A stretch of DNA of 64,000 bases from an uncultured Burkholderiales bacterium (GTDB lineage Bacteria > Pseudomonadota > Gammaproteobacteria > Burkholderiales > Burkholderiaceae_C): positions 39,409 through 103,408 of the forward strand of contig CADEDE010000001.1 of NCBI GenBank assembly GCA_902825995.1. Reading direction: 5' to 3'. The position numbers and the translations under genes are program-made. Positions 1 through 64,000 of the stretch are shown one piece after another. The notes under the pieces are model-generated. The model was not told the DNA's origin and did no database searches. It worked only from the letters and a program-made list of their open reading frames with translations. The stretch's first letter is position 1; every line of letters starts with the position of its first letter.

Positions 1-53
1 CGCGCCGCGCCTGGATCTGTTGTGTCGGCGCAAGTGAACGAGCGACGACCGGG

Positions 54-926
54 ATGTATCTGACCTGGCCTGTGGTGCTGGTGGTGCTGGGCGGGGCGGT
101 GCTGCACGCGGGCTGGAGCGTGCTGGTCAAGTCCAGCGGCGACAAGGAACTCGACACCGCACTGGTGCATTTCCTCGGTGGCGTCGTCGCCCTGCCGCTG
201 CTGATGGTCGTGGGCATGCCGCCGACGGTGGCCCTGCCCTTCATCGCGGCGTCGCTGTTGGTCCACATCGGCTACTTCGTCACGCTGGCCGGCGCCTACC
301 ACCACGGTGAATTCGGCCTGACCTATCCGATCATGCGCGGCTTCGCGCCGCTGCTGGTGGCGCTGGCCAGCAGCGCGGTGCTGGCCGAAGCGCCGAGTGC
401 GTTCGCCTGGGTCGGCATTGTCGGCATCACGCTGGGCGTGGCGCTGGTCGGGCTGGCGCATCCGGGGCAGACGCTGCACCACCGCAAGGCCTTGGTCTAT
501 GCGTTTGCCAATGCGTTGATCATCGCTGTTTACACCATCGTTGACGGCAAGGGGGTGCGCGCCACCGTGGCTGCCGGCCACACGTCGGCGGCCTACGTGC
601 TGCTGCTGTTCGTGGTCAACGGCCTGCCGTACCCGGCACTGGTATTCGTCCGGCGCGATGCGGCCGGACGGCGGACCCTGCTCGACTATGCGCGGCGGCG
701 CTGGCCGCTGGCCGCGCTGGGCGGGGCGGCATCGATCGGCTCCTACCTCACCTCGACTTGGGCCATGACGCGCGCACCCATGGCCAGCGTGGCCGCCCTG
801 CGCGAAACCTCGGTGCTGTTCGCCGTGCTGCTCGGAACCTGGCTGTTGAAGGAAGGCTTCGGCGCGCAGCGCGCGATCGGTACGCTGGTGATCGTTGGCG
901 GGGTGATGGCTTTGCGACTGGGCTGA
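54..926 (+). CDS. EamA/DMT-family membrane transporter
   Basis: A 290-residue very hydrophobic protein with about ten predicted membrane segments in two repeats, the layout of EamA drug/metabolite transporters. The first helix carries the HAGWSVLVK stretch typical of this family, and the second repeat ends with a helix pair and a conserved LKE turn (LLKEGFG) before the last segment. It would export or import a small metabolite across the inner membrane; the substrate cannot be told. The ATG follows a weak purine-rich stretch. The bases before it (2-37) read APRLDLLCRRK then TGA, possibly the end of a preceding gene outside the window. Confidence 0.85.
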   Translation: MYLTWPVVLVVLGGAVLHAGWSVLVKSSGDKELDTALVHFLGGVVALPLLMVVGMPPTVALPFIAASLLVHIGYFVTLAGAYHHGEFGLTYPIMRGFAPLLVALASSAVLAEAPSAFAWVGIVGITLGVALVGLAHPGQTLHHRKALVYAFANALIIAVYTIVDGKGVRATVAAGHTSAAYVLLLFVVNGLPYPALVFVRRDAAGRRTLLDYARRRWPLAALGGAASIGSYLTSTWAMTRAPMASVAALRETSVLFAVLLGTWLLKEGFGAQRAIGTLVIVGGVMALRLG

Positions 927-999
927 AACGACGATCCCAGGCACACGTCGCGCGGTTTGCCGTGCGCTCGCCGCAGTACGCCCCGCCGGCCGCTGTTTT

Positions 1000-1491
1000 T
1001 CATCCCAGCGCGGCCTTCAGATAATGTGCGCCCGGGATCGGGTTGAAGTAGTACGGCGCAATGTCCTCGAAGCCCAGGCTCGCGTACAGGCCACGCGCGG
1101 CCTCCATGTCGTCCAGCGTGTCGAGCAGCATCGCCGAGTAGCCGGCCTGCAGGCCGCGGTCGAGCAAGGCCTGCGCAAGCAGGCGGCCGAGGCCGAACTT
1201 GCGGTATGCCGGACGCACATACAGGCGTTTCATTTCGCAGGCGTTGGCATAGTCGGATTCGGGCAGCGGCCGCAGCGCACCGCAACCGGCCACTTCGCCA
1301 TCGACCAGGGCCAGCAGCACGGCCCCCTGCGGCGACGCATATTCGCCCGGCAGCGCGGCCAACTCGGCTTCAAAATTCTGGAAGCACAGATCGATCCCCA
1401 GGCTCGCGCCGTATTCGCGGAAAATCGCCTGGGTTGCCGCCAGCAGCTCCGGCGTGGCCGGCGTCAACAGTTCGACCTTGGCCTTCGTCAT
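1000..1491 (-). CDS. GNAT-family N-acetyltransferase
   Basis: A single-domain acetyltransferase of about 163 residues. The acetyl-CoA binding motif A is visible as KRLYVRPAYRKFGLGRLLAQ, followed by ARGLYASLGF and a C-terminal YYFNPIPGAHY. This is the MarR-associated, small-substrate GNAT type; the substrate is unknown. I choose the ATG at 1491 because it overlaps the stop of the upstream cytochrome b gene as ATGA, implying translational coupling. A longer reading to 1518 is possible but would run inside the neighbour. Confidence 0.85.
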   Translation of the reverse strand: MTKAKVELLTPATPELLAATQAIFREYGASLGIDLCFQNFEAELAALPGEYASPQGAVLLALVDGEVAGCGALRPLPESDYANACEMKRLYVRPAYRKFGLGRLLAQALLDRGLQAGYSAMLLDTLDDMEAARGLYASLGFEDIAPYYFNPIPGAHYLKAALG

Positions 1492-2177
1492 GCCGTGGCC
1501 AGACTGCCGATCCACCAAGCCAGGGCCGCCGCCGCCGCTGCGATGAGCAGCGCGGCCAGACGCTGGAGCGTGCCGTCGGCCGAGACCACCGCGCCTCTCG
1601 GCAAGGGCATATCGCCGTGAATCATCGGCGCGATCAGGTTGCGTTGCTTGCGCCAGAGGTAGTACAGCACCGCGGCCACATGCGCGATCGCCAGCACGAT
1701 TAGCACGCGCTTGCCAACCTGCGCATGCCAGGTGCTGGCCAGATTGGCGATGCGGTTGGAGACAAAGCGGTTCAACGGCCCGGTGGTGGCGATCTCGTCA
1801 TCGGCGATCAAGCCGGTCGCGACCTGTAGCGCCAGAAATCCAAGCAGCCCCCAGACCGAGAGCGCGCCTACGGGGCTGTGGCCGATATAGAAGCGCCCGT
1901 CCGGGCCGCTCTCGCCGCGCAAATAAGCCGCCACGCTGCGCGGGCCGTAGAGGAAGGCCGCGAAGCGCGACCAGTACCCGCCCGCGAAGCCCCACACCAG
2001 GCGAAAGGCCAGCAACGCCAAGACCACCAGCCCCAGGCGGATGTGCCAGACCATCGCATTACCGCCGATCTGCCCACTCACCACCGAGCCAATCACCGTC
2101 AGCGCCAGCAGCCAGTGAAACAGGCGCGTGGGCAAATCCCAAATGCGAACGGGCTTGCAGGCAGGCTCTGGACTCAT
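1488..2177 (-). CDS. Cytochrome b561-type membrane protein
   Basis: A 229-residue integral membrane cytochrome b561. It begins with RIWDLPTRLFHW, the hallmark start of this family with a haem-ligand histidine, and has further histidines in MVWHIRLGL, HSPVG and WHAQVGK / AIAHVAAV within hydrophobic helices. It probably passes electrons between the quinone pool and a periplasmic cytochrome c. The divergently transcribed cytochrome c at 2362 is the natural partner. The open frame runs further upstream, but the homologous start is the ATG at 2177. Confidence 0.88.
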   Translation of the reverse strand: MSPEPACKPVRIWDLPTRLFHWLLALTVIGSVVSGQIGGNAMVWHIRLGLVVLALLAFRLVWGFAGGYWSRFAAFLYGPRSVAAYLRGESGPDGRFYIGHSPVGALSVWGLLGFLALQVATGLIADDEIATTGPLNRFVSNRIANLASTWHAQVGKRVLIVLAIAHVAAVLYYLWRKQRNLIAPMIHGDMPLPRGAVVSADGTLQRLAALLIAAAAAALAWWIGSLATA

Positions 2178-2361
2178 GGAGACGGTGGGAGTCGTGCGGA
2201 TCGCAACGATAACGCGCCGTTGCAACTGCCGACAACTCCGATACCCGGGCTTACCCCAGGCGTGCAAGCCGCGTTCCGCGTGCTGCGTACACTGAAAACG
2301 CCCGTGCAGGCAGCTCTGTCCGCGCGGTTCTCGTGATTGGCCCCGTCTTGGAGAAAACCGC

Positions 2362-2832
2362 ATGCCTTCGATGAAGTTCCGCGCCCCTCTGGCCACCGCC
2401 GCGATCGCGATCGCCAGCGCATTCACCGCCATGCCCGCGGCCGCGCAATTCCAGAAGCCTGAGCAGGCGATCAAATTTCGGCAGAGCGCCATGTCGCTTC
2501 AAGGCACGCATGTGGGCCGTGTTTTCGCAATGGCCAACGGCCGAGTCCCATTCGACGCCAAGGTCGCCGCGGAGAATATCGAGATCGTGGCCATGCTCAA
2601 TCGCCTGCAGTTCTCGGCCTTCATCGAAGGCACGGACAAGGGCAATACCAACGCCAAGCCGCAACTCTGGGCCGAGAAGGACAAATTCGCCGCCGCCGTG
2701 GCGAAAAGCCAGGAGGATGTGGCCAAACTTTCTGCCGCCGGCAAGACCGGCAATATCGACCAGATCAAGGCGGCCGTCGGCGCGGTCGGCGAGAGTTGCA
2801 AGGCCTGCCACGACGCGTACAAGAAGGAATAG
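2362..2832 (+). CDS. Class II cytochrome c (cytochrome c556 / c-prime type)
   Basis: A 156-residue exported monohaem cytochrome. Residues 1-28 form a signal peptide ending AMPAAA-Q. The mature part is a predicted four-helix bundle with the haem-binding CKACH motif close to the C-terminus, as in class II cytochromes c. It should sit in the periplasm. The divergent cytochrome b561 gene at 1488-2177 is a likely redox partner. A GGAG ribosome site lies a proper distance before the ATG. Confidence 0.9.
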   Translation: MPSMKFRAPLATAAIAIASAFTAMPAAAQFQKPEQAIKFRQSAMSLQGTHVGRVFAMANGRVPFDAKVAAENIEIVAMLNRLQFSAFIEGTDKGNTNAKPQLWAEKDKFAAAVAKSQEDVAKLSAAGKTGNIDQIKAAVGAVGESCKACHDAYKKE

Positions 2833-2853
2833 GCGCCCCCGATCGACGCTCGG

Positions 2854-2873
2854 TGGCCCGCCTCGGCGGGCCA
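2854..2873 (+). terminator. Hairpin after cytochrome c gene
   Basis: TGGCCCGC and GCGGGCCA form a perfect 8-bp stem with a 4-base loop 21 bases after the cytochrome stop. Only a short T-run follows, so it is a plausible but not strong intrinsic terminator. Confidence 0.6.
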
Positions 2874-2932
2874 TTTGCGTTGAAACTGCGTGGCGCTGCG
2901 CTACGCCGTGAAGCCGAGCACGACCCTGCGGG

Positions 2933-3075
2933 TCATGGCTGACTTCTTTCGATCTTGGTGACGGTCACCGCACCGATCTCGGCCGTATCGGCCACATGCG
3001 CACCAGGCCCGGGTTGGCATCGAGCTCGGCTTCGCCAATCCAGCACTGATCGAGCAGCTACCGACGATCGCGAGG
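2933..3075 (-). pseudogene. Remnant of AlaX-like alanyl-tRNA editing gene
   Basis: On the minus strand one frame reads WIGEAELDANPGLV and a second, overlapping frame reads AHVADTAEIGAVTVTKIE. In intact AlaX-type trans-editing proteins these two stretches lie in one frame, separated by a short loop and the CGGTHV zinc motif. Here they are fused out of frame with the linking part deleted and CGG lost. It lies just downstream of the threonine-dehydratase-like gene and was probably the last gene of that operon. Family assignment is from motif memory, not from a search. Confidence 0.55.
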
Positions 3076-3146
3076 CAACGCCCATCGGCCAGCCGCAGCG
3101 ATCCCGCATCGCCAGCCTGGCGTTGTCGCGGAAAAGTTCTTCGGGG

Positions 3147-4124
3147 TCACCGCCATGCCTGGCCATCGCTGCCGGCGAGCACGCGCGCAAACAGCTCGCG
3201 ATCGACATTGCCGCCGCACAGCGTGACGCCGACCGCCTGCCCGCGCCAGCGCTCGCGTTGCTGCATCGCCGCGGCCAGCGATGCCGCGCCGGCGCCTTCG
3301 GCGGCATTGTGGGTCGCGGAAAACATCGCCCGCATCGCGGCAGCGACTTCGTCGTCGCTCACGGCCACGATGTCATCGACGTCGCGGCGCATCAGCGCCA
3401 GCGGTTCCGCATCGGGCACTCGGCAGGCCATGCCGTCGGCGAGCAGCGTGCTCACCGGCGCTTCGATGCAGCGCCCGGCGCGAAACGAATCGAGGTAGGC
3501 CGTGGCATGGGCCGAGACCACGCCGACGATGCGGGTAGTGACGCCGGTGTACGCCCGCGCGGCGATGCAGGCGCAGATGCCCGAGCCCTGGCCCACCGGC
3601 ACGAAGACCACCGCCGGCTGCACGGCCTTGAAAAATTCAATCCAGTAGGTGGCTACGCCGAGCACCAGATCGCGGTGGTAGGAGGGCACGAAATGCAACG
3701 CGCGCTCCTCGGCCAGCCGCGCCGCGTGCTCGCGGGCCTGCTGAAAATCGCTGCCGAATTCGATCAACTCGGCGCCGTGTGCGCACATCGCCGCATTCTT
3801 CTCCAGCGAATTGCCGTGCGGTACGACAACCGTGGCGCTCAGGCCGTTGCGGCGCGCGGCAAAGGCGATCGATTGACCGTGGTTGCCTCGCGTGGCGCTG
3901 ACGACGCCGCGGCAACCCGGCTCGCGCCGTGCCAGCGCGGGCAGATAGACCAGGCCGCCGCGCACCTTGAAGGCGCCCAGCGGCGTGTGGTTCTCATGCT
4001 TGACCCAGACCTCGCAGCCCAGGCGCTCGCGAAGCAGCGGCCAATTGAACTGCGGCGTGGGCGGCATCGCGGCATACACGCTGCGTTGCGCCGCCTCGAT
4101 CTCTTGGGTGCTGAAGGCGGGCAT
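3147..4124 (-). CDS. Threonine/serine dehydratase-like PLP enzyme
   Basis: A 325-residue fold-type II PLP enzyme. The PLP lysine is K53 in LGAFKVRGG, the substrate loop is ATRGNHGQS, and the phosphate-binding glycine loop appears as VPVGQGSGI. It lacks the C-terminal ACT regulatory domain of biosynthetic IlvA, so it resembles catabolic dehydratases or 3-hydroxyaspartate/serine-type relatives. Start at 4124, eight bases after the stop of the glyoxalase-like gene, in one operon from 7785 down to here. The exact amino-acid substrate is open. Confidence 0.85.
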   Translation of the reverse strand: MPAFSTQEIEAAQRSVYAAMPPTPQFNWPLLRERLGCEVWVKHENHTPLGAFKVRGGLVYLPALARREPGCRGVVSATRGNHGQSIAFAARRNGLSATVVVPHGNSLEKNAAMCAHGAELIEFGSDFQQAREHAARLAEERALHFVPSYHRDLVLGVATYWIEFFKAVQPAVVFVPVGQGSGICACIAARAYTGVTTRIVGVVSAHATAYLDSFRAGRCIEAPVSTLLADGMACRVPDAEPLALMRRDVDDIVAVSDDEVAAAMRAMFSATHNAAEGAGAASLAAAMQQRERWRGQAVGVTLCGGNVDRELFARVLAGSDGQAWR

Positions 4125-4131
4125 AAGCGGT

Positions 4132-4779
4132 TCAGTGTGAGTGCAGTGTGACGCGACCGCGCGGCGTGTCCAGCGTGGCCGTGAGCGCGGGGCCGGCGTC
4201 GGCGGCGAACTCGATGCCCGGACAACGCAGCGCCTGTGCGGCAGCCAGCGGCACGCCGCGCAGCTTGAGCGAATGCAGGCTCAGGCCCGAGGCCGGCAGC
4301 GCATCGCTCGGGTGCAAGGCGCCCCATTCGATCAAGCTCGGCAAGGCGCCGCCGCATGCCAGGTGGCCGTCGTCACGCACGCCGATGCGCCACTCGAGCC
4401 GGCCCCGCGGCGTATCGCGCGCGATGGCAATCGCGGTGCCGGCATCGAAGCCGGCCGCGCGCAAGGCCGCGAGCTGTTCGTCCAGCGCGGCGCAGCGCGC
4501 CACCCAATGCAGCAGGCGCGGGCCGGCGGCGAGATCGATTGCGTCGAGGCCGAACCAGCGCCTGCGCTGCGGCGGCGCGGCATCGGCATCGATGGCGATG
4601 ATCTCGAAATAGGCCTGCGGGAAAGCCGCGTCGGCGATGCGCAGGAGCCGGTTGTGCGTGCCCATGAGTGTGTGCTTGCCGCCCGGACCCGGCGTTACGC
4701 CGAGCGTGGCCTCACACCAGCGCGCACCTTCATCGAGGTTGGCTGCGGCCACGACCAGATGATCCAGGGCGATGCTCAC
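4132..4779 (-). CDS. Glyoxalase-like (VOC) domain protein
   Basis: About 215 residues starting VSIALDHLVVAAANLDEG, the standard start of a glyoxalase-like fold with a metal-ligand histidine in DHLV. A second half with GRLEWRIG and LIEWG is consistent with the Glyoxalase_3 type. The start is the GTG at 4779, overlapping the phzF stop as GTGA, so the two are translated together. It could be a dioxygenase, lyase or isomerase for a product of the operon; no substrate can be inferred. Confidence 0.75.
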   Translation of the reverse strand: MSIALDHLVVAAANLDEGARWCEATLGVTPGPGGKHTLMGTHNRLLRIADAAFPQAYFEIIAIDADAAPPQRRRWFGLDAIDLAAGPRLLHWVARCAALDEQLAALRAAGFDAGTAIAIARDTPRGRLEWRIGVRDDGHLACGGALPSLIEWGALHPSDALPASGLSLHSLKLRGVPLAAAQALRCPGIEFAADAGPALTATLDTPRGRVTLHSH

Positions 4780-5648
4780 AGCGCCACCGTGCCCTGCACG
4801 ACGATGACGCTGCCGCCGCCGATCCAGACATCGCTGCCATCGTGCTCGACGAAGACGCGGCCGGCGCGGCCCAGCGCCGTGCCCTGCGCGGCGATATAGC
4901 GCCTGGGCGCACGGCCGCTCTCGATCAGCCACTGCGCGAGCGCGGCATTCAGGCTGCCGGTCACCGGATCTTCGGCCAGTGCGCCATGCGCGGGGAAGAA
5001 GGCGCGGACTTCGAAGTCCACGCCGCTGTTGTCGGCGTGCGAGCCGACGACGCCCACCTTGCCCGGCATCGCACAAGGCGCCACGACGCCGATCTCCAGT
5101 TGCTGCTCGCTGCCCAGGCGCGGCTGGAGTGCCAGCACCTGCTCGGCGGATTTCAACATCACGGCCTTCCAGCCTGGCCCGTTGTCGCAATGCTGATGGG
5201 CCACGATATCGCCGCGCGCGATGCCCAGAAAGCGCGCGATGCGCTCGACCATCGGCTCGTCCAGCGGCCCGCTCTTGCGCCGGGGCGGCGCCGCGAAGGC
5301 CAGCCGCTGGCCCTCGCGGCGCACGCGCACCAGGCCGACGCCGCATTGCTGCACGACTTCGCCGGCCTGGCGCGGCACGCCGCCCGCGGCCAGCCAGGCA
5401 TGGCAGGAGCCCAGCGTCGGGTGCCCGGCAAAGGGCAGCTCGACGGTGGGCGTGAAGATGCGCACCCGGTAGTCGGCGGCGGGGTCGGTCGGCGGCAGCA
5501 GAAAAGTCGTCTCCGACAGATTCGTCCAGCGCGCGAAGGCGGCCATGCGCTCGTTGCTCAAGCCCTCGCCGTCGAGCACCACGGCCAGCGCATTGCCCAG
5601 CAGCGCGCGGTCGGTGAAAACATCGACCTGTTGAAAGCGGCGCGACAT
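4776..5648 (-). CDS. PhzF-family isomerase/epimerase
   Basis: A 290-residue PhzF-like protein made of two related halves. Diagnostic stretches are QVDVFTD at the start, NLSETTFL with the catalytic glutamate, ELPFAGHPTLG, and EDPVTGSLNAAL near the end. Family members are cofactor-independent isomerases acting on amino-acid-like or aromatic substrates. The start ATG at 5648 overlaps the aminotransferase stop as ATGA; a longer frame upstream is a shadow of that gene. Function within this operon is unknown. Confidence 0.88.
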   Translation of the reverse strand: MSRRFQQVDVFTDRALLGNALAVVLDGEGLSNERMAAFARWTNLSETTFLLPPTDPAADYRVRIFTPTVELPFAGHPTLGSCHAWLAAGGVPRQAGEVVQQCGVGLVRVRREGQRLAFAAPPRRKSGPLDEPMVERIARFLGIARGDIVAHQHCDNGPGWKAVMLKSAEQVLALQPRLGSEQQLEIGVVAPCAMPGKVGVVGSHADNSGVDFEVRAFFPAHGALAEDPVTGSLNAALAQWLIESGRAPRRYIAAQGTALGRAGRVFVEHDGSDVWIGGGSVIVVQGTVAL

Positions 5649-6847
5649 CAACCAGCCTCCTTCAAGACCTTGGCCAAGGCCGCCACGCCGGTTTCGATCT
5701 GCGCCGCCGCGACGGTGACGAAGCTCAAGCGCAGCGTATTGCGCAGCGGTGCCTCGGCGAAGAAAGGCTCGCCGGGCACGAAGGCCATGCCGGCCGCCAC
5801 GGCCTTGGGCAGCAGCGCCATCGCATCGATGCCGGCGGGCAATTCGAGCCAGAAAAACATGCCGCCGACCGGCCGCTGCCACTGCACCACTCCCGACAAG
5901 TGCTTTTCCAGCGCCGCCTGCATCGCATCGCGCTGCACCTTGTAGCGCGCACGGATGGTCGGCACGTGGGTGTCGAGCAGGCCATTGCGCACCACCTCAT
6001 AGACGATGCGCTGATTGAAGATCGAGGTGTGCAAATCCGCGGCCTGCTTGGCCTGCAAGAGTTTGGGATAGAGCGCGTGCGGCGCCACCACATAGCCCAG
6101 GCGCAAACCCGGCGACAGCACCTTCGAGAACGAGCCGAGGTAGAGCACGCCCTCGGGCCAGCGCGTGGCCAGCGGTGGCGGCGGGGCCTGGTCGTACCAG
6201 AGGTCGCCGTAGGGGTTGTCTTCGATCAGCGGCAGTCCGGCGGTGCGTGCCGCGTTCACCAGCGCGGCACGGCGGGCTTCGGTATAGACATGGCCGGTCG
6301 GGTTCTGGAAATTCGGCAGCAGGTAGGCAAAGCGCGCACGTTCGCCGGCCACGTCGGCGGCGGCTGACAATGCGCTCGGCAGCGGCCCCTCGTGGTCGGA
6401 GGCCATCGCCACCACCCGCGGCTCGTAGGGCGCGAAGGCCTGCAATGCGCCGAGGTAGGTCGGCGTTTCGACGAGCACGCGCGAGCCGGCGTCGATGAGC
6501 ACCTTGGCCGCGATATCCAGGCCCTGCTGCGAGCCGGTGGTGATGAGCACCTGGCCGGCGTGCACGCGCATGTCGTGCTGCGTTGCCAGGTGCGCCGCGA
6601 CCCATTCGCGCAGCGGCGCGAAGCCTTCGCTGGCGGCGTATTGAAGGGCTTCGCGCGGATGCTCGCGCAGCACCTTCTCGGTGGCCTCGCGCACCGCCTG
6701 CACCGGGAACGTATCGGCCGAGGGCAGGCCGCCGGCCAGCGAAACGATGCCCGGCTGCTCGGTGACCTTGAGGATCTCTCGAATGATCGAGGGGTTCATC
6801 AGCGCCGCGCGGCGCGCGAGCGTGAACGGCGAGGGCATCGAGTTCAT
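5648..6847 (-). CDS. PLP-dependent aminotransferase, class I/II
   Basis: A 399-residue aminotransferase resembling 2-aminoadipate / multi-substrate aminotransferases. The PLP lysine is K242 in SFSKVLSPGLRLGY; LPNFQNPTG supplies the conserved asparagine and EDNPYGDLWY the aspartate region. It should move amino groups between an amino acid and a 2-oxoacid in the cytosol. ATGA overlaps at both ends tie it to the EamA exporter upstream and PhzF downstream. Regulation is probably through the MocR protein encoded divergently at 7875. Confidence 0.88.
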   Translation of the reverse strand: MNSMPSPFTLARRAALMNPSIIREILKVTEQPGIVSLAGGLPSADTFPVQAVREATEKVLREHPREALQYAASEGFAPLREWVAAHLATQHDMRVHAGQVLITTGSQQGLDIAAKVLIDAGSRVLVETPTYLGALQAFAPYEPRVVAMASDHEGPLPSALSAAADVAGERARFAYLLPNFQNPTGHVYTEARRAALVNAARTAGLPLIEDNPYGDLWYDQAPPPPLATRWPEGVLYLGSFSKVLSPGLRLGYVVAPHALYPKLLQAKQAADLHTSIFNQRIVYEVVRNGLLDTHVPTIRARYKVQRDAMQAALEKHLSGVVQWQRPVGGMFFWLELPAGIDAMALLPKAVAAGMAFVPGEPFFAEAPLRNTLRLSFVTVAAAQIETGVAALAKVLKEAG

Positions 6848-7785
6848 GGCGAGAGACCTCCTGCGGCAGCCCGGGCGGCTGGATCGATTTTCACGCGCGC
6901 GATCGGCATTCGCTTGCCGATCAGCACCACGGCCATCACGGCCAGCGCGAACAACACGGTTGTGGCATCGAGCCGCTCGCCGAGCACCGGCACCGCGAAC
7001 AAAAGCGCCAGAAAGGGTTGCAGCAATTGCACCTGGCTGACGCGCATCACCCCGCCCAGCGCCAGGCCGCGGTACCAGGCGAAGAAGCCCAGCCACATCG
7101 AAAACAGCGTCACATAGGCCAGGCCGCCCCACGATGCCCAACGCACCGCGCCGGCATCGGCCGGCCAGGCGAGCAGCATCGCCGGCAGGGTCAGCGGCAG
7201 CGAGAGCGCCAGCACCCAGCAGATCACCTGTTCGGCCGGCAGCCGCAGCGAAACCCGCGCGCCGCCGACATAGCCGATCGCCGCGCTGGCCACGGCCAGC
7301 AGCAGCAGGCCGTCGGCGGCGCTCAAGCGGCCCTGGCCTTGCAGCGCGGCGTAGGCCAACACCAGCGCGCAGCCGCCCAGCGCGCAGAGCCAGAAGCCGA
7401 GCGAGGCGCGCTGGCGCAACCACGCTGCTGCGGCCACCGCCGTGCCCAGCGGCAAGACCCCGGTGACCACCGCGGCGTGCATCGCCTCGACATCGCGCAG
7501 CGCCAGCGCGAGGAAGAGCGGAAACCCCAGCACCGTGCCCGCCGCGCAGATCGCCAGATCGCGCCAATGCTCGCGCGCCGGCCGCGCGCCGCCGATCCAG
7601 CGCAGGTAGGCCAGGCTGAGCAGGCCGGCGAGTGCCGCACGCGCCGCGGTCACGAAAGCCGGGGTCAATTGCGGCGCGCCCGCGTTGCCCACGGCCAGGC
7701 GCGTCATCGGCAGCGTCATCGCGAAGATGAGCACGCCCAGGGCGCCAAGGGCAAAGCCGCGCGAGCTGTCGGGGGCCGGGTGCAT
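6844..7785 (-). CDS. EamA/DMT-family transporter, first gene of MocR-linked operon
   Basis: A 313-residue protein with ten predicted membrane helices in two repeats, typical of EamA amino-acid or metabolite exporters. It starts the operon that runs down to 3147 and overlaps the aminotransferase start as ATGA. Its position beside an aminotransferase and a divergent MocR regulator suggests export of the amino acid or derivative handled by the operon. This is inference from context. Confidence 0.85.
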   Translation of the reverse strand: MHPAPDSSRGFALGALGVLIFAMTLPMTRLAVGNAGAPQLTPAFVTAARAALAGLLSLAYLRWIGGARPAREHWRDLAICAAGTVLGFPLFLALALRDVEAMHAAVVTGVLPLGTAVAAAAWLRQRASLGFWLCALGGCALVLAYAALQGQGRLSAADGLLLLAVASAAIGYVGGARVSLRLPAEQVICWVLALSLPLTLPAMLLAWPADAGAVRWASWGGLAYVTLFSMWLGFFAWYRGLALGGVMRVSQVQLLQPFLALLFAVPVLGERLDATTVLFALAVMAVVLIGKRMPIARVKIDPAARAAAGGLSP

Positions 7786-7848
7786 GGCCGCAGTCTAGGC
7801 TTGCGCAACGGCACAGCGACAGTACACTTGGCCGCGAATTGCCATCCT

Positions 7849-7874
7849 CTGTATGGCTTCGCATACCGGTACAG
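7849..7874. promoter_or_regulatory. Nested inverted repeat between MocR gene and its operon
   Basis: CTGTA (7849-7853) is mirrored by TACAG (7870-7874), and inside it GTATG (7851-7855) by CATAC (7862-7866). A further GTACAC lies about 20 bases upstream. It sits directly before the MocR start, in the 89-base divergent promoter region, so it is a candidate operator for autoregulation and control of the operon. Confidence 0.45.
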
Positions 7875-9380
7875 ATGAGCCCACCCTCCGCGCCCTCCAC
7901 TGGCGCTGCCAGCGCCGCCCTCGAGCCGCGCTTCGAGCGCGGCGCCCTGGCCACCCTGGCCGAGCAACTCGCCGCCTTCCACGCCGAGCGCATTCGCGCC
8001 GGCTCGCTCGCCGGCGGTGCGCGCCTGCCCTCGGTGCGCGAAGCCGCGCAGCGCCATGCGCTGGCGCCGAGCACGGTGGTCGCCGCCTACGATCTCTTGC
8101 AGGCCCAGGGCCTGGTCGAGGCGCGCCGCCAGCGCGGCTTTTTCGTGCGTGCCGGCTTGCCCGCGCCAGCGCACACGCCGCGACGCGAGGCGCCTGCGCG
8201 CGGCGCACCGCCGCACGATGTGGCCACCCTCATGCGCGGCATGTTCGAGCACCAGAGCGGCAAGTCGCTCTCGCCGGGCACCGGTACCTTGCCGCCCGAG
8301 TGGCTCGATCTGCCGCTGCTGCACGGCGCGCTGCGCCGCGCGATGGCCGAAGACGCGCAGGATCCGGCCAGCCTGCGCTACGGCGAGCCGGGCGGCGACC
8401 CGCGCCTGCGTGCCGCGCTGTCGACGCGCCTGGCCGGGCTGGGCATCGCCGCTGCGCCGCGGCAGATCGTCACCACCTCGGGCGCCACGCACGCCCTCGA
8501 TCTGGTCTCGCGCCTGCTGCTCGCGCCGGGCGATACGGTGCTGGTCGATGAGCCGGGCTGGGCAGTCGAATTCGCGCGCCTGCGCCAAATGGGCGTCAAG
8601 CTGGCGCCGGTGCCGCGCGGCTCGGCCGGGCCGGATCTGGCCGTGATGCGCCGGCACCTGGAGAGCGGCGCCAGGCCGCGCCTGTACATCACCGTCTCGG
8701 TTCTGCACAACCCGACCGGCGCGACGCTCTCGCTGGCCTGCGCGCACGAGCTGCTCAAGCTGGCCGAGGCCTTCGGCATGACGATCGTCGAAGACGACAG
8801 CTATGCCTGGATGGCGCCGGCGCAGGCGCCGCGCCTGGCCGCGCTGGACCAGTTGCAGCGCACGGTCTATGTCTCGGGTTTCTCGAAGATCCTCACGCCG
8901 AGTTGGCGAGTCGGTTTCGTCGCCGCCGCGCCGGCCCTGGTCGAGCGCATCATCGACCGCAAGTTGCTCACCGCGCTCTCCACCCCGCCGCTGCCCGAAC
9001 GTGCGCTGGCGATCACGCTCGAGCAGGGCACCCTGCGCCGCCATGCCGAGCGCGTGGTGACGCGCCTGGCGGGGGCGCGCCAGCGTTGCACGCGCCTGGC
9101 CGAGGAGGCGGGCTTCACATTCGCCGCGCCGCCGGCCGGGCTCTTCGGCTGGGTCGAAACCGGCGTCGATGTCGATCGCCTCGCGGCGCGCCTGCATGCC
9201 CAGGGCTGGCTGCTCGCGCCAGGCAGCCTGTTCCACGCCCAGCCTCGGCCGAGCACGCTGATGCGCGTCAATTTCGCCACCGCGCAGGAGGCGCGCTTGT
9301 GGCGCGCGCTGGGCGAGGCGCGTGAGGGTTTGCGCGGCACCGACATTCAGGGGGCTGCCCCCCGGGCACGGGCCGCGTAA
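7875..9380 (+). CDS. MocR/GntR-type regulator with aminotransferase domain
   Basis: About 501 residues. The N-terminus is a GntR winged helix (AGSLAGGARLPSVREAA, then APSTVVAAYDLLQAQGLV), followed by a linker and a class I aminotransferase-like domain with VLHNPTG, EDDSYAWM and the PLP lysine in SGFSKILTPSWRVGF. MocR proteins use PLP and an amino ligand to switch transcription of adjacent genes. The ATG at 7875 is preferred over 7839 because the longer form would cover the nested inverted repeat. It faces the EamA-aminotransferase-PhzF operon, its likely target. Confidence 0.9.
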   Translation: MSPPSAPSTGAASAALEPRFERGALATLAEQLAAFHAERIRAGSLAGGARLPSVREAAQRHALAPSTVVAAYDLLQAQGLVEARRQRGFFVRAGLPAPAHTPRREAPARGAPPHDVATLMRGMFEHQSGKSLSPGTGTLPPEWLDLPLLHGALRRAMAEDAQDPASLRYGEPGGDPRLRAALSTRLAGLGIAAAPRQIVTTSGATHALDLVSRLLLAPGDTVLVDEPGWAVEFARLRQMGVKLAPVPRGSAGPDLAVMRRHLESGARPRLYITVSVLHNPTGATLSLACAHELLKLAEAFGMTIVEDDSYAWMAPAQAPRLAALDQLQRTVYVSGFSKILTPSWRVGFVAAAPALVERIIDRKLLTALSTPPLPERALAITLEQGTLRRHAERVVTRLAGARQRCTRLAEEAGFTFAAPPAGLFGWVETGVDVDRLAARLHAQGWLLAPGSLFHAQPRPSTLMRVNFATAQEARLWRALGEAREGLRGTDIQGAAPRARAA

Positions 9381-9425
9381 CATTGGGTCACAAGCTATGG
9401 TGCGCCGTTACCGGAATAGCCCGAC

Positions 9426-10175
9426 GTGAATTTCGAATCGACCCTGCCGCTGGGAGAGCCCGAGTTGATGCGCGTGAGCGCCTTTCAGCGCTACCTCGAC
9501 GAACTCAAGCGCGAAGGCGCCGATGAATCGTTGACGCGGCTGTCGTCGCTGAACCCCTCGCTGCTGCAGGATCTGCTGCGCTTCGAGCAGGACGGCCGTC
9601 ACACCGAGTTGCTCGAAGTCCTGGCCGCCTGCGTGCGCCACGCGCGCTCGCTGGCGGTGTATATGCAATGCGGCGACCGCGTGGTGCCGCTCACGGTCTT
9701 CCCCAACGAGCGTCTGGCGCATTGCCCGCTGCCGATGCATGAATTCTTGTCCCAGCGCCTGTCGGATCTGCAGGTTCTGCGTGTCGAGCCCGCGGTGCTG
9801 CGCCCGCCCGGCGACCCCGAGGCCGCCCTGGTCGGCGAGCCGCACCTGTACCAGCCGCTCGGGCCGGTGACCTGGGAGCTGGCGATGCGCGGCTCGCGCG
9901 AACAACTGCTGCCCGAAATCGCCGGCCCCGCCGCCTACCGCGTGGCCCTAGGCATGAATCTGCGCGAGGTGGTGCTGACCGGCGTGGTGCAGGCCGCGGT
10001 CAACCGCCTGCACCGCGAAAGCGCCAACCTGCGCGAGATGTCCGAATGGCCCGGCCTGAACCGCAGCCGCGCGATGCGCCTGTTGAATGCGCTGTATCTC
10101 CAGGGCGGCCTGATCGTCAGCCGCACCCACCCGGTGGCGACCAACGACTCCTGGTTCGGCAGCTCGAGAAATTGA
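9426..10175 (+). CDS. Conserved-looking hypothetical protein
   Basis: A 249-residue soluble protein that I do not recognise. It starts with GTG after a short gap from the MocR gene. The middle has proline-rich turns (VLRPPGDPE, YQPLGPVTWEL), and the last 80 residues (AAVNRLHRESANLREMSEWPGLNRSRAMRLLNALYLQGGLIV) look like a helical, winged-helix-like segment that could bind DNA or another protein. No signal peptide or membrane segment. Base composition matches the surrounding genome. Confidence 0.7.
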   Translation: MNFESTLPLGEPELMRVSAFQRYLDELKREGADESLTRLSSLNPSLLQDLLRFEQDGRHTELLEVLAACVRHARSLAVYMQCGDRVVPLTVFPNERLAHCPLPMHEFLSQRLSDLQVLRVEPAVLRPPGDPEAALVGEPHLYQPLGPVTWELAMRGSREQLLPEIAGPAAYRVALGMNLREVVLTGVVQAAVNRLHRESANLREMSEWPGLNRSRAMRLLNALYLQGGLIVSRTHPVATNDSWFGSSRN

Positions 10176-10188
10176 ATTCGCGCGCGGC

Positions 10189-12078
10189 TCAGCGCGACGA
10201 CAAAGCTTCCCAGCGCTCCATCGCCGCCAGCAATTGCTCGTCGAGCCGCGCGAAGTGGGCGTGCAATTCGGTCGCGCGCTGCGCATCCTTGGCGTAGAGC
10301 GCCGGGTCGGCCAGGGCTTCGGTGAGGGTCTTCTGCTCGGCCTCGATCGCGGCGATTTGCGCCGGCAGCGCATCGAGTTCGCGCTGCTCCCTGTAGCTGA
10401 GCTTGCTGCGCGGTGCCGGCGCTGCGGCGGGAGGCGGTGGCGGTGGCGGTGGCGGCGCCACCGATGCGGGCACACTGACCCGGCCCCGCTCGCGCTGCTG
10501 CTGCCAATCGCTAATGCCGCCCTCGTATTCGCGCCACAGCCCCGGCTTGCCGCCGAAAGCGGGGTCGCCCTCCCAGGCCACCGTGCTGGTCACCACCGCA
10601 TCGACGAAGCGCCGATCGTGGCTGACGATGAAGGCGGTGCCGCTGTAGCCGAGCAGCAGTTCTTCGAGCAACTCCAGCGTATCGATATCGAGGTCATTGG
10701 TCGGCTCGTCGAGCACGATCACATTCGCCGGCAGGGCAAACAGGCGCGCCAGCAGCAGGCGGTTGCGTTCGCCGCCCGAGAGCGTGCGCACCGGCGAATT
10801 CGCGCGCTCGGGCGAGAACAGGAAGTCGTTCAGGTAGCTCATCACATGCTTGCGCTGGCCGTTGAACTCGATCCACTCGCTGCCCGGGCTGATGGTGTCG
10901 GCCAGCGTGGCGTCGAGGTTCAGCGCATCGCGCATCTGGTCGAAATAGGCCACCTGCATCTTGCTGCCGCTGCGCACCGTGCCGCGCGTGGGCGCGAGTT
11001 GGCCGAGGATGAGTTTCAACAGCGTGGTCTTGCCCACGCCGTTGGGGCCGACCAGGCCGACCTTGTCGCCGCGCAGGAAGGTGGCGGCGAAGCGCTCGAT
11101 CAGCCACGGGCCTTCTTCGCCATAGCGAAACGACACATCGTCGAGCACCGCCACCAGCTTGCCGCTGGGCACGCCCGAGTCGATCTCCAGCCGCACTTGG
11201 CCCAGCGATTCGCGCCGCGCCGCACGCTGCGCGCGCAGGCGCTCCAGGCGCACCACACGGCCCACGGCGCGCGTGCGCCGCGCCTCCACGCCTTTGCGCA
11301 CCCAGACCTCTTCCTGCGCCAGCAATTTGTCGGCGCGCGCGCTGGCCAGGGCTTCGGATTCCAGTTCGCGCGCCTTGGTCAGCTCATAGGCCGCGTAATT
11401 GCCGGGGTAAGAGCGCAGCACGCCGCGATCGAGCTCGATGATGCGCGTGGCCACGGCGTCGATGAAGGCGCGGTCGTGCGAAACGAACAGCAGCGCGCCG
11501 CTCCATGATGCGAGCAGCCCTTGCAGCCACTCGATCGCATCCAGGTCGAGGTGGTTTGTCGGCTCATCCAGCAGCAGCACATCCGGGTGCGCCACCAGAG
11601 CCTGCGCCAGCGCGACGCGCTTCTTGGTGCCGCCCGACAGCGCGGCGACACGCGCATCGCCGTCCAGATGCAGGCGTTGCAGGGTCACCGTGACACGCTG
11701 CTCCCACATCCAGCCGTCGAGGTGCTCGATGCGCGTTTGCAGCGCATCCAGATCGTCGCCGGGCGCGTGCTGCTCGTAGCGCTGGCGCAATTCACGCGCC
11801 TCGGCCGCGCCCTCGCTGGCGGCTTCGAATACCGTGGCGTCGGCCTCGAAGCGCGGCTCCTGCGGCACGTAATAGCGGCGCAGGCCCTGCTGGACTTGCA
11901 GCACGCCATCGTCGGCCCGCTCCAGCCCGGCCAGGATTTTCAGCAGCGAGGATTTGCCGGTGCCGTTGCGCCCGATCAGCGCCACGCGCTCGCCGACATC
12001 GAGCGAAAAACCGGTGCCATCGAGCAGGGCCACATGGCCGAAAGCGAGGTGGGCGTTGGAAAGGGTGATCAGGGCCAT
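10189..12078 (-). CDS. uup: Uup-type ABC-F ATPase
   Basis: A 629-residue soluble protein with two ABC ATPase domains. Domain 1 has GRNGTGKSS, LSGGTKKR and LLDEPTNHLD; domain 2 has GPNGVGKTT, LSGGERNR and VLDEPTNDLD. No membrane domain is present, as in ABC-F factors that act on the ribosome. A linker of nine prolines leads to a C-terminal coiled-coil arm (YREQRELDALPAQIAAIEAEQ), the mark of Uup, which binds branched DNA or ribosomes. The proline run comes from a GGTGGC-like simple repeat at about 10430-10455. Confidence 0.92.
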   Translation of the reverse strand: MALITLSNAHLAFGHVALLDGTGFSLDVGERVALIGRNGTGKSSLLKILAGLERADDGVLQVQQGLRRYYVPQEPRFEADATVFEAASEGAAEARELRQRYEQHAPGDDLDALQTRIEHLDGWMWEQRVTVTLQRLHLDGDARVAALSGGTKKRVALAQALVAHPDVLLLDEPTNHLDLDAIEWLQGLLASWSGALLFVSHDRAFIDAVATRIIELDRGVLRSYPGNYAAYELTKARELESEALASARADKLLAQEEVWVRKGVEARRTRAVGRVVRLERLRAQRAARRESLGQVRLEIDSGVPSGKLVAVLDDVSFRYGEEGPWLIERFAATFLRGDKVGLVGPNGVGKTTLLKLILGQLAPTRGTVRSGSKMQVAYFDQMRDALNLDATLADTISPGSEWIEFNGQRKHVMSYLNDFLFSPERANSPVRTLSGGERNRLLLARLFALPANVIVLDEPTNDLDIDTLELLEELLLGYSGTAFIVSHDRRFVDAVVTSTVAWEGDPAFGGKPGLWREYEGGISDWQQQRERGRVSVPASVAPPPPPPPPPAAAPAPRSKLSYREQRELDALPAQIAAIEAEQKTLTEALADPALYAKDAQRATELHAHFARLDEQLLAAMERWEALSSR

Positions 12079-12159
12079 GCCGCGATTGTCCGCGACGCAT
12101 GTGCAACAGATCTCGAAATGCGCCCACCGCTAGCCCATTTCATGGCGCATGCTCTGCAT

Positions 12160-12381
12160 ATGACGACGCCCCAATCCTTCAAGCACAAAGACTACGAGTT
12201 GCACTGCAGCGCCAAGGCTCTGGACAGCGGCAAATTCGCGCCGGTTCTGGTCGTCGCCAAGCAGGCCTGGCCGAGCCGGCCGCGGACCATCGCCACGCGC
12301 GGCGACGATTGCCCGACCGAAGACAGCGCCATCGATGCGGCGCATGTCCAGGGCGTCGAGTGGGTCCAGAACTACGGCTGA
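12160..12381 (+). CDS. Small hypothetical protein
   Basis: A 73-residue soluble protein (MTTPQSFKHKDYELHC ... VEWVQNYG), mixed charge, no signal or membrane segment. I do not recognise the family, but the reading frame has genome-typical codon use and sits alone between divergent/convergent genes. An in-frame ATG at 12142 would add six residues; 12160 was chosen as the more natural N-terminus. Confidence 0.6.
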   Translation: MTTPQSFKHKDYELHCSAKALDSGKFAPVLVVAKQAWPSRPRTIATRGDDCPTEDSAIDAAHVQGVEWVQNYG

Positions 12382-12429
12382 TGCCGGGCCGCGCGCCAGG
12401 CGCGGCGGCGCGCGCAATACGACCCCGGG

Positions 12430-12617
12430 CGGCGCAGGTTTGCGGCGTTGATTTCGCGCCGGCCTATATCGATCACGCCAGGCGCAGCCAGCCCGACCCG
12501 CGCATCGCCTTCGAGGTCGGGGACGCCAGCGCGCTGGCCTATGTCGATGGCGAGCCGCACGGCCCACGCTCCTTTGCCGCCCTGGCCTGGGCGGCAAAGG
12601 GCATCGTGCCCGCTTAG
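12430..12617 (+). pseudogene. Fragment of a SAM-dependent methyltransferase
   Basis: The frame reads QVCGVDFAPAYIDHARR followed by IAFEVGDASALAY, which matches motifs I-post and II of class I methyltransferases (acidic residue in GVDF, then VGDA). The glycine-rich motif I before it and the rest of the domain after it are missing, and the frame stops at 12617 overlapping the end of the DUF1415 gene. It is a truncated relic. Confidence 0.55.
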
Positions 12618-13200
12618 CCCGGCGAGTTCGCGACTGCGGCGTCGGCACGGCACTGCCGCTGCAACGCTGCCCAGCCCACGGCGCCCAGTGCCTGCATCGT
12701 CGCGATATTGGTCTCGAAGATCGTGTCGGTGTCCGCGAAGGCGGCCACCGCGCGCGCGATGCTCGCCTCGCGGATCAGGTGCAGCAGCGGGTAGGGCGAG
12801 CGGTTCGTCGCATTGGTGATGTCGTCGGGCGCGCTGCCGGCAAAGCGGTATTGCGGGTGGAAGCTAGCCACCTGGATCACGCCGCGCAGGCGCAGCTCGG
12901 CCACCGCGCCGTCGGCGTCAGTGAGGAAGGCGTTGTAGTCGTCGAAGTCGTGCAGCATGTGCGGCGCGATCAGCAGCGTGGTTTCGACTTGATTGACCGG
13001 CGCTTCGGCCAGTGCGCGCAACTCGCCGAGCAAGTCGCGGCGCAAGGCTTGAGTGTCGGTAGCCTCGCTCACCACGTAACGCACGCGGCCCTTGGCCTGC
13101 GGCGCCTTGGCGAACGGGCACAGGTTGAGGCCGATGACCACGCGCTCGACCCAGGCGCGGGTTTCGGCAATGACCGCGTCGCTATCGACGGTTTGGGCAC

Positions 13201-13204
<4 letters not shown>
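12614..13204 (-). CDS. DUF1415 family protein
   Basis: A 196-residue protein with the DUF1415 hallmark WVERVVIGLNLCPFAK near the start and a C-terminal half with PYPLLHLIREASI. The role of this family is unknown. The GTG start at 13204 overlaps the DbpA stop as GTGA, so it is expressed with the helicase. An alternative longer frame is only the shadow of the helicase gene. Confidence 0.85.
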
Positions 13205-14640
<1,436 letters not shown>

Positions 14641-14665
14641 GGAAGATTGTCGCACAGTACCTAAA

Positions 14666-14677
14666 AATGGTACCATT
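14666..14677. promoter_or_regulatory. Perfect palindrome upstream of hicAB
   Basis: AATGGTACCATT is a perfect 12-bp palindrome five bases before the hicA ATG, with a further GTACC half-site at 14658. This is where an autoregulating HicB would be expected to bind. The divergent dbpA start is only 26 bases away, so the site may affect both genes. Confidence 0.55.
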
Positions 14678-14681
14678 GACC

Positions 14682-14937
14682 ATGAAGCGCAGGCACCAGC
14701 GCACTCATCGACTTGATCTTCGCTCGGCCGACCAGCGGCAACGTGCAGTGGCGCGACATTCAAGCGCTGTTCGTTGAAATGGGCGCTGAGGTCAGCGAGC
14801 GAGAAGGAAGCCGCGTCGCTGTGGTCCTGTTTGATGAGGTGCGGGTGTTTCACCGGCCGCATCCTTCGCCGAATACCGATAAGGGTGCCGTGGCGAGCAT
14901 CCGCAAGTGGTTGGAACAACACGGAGTCGAGCCATGA
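14682..14937 (+). pseudogene. hicA: HicA-type mRNA interferase, apparently frameshifted
   Basis: From ATG 14682 the first residues MKRRHQRT match HicA N-termini, but the family-typical continuation (DLIFARPTSGNVQW, then HPSPNTDKGAVASIRKWLEQHG) lies in the next frame. Removing one A near 14707 would restore MKRRHQRTLDLIFARP. The in-frame start for the body would otherwise be a TTG at 14713 that cuts off the first strand. The dsRNA-binding fold residues and end are intact. Either a natural inactivation of the toxin or a sequencing error. The stop overlaps hicB as ATGA. Confidence 0.7.
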
Positions 14938-15266
14938 ATCTGATGACGGTTGACGGGTACAACGCCAAGATCGAATACGACGAAGAGCTCGACCTCTTTC
15001 GCGGTGAGATTCTTGGCCTGAGTGGCGGCGCCGACTTCTACGGCAAGAACCCCAAGGAACTTCGCGCCGAGTTCAAGAAGTCGCTGCAAGTCTTTCTCGA
15101 CGTGTGCAAGGAGAAGGGCATCGAGCCGCGCCGCCAGTTTTCGGGCAAGTTCAACTTGCGCATTCCACCCGAGCTGCACGAAAGGCTGGCTATCGAAGCG
15201 CAGGCACAGGGCAAGAGCATCAACAGCTTGGCCCAAGAGGCATTGCAGGAACGGGTCGCTTCTTGA
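14934..15266 (+). CDS. hicB: HicB-type antitoxin
   Basis: A 110-residue antitoxin. The N-terminal half (YNAKIEYDEELDLFRGEILGL) is the HicB partial RNase H fold, and the C-terminal half (FNLRIPPELHERLAIEAQAQGKSINSLAQEAL) is an Arc/MetJ-type ribbon-helix-helix DNA-binding domain. It neutralises HicA and represses the operon, probably through the palindrome at 14666. Overlaps hicA as ATGA. Confidence 0.9.
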   Translation: MNLMTVDGYNAKIEYDEELDLFRGEILGLSGGADFYGKNPKELRAEFKKSLQVFLDVCKEKGIEPRRQFSGKFNLRIPPELHERLAIEAQAQGKSINSLAQEALQERVAS

Positions 15267-15301
15267 CCGCGCTCGGACGTTCGCTAGGGATGGCCTGAGC
15301 C

Positions 15302-17515
15302 ATGCCCCAGAGCCTCCTCCCCACCCCCCGCCACGCCGACCGCCTGCCGCCGCACATCGGCAAGGAGGCGCTCGCGCGCGTGCGCCACGGCGTGCACCAC
15401 CTGCCGCAGGTGGTGAAGCCGGCCGATTACCTGGCCGAGTCGAATGCTGACTTCGAGACCCACCTCGACAAGCTTGGCCTGATCCTCTTGCAAAAGCCCG
15501 TGGCCGGGCAACGGCCGAGCCGGTGGATCGACCCGGCACTGATCGACGCCGCGCTGGCGCACCTCGACGCCGTCGGCAGTGGCCCGAAGGCGCGGCCGCT
15601 GATGTTGGAGCGCACGACAGCGCTCGAACAGATGGCGGTATCCCGCCGCGCCGGCGTGTGGACGCGCCTGATCCGCCATACGCTGAAGCTCTCGCAAGCC
15701 GACTGGACGGTGCCGGTGCTGTTCCGCATCCCGGTCGACGCCAATGAGGTGTGGGCCTTCTACCGCAGCGCCGACAAGGCCGCGCTGCTGGCCGCGCTGG
15801 GCCCGCCGCCGCAGCACCCGCAGGCGCCCGAGCTGACGGCGCACCTGGAAGCGCTGATCGCACGCAGCCGGGCCTTCAAAGCGCGCGAGCTCGAATCGCT
15901 GTTGCCGCGCCTGCAATCCGAAGGCGGCATCGCGCAGCCGCTCGAAGAAATGAAAGCCGCCTTCACCCGCGCGCAGGAGCGCTGGGAATGCCGCGTCGCC
16001 GAGATCGACACGCTCGAAGGCCTGAACACCGAACTCGCGTTCCAGGGCTACCCCGACACCTTCAACAAGGCGCGGCAACTCCAACGCAAGGTCACGCTCT
16101 ACGTCGGCCCGCCCAACAGCGGCAAGACCCACGCCGCGTTCGAGTGCCTGGCGCAGGCCCTGGACGGCGCCTACCTGGCCCCGCTGCGCCTGTTGGCCCT
16201 GGAAGGCCGTGACCGACTCGTCGCGCGCGGTGTGCCCTGCTCCCTGCTCACCGGCGAAGAGAACGTACCCGCCGTGGGCGCGCGCGTGGTCAGCAGCACG
16301 ATCGAGATGGTGGGCACTAACACGCCGATCGACGTGGCCGTGATCGACGAAGCGCAGATGATCTTCGACAACTCGCGCGGCTGGGCCTGGACGCAGGCCA
16401 TCGTGGCCGTGCCGGCCAACGAGGTGATCATCATCTGCTCGGCCTACGCGGTGCCGGCCATCGAAAACCTGCTCGGCCTGTGCGGCGAGCGCTGCACGGT
16501 GCGCCACTTCGAGCGCAAGCAGCATGTGCAGCTCTTGCCCAACCCGGTGCCGGTGCACACGCTGATGCTCGGCGACGCGGTAGTGGCCTTCAGCCGCCGC
16601 GATGTGCTGATTCTGCGCGACCAGATCGCCGCGGCCGGCCACCCGGTGAGCGTGATCTACGGCGCGCTGCCGCCCGAGGTGCGGCGCCGGGAAGCAGAGC
16701 GCTTCGCCGAAGGCGCCAGCCACATCCTCGTCGCCACCGACGCCATCGGCATGGGCCTGAACCTGCCGATCCGCCGCGTGCTGTTCAGCACCATGACCAA
16801 GTTCGACGGCGTCAACGACCGGCCGCTCGGCGAGAGCGAGGTGCACCAGATCGCAGGGCGCGCCGGCCGCTTCGGCATCCACGAAGAAGGATTCGTCGGC
16901 GTGCTGAAGGAGGCCGAGCCCGGCGCGCTGAAACTGCTGACCGACCTGCTGCCGAAAACGCCGCGCGCGCCGCGCGACTTCAAGGCCCCGGTGGCACCGA
17001 ACAACTGGCATGTGCAGACCATCGCGTCGCGCCTGCAACTGACGAAGTTGCGCGAGGTGCTCGGCGTATTCGTCGAACAGTTGAAGCTCGATGACGCGCA
17101 CTTCGCCGTCGCCGAACTGGAGCAGATGCTCGACCTGGCCGAGAAGCTCGACGCCAGCGCCGCGAAGCTCACGCTGAAAGAGCGCTTCATCTACGCCCAG
17201 GCCCCCGTCGATACGCGCACCGAGAACCAGTTGCAGGCCTTCCTCGACTGGACCAGCGCCCACGCCGCCACCGGCCAGGCGGGGTCACCGTGGTTCCTGG
17301 ACCAGGTGGACGGCCACAGCCGCCTCGAAGCCATGGAGCAGGCGCTGCGCGCGTGCACGCTGTGGCTGTGGCTCGACCTGCGCTTCCCCGGCGCCTACGG
17401 CCACGTCGAAAACGTGCTGGCGCTGCGCAGCCAGCTCAACGACGGCATCGAGCGGCAGTTGAAGGGCAAGCGGCCGCTAGCGCAGATGAGGAATCGGCAG
17501 CGGAAAGGGCGTTGA
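15302..17515 (+). CDS. SUV3-family ATP-dependent RNA helicase
   Basis: A 737-residue protein resembling the mitochondrial degradosome helicase SUV3. Residues 1-245 are an extra N-terminal region; the helicase core shows GPPNSGKTHAA (Walker A), VIDEAQM (Walker B), VATDAIGMGLNLPIRR and HQIAGRAGRFG (motifs V, VI). A C-terminal extension ends LDLRFPGAYGHVENVLALRS. In eukaryotes SUV3 unwinds RNA for PNPase-type degradation; bacterial members are little studied. A second, broken copy of the C-terminus lies at 19669-19827. Confidence 0.88.
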   Translation: MPQSLLPTPRHADRLPPHIGKEALARVRHGVHHLPQVVKPADYLAESNADFETHLDKLGLILLQKPVAGQRPSRWIDPALIDAALAHLDAVGSGPKARPLMLERTTALEQMAVSRRAGVWTRLIRHTLKLSQADWTVPVLFRIPVDANEVWAFYRSADKAALLAALGPPPQHPQAPELTAHLEALIARSRAFKARELESLLPRLQSEGGIAQPLEEMKAAFTRAQERWECRVAEIDTLEGLNTELAFQGYPDTFNKARQLQRKVTLYVGPPNSGKTHAAFECLAQALDGAYLAPLRLLALEGRDRLVARGVPCSLLTGEENVPAVGARVVSSTIEMVGTNTPIDVAVIDEAQMIFDNSRGWAWTQAIVAVPANEVIIICSAYAVPAIENLLGLCGERCTVRHFERKQHVQLLPNPVPVHTLMLGDAVVAFSRRDVLILRDQIAAAGHPVSVIYGALPPEVRRREAERFAEGASHILVATDAIGMGLNLPIRRVLFSTMTKFDGVNDRPLGESEVHQIAGRAGRFGIHEEGFVGVLKEAEPGALKLLTDLLPKTPRAPRDFKAPVAPNNWHVQTIASRLQLTKLREVLGVFVEQLKLDDAHFAVAELEQMLDLAEKLDASAAKLTLKERFIYAQAPVDTRTENQLQAFLDWTSAHAATGQAGSPWFLDQVDGHSRLEAMEQALRACTLWLWLDLRFPGAYGHVENVLALRSQLNDGIERQLKGKRPLAQMRNRQRKGR

Positions 17516-17556
17516 GGGCGCTCTGACGCCCTTTCCATCAGGCTCTCGCGATGCTA

Positions 17557-17573
17557 GTATTACCATGTAATAC
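17557..17573. promoter_or_regulatory. Palindromic operator of the vapBC-type locus
   Basis: GTATTAC-CAT-GTAATAC is a perfect inverted repeat (7-bp arms, 3-base centre) ending 10 bases before the antitoxin ATG and next to its AGGAG ribosome site. This fits an operator bound by the AbrB-type antitoxin for autoregulation. Confidence 0.65.
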
Positions 17574-17583
17574 AGGAGATGCC

Positions 17584-17817
17584 ATGGAAGCAACATCCGT
17601 CACCAGCAAGGGCCAGGTCACGATCCCGCAGAGAGTCCGGCAGCAACTCGGCATTCGCCAAGGCAGCCGGATCGAGTTTCTGATGGTCGGCGACCATGTC
17701 GAAATGCGCGTGGCCAGTTCGCCCACCGGCTTGCCCGACAGCGGCTTCGGCATGCTCAAGAGCCGGCGTGCCGCGCTGCCCGCGGGCCTGGATCCGGCCA
17801 CGCTGCTCAAACGATGA
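17584..17817 (+). CDS. AbrB/MazE-type antitoxin (VapB)
   Basis: A 77-residue antitoxin. VTSKGQVTIPQRVRQQLGI is the SpoVT/AbrB swapped-hairpin DNA-binding domain; the C-terminal tail would wrap the toxin. A good AGGAG site precedes ATG 17584. The stop overlaps the PIN toxin start as ATGA. Confidence 0.9.
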   Translation: MEATSVTSKGQVTIPQRVRQQLGIRQGSRIEFLMVGDHVEMRVASSPTGLPDSGFGMLKSRRAALPAGLDPATLLKR

Positions 17818-18230
17818 TCGGCCTGGACACCAACGTCGTCGCCCGCTACTACGTCGAGGACAAGGCCGACACGCAGGCTGTGCGCCAACGCGCCGCTGCC
17901 CGGCGCCTGATCGAATCGGGCCAGCCACTGATGGTTTGCAAGACCGTGCTGCTGGAATTTGAGTGGGTCATGCGCGGCTACTACGGCTTCTCGTCGGCCG
18001 AGGCGGTGTCGGTACTGCGGCACCTGCTGGCTCTGGCCCACGTCAACATCGAAGACCGCACCACCGTCGAGCACGCGCTGTCGCATTGCGAAGCAGGCAT
18101 CGACCTGGCCGACGCGATGCACCACGCCAGCTACCGCGCCTGCGCGAGCATGGCCTCGTTCGACGATCAGAAGTTTGCGCGCCGCGCGAAAAAGCTGGGC
18201 CTAGCGCCGGTGGTGGTGATTCCGACGTAG
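17814..18230 (+). CDS. PIN-domain toxin ribonuclease (VapC)
   Basis: A 138-residue PIN-domain protein. The four acidic metal ligands are visible: D5 in GLDTN, E in LLEFEWVM, D in DLADAMH and D in SFDDQKF. VapC toxins cut tRNA or rRNA when not bound by their antitoxin. Coupled by ATGA to the AbrB-type antitoxin upstream. Confidence 0.9.
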   Translation: MIGLDTNVVARYYVEDKADTQAVRQRAAARRLIESGQPLMVCKTVLLEFEWVMRGYYGFSSAEAVSVLRHLLALAHVNIEDRTTVEHALSHCEAGIDLADAMHHASYRACASMASFDDQKFARRAKKLGLAPVVVIPT

Positions 18231-18280
18231 GCCTTGAAGAACGCCCTCGGCGCCGACCACGTCGATCAGCCTTTCCACAA

Positions 18281-19117
18281 CTATTCCCACGACTCAACGC
18301 CCAGCGCGAAAGCCACCGCCGCCCGCCACCAGCCTGCATCGACCCGGTCAGTCCAATCGTTGTGATCGGCGGCCTCGATCACCACCAGGCGCTTCGGGCC
18401 AGCCAGCCCGGCGTGCAGCGCGCGGCCGAAGCGTGCCGGCACGATGCTGTCGCGCTCGGCGACGGCCACCAGCACCGGGCGGTCGAAGCCCGCCAGGCGG
18501 GCCTGCGTGTCGTACTCGTCGCGCAGCATCCACTTCACCGGCAGCCACGGGTAGTGGTGCGCGCCGACATGCGCGAGCCGGTCCCACGGCGTGATGAGCA
18601 GCAGCCCCGCGGTGAGCTCGCGGCGCTGAGGGTTGGCTACAGCGGCCGCAGCGGCCACCGCCGCGCCGAGCGATTCGCCCACCAGCAGCAGCGGCCCGCC
18701 GTACTGGCGGTGCGCGAGCGCGACCGTCTGTTCGGCATCGGCCACGCAGCTCGCTTCGCCGAGCGCCCCCGCGCGGGGGCCGTAGCCGGGGTACTCGGCG
18801 AGGATCACGCGCAAGCCCAGCGGCGCGAGTGCGTGGGCGTAGAACGCGCGATCGCCGACATGCCCGGCGTTGCCGTGAAAGACGATCGCGGTGCCGCGCA
18901 CGGCGCCCGCCGGTTCGGCGACCAGGCCGCGAAAGTCCTGCGCCGACGGCCAGGCCCGCAACTCGGCGGTGGCGACGTTCGCCACCGTGGCCGGGGCGGG
19001 GAAGTAGAGCAGCCGGTCCTGGCGCACATAGATCGCCGCCAGGACCATCAGGCCCACGACAAGGATTGCCAGCACGGTGGCCATGGCCTGCAGCGCTTTC
19101 TGGGTCAACCCGGGCAC
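18281..19117 (-). CDS. Membrane-anchored alpha/beta hydrolase
   Basis: A 278-residue serine hydrolase. Residues 10-30 form one membrane helix (signal anchor), then an alpha/beta hydrolase fold with the oxyanion stretch FHGNAGHVGDR, nucleophile motif GESLG, acid region ERDSIVP and the final histidine in AADHNDW. It resembles the YfhR/Bem46 group of exported hydrolases. Substrate unknown. The start could also be the inner ATG twelve residues later. Confidence 0.82.
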   Translation of the reverse strand: MPGLTQKALQAMATVLAILVVGLMVLAAIYVRQDRLLYFPAPATVANVATAELRAWPSAQDFRGLVAEPAGAVRGTAIVFHGNAGHVGDRAFYAHALAPLGLRVILAEYPGYGPRAGALGEASCVADAEQTVALAHRQYGGPLLLVGESLGAAVAAAAAVANPQRRELTAGLLLITPWDRLAHVGAHHYPWLPVKWMLRDEYDTQARLAGFDRPVLVAVAERDSIVPARFGRALHAGLAGPKRLVVIEAADHNDWTDRVDAGWWRAAVAFALGVESWE

Positions 19118-19239
19118 GACGCCGATCGAGGAAAGGTGAACTCGCTATCGTGCACTACCCGAGGCCCGCGCGTTGATCGCGCGCGCTCGCCTGTGTATGC
19201 TGCCTTGCGCCTGCCCGGCGAGATCGACAAGGAGTGGCC

Positions 19240-19638
19240 ATGTCGCGCAACACCGATGCCGTCAAAGCGATCTACGAATCCTTCGGCAAGGGCGATGTCC
19301 CAGCGATCCTCGCTCGCCTGGCTGCCGATGTGGCGTGGGAGCACGACTGGGGCGGTGAAAGCCTCAAGTGGTTCGAACCGCGGTGGGGTCGGGCCGCGGT
19401 GCCGGGCTTCTTTGCGAGCCTGGCGGACTTCGAATTCATCCGCTTCGAGCCCTTCGCGTTCCTCGAAGACGACGACAGGGTCGCCGTGCCGGTGCGCCTG
19501 GAACTCGTCGTCAAGGCCAACGGCAAGCGCATCCGAGACCTCGAAATGCACCTGTGGACGTTTGGGCCGGAAGGCCTGGTTCCGGGTTTCCGGCACTTCG
19601 TCGATACGCAGCAGTGGGCGCAGTCCAGCCGGGCATAG
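19240..19638 (+). CDS. SnoaL-like / NTF2-fold protein
   Basis: A 132-residue protein with the NTF2-like fold: VKAIYESFGKGDVPAILARLAADVAWEH at the start and LWTFGPEGLVPGFRHFVDT at the end. Such small cone-shaped proteins bind or isomerise small molecules; nothing more can be said. AAGGAG lies before ATG 19240. Confidence 0.8.
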   Translation: MSRNTDAVKAIYESFGKGDVPAILARLAADVAWEHDWGGESLKWFEPRWGRAAVPGFFASLADFEFIRFEPFAFLEDDDRVAVPVRLELVVKANGKRIRDLEMHLWTFGPEGLVPGFRHFVDTQQWAQSSRA

Positions 19639-19668
19639 AAACTGCGCTCGGTTGCGCCGGCAGTGGCA

Positions 19669-19827
19669 CCGGTGCTGCTGCCGTGCATGCTGTGGCTGGA
19701 GCTCGAGCTGCGCTTCCCCGGCGCCTACCGCCACGTCGAGTACGTGCTGGCGCTGCGCAGCCAGCTCAGCGACGGCATAGAGCGGCAGCTGGCGCAGATG
19801 AGGAATCGGCAGCGGCGCGCGCGATAG
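19669..19827 (+). pseudogene. Duplicated C-terminal fragment of the SUV3-type helicase gene
   Basis: This stretch reads LELRFPGAYRHVEYVLALRS and ends LAQMRNRQRRAR then TAG. It mirrors the last 50 residues of the helicase gene at 15302-17515 with a few changes. The rest of the gene is absent, so it is a partial duplication or the leftover of a second copy. Confidence 0.8.
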
Positions 19828-19847
19828 ATTGCCGCCGCGACGCTGCC

Positions 19848-20081
19848 TTACGCCGGCCTACGAATACTTGCAGCCAGCTTGTCCATGCGGGAGGTAAGGT
19901 CCGCGGACCGACCGGTTTCACATTCCAAAACCGTGAACACGCGCCAGCCCTGCGCCTTGAGCGCTGCGACCTTGCGCTGGTCGCGCTCTCGGCTGCTGGC
20001 AATCTTTGGCACCCAGTAAGTCACATTCAACGTCGGAAGCCGCCCCTTGGGGCAGCTATGTCCATGCCAGAAGCAGCGGCA
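19848..20081 (-). pseudogene. Truncated very-short-patch repair endonuclease (Vsr)
   Basis: The minus-strand frame reads CFWHGHSC, then VTYWVPKIASSRERDQRKV and GWRVFTVLECE, the zinc/catalytic C-terminal two thirds of Vsr. The N-terminal part with the catalytic aspartate region is missing. Vsr nicks T:G mismatches made by deamination at methylated cytosines, so a cytosine methylase may once have been here; none is in the window now. Confidence 0.7.
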
Positions 20082-20140
20082 GCACACCTATGTGCGCTAC
20101 GACTAGCGCGGCTGCGGCTTGTCGGACCACGAAGGATCCT

Positions 20141-20991
20141 ATTTTCGCTCCACGCCTGGGTGGGCGACCTCGAGGCCGTGGTGGCCAGCCTGGGGCTGCG
20201 CCGCTTTGCGCTGATCGGCATGTCGCAGGGCGGCGCGGTGGCCATTGCCTACGCCGTGCGCCACCCCGAGAAGGTGTCGCAGCTGGTGCTCGCGGGTGCC
20301 TATGCGCGCGGCGCATTTCGCCGCGCGACGACCGACGCCGAGCGGCTGGAGTCGCAGACCCTGATCAACCTGGCGCGCGTGGGCTGGGGGCGCGACAACC
20401 CGGGGTTTCGCCAGGGGTTCACCAACCTGTTCATCCCCGACGGCACGCGCGAGCAGCACCCAGTGGTGGAACGAGCTGGAGCGCCTGACGGTGAGCCCCG
20501 AGAACGCGGCGCGCACGCTCGAAGCCTTCTACAACGTGGACGTGAGCGCGCTCGCCATGCAGGTGCGTGTGCCCATGCTGGTGATGCATTCGCGCGGCGA
20601 TGCCCGCGTGCCTTTCGACGAAGGCGGCAAGCTGGCTGCGATGATCCCGGGCGCGCGCTTCGTGCCGCTGGAAAGCCGCAACCACGTGCTGCTCGAGAAC
20701 GAAGCCGCGTGGCAGCCCTTCATGGCCGAGGTGCGCGACTTCCTCGGCCCCGCGTCGGCCCCTGCAGCGCACGGGGTGCATGGCGCAACGGGAGAGGCGG
20801 CGCTGACAGGGGCCGAACGCGACGTGCTGCGACTCGTGGCCCAGGGCCTGGACAACGACGCCATCGCCAGGCAGTTGAAGAAGCGCGAGAAGACGCTGTG
20901 CAACCAGGTGTCGAGGATCTTCAACAAGCTGGGCGTGCGCACGCGCGCCGAGGCGATCGTGCATGTGCGCGACCGCGGATCTCGGACTTGA
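20141..20991 (+). pseudogene. Broken alpha/beta hydrolase-LuxR regulator
   Basis: The first part (WVGDLEAVVASLGLRRFALIG, then MSQGGAVAIAYAVRHPEKV) is an alpha/beta hydrolase domain with GMSQGG. After REQHP the frame breaks near 20460; the next frame continues at once with QWWNELERLTVSPENAARTLEAF, HSRGDARVPF, the final SRNHVLLENE histidine, then a LuxR helix-turn-helix (LTGAERDVLRLVAQGLDN ... NKLGVRTRAEAI). The N-terminus is also missing. One extra C explains the shift. Intact homologues are regulators with a hydrolase sensor domain. Confidence 0.75.
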
Positions 20992-21282
20992 CGAAGCGCG
21001 GCATTGACGGTTCGAGCCCGCGCGCATCCCACACGCGCCACCCATTCACGAACCAGGGGCAATTGAGCGGGACACCGGCCCCATTTGTTGCCCTGGCAAT
21101 GTCACAACATTCCTGACGTTGACGAACCGTATTGCGCTGCCGCGCTCATGCCGACAAGAAATCGGCATTCATGAAGATCATGGGCGTTTTACAGGCCGAC
21201 TAAGTAATTTCCACCGTTCGCGGGACGGGCCACGGACCTAGCATGGCTGCCTGTCGCACTCTTATAACCCAGGAGATTCACG

Positions 21283-22254
21283 ATGAAACGCACGCTGTTG
21301 GCTATCGCCACATTGCTCGCCACCGCCGCCGCCTTTGCCGACTACCCCGAGAAGCCGATCACCATCGTGGTGCCATTCAGTGCTGGCGGTCCGACCGACA
21401 AGGTCGCGCGTGACTTCGCCGAGGCACTGCGCAAGCCGCTGAAAAACGCCACCATCGTGGTCGAGAACGCGGCTGGTGCCGGTGGCACGCTGGGCGCAAC
21501 CAAGGTGGCCAAGGCGGCACCCGATGGCCATACGCTACTGCTGTTTCACATCGGCATGGCGACCACGCCGACCATGTACCGCAAGCTCAACTACAACGTG
21601 CTCAACGACTTCGAGTACGCCGGCATGATCAACGACGTGCCGATGACGCTGCTGGGCCGCAAGACGCTGCCGGCCAACACCTACCCCGAGCTGGTGAAGT
21701 GGTTGCAGGAAAACAAGGGCAAGATCAACCTCGCCAACGCCGGCCAGGGCTCGGCCTCGCACCTGTGCGGGCTGATGTTCCAGAGCGCGGTTCAGATCGA
21801 CATGACCACCGTGCCGTACAAGGGCACGGCCCCGGCTATGAACGACCTGCTCGGCGGCCAGGTCGACGTCATGTGCGACCAGACCACCAATACCACCAGC
21901 CAGATCGCCGCCGGCTCGGTGAAGGCCTATGCCGTGAGCACCGCCAAGCGCGTCAATACGCCGGTGCTCGCCAAGCTGCCGACGCTGGACGAATCGGGCC
22001 TGAAGGGCTTCAACGTCAGCATCTTCCACGGCCTGTACGCGCCCAAGGGCACGCCGGCCGATGTGATGGCCAAACTCAACACGGCGCTCAAGGAGGCGCT
22101 GAAGGATCCCGAGTTCATAAAGCGGCAGGAAGGCCTGGGCGCGGTGGTCGTGACCGACGGGCGCCTCAACCCGGCCGAGCACAAGCGGTTCGTCGCCGCC
22201 GAGATCGACAAGTGGGGCGCCGTGATCAAGGCCGCGGGGCAGTACGCGGACTGA
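21283..22254 (+). CDS. Bug-family periplasmic solute-binding protein (TctC-like)
   Basis: A 323-residue exported binding protein: signal peptide 1-19, then YPEKPITIVVPFSAGG with PTDKVAR, and the Bug motifs GAAGTLGATKVAKAAPDG-like (GAGGTLGATKVAKAAPDGHT) and YKGTAPAMNDLLGGQVD. Such proteins bind carboxylates in the periplasm of betaproteobacteria. No TctAB membrane genes are adjacent, so it may work with a distant transporter or in sensing. AGGAG precedes the ATG. Confidence 0.92.
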   Translation: MKRTLLAIATLLATAAAFADYPEKPITIVVPFSAGGPTDKVARDFAEALRKPLKNATIVVENAAGAGGTLGATKVAKAAPDGHTLLLFHIGMATTPTMYRKLNYNVLNDFEYAGMINDVPMTLLGRKTLPANTYPELVKWLQENKGKINLANAGQGSASHLCGLMFQSAVQIDMTTVPYKGTAPAMNDLLGGQVDVMCDQTTNTTSQIAAGSVKAYAVSTAKRVNTPVLAKLPTLDESGLKGFNVSIFHGLYAPKGTPADVMAKLNTALKEALKDPEFIKRQEGLGAVVVTDGRLNPAEHKRFVAAEIDKWGAVIKAAGQYAD

Positions 22255-22327
22255 GCAAGCGCAACTCGATCCGGTGACTCGAGCGTATTTTGCCGGGAGG
22301 CCGAATTAGCTTCGGCCGCGATGATGG

Positions 22328-23284
22328 CTATGCGCTCGGCTGGTGATTCGAGCCAAGCGCCGCAGCGCCGACCGCCTCGGCGCTGCGCTGTGTCGTTGCG
22401 ATCTCATTGACGATCCACGTGCAGAACGCAGCGATCACGGGGTGGTCACGGTGGCCGGGCGGGAAAAGCAGGTAGTAGGCAACATTAGAAGCACAGCGAA
22501 TATCGAACAACCGGACCAGTCGCCCCGAGTGAAGCTCGTCCACCACGTGGGCCGTGCGGGCAAGCGCGATCCCCAGGCCTTCCTGCGCTGCCTCAAGTGC
22601 CATGTTGGTGTCCGGAAAGCGCGACCCCTCAATGAGGTTTACACCGGGAATACCCGCGGCCGCAAACCAATCTTCCCAGTTGGTATGGTAGAGCTCCCCG
22701 AGGCGAAGCAAGAGGGGATACTTAAGCAGGGCTTGCGGCGATGAGGGCCTACCGGCCCGTGCCAGGAATTCCGGGGTGCATACCGGAAAGACCTCTTCGC
22801 GCAGCAACAGTACCGACTCGATTCCTGGGAAATGGCCATCGCCGAGACGGATAGCGATGTCCACATCGCTATCGGTAAAGCCCACGAACTGGTCGTGCGT
22901 CGAAATCCAGACGTTGATATCGGGATGCAAGGCGTGAAAACGCGCAAGGCGCGGAACGAGCCATTTCACGGCGAACGACTGGAGAGTGTCGATGCGCAAT
23001 TCTTCGCGCGATGAAACCACGTGCAGCGCGTCAAGCGCCTGGGCCGTGCGATCAAAGAACTCGCGCGTGATATTGGCCAACTCAAGTCCGGCCCGAGTCA
23101 GGCTCAAGCGCTGTGCTTTGCGTTCGAAAAGCTTCAACCCCCAAATATCCTCCAGCAGCTTGATCTGGTGACTTATCGCACTCTGGGTGACGTGCAGTTT
23201 TTCCGCCGCTTTTGTAAAACTCAGGCTTCGGGCGGCGGCTTCAAGGGCGCGCAGGCTGGATATAGGTGGTAGTCGTCGGGACAC
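22328..23284 (-). CDS. LysR-family regulator, GcvA-like
   Basis: A 318-residue LysR protein. The helix-turn-helix is SSLRALEAAARSLSFTKAAE then LHVTQSAISHQIKLLE; the effector domain has the GcvA-type FAVKWLVPRLARFHALHPDI and DVDIAIRLGDG. It is convergent with the Bug gene and lies before the flavoprotein reductase on the same strand. Its target is unknown; codon use is less GC-biased than the flanks. Confidence 0.88.
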   Translation of the reverse strand: MSRRLPPISSLRALEAAARSLSFTKAAEKLHVTQSAISHQIKLLEDIWGLKLFERKAQRLSLTRAGLELANITREFFDRTAQALDALHVVSSREELRIDTLQSFAVKWLVPRLARFHALHPDINVWISTHDQFVGFTDSDVDIAIRLGDGHFPGIESVLLLREEVFPVCTPEFLARAGRPSSPQALLKYPLLLRLGELYHTNWEDWFAAAGIPGVNLIEGSRFPDTNMALEAAQEGLGIALARTAHVVDELHSGRLVRLFDIRCASNVAYYLLFPPGHRDHPVIAAFCTWIVNEIATTQRSAEAVGAAALGSNHQPSA

Positions 23285-23411
23285 GGAGACTTCTGGTGCA
23301 TTACCAAAACCTCATATCCTACACGAAAATGGCTCATGCAGCCTGTCGAGAGTGCCTGCCAGGGCGCAATATTTTTCAATACGGTTGGCCAGTGGCAAGC
23401 CCGCGAGATGA

Positions 23412-24434
23412 TCAAAGATCAAGCACGAGTTGAGCACTCTTGGCGCGCGAGACGCATGTGATTACGTACTCCGACTTCTCCGCCTCACTCAATACCAAAT
23501 CGCGGTGATCAACTTCACCCGAAAGATATTTTACCTTACACGTTGCGCACAGACCCGCCTTGCACGAAGTTTCGAGCGCGACGCCGTGTTCGATGAGGAC
23601 ATCCGCAATGCTCTTGTCGTTCGGTACGATGTAGGTGGCACCCGTACTGGCAACCTTGACCTGGAATCCCAGGCCGAGCGCATTTTCGCCCGCATCGGCG
23701 AGTTCTGTGCCGGACATCGCCGATTTCGGTGCCGCGGTAGCTGCAAAATATTCAAAATGCACCGATCCGACTGGCCAATGTTCCGTGGCCCGCTTGCAGG
23801 CTCCCATGAAGCCAGGCGGGCCGCAGAAATAGACATGCGTGCCGTCTTCGTGCTCCTTTAGCAGACCGGCGATATTGAGGCCGTTGCCGGGAACGCCTCC
23901 ATCATGGTGAAATACAACCCGGCCCTTGGCTACGAGTGCATCGAATTCATCGCGAAACGCCGTGTTTGTAGTGTCCTTGCTACAGTAATGAAGGGTGTAG
24001 TTGGCCCCCTTGGCTTCGAGCTCGTGCGCCATTGCCTTGAGCGGTGTTACGCCTATGCCTCCCGCGATCAGGATGTAGCGCTTGGCGTCAGGCACCAAGG
24101 CAAAATTGTTGCGCGGACGGCCTACCGATACCGTTCGCTGCACATGCAAGCGGTCATGCAGCGCCTGTGAACCGCCTCGCCCAGCGGCTTCGCGCAGCAC
24201 CGCGATCACATAGCGATGCCGCTCGCGCGAGTCGTTGCACAGCGAGTACTGGCGCACGCTGCCGTCGCGGAAATTGAAGTCAATGTGCGCACCCGCCGTG
24301 AAGGGCGGAAGATCCGCCCCTTCTGGGTCGACCAACTCGTAGGAGTTGATGTTGTTGGCCTGGAAAGTGATCTGCCGAATCTGCAGAATCATCCCTGTCT
24401 TGGGATACTTGCCTTTATCGTCGAGTCGTTCCAT
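23412..24434 (-). CDS. Phthalate-dioxygenase-reductase-like flavoprotein with 2Fe-2S domain
   Basis: A 340-residue reductase in the order flavin-binding barrel (RQYSLCND), NAD-binding domain (LIAGGIGVTPLKAM, FCGPPGFM) and a C-terminal plant-type ferredoxin domain (SCKAGLCATCKVKYLSG, then DHRD and a fourth Cys in VITCVSR). This is the VanB/PdR layout that feeds electrons to a Rieske oxygenase. No oxygenase gene is next to it, so its partner is elsewhere or lost. The start could be MERLDD at 24434 or an inner MILQ. Confidence 0.88.
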   Translation of the reverse strand: MERLDDKGKYPKTGMILQIRQITFQANNINSYELVDPEGADLPPFTAGAHIDFNFRDGSVRQYSLCNDSRERHRYVIAVLREAAGRGGSQALHDRLHVQRTVSVGRPRNNFALVPDAKRYILIAGGIGVTPLKAMAHELEAKGANYTLHYCSKDTTNTAFRDEFDALVAKGRVVFHHDGGVPGNGLNIAGLLKEHEDGTHVYFCGPPGFMGACKRATEHWPVGSVHFEYFAATAAPKSAMSGTELADAGENALGLGFQVKVASTGATYIVPNDKSIADVLIEHGVALETSCKAGLCATCKVKYLSGEVDHRDLVLSEAEKSEYVITCVSRAKSAQLVLDL

Positions 24435-24840
24435 GAATGATGTCCAAATTTTGTCGCGGGGAGGGCGTTAGACTGCTTCGCCCCGAAAAGGCGCGACGCT
24501 GTGGCGAACGATCGCATAGGCGACACGGCTGGTCAAATTGTTTTGTCGTATGCGTATCATTCCAATTCGCGATGCTGGCATGTTGCCGGTGGAGTGCGCT
24601 ATCGATGCCTTGGACCGGCGGCTGACGATGTCTGTCTTGAACTTCCGGTGGGTGCCGTCCGACTTCACGTTGTTCTTTGAAGCGCTGATCCTGAATGCTG
24701 CCGTCGCCCGCATGCGCCGCGCGCGCCCAGGCCTACGAGGAGAAGCTGCTGCGCAGGCCGACCCACTTGCAAGGCGGTCATCTTCCGGATCAGCGATAAG
24801 CTGAACTTCCAAGCCATCAACCCTCTACGGGGCAATCTAC
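24435..24840. other. Spacer without a convincing gene
   Basis: About 400 bases between the flavoprotein and the LysR regulator. A plus-strand stretch (about 24640-24710) reads FRWVPSDFTLFFEALILNAA, faintly like the centre of an ISL3-type transposase, but no other motif follows. I see no intact gene here; it may be decayed mobile DNA marking the island edge. Confidence 0.4.
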
Positions 24841-25746
24841 TTGAATTTCAACAGTACCCTGAAGATCAACTTTCACCAGCTGCGCTGCTTCCATTCCGTC
24901 GCGCAACACGGGAGCTTCACCGGCGCAGCCCGTGCGCTCTTCATCGGGCAGCCAAATGTCACCACGCACGTACGAACGCTCGAGCAGAGGTTCGGAGTCG
25001 AGCTTTTCTGTCGCCGTGGCCACAATGTCGAGCTAACCGATACGGGGCGTCGGCTGCAAACGATCACGCAGCGCATATTCAGCTTGGAAACCGAAGCTGC
25101 GGAAACCCTGGGTGCGGCAGGAGGACTGCTTGCGGGACAGCTCCGCGTCGGGGCCATAGGACCGGCTCAGGTAACCCCGATGGTGCTGGCTTTCGGCCAG
25201 CGCTACTCCGAAGTAGACCTCTCCGTATCGCTGGGCAATACCAAGGAGGTGCTGGAAGGCCTGCTGGCGTTCCGTTCTGACCTTGCCGTTCTTCCGCGCC
25301 TTACGGATCAGCGGTTCCATGCCGTTCCCTACAGTCGCACGCAGGCCATCCTGTTGGTGACGAGCGATCATCGCTGGGCACGAAGGAAGTCGGTGCGTAT
25401 CGAGGAACTTCAAGGCCAGCGTATGGTGTTGCGGGAGGTCGGCTCGGCGACCCGCAGAGTCTTTGAAGATACGCTCGAACAGTTCGGTGTGCAGATCCGT
25501 CGTGTTCTGGAGATCGAGAGTCAGGAGGCCGTCCGAGAGTCGGTTGCGGCGGGAATGGGTATCGGCATCGCGCTTGACGGCGAGACTCACCCGGATCGCC
25601 GTCTGCGCACGTTGGAGATTTCCGATGCGCCCATGGTCCTTGATCTGGAGGTGGCTTGCCTCGCGGAGCGCAAGGCGTCACCGCTCATCAAGGCCTTTTT
25701 CGATCTACTGCAGGAAATGCTAGCGTCACGATCAGGCACGCCATAG
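24841..25746 (+). CDS. phnR: LysR regulator of the aminoethylphosphonate-catabolism type
   Basis: A 301-residue LysR protein with TTG start. The helix-turn-helix (GSFTGAARALFIGQPNVTTH, VRTLEQRFGVELFCRRGHNV) and especially the effector half (LRVGAIGP, SVSLGNTKEVLEGLLAFRSD, VLREVGSATRRVFEDTL, EIESQEAVRESVAAGMGIGI) resemble the LysR subfamily found beside 2-aminoethylphosphonate genes. It is upstream of and codirectional with the phosphonate cluster, and a perfect 17-bp palindrome with T-N11-A symmetry lies 62 bases after its stop. The subfamily call is from motif memory. Confidence 0.8.
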   Translation: MNFNSTLKINFHQLRCFHSVAQHGSFTGAARALFIGQPNVTTHVRTLEQRFGVELFCRRGHNVELTDTGRRLQTITQRIFSLETEAAETLGAAGGLLAGQLRVGAIGPAQVTPMVLAFGQRYSEVDLSVSLGNTKEVLEGLLAFRSDLAVLPRLTDQRFHAVPYSRTQAILLVTSDHRWARRKSVRIEELQGQRMVLREVGSATRRVFEDTLEQFGVQIRRVLEIESQEAVRESVAAGMGIGIALDGETHPDRRLRTLEISDAPMVLDLEVACLAERKASPLIKAFFDLLQEMLASRSGTP

Positions 25747-25807
25747 GGCACGTTCCGCGGCGCTCGCACTACATGACCCGATGAAGCCTTGTGCCCAGGT
25801 GCTCAAG

Positions 25808-25824
25808 GCTTGGTTCGACCAAGC
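25808..25824. promoter_or_regulatory. Candidate LysR operator for the phosphonate cluster
   Basis: GCTTGGTTCGACCAAGC is a perfect 17-bp inverted repeat with one central base, containing the T-N11-A pattern of LysR sites (TTGG...CCAA). It lies between the regulator stop and the first dehydrogenase gene, about 170 bases before its ATG. Confidence 0.65.
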
Positions 25825-25990
25825 ACCTCAAGCGCCGGTGCCCATGGCCATGACATTAGCGACGAGTCATGCGGCTTATGAAGAGGATTCGTTTGACCCC
25901 TACAGATGCTGAGCGCTACTCTTTCCCCAAGCCGCTCAACAATTCGGCCATGTGTTTATCAACCGTCCAGTCCAAGTGAGGATCATTGTC

Positions 25991-26982
25991 CCATGAGTGC
26001 ATTGCGAGTTTCGTTTGTTACCAACGCCAAGGAAGACACCAAGGTTTATACCGACAAGGTTTTTCCAAAGGGCATGGAAGTGCTGCTGCAGACGGAAGAG
26101 GAGATGCTCAAGGACATTGCGAACATTGATGTGCTGATTCCGGGCCACATCAACGTGGGTGCGGACCTGATCGGCCAGGGCAAGCGGCTGAAGCTGATCC
26201 ACTGCGGCACCGGCTACAACAACGTGGACATGGACGCGGCCAACAAGCGAGGCATCTACGTTGCGGTGACGCCCAATGTTGCGGCGCAGTCGGTGGCCGA
26301 ATTGGTATTTGCCTCGTTCCTGACGCTGGCGAAGAAGATTCACATGTTCGATGCGACCATGAAGAAGGGGGGCTGGAAGAGCACCGACTTCATTGACGCG
26401 CCCGAACTGAAGGGCAAAAACCTCGGCGTGGTCGGCTACGGCAATATTGGCAAGGCGGCGGCGCGCATTGGTCGCGGCTTCGGGATGAGCATCATTGCCC
26501 ATGACCCGGGCATTCAGATCACGGATTCGGACGTGAAGTCGGCGAGTCTTGACGAATTGCTGAAGGAATCGGATTTCATTACGCTGCACGTGCTGCTGAC
26601 CCCGCAGACCAAGGGGCTGATTGGCAAGCCGCAGCTCGACATGATGAAGAAGACGGCGATTCTGGCGAATGCCTGCCGGGGGCCGGTGGTGCAAGAAGCG
26701 GCGCTGGTCGAAGCGCTCAAGGCGCGCCAGATTCGCGGTGCGTGCATTGATGTGTTCGAGAAGGAGCCTCTGGCCAAGGAAAGTGGTTTGCGTGGTCTGG
26801 ACAACATCATCCTGACACCGCACATCGGTTACTGCTCGAACGAGGCGCTGGCGGGGCGGTATCAGTTCTTTGCCGAGAATTGCCAGATCCTGGCCGCTGG
26901 GCAGACCCCCAAAATGGCGGTGAACGCCGACAAGGTTACCAAGTAACGCGCTGAAGGCTTCCCCGGCGCCGCCACGGATATC
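25991..26982 (+). repeat. Direct repeat, copy 1 (992 bp)
   Basis: This copy runs from two bases before the dehydrogenase ATG to 36 bases after its stop. The same DNA occurs at 32833-33824. No difference was seen by eye, and the translations agree in both strands. Left of the repeat the sequences are unrelated; right of it they diverge inside the loop of a hairpin. Confidence 0.95.
25993..26946 (+). CDS. D-2-hydroxyacid dehydrogenase, copy 1
   Basis: A 317-residue NAD-type D-2-hydroxyacid dehydrogenase. The Rossmann motif GYGNIG is at 148-153 with an acidic residue (D171) ending the second strand, favouring NAD over NADP. The catalytic set is R229 (NACRG), E258 (FEKEP) and H277 (TPHIG). Family members convert 2-hydroxy acids and 2-oxo acids, for example glycerate and hydroxypyruvate. 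It is the first gene of the phosphonate cluster and directly precedes a transketolase. The Lys that binds phosphite in PtxD is absent. Start chosen at 25993 with GAGG upstream. Confidence 0.92.
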   Translation: MSALRVSFVTNAKEDTKVYTDKVFPKGMEVLLQTEEEMLKDIANIDVLIPGHINVGADLIGQGKRLKLIHCGTGYNNVDMDAANKRGIYVAVTPNVAAQSVAELVFASFLTLAKKIHMFDATMKKGGWKSTDFIDAPELKGKNLGVVGYGNIGKAAARIGRGFGMSIIAHDPGIQITDSDVKSASLDELLKESDFITLHVLLTPQTKGLIGKPQLDMMKKTAILANACRGPVVQEAALVEALKARQIRGACIDVFEKEPLAKESGLRGLDNIILTPHIGYCSNEALAGRYQFFAENCQILAAGQTPKMAVNADKVTK

Positions 26983-26999
26983 CCGGCGGAACCGGGGAA
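26959..26999 (+). promoter_or_regulatory. Stable hairpin after dehydrogenase copy 1
   Basis: Arms 26959-26973 and 26985-26999 (TTCCCCGG.../...CCGGGGAA) pair at 13 of 15 positions. No T-run follows, so this looks like an mRNA-processing or stabilising structure between the dehydrogenase and transketolase genes rather than a terminator. Confidence 0.6.
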
Positions 27000-27041
27000 C
27001 GATGCGATAGTTTCAATCTTCAATCGAATAGGAGTCGGCAA

Positions 27042-29018
27042 ATGGCAAAAAAAACTGTGCAGGAACTGAAAACAATTATTGGCGATTTTAAGGCTCTGGC
27101 AATGTCCATGAGTTCCGGGGTCGGCGGCGGGCACGTCGGTGGTGCCATGTCTTCGGCTGAATACCTGATTGCCGGCTGGTTTTCAAAGCTGAACATTCCG
27201 GATGTAATCGACGGCCCGGATTGGGAAAATCGCGACCGCTTTTTCGTCGGCCAAGGGCACATTACTCCCGGTGTTTACTCGCTGTTGGTGCAGAAGGGCT
27301 ACTACAAGTGGCAGGACACGGCGGGTTATCGCAAGTACGCGAGTCCCTTTCAGGGGCATCCGGACCGTAATCTGCTGAAGGGGTGGGAGATGTCTTCCGG
27401 TTCCCTCGGCCAGGCCTTGGGTGTCGCCGTAGGATGTGCTCTTGCCGCCAAGCTTTCCGGCAAGACCTATCGGGTCGCGACGCTGAACAGCGACGGCGAG
27501 TTGCAAGAGGGAAGCATGTGGGAGGCCATCATGCTTGCCGGCGCCCGCAAGCTCGACAACCTGATCACATTCATCGACTACAACAGAATTCAAAACTACA
27601 ACCGGATCGAACAAACGGCGGATATTCATCCGCTGACCGATAAGTTCCGCGCCTTCAACTGGGATGTCATCGAGATCAACGGCAACGATCTCGAGCAAGT
27701 ACTCGATGCCTATGACAAGGCTCTGGTTCCCGGCAAGGGCAAGCCTACGGTCATTATTGGTCACACCAAGATCGGCAATGGCGTCTCCTTCATGTACGAC
27801 AAGGTGGACTACCATTCGAAGGCGCCGCCGCGGGAAGATTTGCCAAAAGGCATTCAGGAGCTCGGCAGCAATTTCCCGCACCAAGAGTATCTCAAGCTGG
27901 CGGACGAGTACGGCAAGAAAGTAGCCGGGGAATTGAACGCCAAGATGCCGAAGTTCAGTCGTGACTACGGTTGGAACAAAGAAGGCGATACGATGAAGAT
28001 CGCCTTGGTATGGACTGGCGAGGGTATTTCTGCGGCCATGCGGACCTGCATGGACAAGAATCCCAAAGTCATGGTCTGCACGGACGACTCGCACAAGCTG
28101 ATTGGCCTTAACGATAAGGACATGGCGAAATATACGGCCAGCAATCAGTATATTGACGTCGGTTGTGCCGAGCAGAATATGGCGGTGGTGTCGGCGGGGT
28201 TGGCCAAAGAAGGCTTCATCCCAATGGGTAACGGCTATACCGGATTTTGCATTGGCCGTGCCTACGACCACATCCGCACCAGCATTCTGACCACCAACTT
28301 CAACGTCAAGTACTTCCCCACCGAGGGGCTGCTCGGCGGAGACGGCCTTTTGCACGAAGGTCTGGAAGGCATTGCGCTGACCTACTATCTACCCAACTGG
28401 CACGTCTCCTTCCCCTGCGACAACATCGAAGCTCGCAAGGCGTCGATCACCGCCATCTCTGAAATCAATGGGCCGGTGGTCACTTTTCAGGAGCGCGCCC
28501 CCAAGCCGGCCGTAACAAAGGAAGAGACGCCCTACAAATTCGGCATCGCCAACATCATCCGCTACCGCGGACGTCAGGCCCAGTTTGCGGATGCCTTCGA
28601 AACCAAGCTCTCCACCGAGTGGAAGTCTGAGAAAGCCGATTTGGCTATTATCGCGTGCAGTTCCATGGTGGCCGAGGCTATGCGGGCGGCCTATATCCTG
28701 AAGGAAGAAAAAGGGATCGACACCATCGTCGTGAACCTGCACACCATCAAGCCGCTCGATAAGGCTGGTATTCTCAAGGCGGTTCAGGGGGTGAAGGCCG
28801 TCATTACCCATGAGCAGCACGCCAAGGGCGGACTGGGTAATATTATCGCCGGTGTGATCATGGAAGGCGGGCTTGCCAATGCCCCCAAGTTCAAGATGAT
28901 GGGCGTCGAAAATGCCTTCGGTCAGACCGCCAAGCCCTGGGAGTTGATCCAGCACTATGGCCTTACCGCAGAGCATCTTGCCACGACGGCATTGAATGTT
29001 TTGGGTGTTTCCGCGTAA
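27042..29018 (+). CDS. Single-chain transketolase-like TPP enzyme
   Basis: A 658-residue thiamine-diphosphate enzyme with both transketolase halves in one chain. Residues 1-300 hold the TPP/Mg domain: GHVGGAMSSAEY (30-41), SSGSLGQALG (118-127) and the DGELQEG motif (D151) with the distal asparagine near 181. Residues 316-658 hold the pyrimidine domain with GCAEQNM, E377 being the cofactor-activating glutamate. The layout resembles fused archaeal-type split transketolases more than the metabolic TktA. It moves two-carbon ketol units between aldehydes. Placed between the dehydrogenase and phosphonatase genes; ATAGGAG precedes the ATG. Confidence 0.9.
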   Translation: MAKKTVQELKTIIGDFKALAMSMSSGVGGGHVGGAMSSAEYLIAGWFSKLNIPDVIDGPDWENRDRFFVGQGHITPGVYSLLVQKGYYKWQDTAGYRKYASPFQGHPDRNLLKGWEMSSGSLGQALGVAVGCALAAKLSGKTYRVATLNSDGELQEGSMWEAIMLAGARKLDNLITFIDYNRIQNYNRIEQTADIHPLTDKFRAFNWDVIEINGNDLEQVLDAYDKALVPGKGKPTVIIGHTKIGNGVSFMYDKVDYHSKAPPREDLPKGIQELGSNFPHQEYLKLADEYGKKVAGELNAKMPKFSRDYGWNKEGDTMKIALVWTGEGISAAMRTCMDKNPKVMVCTDDSHKLIGLNDKDMAKYTASNQYIDVGCAEQNMAVVSAGLAKEGFIPMGNGYTGFCIGRAYDHIRTSILTTNFNVKYFPTEGLLGGDGLLHEGLEGIALTYYLPNWHVSFPCDNIEARKASITAISEINGPVVTFQERAPKPAVTKEETPYKFGIANIIRYRGRQAQFADAFETKLSTEWKSEKADLAIIACSSMVAEAMRAAYILKEEKGIDTIVVNLHTIKPLDKAGILKAVQGVKAVITHEQHAKGGLGNIIAGVIMEGGLANAPKFKMMGVENAFGQTAKPWELIQHYGLTAEHLATTALNVLGVSA

Positions 29019-29043
29019 GACAACAACCTGTAGGAGAGAAACA

Positions 29044-29943
29044 ATGGCTAGCAAAAGTCTGGTAGATCTGGTTGTCTTCGATCTCGGCGGAACGATTTGC
29101 GATGGCGTGGACAAAGCAACCGGCCTGGGAAATATCGGGCCGATCAACGCTATCGTTCGGAGTCTGAAGAAGATATGGGACGTCGATGTCAGCTACGACA
29201 TCGTGTTGCAATGGATGGCGACGGCGAAACACGAGCACCTCAACCGTTGTCTGCAGTGGCCGTCCGTGAAAGCCCAGTTTGTGGCAAAGCACGGCCGGGA
29301 GCCGACCCGCGACGATGCCATGTTCTGCTTCGAGAATGGATTCAAGCCCATTCTCGAGCAGGAGGAAATGCCGGGCCGCTCGGCCCCCTTCGAGGGGGTC
29401 ATCGACATGTTCAAGGCCCTCAGGGCCAAGGACATCAAGATCGGCGTTGATACGGGCTTTTACGCCAAGGCAGTCCGGATCATCCTGGCGAACTTCGGCC
29501 ATAACGATCTGATTGACGTGGATGTCGGGGCCGACGAGGTGGTCAAGGCGCGCCCTGCCCCGTACATGATCTTCAAGATGATGGCGGAGCTTGGTTTGAT
29601 GGACGTTCGTCGCATCATGAAGGTCGGTGACGTTTATCCGATGGATGTCCTGGAGGGCTATAACCTCGGGGGTATTTCGGTCGGACTCTATGAGACCGGA
29701 AATACCCGGCCCGCCAGTGCCTGGAAGGCTTTCAATGTCGAAGGGCGGCAGGTTGTGCCGGTGGACTGGTTCACCAGCAGCTTGGCAGACAAGGAAAAGT
29801 TGTTCAAGGGATGGCTCAGAGATGCGGCAGAACGCGGAACCAGAGTGCCATACCCGATGATTCTCATACCGCATGCCAAGCAGTTGACCGAGGTGATCAA
29901 TGACCTGGAGAAGATTGAGCCGTTGTTTACTTCCTTGCTTTAA
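29044..29943 (+). CDS. phnX: Phosphonatase-type HAD hydrolase (PhnX-like)
   Basis: A 299-residue HAD protein that aligns with phosphonoacetaldehyde hydrolase. The nucleophile is D13 in FDLGGT; the second aspartate of ordinary phosphatases is replaced by G, as expected for a phosphonatase (Ala in PhnX). The cap domain has K62 in MATAKHEHLNR at the place of the Schiff-base lysine (MGLLKIDHVR in Bacillus PhnX). T137, R170 (ARPAPYMIFK) and KVGD with D201 complete the site. It should cleave phosphonoacetaldehyde, or a close relative, to aldehyde plus phosphate. AGGAG precedes ATG 29044. Confidence 0.85.
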   Translation: MASKSLVDLVVFDLGGTICDGVDKATGLGNIGPINAIVRSLKKIWDVDVSYDIVLQWMATAKHEHLNRCLQWPSVKAQFVAKHGREPTRDDAMFCFENGFKPILEQEEMPGRSAPFEGVIDMFKALRAKDIKIGVDTGFYAKAVRIILANFGHNDLIDVDVGADEVVKARPAPYMIFKMMAELGLMDVRRIMKVGDVYPMDVLEGYNLGGISVGLYETGNTRPASAWKAFNVEGRQVVPVDWFTSSLADKEKLFKGWLRDAAERGTRVPYPMILIPHAKQLTEVINDLEKIEPLFTSLL

Positions 29944-29970
29944 CAATAGCTGATTTAATTTAGTTCCAGT

Positions 29971-30016
29971 CCGCCAGTTTTCCTTCTTTGGTGAGGGAAA
30001 ATTGGCGGCTTTTTCT
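29971..30016 (+). terminator. Intrinsic terminator after phnX-like gene
   Basis: CCGCCAGTTTTCC pairs with GGGAAAATTGGCGG across a short loop, followed by CTTTTTC. This is a strong rho-independent terminator that ends the dehydrogenase-transketolase-phosphonatase unit. Confidence 0.85.
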
Positions 30017-30389
30017 TTGGACGCCATTAGATTTTTATCGCGCGCCTGATTTAAACGGAAACTACCAAGCGTTTTTGCACCAGAGATGCACATCGATCAA
30101 GGCATTGTGGTGCGACTACAGCGAAGCCAGGCGCCACAGCAGCAAAGCAATGAACAGGCTGCTGGAATACGGCAAGCGCGCCGCCTGGAGCTTTCTCACA
30201 AACAAGAACTTCATTACCATCGCCTGGTTGCGGCGAGTCCATGCTCGGGCATATGCCAGCTTATCTGCTTATTCCCCCAGCACCAAAGTCACGCTCGTCG
30301 CAACGACCAGCATCTGGAGTTGATTGATATTTTGGCACTGGCAAACGCATGGATTTTCGGACTCAAGTCTCATATTTAAATCCGAGCGA
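30017..30389. other. AT-rich spacer without a convincing gene
   Basis: About 370 bases with much lower GC than the genome. Several short open frames exist on both strands, none with a recognisable protein or ribosome site. It separates the terminator at 29971 from a promoter before the DUF47 gene. Confidence 0.5.
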
Positions 30390-30419
30390 TTGATTTTAAT
30401 TCTCTGAATACGATATATT
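30390..30419 (+). promoter_or_regulatory. Putative sigma-70 promoter for DUF47-PiT unit
   Basis: TTGATT (30390-30395) and TATATT (30414-30419) are separated by 18 bases, 21 bases before the DUF47 ATG, leaving room for its GAGGAG ribosome site. It fits a short-leader transcript that restarts after the terminator at 29971. Confidence 0.5.
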
Positions 30420-30440
30420 TTACTCCGAGGAGACCACATC

Positions 30441-31112
30441 ATGAGCTTTGAAATCGGTTTTTCAAAAATGAAACTGTTTGGTCGAACCAATGCTGTTGAA
30501 GGCCAGATCGACGAATTCTTCGACAAGATAGGAGAAATAGGCATAGTTTTTCACAAGGCGATGCGCTCATATCTTGAGGATGGGTATCGTGAAGAGTTCG
30601 AGGTGTTCCTGAAGCAGGGTACGACTATCGAAAACCGTGCCGATGACCTGCGGCGTGATATTGAAAAACAGCTATATCTACAAACTCTCATTCCAGATCT
30701 TCGAGGTGACGTTCTTCGTCTTCTGGAGGACATGGATAATCTGACAAATATCTACGAAGCAGATCTTTACCGCTTTGCCATTCAGCGCCCAGAAATTCCT
30801 TCTGAATACAAGAGGGATTTCATGGAGCTCACTGAGATGGCGATCAAATGCGTGGAAACTACAATAATCTGCGCTCGTGCTTTTTTCAGAGATATTGAAG
30901 CAGTACGCGATCATCATGCTAGGGTGATCTTTCACGAATCGGAGGCCGATCAAATAAGTTCGCGTATGCAACGCGCTATATTTGGATCAGCACTTTCCCT
31001 GGACCGCAAGATGCATCTAAGATATTTTATCGAGCGGATTGATGAGCTTGCAAATAAGGCGGAAGATGTTTCAGACACTCTGGCAATCTACGCGTTAAAG
31101 CGTCGCATCTGA
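30441..31112 (+). CDS. DUF47 / PhoU-like accessory protein, first copy
   Basis: A 223-residue all-helical protein of the DUF47 (PhoU-related) family. Acidic helix motifs such as EGQIDEFFDKIGE, LLEDMDNLTNIYEADL and RIDELANKAEDVSDTL are those that bind metal clusters in PhoU. Such proteins are usually encoded next to PiT phosphate transporters and gate them. GC is near 50 percent by eye, far below the flanks, suggesting a different origin. It precedes the PiT gene by 108 bases. Confidence 0.88.
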   Translation: MSFEIGFSKMKLFGRTNAVEGQIDEFFDKIGEIGIVFHKAMRSYLEDGYREEFEVFLKQGTTIENRADDLRRDIEKQLYLQTLIPDLRGDVLRLLEDMDNLTNIYEADLYRFAIQRPEIPSEYKRDFMELTEMAIKCVETTIICARAFFRDIEAVRDHHARVIFHESEADQISSRMQRAIFGSALSLDRKMHLRYFIERIDELANKAEDVSDTLAIYALKRRI

Positions 31113-31220
31113 CGATGCAGGCTGTAAGACTTTTGTGGAACAAGCGATAGGTTTGATGGTTTTCCTGGGCGTAGCCCATTCTTTTAGAAGCGCGATCATC
31201 AGGGTAAAGGATAAGCAAGA

Positions 31221-32699
31221 ATGGAACTGACCACCATTATCTTTCTTACAAGCGGGCTTTTCCTCGGTTGGTCGCTCGGAGCCAACGACGCTGCCAATGT
31301 ATTCGGTACGGCGGTGGGTACCCGCATGATCAGGTTTGGCACCGCGGCGGCTATTTGCAGCGTGTTTGTGATCCTCGGCGCGGTCATCAGCGGTGCCGGC
31401 GCGGCACATACGCTCAGCACATTGGGTTCGGTAAACGAGCTTGCCGGTGCGTTCATGGTGGCGCTGGCTGCGGCCTATACGGTCTATCAGATGACCAGGC
31501 TGGGCCTACCTGTTTCGACCACGCAGGCAATCGTTGGCGCTATCGTCGGCTGGAATCTGTTCAGTGAGTCGATTACGGATACGGCTGCCTTGACCAAGAT
31601 TCTCATGACCTGGGTGGCGTGTCCGGTGCTTTCCGCCCTCATCGCCATGCCGACATTCAAACTGACAGAATTCTTTGTCTATAGGCTTAATGTTCATTTG
31701 GTGCGTCAGGATGCCTATACGCGAATTGCGCTGATCGTGGCCGGTATTCTTGGGGCATATAGTCTCGGCGCCAACAACATTGCCAACGTTGTCGGTGTAT
31801 TCATTCCTGTTTCTCCGTTTACTGATTTCAGTGTTGCAGGGCTATTTGCATTGAGCTCCGCGCATCAACTTTTTCTTATAGGTGGCATTGCTATTGCGGT
31901 AGGTGTGATAACCTATTCCAAGAAAGTGATGCTCACCGTGGGGCAGGATCTTTTCGCGCTTTCGCCGACGGCGGCTTTTGTGGCGGTTATGGCCCATTCG
32001 GTCGTTCTGTTTCTATTTGCCTCCGAAGGACTTGAGCACCTGCTTGCCAGTGCCGGTCTGCCCACGATACCACTGGTGCCGGTTTCCAGTTCACAGGCGA
32101 TTGTCGGTGCCGTGATCGGAATCGGTCTTCTCAAGGGTGTTCATACCATTCGTTGGCGAGTCGTTGGAAATATTAGCGTTGCCTGGGCAGCTACCCCGCT
32201 TATTTCTGCAATGATTTGCCTCATATCATTGTACATACTACAGAATGTATTCAATCAGCAAGTTTATAAATCGGTCGAGTACTCACTCTCTGTCGAGGCG
32301 ATAGAAAAACTCGGCGAGAAAGTTATTCCCGCAGGATCGCTGGCAGAAATGAATGGAGAGATTTTCAAAAGTGGAACGCGCTTCCTGCGTGCTGTGAACA
32401 AGCATGTCAAACTGGACCAGAAGCAGGAGCGCCAAGTGCTTTGGTACGCAGAGGTTGGGCGTTACAAGATCGACCCGGCAAAAATTGAAAAATTTGATGA
32501 CGGCTGGCTGACGCCCGGGCAGATCGCAGCGCTACGCCAGTTGTCGGGAATGGCGTTTACCGAGAAATGGCGCATTGCCGAAGCGCTTGCTGTGCGTAGC
32601 GATGAATGGAAGTCACTTCCAGACGCGACGATCAACAAGCTCCACAACAAGGGTATCAAAGATAAAATTGGCGTTATTCTAAAAACTTTTTCAGAATAA
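31221..32699 (+). CDS. PiT-family phosphate transporter, long form
   Basis: A 492-residue inner-membrane protein with both PiT repeats: GANDAANVFGTAVG near the N-terminus and GANNIANVVGVF in the middle, plus the VSTTQAIVGA and VSSSQAIVGA loops. About ten membrane helices end near residue 350; a soluble tail of about 140 residues follows (YKSVEYSLSVEAIEKL ... GVILKTFSE). PiT proteins are proton- or cation-coupled and could run either way. With the DUF47 gene before it, it forms a transport pair inside the phosphonate cluster. Low GC. Confidence 0.9.
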   Translation: MELTTIIFLTSGLFLGWSLGANDAANVFGTAVGTRMIRFGTAAAICSVFVILGAVISGAGAAHTLSTLGSVNELAGAFMVALAAAYTVYQMTRLGLPVSTTQAIVGAIVGWNLFSESITDTAALTKILMTWVACPVLSALIAMPTFKLTEFFVYRLNVHLVRQDAYTRIALIVAGILGAYSLGANNIANVVGVFIPVSPFTDFSVAGLFALSSAHQLFLIGGIAIAVGVITYSKKVMLTVGQDLFALSPTAAFVAVMAHSVVLFLFASEGLEHLLASAGLPTIPLVPVSSSQAIVGAVIGIGLLKGVHTIRWRVVGNISVAWAATPLISAMICLISLYILQNVFNQQVYKSVEYSLSVEAIEKLGEKVIPAGSLAEMNGEIFKSGTRFLRAVNKHVKLDQKQERQVLWYAEVGRYKIDPAKIEKFDDGWLTPGQIAALRQLSGMAFTEKWRIAEALAVRSDEWKSLPDATINKLHNKGIKDKIGVILKTFSE

Positions 32700-32789
32700 T
32701 AACCATAGAAAATAGCTGGAAATAACTAAGCAAGAGGAAGTTGTTCTGGTAATCGGAGTAGGACCAGCTATAAACTGGTTCTACAAAGC

Positions 32790-32802
32790 GGGCAAGTTGC
32801 CC
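32790..32802. promoter_or_regulatory. Short palindrome before dehydrogenase copy 2
   Basis: GGGCAAGTTGCCC is a perfect 13-bp inverted repeat, and a second one (ACCAG...CTGGT, 32763-32779) lies just before it. Both sit between the PiT stop and the second dehydrogenase, where copy 1 has unrelated sequence. They may be regulatory or RNA structures. Confidence 0.35.
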
Positions 32803-32832
32803 ATGTTCAATTTATTTAAACAAGGATGACCA

Positions 32833-33824
32833 CCATGAGTGCATTGCGAGTTTCGTTTGTTACCAACGCCAAGGAAGACACCAAGGTTTATACCGACAAG
32901 GTTTTTCCAAAGGGCATGGAAGTGCTGCTGCAGACGGAAGAGGAGATGCTCAAGGACATTGCGAACATTGATGTGCTGATTCCGGGCCACATCAACGTGG
33001 GTGCGGACCTGATCGGCCAGGGCAAGCGGCTGAAGCTGATCCACTGCGGCACCGGCTACAACAACGTGGACATGGACGCGGCCAACAAGCGAGGCATCTA
33101 CGTTGCGGTGACGCCCAATGTTGCGGCGCAGTCGGTGGCCGAATTGGTATTTGCCTCGTTCCTGACGCTGGCGAAGAAGATTCACATGTTCGATGCGACC
33201 ATGAAGAAGGGGGGCTGGAAGAGCACCGACTTCATTGACGCGCCCGAACTGAAGGGCAAAAACCTCGGCGTGGTCGGCTACGGCAATATTGGCAAGGCGG
33301 CGGCGCGCATTGGTCGCGGCTTCGGGATGAGCATCATTGCCCATGACCCGGGCATTCAGATCACGGATTCGGACGTGAAGTCGGCGAGTCTTGACGAATT
33401 GCTGAAGGAATCGGATTTCATTACGCTGCACGTGCTGCTGACCCCGCAGACCAAGGGGCTGATTGGCAAGCCGCAGCTCGACATGATGAAGAAGACGGCG
33501 ATTCTGGCGAATGCCTGCCGGGGGCCGGTGGTGCAAGAAGCGGCGCTGGTCGAAGCGCTCAAGGCGCGCCAGATTCGCGGTGCGTGCATTGATGTGTTCG
33601 AGAAGGAGCCTCTGGCCAAGGAAAGTGGTTTGCGTGGTCTGGACAACATCATCCTGACACCGCACATCGGTTACTGCTCGAACGAGGCGCTGGCGGGGCG
33701 GTATCAGTTCTTTGCCGAGAATTGCCAGATCCTGGCCGCTGGGCAGACCCCCAAAATGGCGGTGAACGCCGACAAGGTTACCAAGTAACGCGCTGAAGGC
33801 TTCCCCGGCGCCGCCACGGATATC
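32833..33824 (+). repeat. Direct repeat, copy 2 (992 bp)
   Basis: Same DNA as 25991-26982 in the same orientation, 6842 bases further on. The copies bracket the transketolase, phosphonatase, DUF47 and PiT genes, so homologous recombination could delete or amplify that block. Confidence 0.95.
32835..33788 (+). CDS. D-2-hydroxyacid dehydrogenase, copy 2
   Basis: A protein identical over all 317 residues to the one encoded at 25993-26946, with GYGNIG 148-153, R229, E258 and H277. The leader differs: AAGG nine bases before ATG 32835; an in-frame ATG at 32826 would add three residues. It heads the second half of the cluster, before the PhnY-like dehydrogenase. An extra copy with its own leader suggests a dosage need or independent expression with each half. 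Confidence 0.92.
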   Translation: MSALRVSFVTNAKEDTKVYTDKVFPKGMEVLLQTEEEMLKDIANIDVLIPGHINVGADLIGQGKRLKLIHCGTGYNNVDMDAANKRGIYVAVTPNVAAQSVAELVFASFLTLAKKIHMFDATMKKGGWKSTDFIDAPELKGKNLGVVGYGNIGKAAARIGRGFGMSIIAHDPGIQITDSDVKSASLDELLKESDFITLHVLLTPQTKGLIGKPQLDMMKKTAILANACRGPVVQEAALVEALKARQIRGACIDVFEKEPLAKESGLRGLDNIILTPHIGYCSNEALAGRYQFFAENCQILAAGQTPKMAVNADKVTK

Positions 33825-33840
33825 AGGCTGCGCTGGGGAA
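33801..33840 (+). promoter_or_regulatory. Stable hairpin after dehydrogenase copy 2
   Basis: The left arm (33801-33815) is the same as in copy 1, but the right arm (33826-33840, GGCTGCGCTGGGGAA) differs in sequence and still pairs at 13 of 15 positions. Keeping a stem while the sequence changes suggests the RNA structure matters. Confidence 0.55.
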
Positions 33841-33860
33841 CGATGACAATATATTGGAGT

Positions 33861-33876
33861 CCGAAGAAAAATTCGG
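33861..33876 (+). promoter_or_regulatory. Small hairpin before the phnY-like gene
   Basis: CCGAA and TTCGG form a perfect 5-bp stem around GAAAAA, ending nine bases before the ATG at 33886. It could affect ribosome access; the effect is unknown. Confidence 0.35.
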
Positions 33877-33885
33877 AACGATGGG

Positions 33886-35316
33886 ATGAATGCCTTGGTG
33901 AAACCTGCGGTGGAGTACATGAAGTGCTTCGTTGCGGGGGAATGGCTCGACTCCACTGATCGAATAGAGGTTTACAACCCCTATACCGGTGATCTGGTCG
34001 GTACCGCGCCCAAGCTGAGCGCCGAACAAGTTGCCCAGGCGGTGGATGCACTGGCGGCCTACAAGCCCAAGATTTCCGCTCATCAACGCGGTGAAATCCT
34101 GTTCAAGGCCGCGCAGGGTGTGAAAGCGCGCAAGGACGAACTCGCCCTCGGGATCACGTCGGAATCCGGCATGTCGCTGAAGAACAGCCGGGTCGAGGTG
34201 GACCGCACCGTCGGTCTGCTGCTCACGGCCTCCGAGGAGGCCAAGCGCATCATGGGCGAACAGATTCCGAGCGATACCGACTCGGCGGGCCAGAACAAGA
34301 TCATTCTCGCAACGCGCTTCCCGGTCGGTGTCGTCACGGCCATCGTGCCCTTCAACCGCCCCCTGAACCAGGTTGCAATGAAGATCGCGCCGTCGTTTGC
34401 CGCGGGCAACAAGACAATCATCAAGCCGTCCCAGTCTGTCCCGCTGTCGGCCTTCCGCCTGCTCCACATCCTTCTCGAGGCTGGCATGCCTGCGGAGATG
34501 ATCAGCGTCGTAACCGGCAGCTCGAGCGAGATCGGCGAGGTGCTGGTCGCCAACAAGAAGGTTGACATGGTGACCTTCACCGGCAGCACCGCGGTCGGCC
34601 GGCGCCTGGTGCAGATGGCCGGCATCAAGCGGGTCACGATCGAAGCCGGGGGCAACGATCCGCTCATCCTTTGCGAAGATGCGAATATCGACAAATCGGT
34701 AGAAATCGCGGTCGTCGGCGCCTATCGCAACGCGGGACAGTCCTGCCGCGGCATCAAGCGCATCATTGCCCACGCATCGATTGCCGACGCGTTCGCCCAG
34801 AAGTTCACCGAGAAGTCCAGAGCGCTCAAATGCGGCAACCCCTTCGATCCCGAGACCGATATCGGCACCTTGATCGATGAGAAGGCGGCCAAGGGCGTGG
34901 AGCAGGCGGTCAACGAGGCGGTCAAGGACGGCGCCAAGGTTCTGTGCGGGCATGAGCGCAAGGGTGCGCTGTATTTGCCGACGGTCGTCGACCATGTCCG
35001 CCGCGACTCGAACATGGTGGTCGAGGAGTGCTTCGGCCCGACCGCGCCGATCATCCGCTGCAAGAGCCTGGAAGAAGCGGTCGAGATCGCGAACTCGACC
35101 GAGTACGGCCTGCAATCCGGCGTCATGACCAACAATTTCGAGTCGATCCGCTACTGCATCAACAACCTCAACGTGGGTGCCGTCAATATCAACGAGGGTC
35201 CGCAGTTCGACATGCCGAATATTCCCTTCGGAGGCGTGAAGCAAAGCGGCATCGGCCGCGAAGGCATTCGCTATGCGATACAGGAGATGACCTACGTGAA
35301 GACGGTGGTGATGTAG
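33886..35316 (+). CDS. phnY: Aldehyde dehydrogenase, phosphonoacetaldehyde dehydrogenase-like (PhnY)
   Basis: A 476-residue NAD(P)-dependent aldehyde dehydrogenase. Catalytic parts: N157 (VPFN), FTGSTAVG (231-238), general base E253 (TIEAGGNDP), nucleophile C287 (NAGQSC) and EECFGPTAPI. It resembles PhnY, which oxidises phosphonoacetaldehyde to phosphonoacetate. As I recall, Sinorhizobium PhnY has Arg just before the catalytic Cys and His after the PFN asparagine; here these are Ser286 and Arg158, so the phosphonate pocket may be altered. Next gene is phnA, which would use its product. Confidence 0.85.
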   Translation: MNALVKPAVEYMKCFVAGEWLDSTDRIEVYNPYTGDLVGTAPKLSAEQVAQAVDALAAYKPKISAHQRGEILFKAAQGVKARKDELALGITSESGMSLKNSRVEVDRTVGLLLTASEEAKRIMGEQIPSDTDSAGQNKIILATRFPVGVVTAIVPFNRPLNQVAMKIAPSFAAGNKTIIKPSQSVPLSAFRLLHILLEAGMPAEMISVVTGSSSEIGEVLVANKKVDMVTFTGSTAVGRRLVQMAGIKRVTIEAGGNDPLILCEDANIDKSVEIAVVGAYRNAGQSCRGIKRIIAHASIADAFAQKFTEKSRALKCGNPFDPETDIGTLIDEKAAKGVEQAVNEAVKDGAKVLCGHERKGALYLPTVVDHVRRDSNMVVEECFGPTAPIIRCKSLEEAVEIANSTEYGLQSGVMTNNFESIRYCINNLNVGAVNINEGPQFDMPNIPFGGVKQSGIGREGIRYAIQEMTYVKTVVM

Positions 35317-35385
35317 CGCGATGTCCAGCCGAGCGGCGGCAACAGCGCGTGAGGCAGGATCGCGGTTCGTGATCGGCGATGAGTG

Positions 35386-35408
35386 CCGGGCCGCATGGCC
35401 CGGTTTTT
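35386..35408 (+). terminator. Strong terminator between phnY and phnA
   Basis: CCGGGCC-GCAT-GGCCCGG followed by TTTTT is a perfect 7-bp stem intrinsic terminator. It ends 16 bases before the phnA ATG, so phnA cannot have its own promoter downstream of it; phnA must be expressed by read-through, an antitermination event or a promoter overlapping the hairpin. Confidence 0.85.
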
Positions 35409-35424
35409 ACTTTTGGGGGCAGGA

Positions 35425-36576
35425 ATGGGCAAAGCAATGAACAACAAGCGCAAGATTCTGATCGTCATGATGGACGGCTTCGACCCGGCCTACCTTCAGG
35501 CCAGCGACATGCCGAATACCAAACGCATGATCGCCGACGGCTTCTACAAGACGGTGAAAGGCATGATGCCCAGCGTCACCAACGTCAACAACACGGGCAT
35601 CTGCTGCGGCGGGCCGCCTTCCTTGCACGGGATCACGGCCAACTCCTACTTCGATCTGCAAACGAGGAAAGAGGAGTACATGGACAAGGCCTCGATGGTG
35701 CTCGCGCCCACGGTGTTCGAACGCGCGGCAAAGCACGGTCTCAAATCGGCGTTGCTGACCGCGAAGAAGAAAACCCAGTCGCTGCTGCGGACCGGGGCCA
35801 CGATCCGGCTGGCGGCGGAGGCGCCGCAGGATGCCGAGGGCAGCGATATCGACTGGACCGGCCGGCTCGGCCCGGCGCCCGAAATCTATTCGCCCGAAAT
35901 CAACCACTGGCTGTTCCGCGCGGCCCAGATCGTGCTCAACGAGACCGATGTGGATCTCTTGTATTTCCATACCACCGACTACCCGATGCACATGGAGCCG
36001 CCATGGGGCGAGATGTCGCGCTTTCACCTGGGTGAATGGGACCGGCTGCTCGGCGAAACGCTGGATGCGCACCCGCAGATGGAGGTCTATATGTCCGCCG
36101 ATCACGGCATGAACTTCAAGTCGCGCTGCTACGACCTCAACAAGGTGGTGCCCGCGAAGGGTGCGGAGATCTTTTTCGCCATGTCGGCCGAACGCGATCC
36201 CTACGTCAAACACCATCGCACATTTGGCGGCACCGCCTTCGTCTGGCTCAAGCGGCCAGGCGACTTCGAGCGCGTCGCCGACGTTTGCCGCCGGCTGCAA
36301 GGCGTCGAAGCCGTCTATGACCGCTATACCGCGGCATCCCGGTTCGAGCTGCATCCCGACCGCATCGGCGACATGCTGGTCATCGGCGATATCGACACCG
36401 TATTCGGCCCGCTGGACGGCAAGGAAGGCGTCGAGGAGTTGCCGCAGGGCTTTCGCACCCACGGCGGCAGCGACGAGACCAATACGCCGTTGATCATCTA
36501 CAACCGCGAGGTCGATCCCCGCGACTGGCATCGCTACCGGTGCAACTACGACCTGATCCGGCCGATCGGGTTCTAG
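35425..36576 (+). CDS. phnA: Phosphonoacetate hydrolase
   Basis: A 383-residue alkaline-phosphatase-superfamily enzyme. The nucleophile is T52 in MPSVTNVNN, the PhnA signature. Metal ligands are D17 (MMDGFD), D185 and H189 (TTDYPMH), D226 and H227 (ADHG) and H346 (RTHGG), all present. It hydrolyses phosphonoacetate to acetate and phosphate using two zinc ions. The upstream aldehyde dehydrogenase supplies phosphonoacetate; the downstream CobW protein may supply zinc. The start at 35425 follows GGGGGCAGGA; an inner ATG at 35437 is possible. Confidence 0.9.
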   Translation: MGKAMNNKRKILIVMMDGFDPAYLQASDMPNTKRMIADGFYKTVKGMMPSVTNVNNTGICCGGPPSLHGITANSYFDLQTRKEEYMDKASMVLAPTVFERAAKHGLKSALLTAKKKTQSLLRTGATIRLAAEAPQDAEGSDIDWTGRLGPAPEIYSPEINHWLFRAAQIVLNETDVDLLYFHTTDYPMHMEPPWGEMSRFHLGEWDRLLGETLDAHPQMEVYMSADHGMNFKSRCYDLNKVVPAKGAEIFFAMSAERDPYVKHHRTFGGTAFVWLKRPGDFERVADVCRRLQGVEAVYDRYTAASRFELHPDRIGDMLVIGDIDTVFGPLDGKEGVEELPQGFRTHGGSDETNTPLIIYNREVDPRDWHRYRCNYDLIRPIGF

Positions 36577-36584
36577 GCGGCTGA

Positions 36585-38201
36585 ATGCATTCATCGAACC
36601 GCGATCCGATTTCGGTCTCGGTCATCACCGGTTTCCTCGGCAGCGGCAAGACGACCCTGCTGAACCGCCTGCTGGCGAGCCCAGGGATGGACCGCACGGC
36701 GGTCATCGTCAACGAATTCGGCGAAGTCGGGATCGACCATCTGATCGTGCGCGAGATCGACGAGGCCACGGTGCTGCTGAAATCGGGCTGCATCTGTTGC
36801 ACCGTGCAGGGTGAGCTGGTCGACGGCCTCAAGGAGTTGTACATGAAGGGCCTGGCGGGCACGCTGCCGCCCTTCACCCGGGTCGTGATCGAGACCACGG
36901 GGCTCGCGGATCCGCTGCCCATAGTGACCTGCCTCGTGCGCGACCCCCTGTTCAAGCATGTTTACCGTCTGGACGCCCTGATAGCGACGGTGGACGCGGT
37001 TCATGGTGACGCGCAGCTCGACCGCTATACCGAGGCGGTGCGCCAGGCCGCGGTGGCCGATCGGCTGGTGATCACGAAGTCCGACCTGGCCGAGGCAAAC
37101 GTGCCGCGATTGCGCTCTCGGCTCGAGACTCTGAATCCCGGCGCCGCGATCATCGTGGCGGTGCAGGGCCAGGTGGCGCCGAGCCGGCTGTTCGACGCCG
37201 GCCCCTTCGATCCGCAGACGAAATCGGCCGACGTTCAGCGCTGGCTGAACGACGAGGCCTATTTGCATGCGGGGCGCCACGCGCACGCACATTCTCACTC
37301 GCATGCCCATGACGAAGCAGCACCGGACGTCGTGGACGTGAATCGCCACGACGAGCGAATCACCTCGTTTTGCCTCACCCTGGACGAGCCCGTGGCGTGG
37401 GCGGCGGTCAAGGGCTGGTTCGAAGAGTTGACCGAGAAACACGGCGATCGCATCCTGCGAGCGAAAGGCATCGTTAACGTACTCGGCGAGTCCGAACCGT
37501 TCATCGTCCAGTGTGTGCAATCGACGCTGTATCCATCTAGTCAGCTCGCGGCGTGGCCGAGCCAGGACCGGCGCTCCCGCATCGTCTTCATCACGGAAGA
37601 CCTGCCGCGCTGCGACATCGAAAGCAGCTTGGGCGAGCACGTGGCCCGTGCAGCGCAGACTGGCGCGAATGCAAATCGGGCGCCGAAGCCGCCGGCCCCC
37701 GACGCTGGTGCGGGCCACAGTGGACGTTGGCTCAATGAGGCCGAACTGAGCCGGATTTTTCAGGCTTTCACATTCAGTCCGGATCGCACTGCGGCCGACC
37801 TGCTCAGACTGATGCTGCTTACCGGCGTTCCGGCCGCGGATATACGCCAAGCGAGTTGGGCAGACATCGATCTGGACCGTCGGGTCTGGATGCTGCCTCG
37901 GCCGCAGTCGGCGGCAAGTTCGATCAGGTCGCGGCCTCGGCGCGTCGCGCTTGGCGACGCCGCCGCAATGCTCCTTACCGACTTACGCGGGCGCGCGAGC
38001 CGCCAGCAACTTTTTTCAAGCCTGCACGGCGCTGGCGGCATGCTCCGCGTCCAAACGGCATGGCAGGCCGCCAGTGAATCTGCTAACATTACCGACCTGC
38101 CTCTGGAGTCGGTGCGGCCTGTGCTCGCGACGAATCTGTTTCGCGGCATCCCACTCACGCTTGCCCGCAAGTTGCTCGGGCTTATCCATGAGGACCACTG
38201 A
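36585..38201 (+). CDS. CobW/COG0523 GTPase fused to an integrase-like domain
   Basis: A 538-residue protein. Residues 1-345 are a G3E metallochaperone: GFLGSGKTT (16-24), metal-binding CICC (69-72), ETTGLADP (103-110), TKSD (164-167), a His-rich loop HAHAHSHSHAH (232-242) and a CobW C-terminal domain. After a loose linker, residues 382-535 look like a tyrosine-recombinase catalytic fold (LLRLMLLTGVPAADIRQASW, ADIDLDRRVWMLPRP, RRVALGDAAAMLL) but lack the Arg, HxxR and Tyr. It probably loads zinc into PhnA next door; the extra domain is unexplained. Eight bases after phnA. Confidence 0.85.
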   Translation: MHSSNRDPISVSVITGFLGSGKTTLLNRLLASPGMDRTAVIVNEFGEVGIDHLIVREIDEATVLLKSGCICCTVQGELVDGLKELYMKGLAGTLPPFTRVVIETTGLADPLPIVTCLVRDPLFKHVYRLDALIATVDAVHGDAQLDRYTEAVRQAAVADRLVITKSDLAEANVPRLRSRLETLNPGAAIIVAVQGQVAPSRLFDAGPFDPQTKSADVQRWLNDEAYLHAGRHAHAHSHSHAHDEAAPDVVDVNRHDERITSFCLTLDEPVAWAAVKGWFEELTEKHGDRILRAKGIVNVLGESEPFIVQCVQSTLYPSSQLAAWPSQDRRSRIVFITEDLPRCDIESSLGEHVARAAQTGANANRAPKPPAPDAGAGHSGRWLNEAELSRIFQAFTFSPDRTAADLLRLMLLTGVPAADIRQASWADIDLDRRVWMLPRPQSAASSIRSRPRRVALGDAAAMLLTDLRGRASRQQLFSSLHGAGGMLRVQTAWQAASESANITDLPLESVRPVLATNLFRGIPLTLARKLLGLIHEDH

Positions 38202-39248
38202 ATGAACATGACCATCCTTGCGCTGGCGCTGGCGATCATCGTCATCGTGCTGATTTTCGACTTTACCAACGGCTTCAACGACTCGGCGCCGGTCGTGGCG
38301 GCGGTCATTTCATCCGGAGCGATGACGCCGCGGAACGCACTTCTGGCGGCCGCCACGTTTGAGTTCATCGGCGCCTACTTTCTCGGCACGGCTGTTGCCA
38401 AGATGATCGGTACCGGCATCATCGATCCGCAGGCCGTTTCGGCGCACGTGATTCTTGTTGCGGTGGTTTCGGCAATCGTGTGGAACCTTCTGGCTTGGTA
38501 CCGGGGCGTTCCGACAAGCTCTTCGCATGCGCTGATCGGCGGCTTGATCGGCTCGGCCGTGGTCGCCGGCGGATGGGGACTGGTCAAGTGGTCCAATGTG
38601 CTGAAAATCTACCAGGTGCTGATCATGTCTCCGGTGCTTGGACTCGCTATCGGATACCTGCTAACGCGCACGGCTTTCGTCGTCTTGCGGCAGTCGCGCC
38701 CGACACCCACGAACAAGGCCTTGTTGCGCATGCAGCCCTGGGCAGCATTCGCTCTGGCGCTGAGCCACGGCTCGAACGACGCGCAAAAGGGCATGGGCCT
38801 CATCACGATGGCGCTTCTTATGCTGTACCCGCTCGCGCCCGAGACGATCGCCGTGTTCTATACGCCCGGCACCGCAGGACAGTTCATTGTTCCGCAATGG
38901 GTCATCATTGCCGCTTCCCTCGCGATCGCCCTCGGCATGGCGACCGGCGGCATGCGGATCATCCGCACCCTCGGCGGGGGGATGTACCGCATTCGCCCGA
39001 TTCACGGCTTTACGTCGCAGGTCAGTTCGGCGTCGATCGTTTATGTGGCGGCGATGGCGGGTTTTCCCGTGAGCACGAGCCAGATCGCCTCTTCATCGAT
39101 CCTGGGCGCCGGCGCGGCGCAGCGGATCAATGCGGTGCGCTGGTCGCCGGTGCGAACCATGATCCTTGCGTGGGTCATCACGATTCCATCCGCGGCGGCG
39201 GTCAGCGCACTGATCTATTCAATCACGCGCTGGATGCTGGCAATCTGA
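38202..39248 (+). CDS. PiT-family phosphate transporter, short form
   Basis: A 348-residue membrane protein with the two PiT signatures DFTNGFNDSAPVVA (N-terminal) and SHGSNDAQKGMG (middle) and a final VSTSQIASSSILGAG loop. It is a compact PiT without the tail seen in the first copy, with GC close to the genome average. It starts directly after the CobW stop, so it is in the same transcript as phnA. The following DUF47 gene completes a second transport pair. Direction of phosphate flow is not known. Confidence 0.9.
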   Translation: MNMTILALALAIIVIVLIFDFTNGFNDSAPVVAAVISSGAMTPRNALLAAATFEFIGAYFLGTAVAKMIGTGIIDPQAVSAHVILVAVVSAIVWNLLAWYRGVPTSSSHALIGGLIGSAVVAGGWGLVKWSNVLKIYQVLIMSPVLGLAIGYLLTRTAFVVLRQSRPTPTNKALLRMQPWAAFALALSHGSNDAQKGMGLITMALLMLYPLAPETIAVFYTPGTAGQFIVPQWVIIAASLAIALGMATGGMRIIRTLGGGMYRIRPIHGFTSQVSSASIVYVAAMAGFPVSTSQIASSSILGAGAAQRINAVRWSPVRTMILAWVITIPSAAAVSALIYSITRWMLAI

Positions 39249-39274
39249 GGCGCACTCGAAAGGAAGGCATTGCT

Positions 39275-39892
39275 ATGGGACTGTTCGGCGGCAAAAAAGA
39301 GACCGATTTTTTCAAACTGCTCACTGATCAAGCAACAAAGACGCTCGAAGGTGTCGAGGCGCTCGCGACATACCTCGAGACGATGGACACCGCAGATGGG
39401 CAGAAGGTCAAGGAAATAGAAACCCAGGCGGACGAAATCCGCAGGGTGCTGATCGAGGAACTCAACCTGACGTTCGTGACGCCGGTCGACCGGGAGGATC
39501 TGTTCGCGCTTTCGGGTGCGATCGACGATGTCGTTGACTACGCGAATACAACGGTCTATGAGTTCGAGATCTACCGCCTGCAATCTGCCGACGATCACGT
39601 CAAGCGGCTGGTCCAGCTCCTTCGCGAGCAGGCGCGCGAGTTGTTGAATGCCGTCAAGACGCTCGACAGCTATCCGCGACTGGCGAACGAACACGCCGTC
39701 AAGGCGAAGAAGGTCGAAAACCTGATGGAACGCGCCTATCGCGACGCTCTCGGCGAGCTGTTTCTCGGCACCGACACCGTGCATATGTTGAAGATGCGCG
39801 AAATCTACCGCCACCTGAGCAATGCCGCCGATCGGGGCGACAAGGCCGCGGATACGATCCACAGCATCGTGGTCAAGCGCGGCGGTTCGTAA
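39275..39892 (+). CDS. DUF47 / PhoU-like accessory protein, second copy
   Basis: A 205-residue helical protein: KKETDFFKLLTDQATKTLEG, EADEIRRVLIEELNLTFVTPVDRED and LSNAADRGDKAADTIHSIV are standard DUF47 stretches. It is only distantly related to the first copy at 30441. A good AAAGGAAGG ribosome site lies before ATG 39275. It closes the phosphonate island; ordinary chromosomal genes begin at 40017. Confidence 0.9.
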   Translation: MGLFGGKKETDFFKLLTDQATKTLEGVEALATYLETMDTADGQKVKEIETQADEIRRVLIEELNLTFVTPVDREDLFALSGAIDDVVDYANTTVYEFEIYRLQSADDHVKRLVQLLREQARELLNAVKTLDSYPRLANEHAVKAKKVENLMERAYRDALGELFLGTDTVHMLKMREIYRHLSNAADRGDKAADTIHSIVVKRGGS

Positions 39893-40016
39893 GAACGGCC
39901 GGCCCGACAGCAACTGCCATCAACTGGCAACTGATAGCTCAGGGCGCTGAGCGGGCCCATCCCGGGGCGAGTATTGAATCGGCGCGGGATAGACGAAGGC
40001 GCGGCACAATCAACGC

Positions 40017-41495
40017 ATGATTGCGCCCGACCCATTGCCCCGTCGCGAATTCAACGACCCCGATGCCGCGCTGGCCCACGCTTGCGCGATCTACAACAAC
40101 GGGGTCGCGCACCTGCGCAAACACCTGCATGCCTTTCTCGACGGCAAAGTGCCCGGCGAGCGGGTGCGCGCTACCTACCCCTTCGCGCGCGTGCGCATCG
40201 ACACGGTGGCCCGCGCCGATTCGCGATTGAGCTACGGTTTCGCCGCCGGGCCGGGCCGCTTTGAAACCACATTGACGCGACCTGAACTGTTCGCCGACTA
40301 CTACCGCGAGCAGTTCCGCCTGTTGCTGCGCAACCACGCCGTGGCGATCGAGATCGGCGTCAGCGAACAGCCGATCCCGATCCAGTTTTCGCTGGCTGCG
40401 GACGACCGTCTGGAGGGCATGCTGACGCCGCAACGCCGGGTGCTGATGCGCGACCTGTTCGACCTGCCCGACCTGGCCTCGATGGACGACGGCATCGCCA
40501 ACGGAACCTACGAGCCGGGTTTCGACGAGGCCCATCCGCTGGCGTTGTTTACCGGCGCGCGCGTCGATTACTCGCTGCACCGCTTGCGCCACTACAGCGG
40601 CACTGCGCCCGAGCACTTCCAGCACTTCGTGCTGTTCACCAATTATCAGTTCTACATTGACGAATTCGTCCGGATCGGCCACACGCTGATGGCTGACGCG
40701 GCTGGCGACTACACCGCTTTCGTCGAGCCGGGCAATGTGGTCACGCGCCGCACCGGCACGCCGGCCGACCCACGCGACGCCGACGGTGTGGCGCCGCCGC
40801 GGTTGCCGCAGATGCCGGCCTACCACCTGGTGCGCCCTGGCGGCAGCGGCATCACGATGGTCAACATTGGCGTTGGCCCGGCCAATGCCAAGACCATCAC
40901 CGACCACATTGCCGTGTTGCGCCCGCATGTCTGGATCATGCTGGGCCATTGCGCGGGCCTGCGCAATACGCAACAGCTCGGCGATTACGTGCTGGCGCAC
41001 GGCTATGTGCGCGAAGACCATGTGCTCGACGAGGAGCTGCCACTGTGGGTGCCGATTCCCGCGTTGGCCGAGGTGCAGATGGCCCTGGAACACGCGGTGG
41101 CCGATGTGACTCAGCTGTCGGGCTACGATCTGAAGCGCGTGCTGCGCACCGGCACCGTCGCTTCGACCGACAACCGCAACTGGGAGTTGCTGCCGCACCC
41201 GGGCCCCGAGCGCCGCTTCAGCCAGAGCCGCGCAGTCGCGCTGGACATGGAAAGCGCGACCATCGCCGCCAACGGCTTTCGCTTTCGCGTGCCCTACGGC
41301 ACCCTGCTTTGCGTGAGCGACAAGCCGCTGCATGGCGAGATCAAGCTGCCCGGCATGGCGCACCAGTTCTACCGAGAGCGAGTCGATCAGCACCTGCGCA
41401 TCGGTATGCGCGCCGTCGAATTGCTGCGCGCAGCCGGCGCCGGTCAATTGCACAGCCGCAAGCTGCGCAGCTTTGCCGAGGTGGCGTTTCAGTAG
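40017..41495 (+). CDS. amn: AMP nucleosidase
   Basis: A 492-residue AMP nucleosidase, cutting AMP to adenine and ribose 5-phosphate. The N-terminal domain has the Amn-type YPFARVRIDTVARADSRLSYG; the C-terminal nucleoside-phosphorylase-like domain has NIGVGPANAKTITDHIAVL, HCAGLRNTQQLGD and DMESATIAANGFR. Length is normal for the family. It controls cellular AMP and was found right after the phosphate genes, but GC and codon use are typical of the chromosome. Confidence 0.93.
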   Translation: MIAPDPLPRREFNDPDAALAHACAIYNNGVAHLRKHLHAFLDGKVPGERVRATYPFARVRIDTVARADSRLSYGFAAGPGRFETTLTRPELFADYYREQFRLLLRNHAVAIEIGVSEQPIPIQFSLAADDRLEGMLTPQRRVLMRDLFDLPDLASMDDGIANGTYEPGFDEAHPLALFTGARVDYSLHRLRHYSGTAPEHFQHFVLFTNYQFYIDEFVRIGHTLMADAAGDYTAFVEPGNVVTRRTGTPADPRDADGVAPPRLPQMPAYHLVRPGGSGITMVNIGVGPANAKTITDHIAVLRPHVWIMLGHCAGLRNTQQLGDYVLAHGYVREDHVLDEELPLWVPIPALAEVQMALEHAVADVTQLSGYDLKRVLRTGTVASTDNRNWELLPHPGPERRFSQSRAVALDMESATIAANGFRFRVPYGTLLCVSDKPLHGEIKLPGMAHQFYRERVDQHLRIGMRAVELLRAAGAGQLHSRKLRSFAEVAFQ

Positions 41496-41611
41496 CCGGC
41501 GCTGGCGTTTACGCCAGGCGATGCAGTGCCGCCACGGCATCCCGGATCTTGTACTTGTATCTCGGCCGTTGATACCTTACGCTGGCCCAGCCCATTGCGA
41601 GGAGAACGCCG

Positions 41612-43672
41612 ATGCCCAGCCCTTCCACCGCCACCGCCCATATCCGCACCCTCGCGCTGGTCGGGCCGCAGGGTGCGGGGAAAACCAGCCTGGCCGAAGC
41701 GTTGTTGGTGCGCGCCGGCGCCATCGGCGTGGCCGGCAGCCTGGAACGCGGCAGCACGGTCAGCGATTTCGATCCGCTCGAACGCAAGATGCAGCATTCG
41801 CTGAATGCCGCCGTGCTGCACCTGGATCATGCCGGCACGCGGATTCACCTGATCGACACGCCCGGCGCAAGCGACTTCATCGGCCAGTCGCTGCCCGCGC
41901 TCGAAGCGGTGGAGACTGCCGTGGTGGTCATCAATGCCGCAAACTGGAAGGTCAGTGGCATCGACGCGATGGCCGTGCGCATGATGGACTACGCCGCCCA
42001 GCGCCAACTCGACCGCCTGCTGGTGGTTAACAAGATCGACGCTGCCGCCGCCGACCTGGCCGGCCTGTTGGCCGACATCCAGGCCACCTTCGGCCGCCAA
42101 TGCCTGCCGCTGAACCTGCCCGACGCCGGCGGCACGAAGGTCGTCGATTGTTTCTACAACCGAGCAGGCCACAGCGATTTCGGCAGCGTCGATGCCGCAC
42201 ACCGGGCCTTGGTCGAGCAGGTGGTGGAAGTGGACGCGGGCTTCGTCGATCGCTATCTGAATGACGGCGACATCGATCCTGCAGAGTTGCACGCACCGCT
42301 GGAGCAGGCGCTGCGCGAAGGCCACCTGATGCCGGTGTGCTTCGTCTCGGCGCGCAGTGGCGCGGGCGTAGCCGAGTTGCTCGACATCGTCGTCAAGCTG
42401 CTGCCCAACCCAACCGAGGGCAACCCGCCGGAGTTCCTCGAGGGCGAAGGCGCCGCGGCCAAACCCAAGCCGGCACGGCCCGATGCGAACGCACATGTGC
42501 TGGCGCATGTGTTCAAGGTCACCGTCGATCCCTTCGTTGGCCGCATGGGCCTGTTTCGCGTGCACCAGGGCACGGTCACCAGGGACAGCGTGCTCTATAT
42601 CGGCGACGGCCGCAAACCCTTCAAGGTCGGGCACCTGTTCATGCTGCAAGGCAAGGAGCATGTCGAGGTGTCGCGGGCGGTTCCGGGCGATATCGTCGCG
42701 GTGGCCAAGGTCGATGAAATCCACTTCGACGCCGTGCTGCACGACGCCGCCGAAGACGACCACATCCACCTGAAGCCGCTGCCCTTTCCGATCCCGGTGC
42801 ACGGCCTGGCGATCGAGCCCAAGCGCCGCGGCGACGAGCAGCGCATGTGGGAGATCCTGACCAAGCTGGTCGATGAAGATCCGTGCCTGAAGGTCGAGCA
42901 TGTGGCCACCACCAACGAGACCATCGTCTATGGCCTGGGCGAGCTGCACCTGCGCGTGCTGCTCGAACGACTGCGCGACGTGTACAAGTTCGAAGTCAAT
43001 ACCCGGCCGCCGCGCATCGCTTACCGCGAGACCGTCACCGCACCGGCCGAGGGCCACCACCGCCACAAAAAGCAGACCGGCGGCGCCGGCCAGTTCGGCG
43101 AGGTTTTCCTGAAGATCGAGCCATTGCCGCGCGGCAGCGGCTTCGAGTTCGTCGATCAGGTCAAGGGCGGCACGATTCCCAACCAGTTCATTCCGGCGGT
43201 CGAAAAGGGCGTGCGCGAGGCGCTGGCGCTGGGCGTGATCGCCGGCTATCCGTTGGTCGATGTCAAGGTCATCGTCTATGACGGCAAGCACCACACGGTC
43301 GATAGCAAGGAAATTGCTTTTATCACCGCCGGCCGCAAGGCTTTCATGGCCGCGGTGCGCGCCGCGAAGCCGATCGTCGTCGAGCCGATCGTCGATGTGG
43401 AAATCAGTGCGCCCGGCGCGGCGATGGGCGACATCACCGGCGACCTTTCCTCACGCCGCGGTCAGGTCAACGGCACCCACAACGGCGCGGTCGGGACGAT
43501 GGTCATTCGCGGCCAGGTGCCGCTGGCCGAGCTGGCGGGCTACCAGTCGCGGTTGAATGCGATGACCGCGGGCCAGGGCCGCTACACGCTGGCGCTGTCG
43601 CACTACGAGGCGGTGCCGCCCACGGTGCAACAGCAACTCACGTCGCAGCACCAGGTGCGCGAGGAGGATTGA
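41612..43672 (+). CDS. Elongation factor G-like GTPase
   Basis: A 686-residue EF-G paralogue. The P-loop is GPQGAGKTSL, lacking the usual HVDAGKT; DTPGASDF is switch II and NKID the G4 motif. Domains II-V are present (HKKQTGGAGQFGEV is the domain IV start, GDLSSRRGQVNG in domain V). Such non-canonical EF-G proteins may act in ribosome rescue or have lost translocation. It stands alone after amn. Confidence 0.88.
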   Translation: MPSPSTATAHIRTLALVGPQGAGKTSLAEALLVRAGAIGVAGSLERGSTVSDFDPLERKMQHSLNAAVLHLDHAGTRIHLIDTPGASDFIGQSLPALEAVETAVVVINAANWKVSGIDAMAVRMMDYAAQRQLDRLLVVNKIDAAAADLAGLLADIQATFGRQCLPLNLPDAGGTKVVDCFYNRAGHSDFGSVDAAHRALVEQVVEVDAGFVDRYLNDGDIDPAELHAPLEQALREGHLMPVCFVSARSGAGVAELLDIVVKLLPNPTEGNPPEFLEGEGAAAKPKPARPDANAHVLAHVFKVTVDPFVGRMGLFRVHQGTVTRDSVLYIGDGRKPFKVGHLFMLQGKEHVEVSRAVPGDIVAVAKVDEIHFDAVLHDAAEDDHIHLKPLPFPIPVHGLAIEPKRRGDEQRMWEILTKLVDEDPCLKVEHVATTNETIVYGLGELHLRVLLERLRDVYKFEVNTRPPRIAYRETVTAPAEGHHRHKKQTGGAGQFGEVFLKIEPLPRGSGFEFVDQVKGGTIPNQFIPAVEKGVREALALGVIAGYPLVDVKVIVYDGKHHTVDSKEIAFITAGRKAFMAAVRAAKPIVVEPIVDVEISAPGAAMGDITGDLSSRRGQVNGTHNGAVGTMVIRGQVPLAELAGYQSRLNAMTAGQGRYTLALSHYEAVPPTVQQQLTSQHQVREED

Positions 43673-43691
43673 GCGGTGGCCCCGCTGCGCC

Positions 43692-44585
43692 TCAGGGCTC
43701 GTGGCGGACGATATTCTGGGCGTGCTTGAGCAGGCCGCTGGGCCGGCCGCAGATCAGGCGCGCCAGCTCATCGAGTTCATGGGGGCGCATCGCGAAGGCC
43801 GGCAACTCGGCCTCGGTTCGCTCGAGCGCGTCGAGGTTGATCAGCATCAACCGCACCTTGCCCTCATCGTGCAGCGGCGTGATGCGCACGCTGGCGTTGA
43901 TATCGGCGGTGAATTCGAACTCTGTCCCACGCGGGCGGCCGGTTTGCGGATCGCGAACCTGCGCCTCGAAGGCGTTGATGCCCGCGAACGCCAAGCGGGC
44001 CTTCAGGCGATCAATTTCGGCCGGAAACTCCTTGAGCATTTTCAAGCGCTCGCCGCTGCCGACGCGCCAGTTCAAGGTGACCGACTCGAAATGCTCATCG
44101 CCACAGTGCGCAGTGCGCAGCTTGGGATCGACGCGAAAGCCGTGGCTGGGCCGGCGTTCGAGTACCGTGCGACCGTCGAATACATAACGGCAGGGCCGGG
44201 GCAGTTTCAATGCGTTGAGGTGCTCGGCCAGTCGAGTCCAGTAGTCGAGTACCGCGCGGCACGCGGCGTTGGCCAGGCGGGCGTTGCGCGCCAGCGCTTC
44301 GTGGTCGGGCGCCTCGGGGATCTGCCGGCTGCGAAGTTCCTGCTCCAACTCGGCGAGGAAACCAAGCTTCGGCGGCTGCGGGTCATTGTCGGGCTTGGCC
44401 GCAACGGCCGCCGCTGCGACGGGGGCGTCCGCCGTCGGCGTGGCCTCAGGGCGCGCGCTGCGCCTCAGAACCTGGCTGAAATCGACCGCTTCACCGGGCG
44501 ACACCAAGGGCGCCACGGCCGTTGCGCTGCGCAAGGGTAGGCGCGAGCCCAAGCGTTGCCGAGGGGTTGAGAGTTCGATCAGCAT
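43692..44585 (-). CDS. Hypothetical protein
   Basis: A 297-residue soluble protein I do not recognise. Residues 1-80 are low-complexity (Ala/Pro/Val rich), residues 80-297 are folded with stretches such as YVFDGRTVLERRPSHGFRV, GTEFEFTADINASVRITPLHDEGKVRLML and LIELS-type ends. No signal or membrane segment. Convergent with the EF-G-like gene. The ATG follows a poorly defined ribosome site. Confidence 0.75.
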   Translation of the reverse strand: MLIELSTPRQRLGSRLPLRSATAVAPLVSPGEAVDFSQVLRRSARPEATPTADAPVAAAAVAAKPDNDPQPPKLGFLAELEQELRSRQIPEAPDHEALARNARLANAACRAVLDYWTRLAEHLNALKLPRPCRYVFDGRTVLERRPSHGFRVDPKLRTAHCGDEHFESVTLNWRVGSGERLKMLKEFPAEIDRLKARLAFAGINAFEAQVRDPQTGRPRGTEFEFTADINASVRITPLHDEGKVRLMLINLDALERTEAELPAFAMRPHELDELARLICGRPSGLLKHAQNIVRHEP

Positions 44586-44832
44586 GGTTCAAAAGGTAGC
44601 AGTTTTCGATTTGCTACCAGCGGTAACATTCAACGAAATCGACCCCTTGGCGCCGTGTCGGGCACCCCCGTACGCGGGATGGCTACAGCGAACCGAAGGC
44701 AAGGTCATAGGCGTGGCGCGCGAACTCGGTATTCGCGCGATACCTTGCGCTGCCGCATTGAGAAGTTCGGACTGTGCAGTGCAGGCGCGCGGACTTGTAC
44801 GCGACGGTGGTTGACCCACTGCCGCAAAGCGC

Positions 44833-44864
44833 AACGGGTCGCGAACTTGCGTTCGTGACCCGTT
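44833..44864. terminator. Hairpin downstream of tRNA-Arg
   Basis: AACGGGTC and GACCCGTT form the outer arms of a 32-base near-perfect hairpin with an inner GAAC/GTTC stem, nine bases after the tRNA on its strand. It looks like the tRNA transcript terminator, perhaps working in both directions; no long T-run on the minus strand. Confidence 0.55.
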
Positions 44865-44872
44865 GATTTTGT

Positions 44873-44949
44873 TGGTGCGGCTGGCAGGATTCGAACCCAC
44901 GACCCCTTGGTTCGTAGCCAAGTACTCTATCCAACTGAGCTACAGCCGC
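44873..44949 (-). tRNA. tRNA-Arg (anticodon ACG)
   Basis: The minus strand folds into a full cloverleaf: acceptor GCGGCTG paired with CAGCCGC, D arm with AGCTCAGTTGGATAGAG, anticodon loop CTACGAA with ACG, and T arm GTGGGTTCGAATCC. The discriminator is A and CCA is encoded. It reads CGN arginine codons through inosine. No integrase or att duplication was seen beside it. Confidence 0.95.
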
Positions 44950-44965
44950 GAAGCCGCGCAGTATA

Positions 44966-46222
44966 TCAGCGCGGCGTTGCCGGCTGGTCGATCGTGGCCG
45001 CGGCTTCGTGGCAGCGCGCGGCGCGGGCCTCGTCGCCCTCGGCGCGGGCCAGCGTTGCGAGGCGGCGCCAGGCGGCGCGGCGCGCGCTGCCGTCCAATGT
45101 GGCTGACGCGGCGGCGCGTTCGAGTGGTGTGCGGGCCTTGCCCCACAACTGCCGCTCGGCGTAGGCGCTGCCCGCAGCGGCCTGCACGGCGGGGTCGCCG
45201 GGCAGTGCGCGTTCGGCCGCCTCGACGCGCTGCAACCACTCAGCGGGCAGGCCTGGCAGGTTGTCGATCAGGGCCAGCGCCACGGCGTCGCGCTCGTCGC
45301 GGCCGAGTTCGGCCAAGCGCTGCCAGGCCGGCAGCAACCAGCGCCGGCCGTGCTCGAGGGCACCCAGGCGCGCGGCGCATGTGGCGGCGCGGGCGGCGAT
45401 GAGCGGGTCGGCGCGGTCGGCGGGGTCGAGTTCCTGCCAGGCGCGGTCAAGTTGCCCGGGATCGCGTGCGGCCCCCAGCGTCTCGCCGGCCAGCGAGCGC
45501 AGCAGACTCTGCGCGGCGCTGTGTGAGAACGCCTGGTGCTTGGCCAGCAGGCGCGCCGTGCGCAGGGCTTCGTCGGGTTGGCCGGCCAGGCGTTGCGCCT
45601 GCAGCTTGAGCCGCAGGGCCTGGGTGCGCCTTGCCACGCCGGGCGGCAGTTCGGCCAACAGAGCCAGTGCGCGTGGTGCATCTCGATCGTCGAGGGCCCA
45701 TTCCGCGGCCATCAGCGGCACGCCATCGTCGCCGCTGCGCAGCCGACGGCCCAGGCGGCGCAGTTGAGTGAGCTGTTGGTCCCGCTGTGGGCGGTCTTGC
45801 AGGCGGTGCAGGCTGGCGCCCCAGAGCAGGTGGGCCAGCCTGCGGGTTTGCAGGTCGCCGACCAGCTCCGGCGTGGCCTCGTGGATCGCCACCGCCCGCG
45901 CCGCTGCCTTGCGCGCGCGGCCGTAGCGCGCGCCGAAGTACTCGGCCAGCGCTTCGCGCAGCGAAGCCTGAGCCGCGCGCTCGCGCCGCCGCACGCGCCA
46001 CTCGTGGGCGCGCGCGGGCAGGCTGGCCAGCGACTGCAGTGCGCGCATCGCGAACAGCAAGGCCAGGCAGCTCAGCACCAGGGCGATGACGAACAGGTTC
46101 AGCGATACATCGAGCCGCCAGCCGCTCCAGTACAGGCTGACCAGGCCATCGTTGCGGCCGAGCGTGGTGGCCGCGACGACCGCAGCCACGAACAGCAACA
46201 CCAGCCAGATCACGCCGCGCAT
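44966..46222 (-). CDS. hemY: HemY-like tetratricopeptide membrane protein
   Basis: A 418-residue inner-membrane protein with two N-terminal membrane helices (residues 3-22 and 42-64), then alpha-helical TPR-like repeats facing the cytoplasm or periplasm. This is the proteobacterial HemY of the hemCDXY cluster, linked to haem biosynthesis but without proven enzyme activity. Start ATG at 46222. A 258-base gap separates it from hemX. Confidence 0.85.
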   Translation of the reverse strand: MRGVIWLVLLFVAAVVAATTLGRNDGLVSLYWSGWRLDVSLNLFVIALVLSCLALLFAMRALQSLASLPARAHEWRVRRRERAAQASLREALAEYFGARYGRARKAAARAVAIHEATPELVGDLQTRRLAHLLWGASLHRLQDRPQRDQQLTQLRRLGRRLRSGDDGVPLMAAEWALDDRDAPRALALLAELPPGVARRTQALRLKLQAQRLAGQPDEALRTARLLAKHQAFSHSAAQSLLRSLAGETLGAARDPGQLDRAWQELDPADRADPLIAARAATCAARLGALEHGRRWLLPAWQRLAELGRDERDAVALALIDNLPGLPAEWLQRVEAAERALPGDPAVQAAAGSAYAERQLWGKARTPLERAAASATLDGSARRAAWRRLATLARAEGDEARAARCHEAAATIDQPATPR

Positions 46223-46480
46223 GGCAAGGCCCTCACGCCGACCGTTGCCGGGCCCGCTCGCGGTTGCTGCGGCCTGTGCGCTCCGCGACGCATGAGCCCG
46301 CCGGGCCGCCCCAAGGGCGAATACCGGAGCGCGCAGCGCGCAGCTTGCCTGATGAGCCATGGGCCTTCCCAAGCCAACGCCGTGGATCCGGCTTCGCCGG
46401 TCCACTGGCCTTGCCCCGAGGGCCACGAAGGGGTCCGTGCCGGACCCGGGGGAGGCCCGCAGGCGCTTCGAGGGGGTATC
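46223..46480. other. Intergenic block with inverted repeats between hemX and hemY
   Basis: A 258-base GC-rich block, unusual in an otherwise tight operon. It holds a hairpin TGGATCCGGC-TTC-GCCGGTCCA (46383-46404) and blocks such as GGGTCC...GGACCC nearby. No gene is seen. It resembles dispersed intergenic palindromic elements of proteobacteria and may be one. Confidence 0.4.
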
Positions 46481-47557
46481 TCATCGACCGGCGGCCGCCG
46501 TGGCCAGTGCAGCCAGGGTTTCGTCGGGGCGCGGCACACCGGTCTGGCGGGCTTGCGCCGAGACCTGGCGTAGCAGGTCGGTGAGCGCGATCGCGCGTTT
46601 GGAGCCGCGATCGAAATAGCGATCGAGCGCGCTCTGCGCGGCGCGCATATCGGACTGCGCGATTTCGAACTGGCGCGATAACAGCGCCAGCCTTGCATTG
46701 AGCAAGCGCAGCTTCAGGTTCTCGCGTACGAAAAACTGCTGTTCGGGGGCAACCAGCATCGCTTCGGGGCGATCGATGCGCGTTACGCGGACCAGCGAGC
46801 GAATCTCGTTGCCGACCTGGCTGCCGGCGTCTTGCCACCATTGCAGCGCGCGACCGCGCCAGTCTGTACCGGCCGTGCCGGCGACGGCGGAGGCCGCCGC
46901 GCTGGCCGCGGCGGTTGGGCGTACTGCCGCCGCGGCCTGGCCGCGCGGCTCGGCCAACGCCAACAACGGCAGCTCATCGACCAGGCGCACGGCTTCGTCC
47001 AGGCGCACGGTGAGGCTGCCGATATCGACAACGCCGAGCGCCTTGACGCGGTCCAGGTCGCGGTTGACGGCGCGGCGCACACGTTCGAGCCGAGGCTGGT
47101 TGTAGCGCGCCAGGCGTTCGTCGCTTTGCTTGAGCGTGGCCACCAGCGGTTCGGCGCTGCCGGTGAGGGCGCTTTGTTGCAGGGCCACGCGGATCGCCGC
47201 TTCGACGTCGGCGACCACGTTTTCATCGCGCGAGCGCGATACCGAGCTCAGCAGATCTTCGATCTGCGAGCGCTGCATCGAGGCTTCGGCCACGCGGGCT
47301 TCCAGCAGTGCGCCCTTGGCGGCCGATTCGCGGGCCAGATCTTGTGCAGCCCGGGCCAGCGCACGGGCCTCGGCGGCCTGGGCCTGGCTGTCGGCCTGGC
47401 GGCGCACGAGATCTTGCTCGAGGCTCTTGATCCGCTGCTGCGTGGACCAGGCCAGAACCAGGGCGGCCACGATCGCGATCCCCGCAACGGCGGCCACGGC
47501 AAGCCGCCAGCGCAGCGCGGGCTGGTGCGGTAAGAGCGGTGCTGCCGGAGCGTTCAA
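46481..47557 (-). CDS. hemX: HemX-like membrane protein
   Basis: A 358-residue protein with one membrane helix near residue 20-40 (LAVAAVAGIAIVAALVLAW), a long coiled coil (SLEQDLVRRQADSQAQAAEAR) and a periplasmic domain (ALQWWQDAGSQVGNEIRSLVRVTRID). This is the proteobacterial HemX, not the uroporphyrin methyltransferase fusion. The start is a TTG overlapping the hemD stop as TTGA. Confidence 0.82.
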   Translation of the reverse strand: MNAPAAPLLPHQPALRWRLAVAAVAGIAIVAALVLAWSTQQRIKSLEQDLVRRQADSQAQAAEARALARAAQDLARESAAKGALLEARVAEASMQRSQIEDLLSSVSRSRDENVVADVEAAIRVALQQSALTGSAEPLVATLKQSDERLARYNQPRLERVRRAVNRDLDRVKALGVVDIGSLTVRLDEAVRLVDELPLLALAEPRGQAAAAVRPTAAASAAASAVAGTAGTDWRGRALQWWQDAGSQVGNEIRSLVRVTRIDRPEAMLVAPEQQFFVRENLKLRLLNARLALLSRQFEIAQSDMRAAQSALDRYFDRGSKRAIALTDLLRQVSAQARQTGVPRPDETLAALATAAAGR

Positions 47558-48348
47558 GGTGGCGACGATTGTAGGCAGCGCTCGATGCGCAGCAGCGCCG
47601 CCTGGACTGCACCGAGTGTCGGCGGGGCTTCGAACACGTGGCCGAAGCCGAGAGAGAGCGCGCGCTCGGCGATGCGCGGGTGCGAGGCCAAGGCCGTCGC
47701 GCCGCGCCAGTGGGCAGCGGGTGCAAGTTGCGCCAGGGTAGCCACGGCCTCGGCGCTCGACAGCCACCACAAGTGGGTTTGCGGATTGGCGATTGCGGCG
47801 TCGAGCAGCGCACGCTCGTCGGCCGTGGGCCGCGCCGCGCAGCGCTGGTAGGCCTGCGTGAAATGCACGGCCGCGCCGGCCTCGCGCAGCAGCGCGGCGA
47901 ATTCGTCGCGGCCGCCGTTGCCGCGCAGCACCAACACCTCGCGGCCGCTCCAGCGTTCGCCCTGCAATTGCATCCACAAGGCGGCGGAATCGAACTGCGC
48001 CGCGTGTGCGGGCGGGGCCACACACAGCGCGGACGGCACGCCGGCCATTTGCAGCGCTTGCAAGGTACCGGGCCCGGTTGCGCCCGCTCGCGTACCGGGT
48101 GGCCAGCTTCGCGCTGCGATCCCGGCGGGCCGGGCGGCAAAGAAGTGGCTCACCGCATTCGGGCTCACGAACATCGCCAGCGCATAGCGCGGCAGGTCGT
48201 GCCAAACGGCATGCAGCTCGCCCAGATCGACCACCGCGTCGATCGCCAGCAGCGGCAGCGCCAGCGCATCGATGCCCTGCGCGCGCAGCCGTGCAACCCA
48301 CGCACCGGCCTGCGGTTGCGGCCGCGTGACGAGCAGACGCAGCGCCAT
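47554..48348 (-). CDS. hemD: Uroporphyrinogen-III synthase
   Basis: A 264-residue two-lobed enzyme that closes and inverts hydroxymethylbilane to uroporphyrinogen III. Typical pieces: LLVTRPQPQAGAW at the start, FVSPNAVSHFF, and LWWLSSAEAVATL in the second lobe. It overlaps hemX downstream and follows hemC by ten bases. Start ATG at 48348. Confidence 0.88.
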   Translation of the reverse strand: MALRLLVTRPQPQAGAWVARLRAQGIDALALPLLAIDAVVDLGELHAVWHDLPRYALAMFVSPNAVSHFFAARPAGIAARSWPPGTRAGATGPGTLQALQMAGVPSALCVAPPAHAAQFDSAALWMQLQGERWSGREVLVLRGNGGRDEFAALLREAGAAVHFTQAYQRCAARPTADERALLDAAIANPQTHLWWLSSAEAVATLAQLAPAAHWRGATALASHPRIAERALSLGFGHVFEAPPTLGAVQAALLRIERCLQSSPP

Positions 48349-48358
48349 GGTCGCGGCG

Positions 48359-49309
48359 TCAGGCGGCCAGGTAGTGGCGCGCGCCGGCCGCGTGCAACGC
48401 GGCAACCGCTTGCGTGCCCAGGCGCTCGGCAGAAACGGCGTCGGCCACGGCGCCGCTGACCTGCGCGGTCAGCAGCGGTTGCATCGGATCGGCGGCGTGG
48501 CCGAGTGCAGCGGCCAGGTGCAGCTCGTCGCCTTGCCAGCTCGCGTGCGCTGCGAGCGGCATCGAACAACTGCCACCCAGGCCTCGCGACACCGCCCGCT
48601 CGGCGTGCACCGCCAGCCAGGTCGGTCGATGGATCAGCGCGGCCAGGGCTTCGCGCAGATCGATGTCGTCGGCGCGCACTTCAATGCCCAGCGCGCCCTG
48701 GCCGGCAGCCGGCAGCATCTGCGTGGCGGGAAAACGCATGCGGATGCGTTCAGTCAGGCCCAGGCGCACGAGGCCGGCGGCCGCCAATACGATGGCGTCG
48801 TACCGGCCTTCGTCGAGTTTGCGCAGGCGCGTATCGAGATTGCCGCGCAGCGGCTCGATGCGCAGGTCGGGCCGCTGGGCCGCCAATAGAGACACGCGGC
48901 GCAGGCTCGAAGTGCCGACGCAGGCACCCTGCGGCAGGCCGGCCAGCGTGGCGAAATGCGGCGAGACGAGTGCGTCGCGCGGGTCTTCGCGTTCGAACAC
49001 CGCGGCCAGCGCGAAACCCGGCGGCAGCTCCATCGGTACGTCTTTGAGCGAATGCACGGCCAGATCGGCGCGGCGCTCCTCGAGTGCGGTCTCGAGCTCC
49101 TTGACGAACAGGCCCTTGCCGCCGACTTTGGACAGCGTGCGATCGAGGATCTGGTCGCCCAGCGTGGTCATGCCGAGCAGCTTCACCTCGATACCGAAAT
49201 GGCAGGCGAGCCGATCGCGCACATGTTCGGCCTGCCACAACGCGAGGCGGCTTTCGCGCGTGGCGATGGTCAGCGTGCGGCCGCGTATTTTAAAAATCGG
49301 CGTGGACAT
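48359..49309 (-). CDS. hemC: Hydroxymethylbilane synthase (porphobilinogen deaminase)
   Basis: A 316-residue enzyme joining four porphobilinogens. It shows [15 protein letters not shown], the active-site HSLKD (D90), GTSSLRR and C248 in GGSCSMP, which carries the dipyrromethane cofactor. First gene of hemC-hemD-hemX-hemY. The divergent ppc gene is 124 bases away. Confidence 0.95.
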
Positions 49310-49433
49310 GGAACGATTATCGCCAGGCCCTTGCGCCAGGCCGCAGCAGCAGCCGTCCAGGCCTGCACCGGCTTGTTGGTAACATCCGATTCCGTAACCG
49401 GATTACACCTCGAACTCGATCCAGGAGCCCGCC

Positions 49434-52250
49434 ATGCCCCGCGCCGCCCGCCGCGCCCCGGCCGAACCCAGCAGCGATGCCGCCGCGAAAAACCGCCCGC
49501 TGGTCGAGGACATCCGGCTGCTGGGCCGCATCCTCGGCGACGTCATTCGCGAGCGGGAAGGCGCCGAAGCCTTCGAGTTGGTCGAACGCGTGCGCCAGCT
49601 CTCGGTGGCTTATCGACTGAAGAAGGACGCCTCGGCCGGCCGTGTCCTCGACCGCCTGCTGAAGAACCTGTCGGGCGACCAGACGGTGAGTGTGATCCGC
49701 GCCTTCAGCTATTTCAGCCACCTGGCCAATATCGCCGAAGACCGCCACCACGTGCGCCGTCGCGAGCACCACGAAGCGCAGGGCCATTTGCAGGAAGGTT
49801 CGCTGGCGATGGCCTTCGAGCGCCTGGCCGAAGCCGACATCCGCGCCAGCGAGATCGCGCAGATGCTGGCCCAGGCCTACATCTCGCCGGTACTTACGGC
49901 GCACCCGACCGAAGTGCAGCGCAAGAGCATCCTGGATGCCGAACGCGCGATCGCCGAACTGGTCGGCCAGCGCGACAGCCTGCACACCGAGCGCGACCGC
50001 GCCGACAACGAAGCGCTGCTGCGCGCGCGCGTGACGCAACTGTGGCAAACGCGCATGCTGCGCACGGCCAAGCTGGCGGTGGCCGACGAGATCGAGAACG
50101 CGCTGTCGTACTACCAGGCCACGTTCCTGCGCCAGCTGCCGCGCCTGTACCGTGACCTCGAACGTGCGCTCGACGGGCACGAGGTTGCGCCCTTCCTGCG
50201 CATGGGCCACTGGATCGGCGGCGACCGCGACGGCAACCCGAATGTCGGTGCGCCGACGCTGCAACTGGCGTTGGCGCGGCAATCGGAGGTCGCCCTGCGC
50301 TTTTATCTCACCGAGGTGCACGAACTCGGCGCCGAGCTGTCGATCTCGCAGACCCTGTCGCCGGTGACGCCCGCCATGCACGCGCTGGCCGAGCGCTCGC
50401 CCGACCGCAATCCGCACCGCGACGACGAGCCCTACCGGCGCGCGCTGATCGGCGTCTATGCGCGCCTGGCCGCGACGCTGCACGCGCTGACCGGCACCGA
50501 AGCGCTGCGCCACGCGCTTGCGCCGCAAGACCCGTATCCAAGCGCCGAGGAGTTGCTGGCCGATCTGCGCACGATCGAAGCCTCGCTGCAGCATCACCAT
50601 GCGCAGGCCTTGATCGCGCCGCGCCTGGCCCCACTGATGCGTGCGGTGCAGGTGTTCGGGTTTCACCTCGCCACGGTCGATCTGCGCCAAAGCTCGGACC
50701 AGCACGAGGCGGCGATCGCCGAGTTGCTGCGCGTGGCTCGCATCGAGGCCAACTACAGTTCGCTCGACGAAGCCGCACGGCGCGCGCGCTTGCTGGCGCT
50801 GCTCAACGACGCGCGGCCACTGCGCGTGATCGGCCACGCCTACAGCGAGCGCACGCGAGGCGAGCTGGCAGTTTTCGAGGCCGCGCGAGAAGCCTTGCGG
50901 CGCTATGGTCGCCACGCGATCCGCCACTACATCATCTCGCACACCGAAGAGGTGAGCGACCTGCTGGAAGTGTTGCTGCTGCAAAAGGAATGTGGCCTGC
51001 TCACCGGCACGCTCGACGACAGCGCGCAGGCCGCGCTGATCGTCTCGCCGCTGTTCGAAACCATCGCCGACCTGCGCCATGCCGAGCCGATCATGCGCGC
51101 CTACTACGCGCTGCCCGGCGTGCTGGACATGATCTTGCGCAGCAAGCTCGGCAGCTTCGCCGAGCAGGACATCATGCTCGGCTACAGCGACAGCAACAAG
51201 GACGGCGGTTTCTTCACCAGCAACTGGGAGCTGTACCGCGCCGAGACCGCGCTGGTTTCGCTGTTCGAGCCCCTGAAACGCGAGCATGGTTTGCTGCTGC
51301 GCCTGTTCCACGGCCGCGGCGGCACGGTCGGCCGCGGCGGCGGGCCGAGCTACCAGGCCATCCTGGCGCAGCCGCCCGGCACCGTGAACGGGCAGATTCG
51401 CCTGACCGAACAAGGCGAAGTCATCGCCTCGAAATATGCCCATCCGGAAATCGGGCGGCGCAATCTGGAAACGCTGGTCGCGGCCACGCTCGAAGCCACC
51501 CTGCTGCACCCGACCAAGAGTGCGCCCAAGGCCTTTCTCGACGCCGCGGTCGAGATCAGCGAGTTGAGTTTTGCGGCCTACCGTGCGCTGGTCTATGAAA
51601 CCGAGGGGTTCACCGACTATTTCTTCGACGCCACGCCGATCCGCGAGATCGCCGAACTCAATATCGGCTCACGCCCGGCTTCGCGAAAAGCCAACCGCCG
51701 CATCGAAGACCTGCGCGCGATCCCCTGGAGCTTCAGCTGGGGCCAGTGCCGCGTGGCGCTGCCGGGCTGGGCCGGATTCGGCAGCGCGATCGAGCAATGG
51801 CTGGCCAGCGGCAGCGCCAGCCAGCGCAAGATACGCTTGGCGCTGCTGCAAAAGATGCACCGGCAGTGGCCGTTCTTTCGCACCCTGCTGTCGAACCTCG
51901 ACATGGTGCTGGCCAAGAGCGACCTGCGCATCGCCGCGCGCTATGTCGATCTGGTCGAAGACAAGCATCTCGCCAAGCGCATCTTCACCGCCATCCAGGC
52001 CGAATCCACCAAGGCCGGCGAGATGCTGTCGCTGATCACCGGCGAGTCGCACCGGTTGGCCTCCAATGCCGCGCTGGCGCGCTCGATCGAACACCGCTTT
52101 CCCTACCTCGACCCGCTGAATCATCTGCAGGTCGAGTTGATGCGCCGCCACCGCCACCACAAAGCGGGCGACCCGGCCAACGAGCGCGTGCAGCGCGGTA
52201 TCCATATTTCGATCAACGGCATCGCGGCGGGTTTGCGCAATACAGGATGA
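49434..52250 (+). CDS. ppc: Phosphoenolpyruvate carboxylase
   Basis: A 938-residue enzyme making oxaloacetate from PEP and bicarbonate. Signatures: [14 protein letters not shown] with the catalytic histidine, [10 protein letters not shown] with the substrate lysine, and [16 protein letters not shown]. The C-terminus ends NTG as usual for the family. It is divergent from hemC and convergent with the AlgR-like gene. Confidence 0.96.
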
Positions 52251-52253
52251 GTG

Positions 52254-52272
52254 CGGCTGGCGCGCCCAGCCG
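52254..52272. terminator. Hairpin between convergent ppc and algR-like genes
   Basis: CGGCTGG and CCAGCCG form a perfect 7-bp stem around CGCGC, directly after the ppc stop and 18 bases from the other gene's stop. No clear T-run; may act in both directions. Confidence 0.45.
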
Positions 52273-52289
52273 GACGATCGAACAACTTA

Positions 52290-53075
52290 TTAGCCGCCCG
52301 GTGCCAAGGCCTCGCGCACCGCCCCCAACTGCCGCCGCGATACCGCCAGCCATTCGCCGACCGGCGCCACCTGCACCGCCCAGCCGATCTCGTTGCCGCC
52401 GGCGTCGTCGTCGTGCTCGGCCATGCGCCGGCGCTCCAGCAGGCGCACGGCATCGCGCGCCACCAGGGCATTGCGGTGGAGGCGCAGGAAGCGCTCGCCC
52501 AGGCGCTGTTCGAGATCGGTGAGCGAATCGTCGAGCACCCAGGTGCGGCCGGCGGTGCGCAGGGTCACGTATTTGAGTTCGGCCTTCAGGTACAGCACCT
52601 CGGCCAGCGGAATGCGCGCGATACGGCCGCGTTCGCTGACCACCAGCACGGCTTGATCCTGCGCCGCGGCGCCGCTGCCGGGTGCCGCCGGCACGCGGCG
52701 CGCGGCGCGTTCGAGCGCGGCGGCCAGGCGCTCGCGCTTGACCGGCTTGGTCAAATAGTCCGCGGCGTCGAGGTCGAAGGCGGCGAGCGCATGTTCGGTG
52801 TGCGCGGTGACGAAGACCACGGCCGGCGGCCGCCCCATGCGCTGCAATTCGGCGGCCAGCACGGTGCCGGGCTGGCCGGGCATCTGGATATCGAGCAGCA
52901 CGATGTCGGCCTGGTATTCGCTGAGCCACTGGCGCGCCTGCTGCGTGCTGGCGCACTGGCCGGCGACCGTGCAGCGCGGTTCGGCGCATTCGGCCACCAG
53001 CGTGGCCAGGCGCGATCGGGCCAGGGCTTCGTCATCGACGATCAACACGCGCCACGCATTTACAGGGCCGCTCAT
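52290..53075 (-). CDS. algR: LytTR-type response regulator (AlgR-like)
   Basis: A 261-residue response regulator. The receiver has D14, D15, phosphorylation site D62 (LLDIQMPG) and the conserved lysine in LTKPVKRE; the C-terminal LytTR domain (RIARIPLAEVLYLKAELKYVT ... LRLHRNALV) binds DNA. Gene order argH - kinase - regulator - hemC matches the algZ-algR region of Pseudomonas, here with ppc inserted before hemC. It is 112 bases from the kinase gene. Confidence 0.87.
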   Translation of the reverse strand: MSGPVNAWRVLIVDDEALARSRLATLVAECAEPRCTVAGQCASTQQARQWLSEYQADIVLLDIQMPGQPGTVLAAELQRMGRPPAVVFVTAHTEHALAAFDLDAADYLTKPVKRERLAAALERAARRVPAAPGSGAAAQDQAVLVVSERGRIARIPLAEVLYLKAELKYVTLRTAGRTWVLDDSLTDLEQRLGERFLRLHRNALVARDAVRLLERRRMAEHDDDAGGNEIGWAVQVAPVGEWLAVSRRQLGAVREALAPGG

Positions 53076-53187
53076 CAGGCAGGCTCCTCGCTGCGCGCTA
53101 CGGTATTGGCTACGACATCACAAGCGCTTCGCGCAGTTGTGAGTCTGCGCCGCAACTTCGTTGTCGCCTTGGGAGCGGTCCGGCGTC

Positions 53188-54324
53188 TCATGCCTTGTCC
53201 CCCATCGGCACGACGATGCGCACACGGTAGCGTCCATCGCCCTGGTAAATATCGAACTGTGCGTCGAGGTCGTGCAGCAGGTGCAGGCGCTCGCGCACAT
53301 TGGCCAGGGCCAGGCCGTGGCCCGGGCGAGAGGCGGCGCCGCTCATGGTGTTGTCGATCGTGATCTCAGCGCGGCCCAGGCGCAGGCGGGTGCGCACGCG
53401 CACCAGGCCGCCGGCCTCGGCCGGCTCGACGCCGTGACGCACGGCGTTTTCCAGCAGCGGCTGCAGCACCAGCGGCGGCAGTCGCGCGGTGTCGGCGGCA
53501 GGGTCGAGTTGCCACTCGAGCTCGAGCCGCTCGCCGAAGCGCAGCGCCTCGATGGCCAGGTAGCGCCGCGCCAGGTCGAGCTCGCTGCCCAGGGTGACGG
53601 CGCCGCTGCCGCTGCCGCTGCCGCTGTCGGCCAGCGCCACGCGGAACAGATCGGCCAGGTCTTCGAGCACGCCCTCGGCGCGCGCCGGATCGGTGCGCAC
53701 CAGCGAGACCGCGGTGTTGAGGGTATTGAACAGGAAGTGCGGGCGGATGCGCGATTGCAGTTCGGCCAGCCGCGCGCGCGCGTCGGCCGGTGTGCGCCGG
53801 CCTTCGCGCCATTGCAGCCAGCCGGCCATCAGGCCCGCCAGCGCGGCCCCGATCAGGGGCACGGCCAGCAGGCGGGGCCGGCCGGCTTCCAGCAGTTGCA
53901 GCCAGAACATCGGCATGCAGGCCAGTGCCGCCACCAGCGCCCCCAGCGCCATCAGCGCGGCGGTGCGCGGCCCGGGCGCAGAACGTTGCAGCGGATGCCG
54001 CAGCGCGCACACCAGTGCCAGCCAGGTCACCGTGCCGACCAGTGCGACGGCGATCGCCGGACCGAGGGCCGCCAAGGCGATGGCGCCGCTGTCGGCGCCG
54101 GCCAGCACGGCCAATACCACGGCCCCGTTGACCGCCAGCAAGGCGCGCAGGGCCAGGGCGCCGCGGCAGACGTCGAATACCGCGCCGGTACTGACCGCGG
54201 CGCCTGTCGCGGCGCCGGCATCGAGCGCGGCCGGCTGTGTCGATGCCGGCGATGACAGGATCCACGGGCCGGCGCTTTCAGCGGCGTTCAGCGGCACGGG
54301 TACGGTGTCGGAAGGGTGCGTCAT
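53188..54324 (-). CDS. algZ: LytS/AlgZ-type membrane histidine kinase
   Basis: A 378-residue kinase with about six membrane helices in the first half, then a HisKA_7TM-type core: [15 protein letters not shown] with the phospho-accepting histidine, [16 protein letters not shown] (N box) and [13 protein letters not shown] (G box). A run of Ser-Gly repeats (GSGSGSG) interrupts the kinase domain near 53600. The start MTHPSD at 54324 is preferred to the longer frame. It should phosphorylate the regulator encoded next. Confidence 0.87.
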
Positions 54325-54437
54325 TTCGCCGGGGCGCGTCGATAGAATCGATTCCACCCACGCAAAGGCATGGGTGCTTGCCGGCATTGTGTCCCAGGCA
54401 CTTTCACTTCGGGCACCGCGCGCGCGGTGACGGCCTT

Positions 54438-55844
54438 ATGTCTTCCAACCCTGTCAATCCGCTGGACAAAAAATCGCAAGCCTGGTCGGCGCTGTTCTCC
54501 GAGCCGATGAGCGAGCTGGTGCAGCGCTACACCGCCAGCGTGACTTTCGATCGCCGCCTGGCCGCGGCCGATATCGCCGGCAGCCTGGCCCACGCCGGGA
54601 TGCTGGCCGCGCAGGGGGTGATCTCGGCCGACGACCATGCGGCGATCCAGCGCGGCATGGCGCAGATTTCGGCCGACATCGAGGCCGGGCGCTTCGAGTG
54701 GAAGCTCGAACTCGAGGACGTGCATCTGAATATCGAGGCGCGCCTGACGCAACTGGTGGGTGACGCCGGCAAGCGCCTGCACACCGGGCGCTCGCGCAAC
54801 GATCAGGTCGCCACCGACCTGCGCCTGTGGCTGCGCGGCGAGATCGATGCGCTGGCGCCCCTGCTGGCCGGGATGCAGCGCGCACTGGTCACGTCCGCCG
54901 AGCCGCACACCGAGACCATCCTGCCCGGCTATACCCATTTGCAGGTGGCGCAGCCGGTGAGTTTTGCGCACCACCTGCTGGCCTACGTGGAGATGTTCGC
55001 GCGCGACGCCGAGCGCCTGACTGACGTGAGAAAGCGGGTCAATCGCCTGCCGCTGGGCGCCGCCGCGCTGGCCGGCACCAGCTACCCGCTGGACCGCGAG
55101 CGCGTCGCGAAGACCTTGGGCTTCGATGGCGTCTGCGCCAACAGCCTCGACGCGGTGAGCGACCGCGACTTCGCGCTCGAGTTCGCGGCCTGGGCCGCGA
55201 TCACGATGATGCATGTGTCACGACTCGCGGAAGAGATCGTGCTCTGGATGAACCAGAATTTCGGCTTCATCGACCTCGCCGACCGCTACTGCACCGGTTC
55301 GTCGATCATGCCGCAGAAGCGCAACCCCGATGTCGCCGAGCTCGCGCGCGGCAAGACCGGCCGGGTCTATGGCCATCTGATGGGTTTGTTGACCCTGATG
55401 AAAGGTCAGCCGCTGAGCTACAACAAAGACAACCAGGAAGACAAGGAGCCGCTCTTCGATACCGTCGATACGCTGGCGGCCACCCTGCGCATCATGGCCG
55501 AGATGGTGGCCGGCATCGTGGTCAAGCCCGAGGCGATGGAGCGTGCCGCGAAGAAGGGCTATGCCACGGCCACCGATCTCGCCGACTACCTGGTAAAAAA
55601 GGGTTTGCCGTTCCGTGATGCGCACGAAGTGGTGGCGCATGCGGTGAAGGTCGGTATTTCGCGCGGGGTGGATCTGGCGGAGTTGCCGCTGGAGACGCTG
55701 AAGACCTTCCACGCGGCGATCGACAACGATGTCCATGCCGTGCTGACACTGCGCGGCTCGCTCGATGCGCGCCAAGTGCAGGGGGGCACGGCGCCCGAGC
55801 GGGTGCGTGAGCAGATGGCGGCGCATAAGGCGCGGCTGGGTTGA
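54438..55844 (+). CDS. argH: Argininosuccinate lyase
   Basis: A 468-residue enzyme of the last arginine step, splitting argininosuccinate to arginine and fumarate. It shows [19 protein letters not shown] at the start, [13 protein letters not shown], and the family signature [12 protein letters not shown]. Start ATG 54438. Divergent from the AlgZ-like kinase gene. Confidence 0.95.
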
Positions 55845-55927
55845 CGTCCGGCAACGCTCGCGCGGCATCTCATGCGGATTTGCGTTCGATGGCGTAAGAA
55901 TCCCGTTCGGGTTGAGCCTGTCCGGTA

Positions 55928-57141
<1,214 letters not shown>

Positions 57142-57142
<1 letters not shown>

Positions 57143-57714
57143 CAGAAATTCTCCGTGGAGGTGAACAGGCCCACCTTGAGGTCGGTGGCGACGTAGATTT
57201 CGCGGCCGTCGGCGTACATGCGGCCGTCGGCGATGCCCATCACCAGTTTGCGCTCGATCACCCGCTTCAGATCCAGCCGGTAGCTCACTTTCTTGATCGA
57301 AGGCAACACCTGGCCGGAGAACTTGACCTCGCCGGCGCCGAGTGCCCGCCCGCGCCCCGGGTTGCCGCGCCAGCCCAGCCAGAAGCCCACCAGTTGCCAC
57401 AGCGCATCCAGACCCAGGCAACCGGGCATCACCGGGTCGCCCTCGAAGTGGCAGCCGAAGAACCACAGGTCGGGCCGGATATCGAGTTCGGCCTCGAGCA
57501 GGCCCTTGCTGTGGGCGCCGCCGCTATCGTCGATATGCACGATGCGGTCGAGCATCAGCATATTGGGCAGCGGCAGGCGGGCATTGCCCGGGCCGAAGAG
57601 TTCGCCGTGGCCGCAGGCCAGCAGGGCCTCGCGGTCATAGGCGTGGTGGCCGAGATCGCGCTGGCTGGCGCGCGGCAAGGGGGGCGGGGTGGCGTCTGCC
57701 GGGGTGGTGTGCAT
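57142..57714 (-). CDS. fabA: 3-hydroxydecanoyl-ACP dehydratase/isomerase
   Basis: A 190-residue hot-dog-fold enzyme. [25 protein letters not shown] holds the active-site histidine and aspartate region ([14 protein letters not shown] is the FabA signature). It makes and isomerises 2-decenoyl-ACP, the branch point to unsaturated fatty acids. First gene before fabB. Confidence 0.94.
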
Positions 57715-57805
57715 CTTGTACTCTGGGCGCTCCGATCGAATCAGAGCGTCATTTTGCCTGCCCGCGGATTGCCGGATGACTCGGGGTCGGCTTCGACCGC
57801 GGGCG

Positions 57806-58060
57806 TCATGCCGCGGGCACGACCGCCGTGGCTTCGAGTTCGATCTTGCCCGGGTTGTCGAGCAGCTCGGCGATGAAGATCATGCTCATCGCACGGATTG
57901 TGCGAACCCATCGGCTCGCGCCAGCACGGCGAGCACATTCTTCAGTGCTTGTTCGAACGGCGGCGCGATTTCGGCCGACTCGAACTGCTGCGGCGCGTTC
58001 CAGCCGACCTGGCCAGCGACCGAAAACGATGCGCTCGGCCGGCGCCGCGATGCTGGTCGT
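57806..58060 (-). pseudogene. Decayed RidA/YjgF-family gene
   Basis: On the minus strand one frame reads FSVAGQVGWNAPQQFES then FEQALKNVLAVLARADG, typical of RidA enamine deaminases, and ends at a stop. The expected C-terminal strand appears in another frame as [12 protein letters not shown], joined by a deletion of the middle of the gene including the conserved Arg. Upstream the N-terminus is also out of frame. An open plus-strand frame over 58000-58170 is not recognisable. Confidence 0.6.
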
Positions 58061-58223
58061 GCCGCAGATCAAGGCCAAGATCGAGGCCCGGCTGGGCAAG
58101 CCGCTGCGCCCGAGGGTCAAGAAGATGCTGTTGCGCCAGTACCTCGATGCCTTCGGCGCGACAGCCACGGCCAGCGGCCAAGGCGCCAGACCCGGCGCAG
58201 GTGAACGCCGACTTCGGCGTCCT

Positions 58224-58865
58224 TCACCGACGCTCGGCCAATGCCAGTCGCGCGGCCAGCAGCACGAACAGTCCGCCGCCGGCGAGGCAGACCCCGCGCG
58301 TGATGGCTGGCCGCGGCTGCCAGCGGCGCAGCGGCGCGACCAGCAGCACGAAGACGGCGAGGAATGCAAAGCTCTGGACCACGAACCAGGCGCCGAGGAA
58401 CAGGAAGGCCAGCGTCTTGTGCGGCGCGTCGGCATCGATGAACTGCGGCAGCAGGGCGAGGAAGAAGAGTGCCACCTTGGGGTTGAGCACGTTGGTGAGG
58501 AAGCCCTGGCGGAACAGGCGCGCCGGGGACTGTGGCGGCGCCGCAGGCGCTGTGCTCAATGCCGCAGCGGCGCGGCCCAGGCCCTGGCGCAGCAGGCCCA
58601 CGGCCAGCCACAGCAGGTAGGCCGCACCGGCCCATTTGACGACGCTGAACGCGGCGCTCGACGCGGCAAGCAGGGCGGCCAGGCCAAAGGCTGCCGCCAG
58701 GGTATGCACCACGCAGCCGCTGCCGACACCGCTGGCCGCGGCCAGGCCGGCGCGCACGCCGCCCTTCAAGGTCGAGACCAGCGTGAACGCGAGGTCCACG
58801 CCGGGGGTCGCGTTGAGCACCAGCACCGTGACCGCAAAAAGGGCGAGGTCGTGCGTGCCGAGCAT
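58224..58865 (-). CDS. LysE-family amino-acid exporter (RhtB type)
   Basis: A 213-residue membrane protein with six helices. NATPGVDLAFTLVSTLKGGVRAGLAAASG near the start and FLTNVLNPKVALFFLALLPQF in the middle are the RhtB/LysE signatures. It exports an amino acid, perhaps homoserine, threonine or leucine. Start ATG 58865, ten bases after the thiolase stop. Confidence 0.9.
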   Translation of the reverse strand: MLGTHDLALFAVTVLVLNATPGVDLAFTLVSTLKGGVRAGLAAASGVGSGCVVHTLAAAFGLAALLAASSAAFSVVKWAGAAYLLWLAVGLLRQGLGRAAAALSTAPAAPPQSPARLFRQGFLTNVLNPKVALFFLALLPQFIDADAPHKTLAFLFLGAWFVVQSFAFLAVFVLLVAPLRRWQPRPAITRGVCLAGGGLFVLLAARLALAERR

Positions 58866-58875
58866 GGTTTGCGAG

Positions 58876-60054
58876 TCAGAGCAGTTCGACGGCCATCGCG
58901 GTGGCTTCGCCACCGCCGATGCACAGGGCCGCGACACCGCGCAGGAGACCGCGCTTCTTCAGCGCACCGAGCAGGGTGACGACGATGCGCGCGCCCGAGG
59001 CGCCGATCGGGTGGCCGAGCGCGACCGCGCCGCCATGCACATTGACGATCTCGTGCGGCAGCTTGAATTCGGCCATCGCGGCCATCGTCACTGCGGCGAA
59101 AGCTTCGTTGACCTCCCACAGGTTGACGCTTCCGGCGTCCCAGCCGGCGCGCTCGAGAACCTTGTCGATGGCGCCGACCGGCGCCGTGGTGAACCACTCG
59201 GGCGCCTGCGCATGCACGGCGTGGGCCACGATGCGGGCGATCGGCTTGCAGCCCATCTTCGCCGCGGTGCTCTCGCGCATCAGTACCAGTGCGGCGGCGC
59301 CGTCGGAGATCGACGACGAGGTGGCGGCGGTGATCGCGCCGTCCTTGCTGAACGCCGGTTTCAGGCCCGGGATCTTGTCGAGCCTGGCCTTGAAGGGCTG
59401 CTCGTCGAACTTGATGACCGTGTCGCCCTTCGGGCTGGTGAGGGTCACCGGCGCCATCTCCCAGGCGAAGCTGCCGTCCTCGTTGGCGGCCTTGGCGCGT
59501 TGCGTGCTCGCAATCGCAAAGCGGTCCATCGCCTCGCGGGTGAAACTGTATTTACCCACACACTGTTCGGCGAAGACGCCCATCGCCTTGCCGCGCTCGT
59601 AGGCATCTTCGAGGCCGTCCAGGGCCATGTGGTCGTATATCGCGGCAGCGCCGTACTTGACGCCCTTGCGCGCGAATATCAGGTGCGGCGCATTGGTCAT
59701 GCTTTCCATGCCGCCGGCCAGCATCACGTTGGCGCTGCCGGCGGCGAGCATGTCGTGCGCGAACATCATCGCGCGCATGCCGCTGCCGCACATCTTGCTC
59801 AGCGTGACGGCGCCGGTGCTGTCGGGCAGGCCGGCCTGGCGCATCGCCTGGCGCGCGGGTGCCTGGCCCTGGCCGGCCATCAGGCAGTTGCCCATCAATA
59901 CTTCGTCGATGGCGTCGCCCGGCACGCCGGCACGCTCGACCACGGCCTGGATCGCGGTGGCGCCGAGTTCCCAGGCCGCGAGTGAAGAGAAATCACCGAG
60001 CAGGCCGCCGATGGGCGTGCGCGCGGCGGCAACGATGACGACGGGGTCGGACAT
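58876..60054 (-). CDS. Acetyl-CoA acetyltransferase (thiolase)
   Basis: A 392-residue thiolase. C89 in LSKMCGSGMRA is the acylated cysteine; NVHGGAVALGHPIGASG holds the histidine and CIGGGEATAM the second cysteine. Such enzymes either join two acetyl-CoA for polyhydroxybutyrate or split acetoacetyl-CoA. Its neighbours give no clear pathway. Confidence 0.92.
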   Translation of the reverse strand: MSDPVVIVAAARTPIGGLLGDFSSLAAWELGATAIQAVVERAGVPGDAIDEVLMGNCLMAGQGQAPARQAMRQAGLPDSTGAVTLSKMCGSGMRAMMFAHDMLAAGSANVMLAGGMESMTNAPHLIFARKGVKYGAAAIYDHMALDGLEDAYERGKAMGVFAEQCVGKYSFTREAMDRFAIASTQRAKAANEDGSFAWEMAPVTLTSPKGDTVIKFDEQPFKARLDKIPGLKPAFSKDGAITAATSSSISDGAAALVLMRESTAAKMGCKPIARIVAHAVHAQAPEWFTTAPVGAIDKVLERAGWDAGSVNLWEVNEAFAAVTMAAMAEFKLPHEIVNVHGGAVALGHPIGASGARIVVTLLGALKKRGLLRGVAALCIGGGEATAMAVELL

Positions 60055-60159
60055 GGGCGGCTCCTGGGGCAGGTCGGAATCGGGCCAGGATAGACGGGCC
60101 GCGTGGCTGGTGCGCGATGCGCTCGAAACAAGACCGGAACGCTGGCTATTCGCCCGGCC

Positions 60160-60963
60160 TCAAGCGGGACCGGCGCCTGGCGCGGCGCCCGGGCGCAGGT
60201 AAATCGTCCAATAGACCCCGGCCACCAGCACGCTGCCGCCGACAATGTTGCCGGCGATCACGGGCACCAGGTTGCCCAGCATGTCGCCCACGCCCAGCGG
60301 CGCGCCGAGCAGCATCGCCAGCGGGAAGAAATACATATTGGCGATCGAATGCTCAAAGCCGGCGGCGACGAAGGCGGTGATCGGAAAGACGATGGCCAGG
60401 GCCTTGTCGGCGACGCTGCGGCCGGCGAAGCTCATCCATACCGCCATGCACACCAGCACATTGCATAGCACGCCGCGGAAGAAGGCTTCGCTCCAGGGCA
60501 GCTGGGCTTTGCTGGTGGCGATCTGCACCACGGTGCGCCCGATGGCGCCCTGGTTCAGGCCGGCATGGCCCGACAGCCAGACCAGCACGGCCAGGCCTGC
60601 GGCGCCGACGAAGTTGGCCGCGCAGACCCAGGCCCAGTTGCGCAACAGTTCCATCGTGCGCACATGGCCGCCGGCCCAGGCCATCGCGATCAGGTTGTTG
60701 CCGGTGAACAGTTCGGCGCCGGCCACCACGACCAGCAACAGCCCGAGCGAAAACGTCAGGCCGCCGAGCAGGCGCGATGCCGCAAAACCCAAGGTGGCAT
60801 CGCTGGCCACCAGCGCGAACATCAGCGCACCCAGGCCGATGAAGGCGCCGGCCAGCACGCCGAGCAGGCCCTGCGTCAGCCAGGGCAGTTGTGCCTTGCC
60901 CACGCCGACTGCGCTCACGCGCGCGGCGATCTCCTTGGGCGCGTAGGCGTCGAAGCCGAACAT
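60160..60963 (-). CDS. Formate/nitrite transporter (FocA/NirC family)
   Basis: A 267-residue pentamer-forming channel with six helices. The family stretches are GAFIGLGALMF, ELFTGNNLIAMAWAGG, NWAWVCAANFVG and EHSIANMYFFPLAM. It passes formate, nitrite or a related anion. The subtype cannot be fixed by eye. Confidence 0.9.
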   Translation of the reverse strand: MFGFDAYAPKEIAARVSAVGVGKAQLPWLTQGLLGVLAGAFIGLGALMFALVASDATLGFAASRLLGGLTFSLGLLLVVVAGAELFTGNNLIAMAWAGGHVRTMELLRNWAWVCAANFVGAAGLAVLVWLSGHAGLNQGAIGRTVVQIATSKAQLPWSEAFFRGVLCNVLVCMAVWMSFAGRSVADKALAIVFPITAFVAAGFEHSIANMYFFPLAMLLGAPLGVGDMLGNLVPVIAGNIVGGSVLVAGVYWTIYLRPGAAPGAGPA

Positions 60964-60983
60964 CCTAGGGCCTGTTCACACTA

Positions 60984-61018
60984 CAGACGGCAGCTGCCGT
61001 CTGGCGCTGGTCGCCAGA
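60984..61018. promoter_or_regulatory. Overlapping palindromes after slipin gene
   Basis: CAGACGGCAGCTGCCGTCTG (60984-61003) is a perfect 20-bp palindrome. A second stem TCTGGCG...CGCCAGA (61000-61018) shares four bases with it, so only one can form at a time. It lies between the slipin stop and the FocA start on the minus strand and could be a terminator or switch. Confidence 0.5.
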
Positions 61019-61056
61019 GACCAACGCTGCGCCGATCGCGTCGGCCATGACGCCCG

Positions 61057-61851
61057 TCATGGCGTGCGCGCGGACGGCGGTTCCTGGGCTGCCGCGCGCT
61101 TGCCGAGCAGCGCGCCGAGCAGGTCCAGCGGCAGCGGCAAGACCACCGTCGAGGCGCGGTCGCCGGCCACCTGGGTCATGGTCTGCAGATAGCGCAACTG
61201 CATCGCCTCGGGTTGCTGCGCCAGCATGCGGGCGGCTTCGAGCAGCGCCGCCGAGGCCTGCTTCTCGCCCTCGGCATGGATCACCTTGGCGCGACGCTCG
61301 CGTTCGGCTTCGGCCTGGCGCGCGATGGCACGCACCATCGATTCGTTGAGGTCGATATGCTTGATCTCGACATTGGTGACCTTGATGCCCCAGGCATCGG
61401 TTTGCGCGTCGAGGATCTTCTGCACGTCCAGATTCAGGCGCTCGCGCTCGGCTAGCATCTCGTCGAGCTCGTGCTTGCCCAGCACCACACGCAGCGTGGT
61501 CTGCGCGAGCTGGCTGGTGGCCATCAGGTAGTCCTCGACCTGGATGATGGCCCGTTGCGGATCGACGACGCGAAAGAACACCACCGCATTCACCTTCACC
61601 GAGACGTTGTCGCGCGAGATCACGTCCTGCGGCGGCACATCCATCGTCACCACGCGCAGATCCACGCGCACCATCTGCTGGATGCCGGGAATCACCAGCA
61701 CCATGCCCGGGCCCTTGACCTTCCAGAAGCGCCCGAGCTGGAAGACCACGCCGCGCTGGTATTCGCGCAGGATGCGCAGCGAGCTGGCCAGCAGCAGGAG
61801 CAGCAGCGGCACCAGCACACCGCCCAGGCCGAGGTTGAAGTCGAGGATCAT
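61057..61851 (-). CDS. Slipin (SPFH/stomatin-like protein)
   Basis: A 264-residue membrane-anchored band-7 protein. An N-terminal hydrophobic hairpin (residues 8-23) is followed by the SPFH domain ([39 protein letters not shown]) and a coiled-coil tail rich in [17 protein letters not shown]. It forms membrane microdomain scaffolds. Its ATG overlaps the nfeD stop as ATGA; the two work as a pair. Confidence 0.92.
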
Positions 61852-63281
61852 GAGGTGTCTCCTTGGGGGGGTACAACGAATTCGGGGCGCACTTGCAGCG
61901 TCAGCCCGTGCATGCCGACGACGCGCACGCGCTGCCCCGGCTGCAGGGCCTCGGGGCACGTCACGCGCCAGCGTTCGCCGTGGATCTGGGCCCAGCTGTC
62001 GGCGTTGCCGGTGGCGAGCACGACGCCTTCGGCGCCGAGCATTTCTTCTTGCCCGCTGACCACTGGGCGCCGCCGCGCGCGCAGCGCCATGCCGCCGCCC
62101 AGCAGCACGACGGCGGCCGAACTCGCCGCGAGGCCGAAGATCAGCGGCAGCGGCACGCCCAGGCCCGGGATATCGCGGTCGAACAGCAGCAGGCCCCCGG
62201 CGATGAAGGCCACGATGCCGCCGACGCCGAAGATGCCGAAGCTCGGCGTCACGACCTCGGCGGCCAGCAGCGCCATGCCGAGCAGGATCAGGCCCAGCCC
62301 GGCATAGTTGACCGGCAGCAACTGCAGCGCAAACATCGCCAGCAGCAGGCAGATCGCGCCCACGATGCCCGGCACCCCGAAGCCCGGCGAGGAGAACTCG
62401 AACATCAGACCGTAGATGCCGATCATCATCAGGATCAGCGCGAAGCTCGGGTTGGCGATCGCCGACAACAGGCGCTGGCGCCAGTCGGGCAGCAGCAACT
62501 CGACCGGCAGGCCGCGCGTGGCCAGGGTTACGTCAGCGCCCTGCACACGCACGCGACGGCCGTCGATCTGCGCCAGCAGGTCGTGCAGATCCGCGGCGAC
62601 GATATCGATCACTTTTTCGCGCAGGGCCTCGTCGGCGGTCAGGCTGACCGCTTCGCGCACTGCGCGCTCGGCCCATACGGCGTTGCGCCCGCGTTGCTGC
62701 GCCAGGCCGCGGATGAAGGCCGAGGCATCGTGAACCTGCTTGGCGGTCATGGCGTCGGCCAACGGCAGCGGCGCTGTCTGCGGTTTGGACGCCCCTTTGC
62801 CGGCGTCGCCCTTGGGCGCCTCGCCCGAAGCGCCGCCCGGCTGGCTGTCCTTGCCTGGCGGCGCCGGCTGGCGCTCGCTGCCCGGCAGGCCGATGGCCAC
62901 CGGCGTGGCCGCGCCGAGCGTCGTCGCCGGCGCCATGGCGGCGATGTGCGCGGCATACAGGATGTAGGTGCCGGCGCTGGCGGCGCGCGCCCCCTCGGGG
63001 CTGACATACACCGCCACCGGCACGCGCGAGGCCAGGATGGCCTGGATGATCTCGCGCATCGAACTGTCCAGCCCGCCGGGGGTGTCGAGCTTGATCACCA
63101 GCAGCGGCGCGCCAACCTGCGCCGCCTTGGCGATGCCGCGGATCATGTAGCTGGCACTCGCCGGGCCGATCGCATCCTGCACTTCGAGCACCAGCACGGG
63201 CGCCGCAGGCGCGGCCCATGCGGCCAGGCCGAGCAGCAAGGCGGCGCCGGCGGTGCGCGCCATGCGTCGCATGGCTTTCAT
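61848..63281 (-). CDS. NfeD-family membrane serine protease
   Basis: A 477-residue protein: signal peptide to about residue 28, a ClpP-like protease domain with the serine in ASAGTYIL and a lysine-containing MTAKQ stretch, then four membrane helices and a C-terminal OB-fold ([17 protein letters not shown]). It cleaves or guards the partner slipin. Start at 63281 (MKAMRRM); the longer open frame upstream has no signal peptide. Confidence 0.9.
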
Positions 63282-63436
63282 GGTCTTGCCCTGGTCGAGC
63301 GGCGCCAGGTTGATGGCGGCTGCTCGACGAGGATCACCGGCACATTGCATGGCATTCCTCCATGAGCCGAACTCAATCACCCTGCATCTTATGCAAAGTA
63401 TGGTCCACTTTTTGTTGACATGACGCCTGATCGCGG

Positions 63437-63952
63437 TCAATCAAGTTCTCGCTCCGATGGCGGAACTGCCCGCTCGGCCGGCGTTCGACGAAGGCTTCGA
63501 TGGCCGCAGCGAAGGCTGGCCGCGACCGCCAAATCGCGCGCCACGGCAAGCACGTTGTCGTCGAGGTGACGCGGCTGGGCTTCGTCGTCCTCGCGGGCGC
63601 GCAGGCGCTGTTGCAGCCAGCGTGTGAGCGGGGTCGCCAGCGGCCACATCAGCAATACGCTCAGCAGGCCGAAGCCGGCCATTGCCATGCCGATCGCGCT
63701 GCGGCGCCGGCCCTCGCCGGCCAGGCGCAGCAGCGCGCCCAGGCCCACCAGCGGCATCGCCAGCGCCTCGACTTTGAACTCGAGGCCGACCAGGGCCACG
63801 AGCTAGCCGGTCATGGTGGTGCCCACATTGGCGCCGAACAGCACCCACAGGGCGGGGCCCGAGCGCCAGCAGGCCGGCGTTGACGAAGCCGATCGCGGCC
63901 ACCGTGACGGCGCTCGAGGATTGCACGAGCGCGGTCACCAGCACGCCTGATA
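63437..63952 (-). pseudogene. Broken Na/Pi cotransporter gene fragment
   Basis: Minus-strand pieces VTALVQSSSAVTVAAIGFVNAG and (next frame) LWVLFGANVGTTMTG then LVALVGLEFKVEALAMPLVGLGALL are the Na/Pi cotransporter repeat (QSSSA and GANVGTT). One extra base near 63855 shifts the frame, and TAG at 63802-63804 replaces the expected tryptophan codon. Only part of the gene is present; before the QSSS repeat the sequence becomes unrelated (63950 to the window end), perhaps an insertion. Confidence 0.75.
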
Positions 63953-64000
63953 CTAAGTCGCGTTCAAACGTATAGAAGTGATCCACTTGAACCCGGTCAT

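Follow-up and report, generated by a model that had tools for sequence, protein, structure and literature searches.

Hydrolytic routes of phosphonate breakdown, as far as the parts of the papers available to us describe them, enter via amino-phosphonates and use PLP or FAD enzymes (PMC10574752, PMC8154272, PMC12366243). PhnW-less phnA-phnY clusters are also already present in databases: among 13 annotated phnA neighbourhoods (hand-picked records with incomplete gene tables), five show no PhnW, three of these five with an iron-containing alcohol dehydrogenase (Fe-ADH), and six carry an annotated Na/Pi cotransporter. The Fe-ADH stands where PhnW is lacking in the clusters of Ensifer sp. PDNC004, Variovorax paradoxus VAI-C and Leisingera thetidis, where it may oxidise 2-hydroxyethylphosphonate. 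PbfF, a PF02826 protein, works on a hydroxyphosphonate in phnWYA clusters, and clusters with PbfF invariably hold pbfA in the portion of that study that we could consult (PMC12366243). Sulfonate catabolism offers a further precedent in SqwGH, a transketolase that frees sulfoacetaldehyde according to the accessible text (PMC9594981).

Here we analysed a 64,000-nucleotide stretch of DNA (the window) from an uncultured Burkholderiales bacterium, in which a sequence-only reading had proposed a phosphonate-degradation island. Our analysis supports phosphonate catabolism, which we consider quite likely, as the best reading of this island, the C-P bond being hydrolysed by PhnX-like and PhnY/PhnA-like enzymes, and we likewise found no operon that matches the gene set as a whole.

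Layout of the island

All 12 genes between positions 24841 and 39892 lie on the + strand with intact frames, a LysR-type regulator followed by the eleven same-direction genes that had been proposed (Table 1). These form module A (2HDH, a D-2-hydroxyacid dehydrogenase; TK, a transketolase-like enzyme; PhnX-like; DUF47; PiT) and module B (2HDH, PhnY-like, PhnA-like, CobW, PiT, DUF47). A single operon of eleven genes is doubtful because a 497-bp gap precedes the DUF47 gene of module A and G+C differs between the halves. Island genes have a G+C of 0.45-0.65 per gene versus 0.65-0.72 per 2 kb in the flanks, with both modules below the flanks, and the island, taking G+C as the sole indicator of horizontal origin, is probably composite and horizontally acquired. 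The intergenic gaps at 24435-24840 and 29944-30440 had no plasmid match. A phage or plasmid origin was rejected, as a pattern scan of viral contigs gave 178 stretches and 0 relatives of the PhnX-like family, and all plasmid records matching the protein (50/50) were below 60% identity. Connection of the upstream reductase to the island is uncertain.

Table 1. Features of the island and its upstream neighbours, in window coordinates. Probable true starts were chosen by eye for both 2HDH copies, PhnX-like, PhnA-like (approximate) and the DUF47 gene of module B.
Feature	Position	Strand	Basis
LysR-type regulator (GcvA-like)	22328..23284	-	59.6% identity to the LysR that immediately follows PiT in L018 (a gammaproteobacterial relative)
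Reductase, NAD-binding + 2Fe-2S ferredoxin domains	23412..24434	-	PF00175, PF00111 over cut-off
LysR-type regulator near phn_lysR family	24841..25746	+	TIGR03339 284.7 bits, cut-off 341.1
2HDH copy 1 (ATG 25993); repeat runs 36 nt beyond stop	25991..26982	+	PF02826/PF00389
Transketolase-like ThDP enzyme (TK, 658 aa)	27042..29018	+	PF00456/PF02779/PF02780
Divergent phosphonatase (PhnX-like, 299 aa)	29044..29943	+	Catalytic residues; Foldseek
DUF47 / PhoU-like (module A)	30441..31112	+	PF01865; 49.5% identity to L018 gene in equivalent place
PiT-family anion transporter (module A)	31221..32699	+	PF01384; 56.9% identity to L018 gene in equivalent place
2HDH copy 2 (ATG 32835), exact direct repeat	32833..33824	+	Identity to copy 1
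PhnY-like aldehyde dehydrogenase	33886..35316	+	PF00171; best PDB sequence match 4i3t
PhnA-like alkaline-phosphatase-superfamily hydrolase	35437..36576	+	PF01663; 1ei6 alignment
CobW/COG0523 GTPase + integrase-like C-terminal tail (residues 382-532)	36585..38201	+	PF02492, PF07683, PF00589
PiT-family phosphate transporter (module B)	38202..39248	+	PF01384 275.2 bits
DUF47 / PhoU-like (module B)	39275..39892	+	PF01865 76.3 bits

The family names first given to these genes hold at the Pfam or superfamily level, but 0/12 reached a curated cut-off among the NCBIfam families listed (the best 25 of 53 for the LysR regulator and the best 25 of 44 for the PhnY-like protein). The "CobW fusion" was confirmed as to CobW, its fused part being the integrase-like tail. 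The two listed dehydrogenases are not different enzymes and turned out to be one gene duplicated exactly, a 992-nt direct repeat at a spacing of 6842 with 0 mismatches, which supplies the first gene of both modules. That this duplication, and with it the junction of the two modules, arose as a draft-assembly artefact is favoured by the perfect identity over 992 nt, a repeat end just beyond the gene and a draft of 140 contigs, but the copies differ in adjoining sequence on both sides, each with its own upstream sequence, and modules A and B both lie below the flank G+C; we rate an artefact as rather unlikely. A role in phosphite oxidation was considered as well; the best PDB homologues of 2HDH (55 sequences at E<=1e-30) included no entry named PtxD or phosphite dehydrogenase.

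A transketolase-like enzyme beside a divergent phosphonatase

Evaluating the PhnX-like protein revealed a score of 128.7 bits for TIGR01422 (PhnX), below the cut-off of 220, and 28-30% identity to four canonical PhnX rows, with which it invariantly shares D13, M58, K62, H65, R170 and D196. The first four of these are invariant in 9/9 aligned sequences, and motif I reads DLG versus DWA, with the second Asp absent; an Asp nucleophile, a Schiff-base Lys, adjacent Met and His and the missing second motif-I Asp are what we take to be the marks of a phosphonatase. The protein also has two insertions, one of 7 residues that follows motif I and one of 20 residues close to the C terminus. An AF2 model with a pLDDT of 87.5, built on a deeper alignment that included canonical PhnX rows and replacing an earlier model at 66.2, had PhnX or PhnX-like structures as its top 8 Foldseek matches (1fez: E 5.3e-15, TM 0.68/0.78, rmsd 7.4). 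The PhnX-like protein retains the catalytic residues of phosphonatases and, on this model, their fold, and hydrolase activity is predicted.

The TK shares 66-68% identity with its module-A counterparts in four other genomes, and a paralogue present in two of these (G738, G850) is 60% identical to it. Its H31, H73, H106, D151, H258, E377 and D434, invariant in 7/7, align with H37, H77, H110, D155, H258, E366 and D424 of human TK, presumably ThDP-site residues, whereas human R318, H416 and R474, which we assume to be sugar-phosphate anchors, are aligned to G326, P426 and K488, also invariant in 7/7 (the R318 column is uncertain because an alignment gap adjoins it). On this alignment the TK keeps the cofactor residues and not the usual sugar-phosphate anchors. 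In both genomes the paralogue lies together with another 2HDH, accompanied in G738 by two pyruvate-dehydrogenase-type E1 pairs plus an E2, and that stretch shows no phosphonate gene, so TK and 2HDH may serve ordinary carbon metabolism. The pairing of transketolase and phosphonatase, which the sequence-only reading listed and did not single out, is the most telling feature of the island.

Module A in other genomes

A co-occurrence search had been suggested as a check, and it revealed that the core of module A is conserved across a few distantly related bacteria: we found the PhnX-like subfamily in the window and in four other genomes, with 2HDH and TK orthologues in 5/5. These genomes, all drafts and four of them metagenome-assembled genomes (MAGs) by title, represent three lineages, and the 2HDH, TK and PhnX-like proteins outside the window are 62-68% identical to those of the window. 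In the scan of the genome collection, the window PhnX alone gave 16 stretches and 0 relatives, and a three-sequence alignment gave 45 stretches and 4 loci. TK lies directly upstream of PhnX in all five genomes, and the full order 2HDH-TK-PhnX is found in the window and three gammaproteobacterial MAGs. In the Rhodospirillales MAG, TK and PhnX are adjacent and 2HDH is on a separate contig; the three are probably neighbours there as well, because a canonical transketolase appears to be split over both contig ends (TIGR00232 positions 2-503 at the 2HDH contig end and 510-651 at the TK-PhnX contig end). The stretches read of this MAG held no importer, DUF47 or PiT gene. Between two species of one relative genus, dN/dS was 0.058 for 2HDH, 0.031 for TK and 0.065 for PhnX, which points to strong purifying selection on these three genes in that genus (0.03-0.07).

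Module B, regulators and import

The PhnY-like protein scored 510.8 bits for TIGR03250 (cut-off 635.65) and 506.4 for a methanogen lactaldehyde dehydrogenase model. Aligned with 4i3t, which we take to be Sinorhizobium meliloti PhnY, it retains one Arg of three presumed phosphonate-binding residues and has His replaced by Arg and Arg by Ser at the other two. The PhnA-like protein scored 192 bits for TIGR02335 (cut-off 407.55) and is identical to 1ei6 at D31, D199, H203, D240, H241, H360, K128 and K130 (numbering from 35383), presumably the metal ligands and a carboxylate-binding Lys pair. Module B did not adjoin module A in any of the relatives examined, and in G797 another PhnA-like homologue lies downstream of PhnD-, PhnC- and PhnE-like genes.

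Of the two LysR-type regulators, we assign the one on the - strand to module A; it passed the NF008352 cut-off of 288 with 326.8 bits. The one heading the island shares 43.5% identity with the LysR encoded in the psrA-phnA-phnY cluster of Ensifer sp. PDNC004. The importer, noted as missing, is absent from the island but not from the genome, as another contig of the host encodes PhnD and a pair of PhnE-type permeases (phnD-phnE-phnE). Gammaproteobacterial relatives carry phn importer genes upstream of module A with one MFS gene intervening: PhnD, PhnC, PhnE and PhnE in G738, PhnD, PhnC and PhnE in L017, and PhnE in L018, a locus that begins at the end of its contig. The stated lack of PhnW was borne out among the island genes, although the PhnW-less neighbourhoods described above show that this is not unusual. 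PhnW (TIGR03301) over cut-off was found in 0/5 module-A genomes, the draft host included, and equally in 0/14 controls, so this search had no positive control; the best match below the cut-off (153.6 vs 360.8 bits) was in G852.

Proposed pathway and alternatives

We lean slightly towards a composite island of two parallel C-P hydrolysis modules, each opened by the duplicated 2HDH. Gene content, the linkage of module A, the catalytic residues, the predicted fold and the purifying selection in one relative genus come from the sequences themselves; we infer all substrates, the direction in which 2HDH and TK work, and the roles of PiT/DUF47 and CobW. In module A, 2HDH would oxidise a hydroxyphosphonate, the ThDP-dependent TK would convert the product to a carbonyl phosphonate whose C-P bond the divergent phosphonatase would then break via the Asp nucleophile and Lys Schiff base. 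In module B, the PhnY-like dehydrogenase would oxidise an aldehyde and the metal-dependent PhnA-like hydrolase would cleave the product, with CobW as a possible metal chaperone; the PiT-DUF47 pairs would transport the released phosphate. The likeliest chemistry would run from 3-phosphonolactate to phosphonopyruvate (2HDH), then by decarboxylation to phosphonoacetaldehyde (TK), and on to PhnX or PhnY-PhnA. That 2HDH and TK act upstream of PhnX is, on balance, what we would expect, and the phosphonopyruvate route specifically is a tentative and doubtful choice. It gains from a 2HDH that converts phosphonopyruvate to phosphonolactate in biosynthesis, as reported in the available part of that paper (PMC12871164). 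Against the proposal, the scores of the key proteins fall short of the curated cut-offs for their namesake families. Phosphonoacetaldehyde may plausibly be the hub, as suggested from the sequence, but the divergence of all three proteins (PhnX-, PhnY- and PhnA-like) keeps this short of proof. We know of no transketolase that decarboxylates phosphonopyruvate. Phosphonothrixin, a beta-ketophosphonate whose biosynthesis uses transketolase-like proteins, was also considered as a substrate.

The role of TK could differ from the one proposed. It might cleave a phosphono-ketose such as 4-deoxy-4-phosphonoerythrulose, passing a C2 unit to a sugar phosphate and freeing phosphonoacetaldehyde for PhnX, which would follow the SqwGH precedent and agree with the ThDP-site His residues kept in TK and with the canonical transketolase that, judging from two contig ends, seems to separate 2HDH from TK in the Rhodospirillales MAG. 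We consider this unlikely, as the island genes include no isomerase or phosphono-sugar enzyme, 2HDH is left unexplained and we know of no such phosphono-ketose. Alternatively, 2HDH alone may form the aldehyde or ready the substrate, like the Fe-ADH or the racemase PbfF, with TK ancillary (e.g. in C2 salvage); the duplicated 2HDH opening both modules, the Fe-ADH clusters and the activity of PbfF all fit. Yet PbfF clusters come with pbfA and the island genes include no PLP enzyme, and the position of TK immediately before PhnX in 5/5 genomes would be odd for an ancillary enzyme, leaving us to regard this as rather unlikely. Least probable is a locus outside phosphonate metabolism, in which 2HDH and TK supply the HAD protein with a phosphorylated or other carbonyl sugar intermediate, and the PhnY/PhnA-like proteins are unrelated neighbours. 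The scores under the family cut-offs, the TK-paralogue cluster with no phn genes over the stretch read and a module B not found next to module A among the relatives examined would suit it; it conflicts with the presumed Schiff-base Lys and missing second catalytic Asp, which mean phosphonatase and not phosphatase chemistry, with the phn importer genes adjoining module A in relatives, and with the PhnA-like homologue that follows PhnD/C/E-like genes.

Returning to the 2HDH-TK-phosphonatase sequence of steps, module A may be an undescribed pathway in which TK and 2HDH make a carbonyl phosphonate for a new phosphonatase subfamily, to which we give somewhat less than an even chance. In the searchable phosphonate-breakdown literature, which mostly leaves out subscription papers, we found no description of this trio. 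If true, a module that pairs a transketolase with a phosphonatase would open a new way into C-P bond hydrolysis and would indicate non-amino phosphonates, e.g. phosphonolactate, as natural nutrients; five genomes and three enzymes are available for direct testing of module A.

Comparison with known systems

PhnWX shares with the island a HAD phosphonatase with an Asp nucleophile and Schiff-base Lys, a LysR regulator and, in relatives, a phn importer, but the island has no PhnW, and its PhnX-like protein is divergent, with two insertions, and coupled to 2HDH and TK. PhnWAY and the PhnW-less Fe-ADH-phnA-phnY clusters share a dehydrogenase, PhnA and PhnY, with a LysR in two of the three Fe-ADH clusters and a phosphate transporter closing the Leisingera cluster. 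They differ in that the island has a D-2-hydroxyacid dehydrogenase instead of Fe-ADH, and CobW and PiT-DUF47 instead of a Na/Pi cotransporter, and identity to the three Fe-ADH clusters is 31-32% for PhnA-like and 41-46% for PhnY-like. PbfF, an NAD-dependent hydroxyphosphonate racemase, shares PF02826 with 2HDH (at the Pfam level) and a phosphonate-cluster setting; the island genes, however, include no PbfA. A search for PbfF found a 2-hydroxyacid dehydrogenase annotated in 0/14 annotated plasmid phn stretches, and a comparison of the window 2HDH with the ORFs in five of these stretches, E. adhaerens Casida A included, gave no match. The PalAB phosphonoalanine pathway would have phosphonopyruvate in common with the island should the favoured route prove correct, whereas the island genes include no PalA-/PalB-type family and C-P cleavage would here fall to the PhnX-like or PhnA-like enzymes. 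The sulfo-TK route (SqwGH) works on sulfonate sugars with an isomerase, in contrast to the phosphonatase and 2HDH of the island, and if TK cleaves a phosphono-ketose both would share a transketolase yielding a C2 aldehyde that bears an anionic head group. A ThDP-dependent entry into C-P hydrolysis would parallel this route for sulfonates.

Gene content and layout of the island

Evaluation of the island in its 2.82-Mb draft host genome (140 contigs) agreed with the sequence-only reading that eleven same-direction genes, all intact and on one strand, follow a LysR regulator. Their Pfam order was LysR; D-2-hydroxyacid dehydrogenase (2HDH); transketolase (TK); HAD hydrolase (PhnX-like); DUF47/PhoU-like; PHO4/PiT; 2HDH; aldehyde dehydrogenase (PhnY-like); type I phosphodiesterase of the alkaline-phosphatase superfamily (PhnA-like); CobW with an integrase-like tail; PHO4/PiT; and DUF47. 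The two dehydrogenases are identical DNA, a 992-nt direct repeat of the whole gene (0 mismatches, 6842 nt apart) that runs from 2 bases before the start codon to 36 nt past the stop, with flanking sequence that differs immediately on either side. With one copy of this repeat at the head of each, the island falls into two modules, A (2HDH-TK-PhnX-DUF47-PiT) and B (2HDH-PhnY-PhnA-CobW-PiT-DUF47). Recombination between the repeat copies would delete one 2HDH together with TK, PhnX, DUF47 and PiT. Exact repeats this long can be artefacts of a draft assembly. The island looks foreign in origin because its G+C (0.45-0.65 per gene, lowest in DUF47 and PiT of module A at 0.45 and 0.52) lies below that of the flanks (0.65-0.72 per 2 kb). 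Among plasmids, none of 1433 matching records covered 80% of the CobW protein with its tail, and all 12 matches listed stop at residue 340-350.

Positions of the features discussed, by sequence
Feature	Sequence	Positions	Strand	Observation
LysR counterpart of relatives' downstream LysR	window	22328-23284	-	beyond the span of the sequence-only reading
NAD-binding/2Fe-2S reductase (PF00175, PF00111)	window	23412-24434		adjoins the minus-strand LysR; no oxygenase gene assigned beside it
Island	window	24841-39892
Island LysR	window	24841-25746	+
2HDH repeat, module A	window	25991-26982
2HDH repeat, module B	window	32833-33824
CobW/COG0523 GTPase	window	36585-38201		C-terminal tail (residues 382-532) matches Phage_integrase, 34.2 bits
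End of contig C1	window	64000		G000:C1:39409-103408 of 103408 bases
TK paralogue cluster (L014)	G738:C13	3273-13321		second TK, another 2HDH, two E1 alpha/beta pairs, 3-hydroxyacyl-CoA-dehydrogenase-like protein, E2; DeoR-like regulator (by eye)
PhnA-like locus (L060)	G797:C159	9612-13304		PhnA-like (41% to the window's) directly after PhnD-, PhnC- and PhnE-like genes
phnA-phnY cluster (L069)	Leisingera thetidis plasmid	2386-12519		LysR, psrA Fe-alcohol dehydrogenase, phosphonate ABC importer genes, phnA, phnY, Na/Pi cotransporter; no annotated PhnW

Module A recurs in a few genomes

Searching 229 genomes of the window's class with the TK protein (E<=1e-150) returned three, namely its own and the gammaproteobacterial relatives G738 and G850. 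The G738 locus reads PhnD, PhnC, PhnE, PhnE, MFS, 2HDH, TK, PhnX-like, DUF47, PiT, LysR. A scan of genome contigs with an alignment of three PhnX-like proteins revealed 4 loci, in the gammaproteobacterial MAGs OFTM98, OFTM67 and OFTM50, of which the first and last are probably G850 and G738 again, and in one Rhodospirillales MAG. OFTM67 matches the G738 order (PhnE-MFS-2HDH-TK-PhnX-DUF47-PiT-LysR; its contig starts just before PhnE), with identities to the window of 63% (2HDH), 67% (TK), 66% (PhnX), 50% (DUF47), 57% (PiT) and 60% (minus-strand LysR), while OFTM98 has PhnD-PhnC-PhnE upstream of module A in a stretch that stops at PhnX. In the Rhodospirillales MAG, TK (66% to the window) adjoins PhnX (64%) near a contig end, and the 2HDH orthologue (62%) lies on a separate 4.95-kb contig; the 2HDH contig ends in a canonical transketolase covering TIGR00232 positions 2-503, the TK-PhnX contig end covers positions 510-651, and the order across these two ends, on contigs G852:C37 and C8, is likely 2HDH-Tkt-TK-PhnX. 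An H+-pyrophosphatase gene (PF03030) lies upstream of 2HDH in this MAG.

The proposed co-occurrence search thus found 2HDH, TK and PhnX together in all five genomes carrying this PhnX subfamily. Between the G738 and OFTM67 loci, which belong to different species of the same genus, NG86 estimates of dN/dS were 0.058 for 2HDH, 0.031 for TK, 0.065 for PhnX and 0.035 for PiT, and these low values therefore point to constraint on the four genes in that genus.

Rarity was assessed from samples and pattern scans, so that the following counts are not true frequencies. Across 399 genomes sampled from the order, the window PhnX had matches at E<=1e-20 in 7, its own and six at 31-34% identity, with canonical PhnX motifs in the four of those six that were aligned; across 249 of the phylum (E<=1e-28), its own genome alone matched. 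At E<=1e-50 the PhnX alignment picked out a single genome among 289 of the Rhodospirillales MAG's class; among 17 of G738's order it picked out 3, which belong to a single one of 8 genera. TK found 1 of 240 in the former class (E<=1e-140). A pattern scan of viral contigs gave no PhnX relatives.

Catalytic features of the module A enzymes

The PhnX motif of the sequence-only reading held at the level of residues and fold, but the profile score (128.7 bits) is below the PhnX cut-off of 220. D13, M58, K62, H65, R170 and D196 are invariant in all nine aligned sequences, including four canonical PhnX rows; by reference to Bacillus cereus PhnX, we take D13 to be the nucleophile and K62 the Schiff-base lysine. 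Motif I is DLG and, like the DWA of canonical PhnX, lacks the second Asp found in HAD phosphatases. Two insertions are specific to the subfamily, one of seven residues following motif I and one of twenty preceding the C-terminal part. An AF2 model (pLDDT 87.5), whose input alignment contained canonical PhnX rows, gave PhnX or PhnX-like proteins as its first eight Foldseek matches, with 1fez on top (E 5.3e-15; rmsd 7.4, which may be due to the cap). Residues and fold together predict that this protein works like a phosphonatase.

The window TK is a full-length transketolase that keeps the counterparts of human H37, H77, H110, D155, H258, E366 and D424, presumably the ThDP and catalytic residues. 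In the alignment, the positions of the human residues that we take as phosphate anchors, R318, H416 and R474, are occupied in the window TK by G326, P426 and K488, the R318 column being somewhat doubtful. A 60% identical TK paralogue occurs in a cluster neighbouring module A in G738 and G850; in G738 this is a TK-2HDH partnership without PhnX, which weakens the case that the pair is phosphonate-specific.

Module B, PhnW and import

The PhnY-like protein retains the catalytic Cys, and the PhnA-like protein aligns with 1ei6 at what we take to be its metal ligands and Lys pair; but both fall under their cut-offs (510.8 vs 635.65 and 192 vs 407.55 bits), and two of three residues presumed to bind phosphonate in PhnY are changed. 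PhnA-like matches were limited to its own genome among 250 of the order (E<=1e-60) and to its own and G797 among 274 of the class (E<=1e-50). The importer genes of G797 include a PhnE over cut-off, with PhnD and PhnC under, and that stretch has no match to the window PhnY-like protein. Module B was not seen adjoining module A among the relatives examined.

The absence of an importer holds within the island but not for the genome: PhnD-family proteins (PF12974) exceed cut-off in all five genomes, and host contig C40 carries two PhnE-type permeases after PhnD, of which one scores above the PhnE cut-off and the other below it, just as importer genes precede module A in G738 and OFTM98. PhnW (TIGR03301) was over cut-off in none of the five genomes, as the claim that it is missing would have it, nor in any of 14 control genomes, and sensitivity is thus not demonstrated. 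We compared 15 hand-picked plasmid neighbourhoods of phnA/phnY homologues and counted 13, leaving out one unannotated and one haloarchaeal without a gene called phnA. With incomplete gene tables, PhnW was annotated in 8 of 13 and lacking in 5, so that its absence is no peculiarity of the island; of those five, three (Ensifer sp. PDNC004, Variovorax paradoxus VAI-C and Leisingera thetidis) have an iron-containing alcohol dehydrogenase and two have phnA without phnY. The gene content of the Leisingera cluster suggests a hydroxyethylphosphonate route. A Na/Pi cotransporter occurs in 6 of the 13 (the same incomplete tables), and by analogy phosphate handling would therefore be a natural role for the island PiT-DUF47.

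A candidate route and its relation to known systems

Overall, the gene set of the island was confirmed with the corrections described, and its interpretation was borne out in part. The reading that gives each conserved enzyme a step would have 2HDH convert phosphonolactate to phosphonopyruvate, TK act as a decarboxylase yielding phosphonoacetaldehyde and CO2, and PhnX release acetaldehyde and phosphate; in an alternative branch, PhnY would turn phosphonoacetaldehyde into phosphonoacetate and PhnA would yield acetate and phosphate. Two rivals are serious, one in which a sulfo-TK-like route replaces the decarboxylating TK and one in which 2HDH alone makes the aldehyde. If the TK step proves true, it would be a new entry into C-P hydrolysis, and the conserved, rarely found 2HDH-TK-phosphonatase module is, as predicted from its genes, a new form of hydrolytic phosphonate catabolism.

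The hydrolytic routes described in the accessible parts of two papers are PhnWX, PhnWAY and PalAB, with ancillary PbfA-PbfD (PMC8154272, PMC10574752), and neither transketolase nor thiamin occurs in the latter review. In biosynthesis, a 2HDH is cited as reducing phosphonopyruvate to phosphonolactate (PMC12871164, accessible text). For the island TK, the nearest precedent found is sulfo-TK (PMC9594981, accessible text). Among 2HDH-family enzymes, the nearest precedent found in phosphonate catabolism is PbfF, a PF02826 hydroxyphosphonate racemase of alphaproteobacterial clusters, mostly phnWYA, in which pbfA is, in the text available, invariably present (PMC12366243); as a racemase of the same family, it calls for caution in naming the island 2HDH a plain dehydrogenase.
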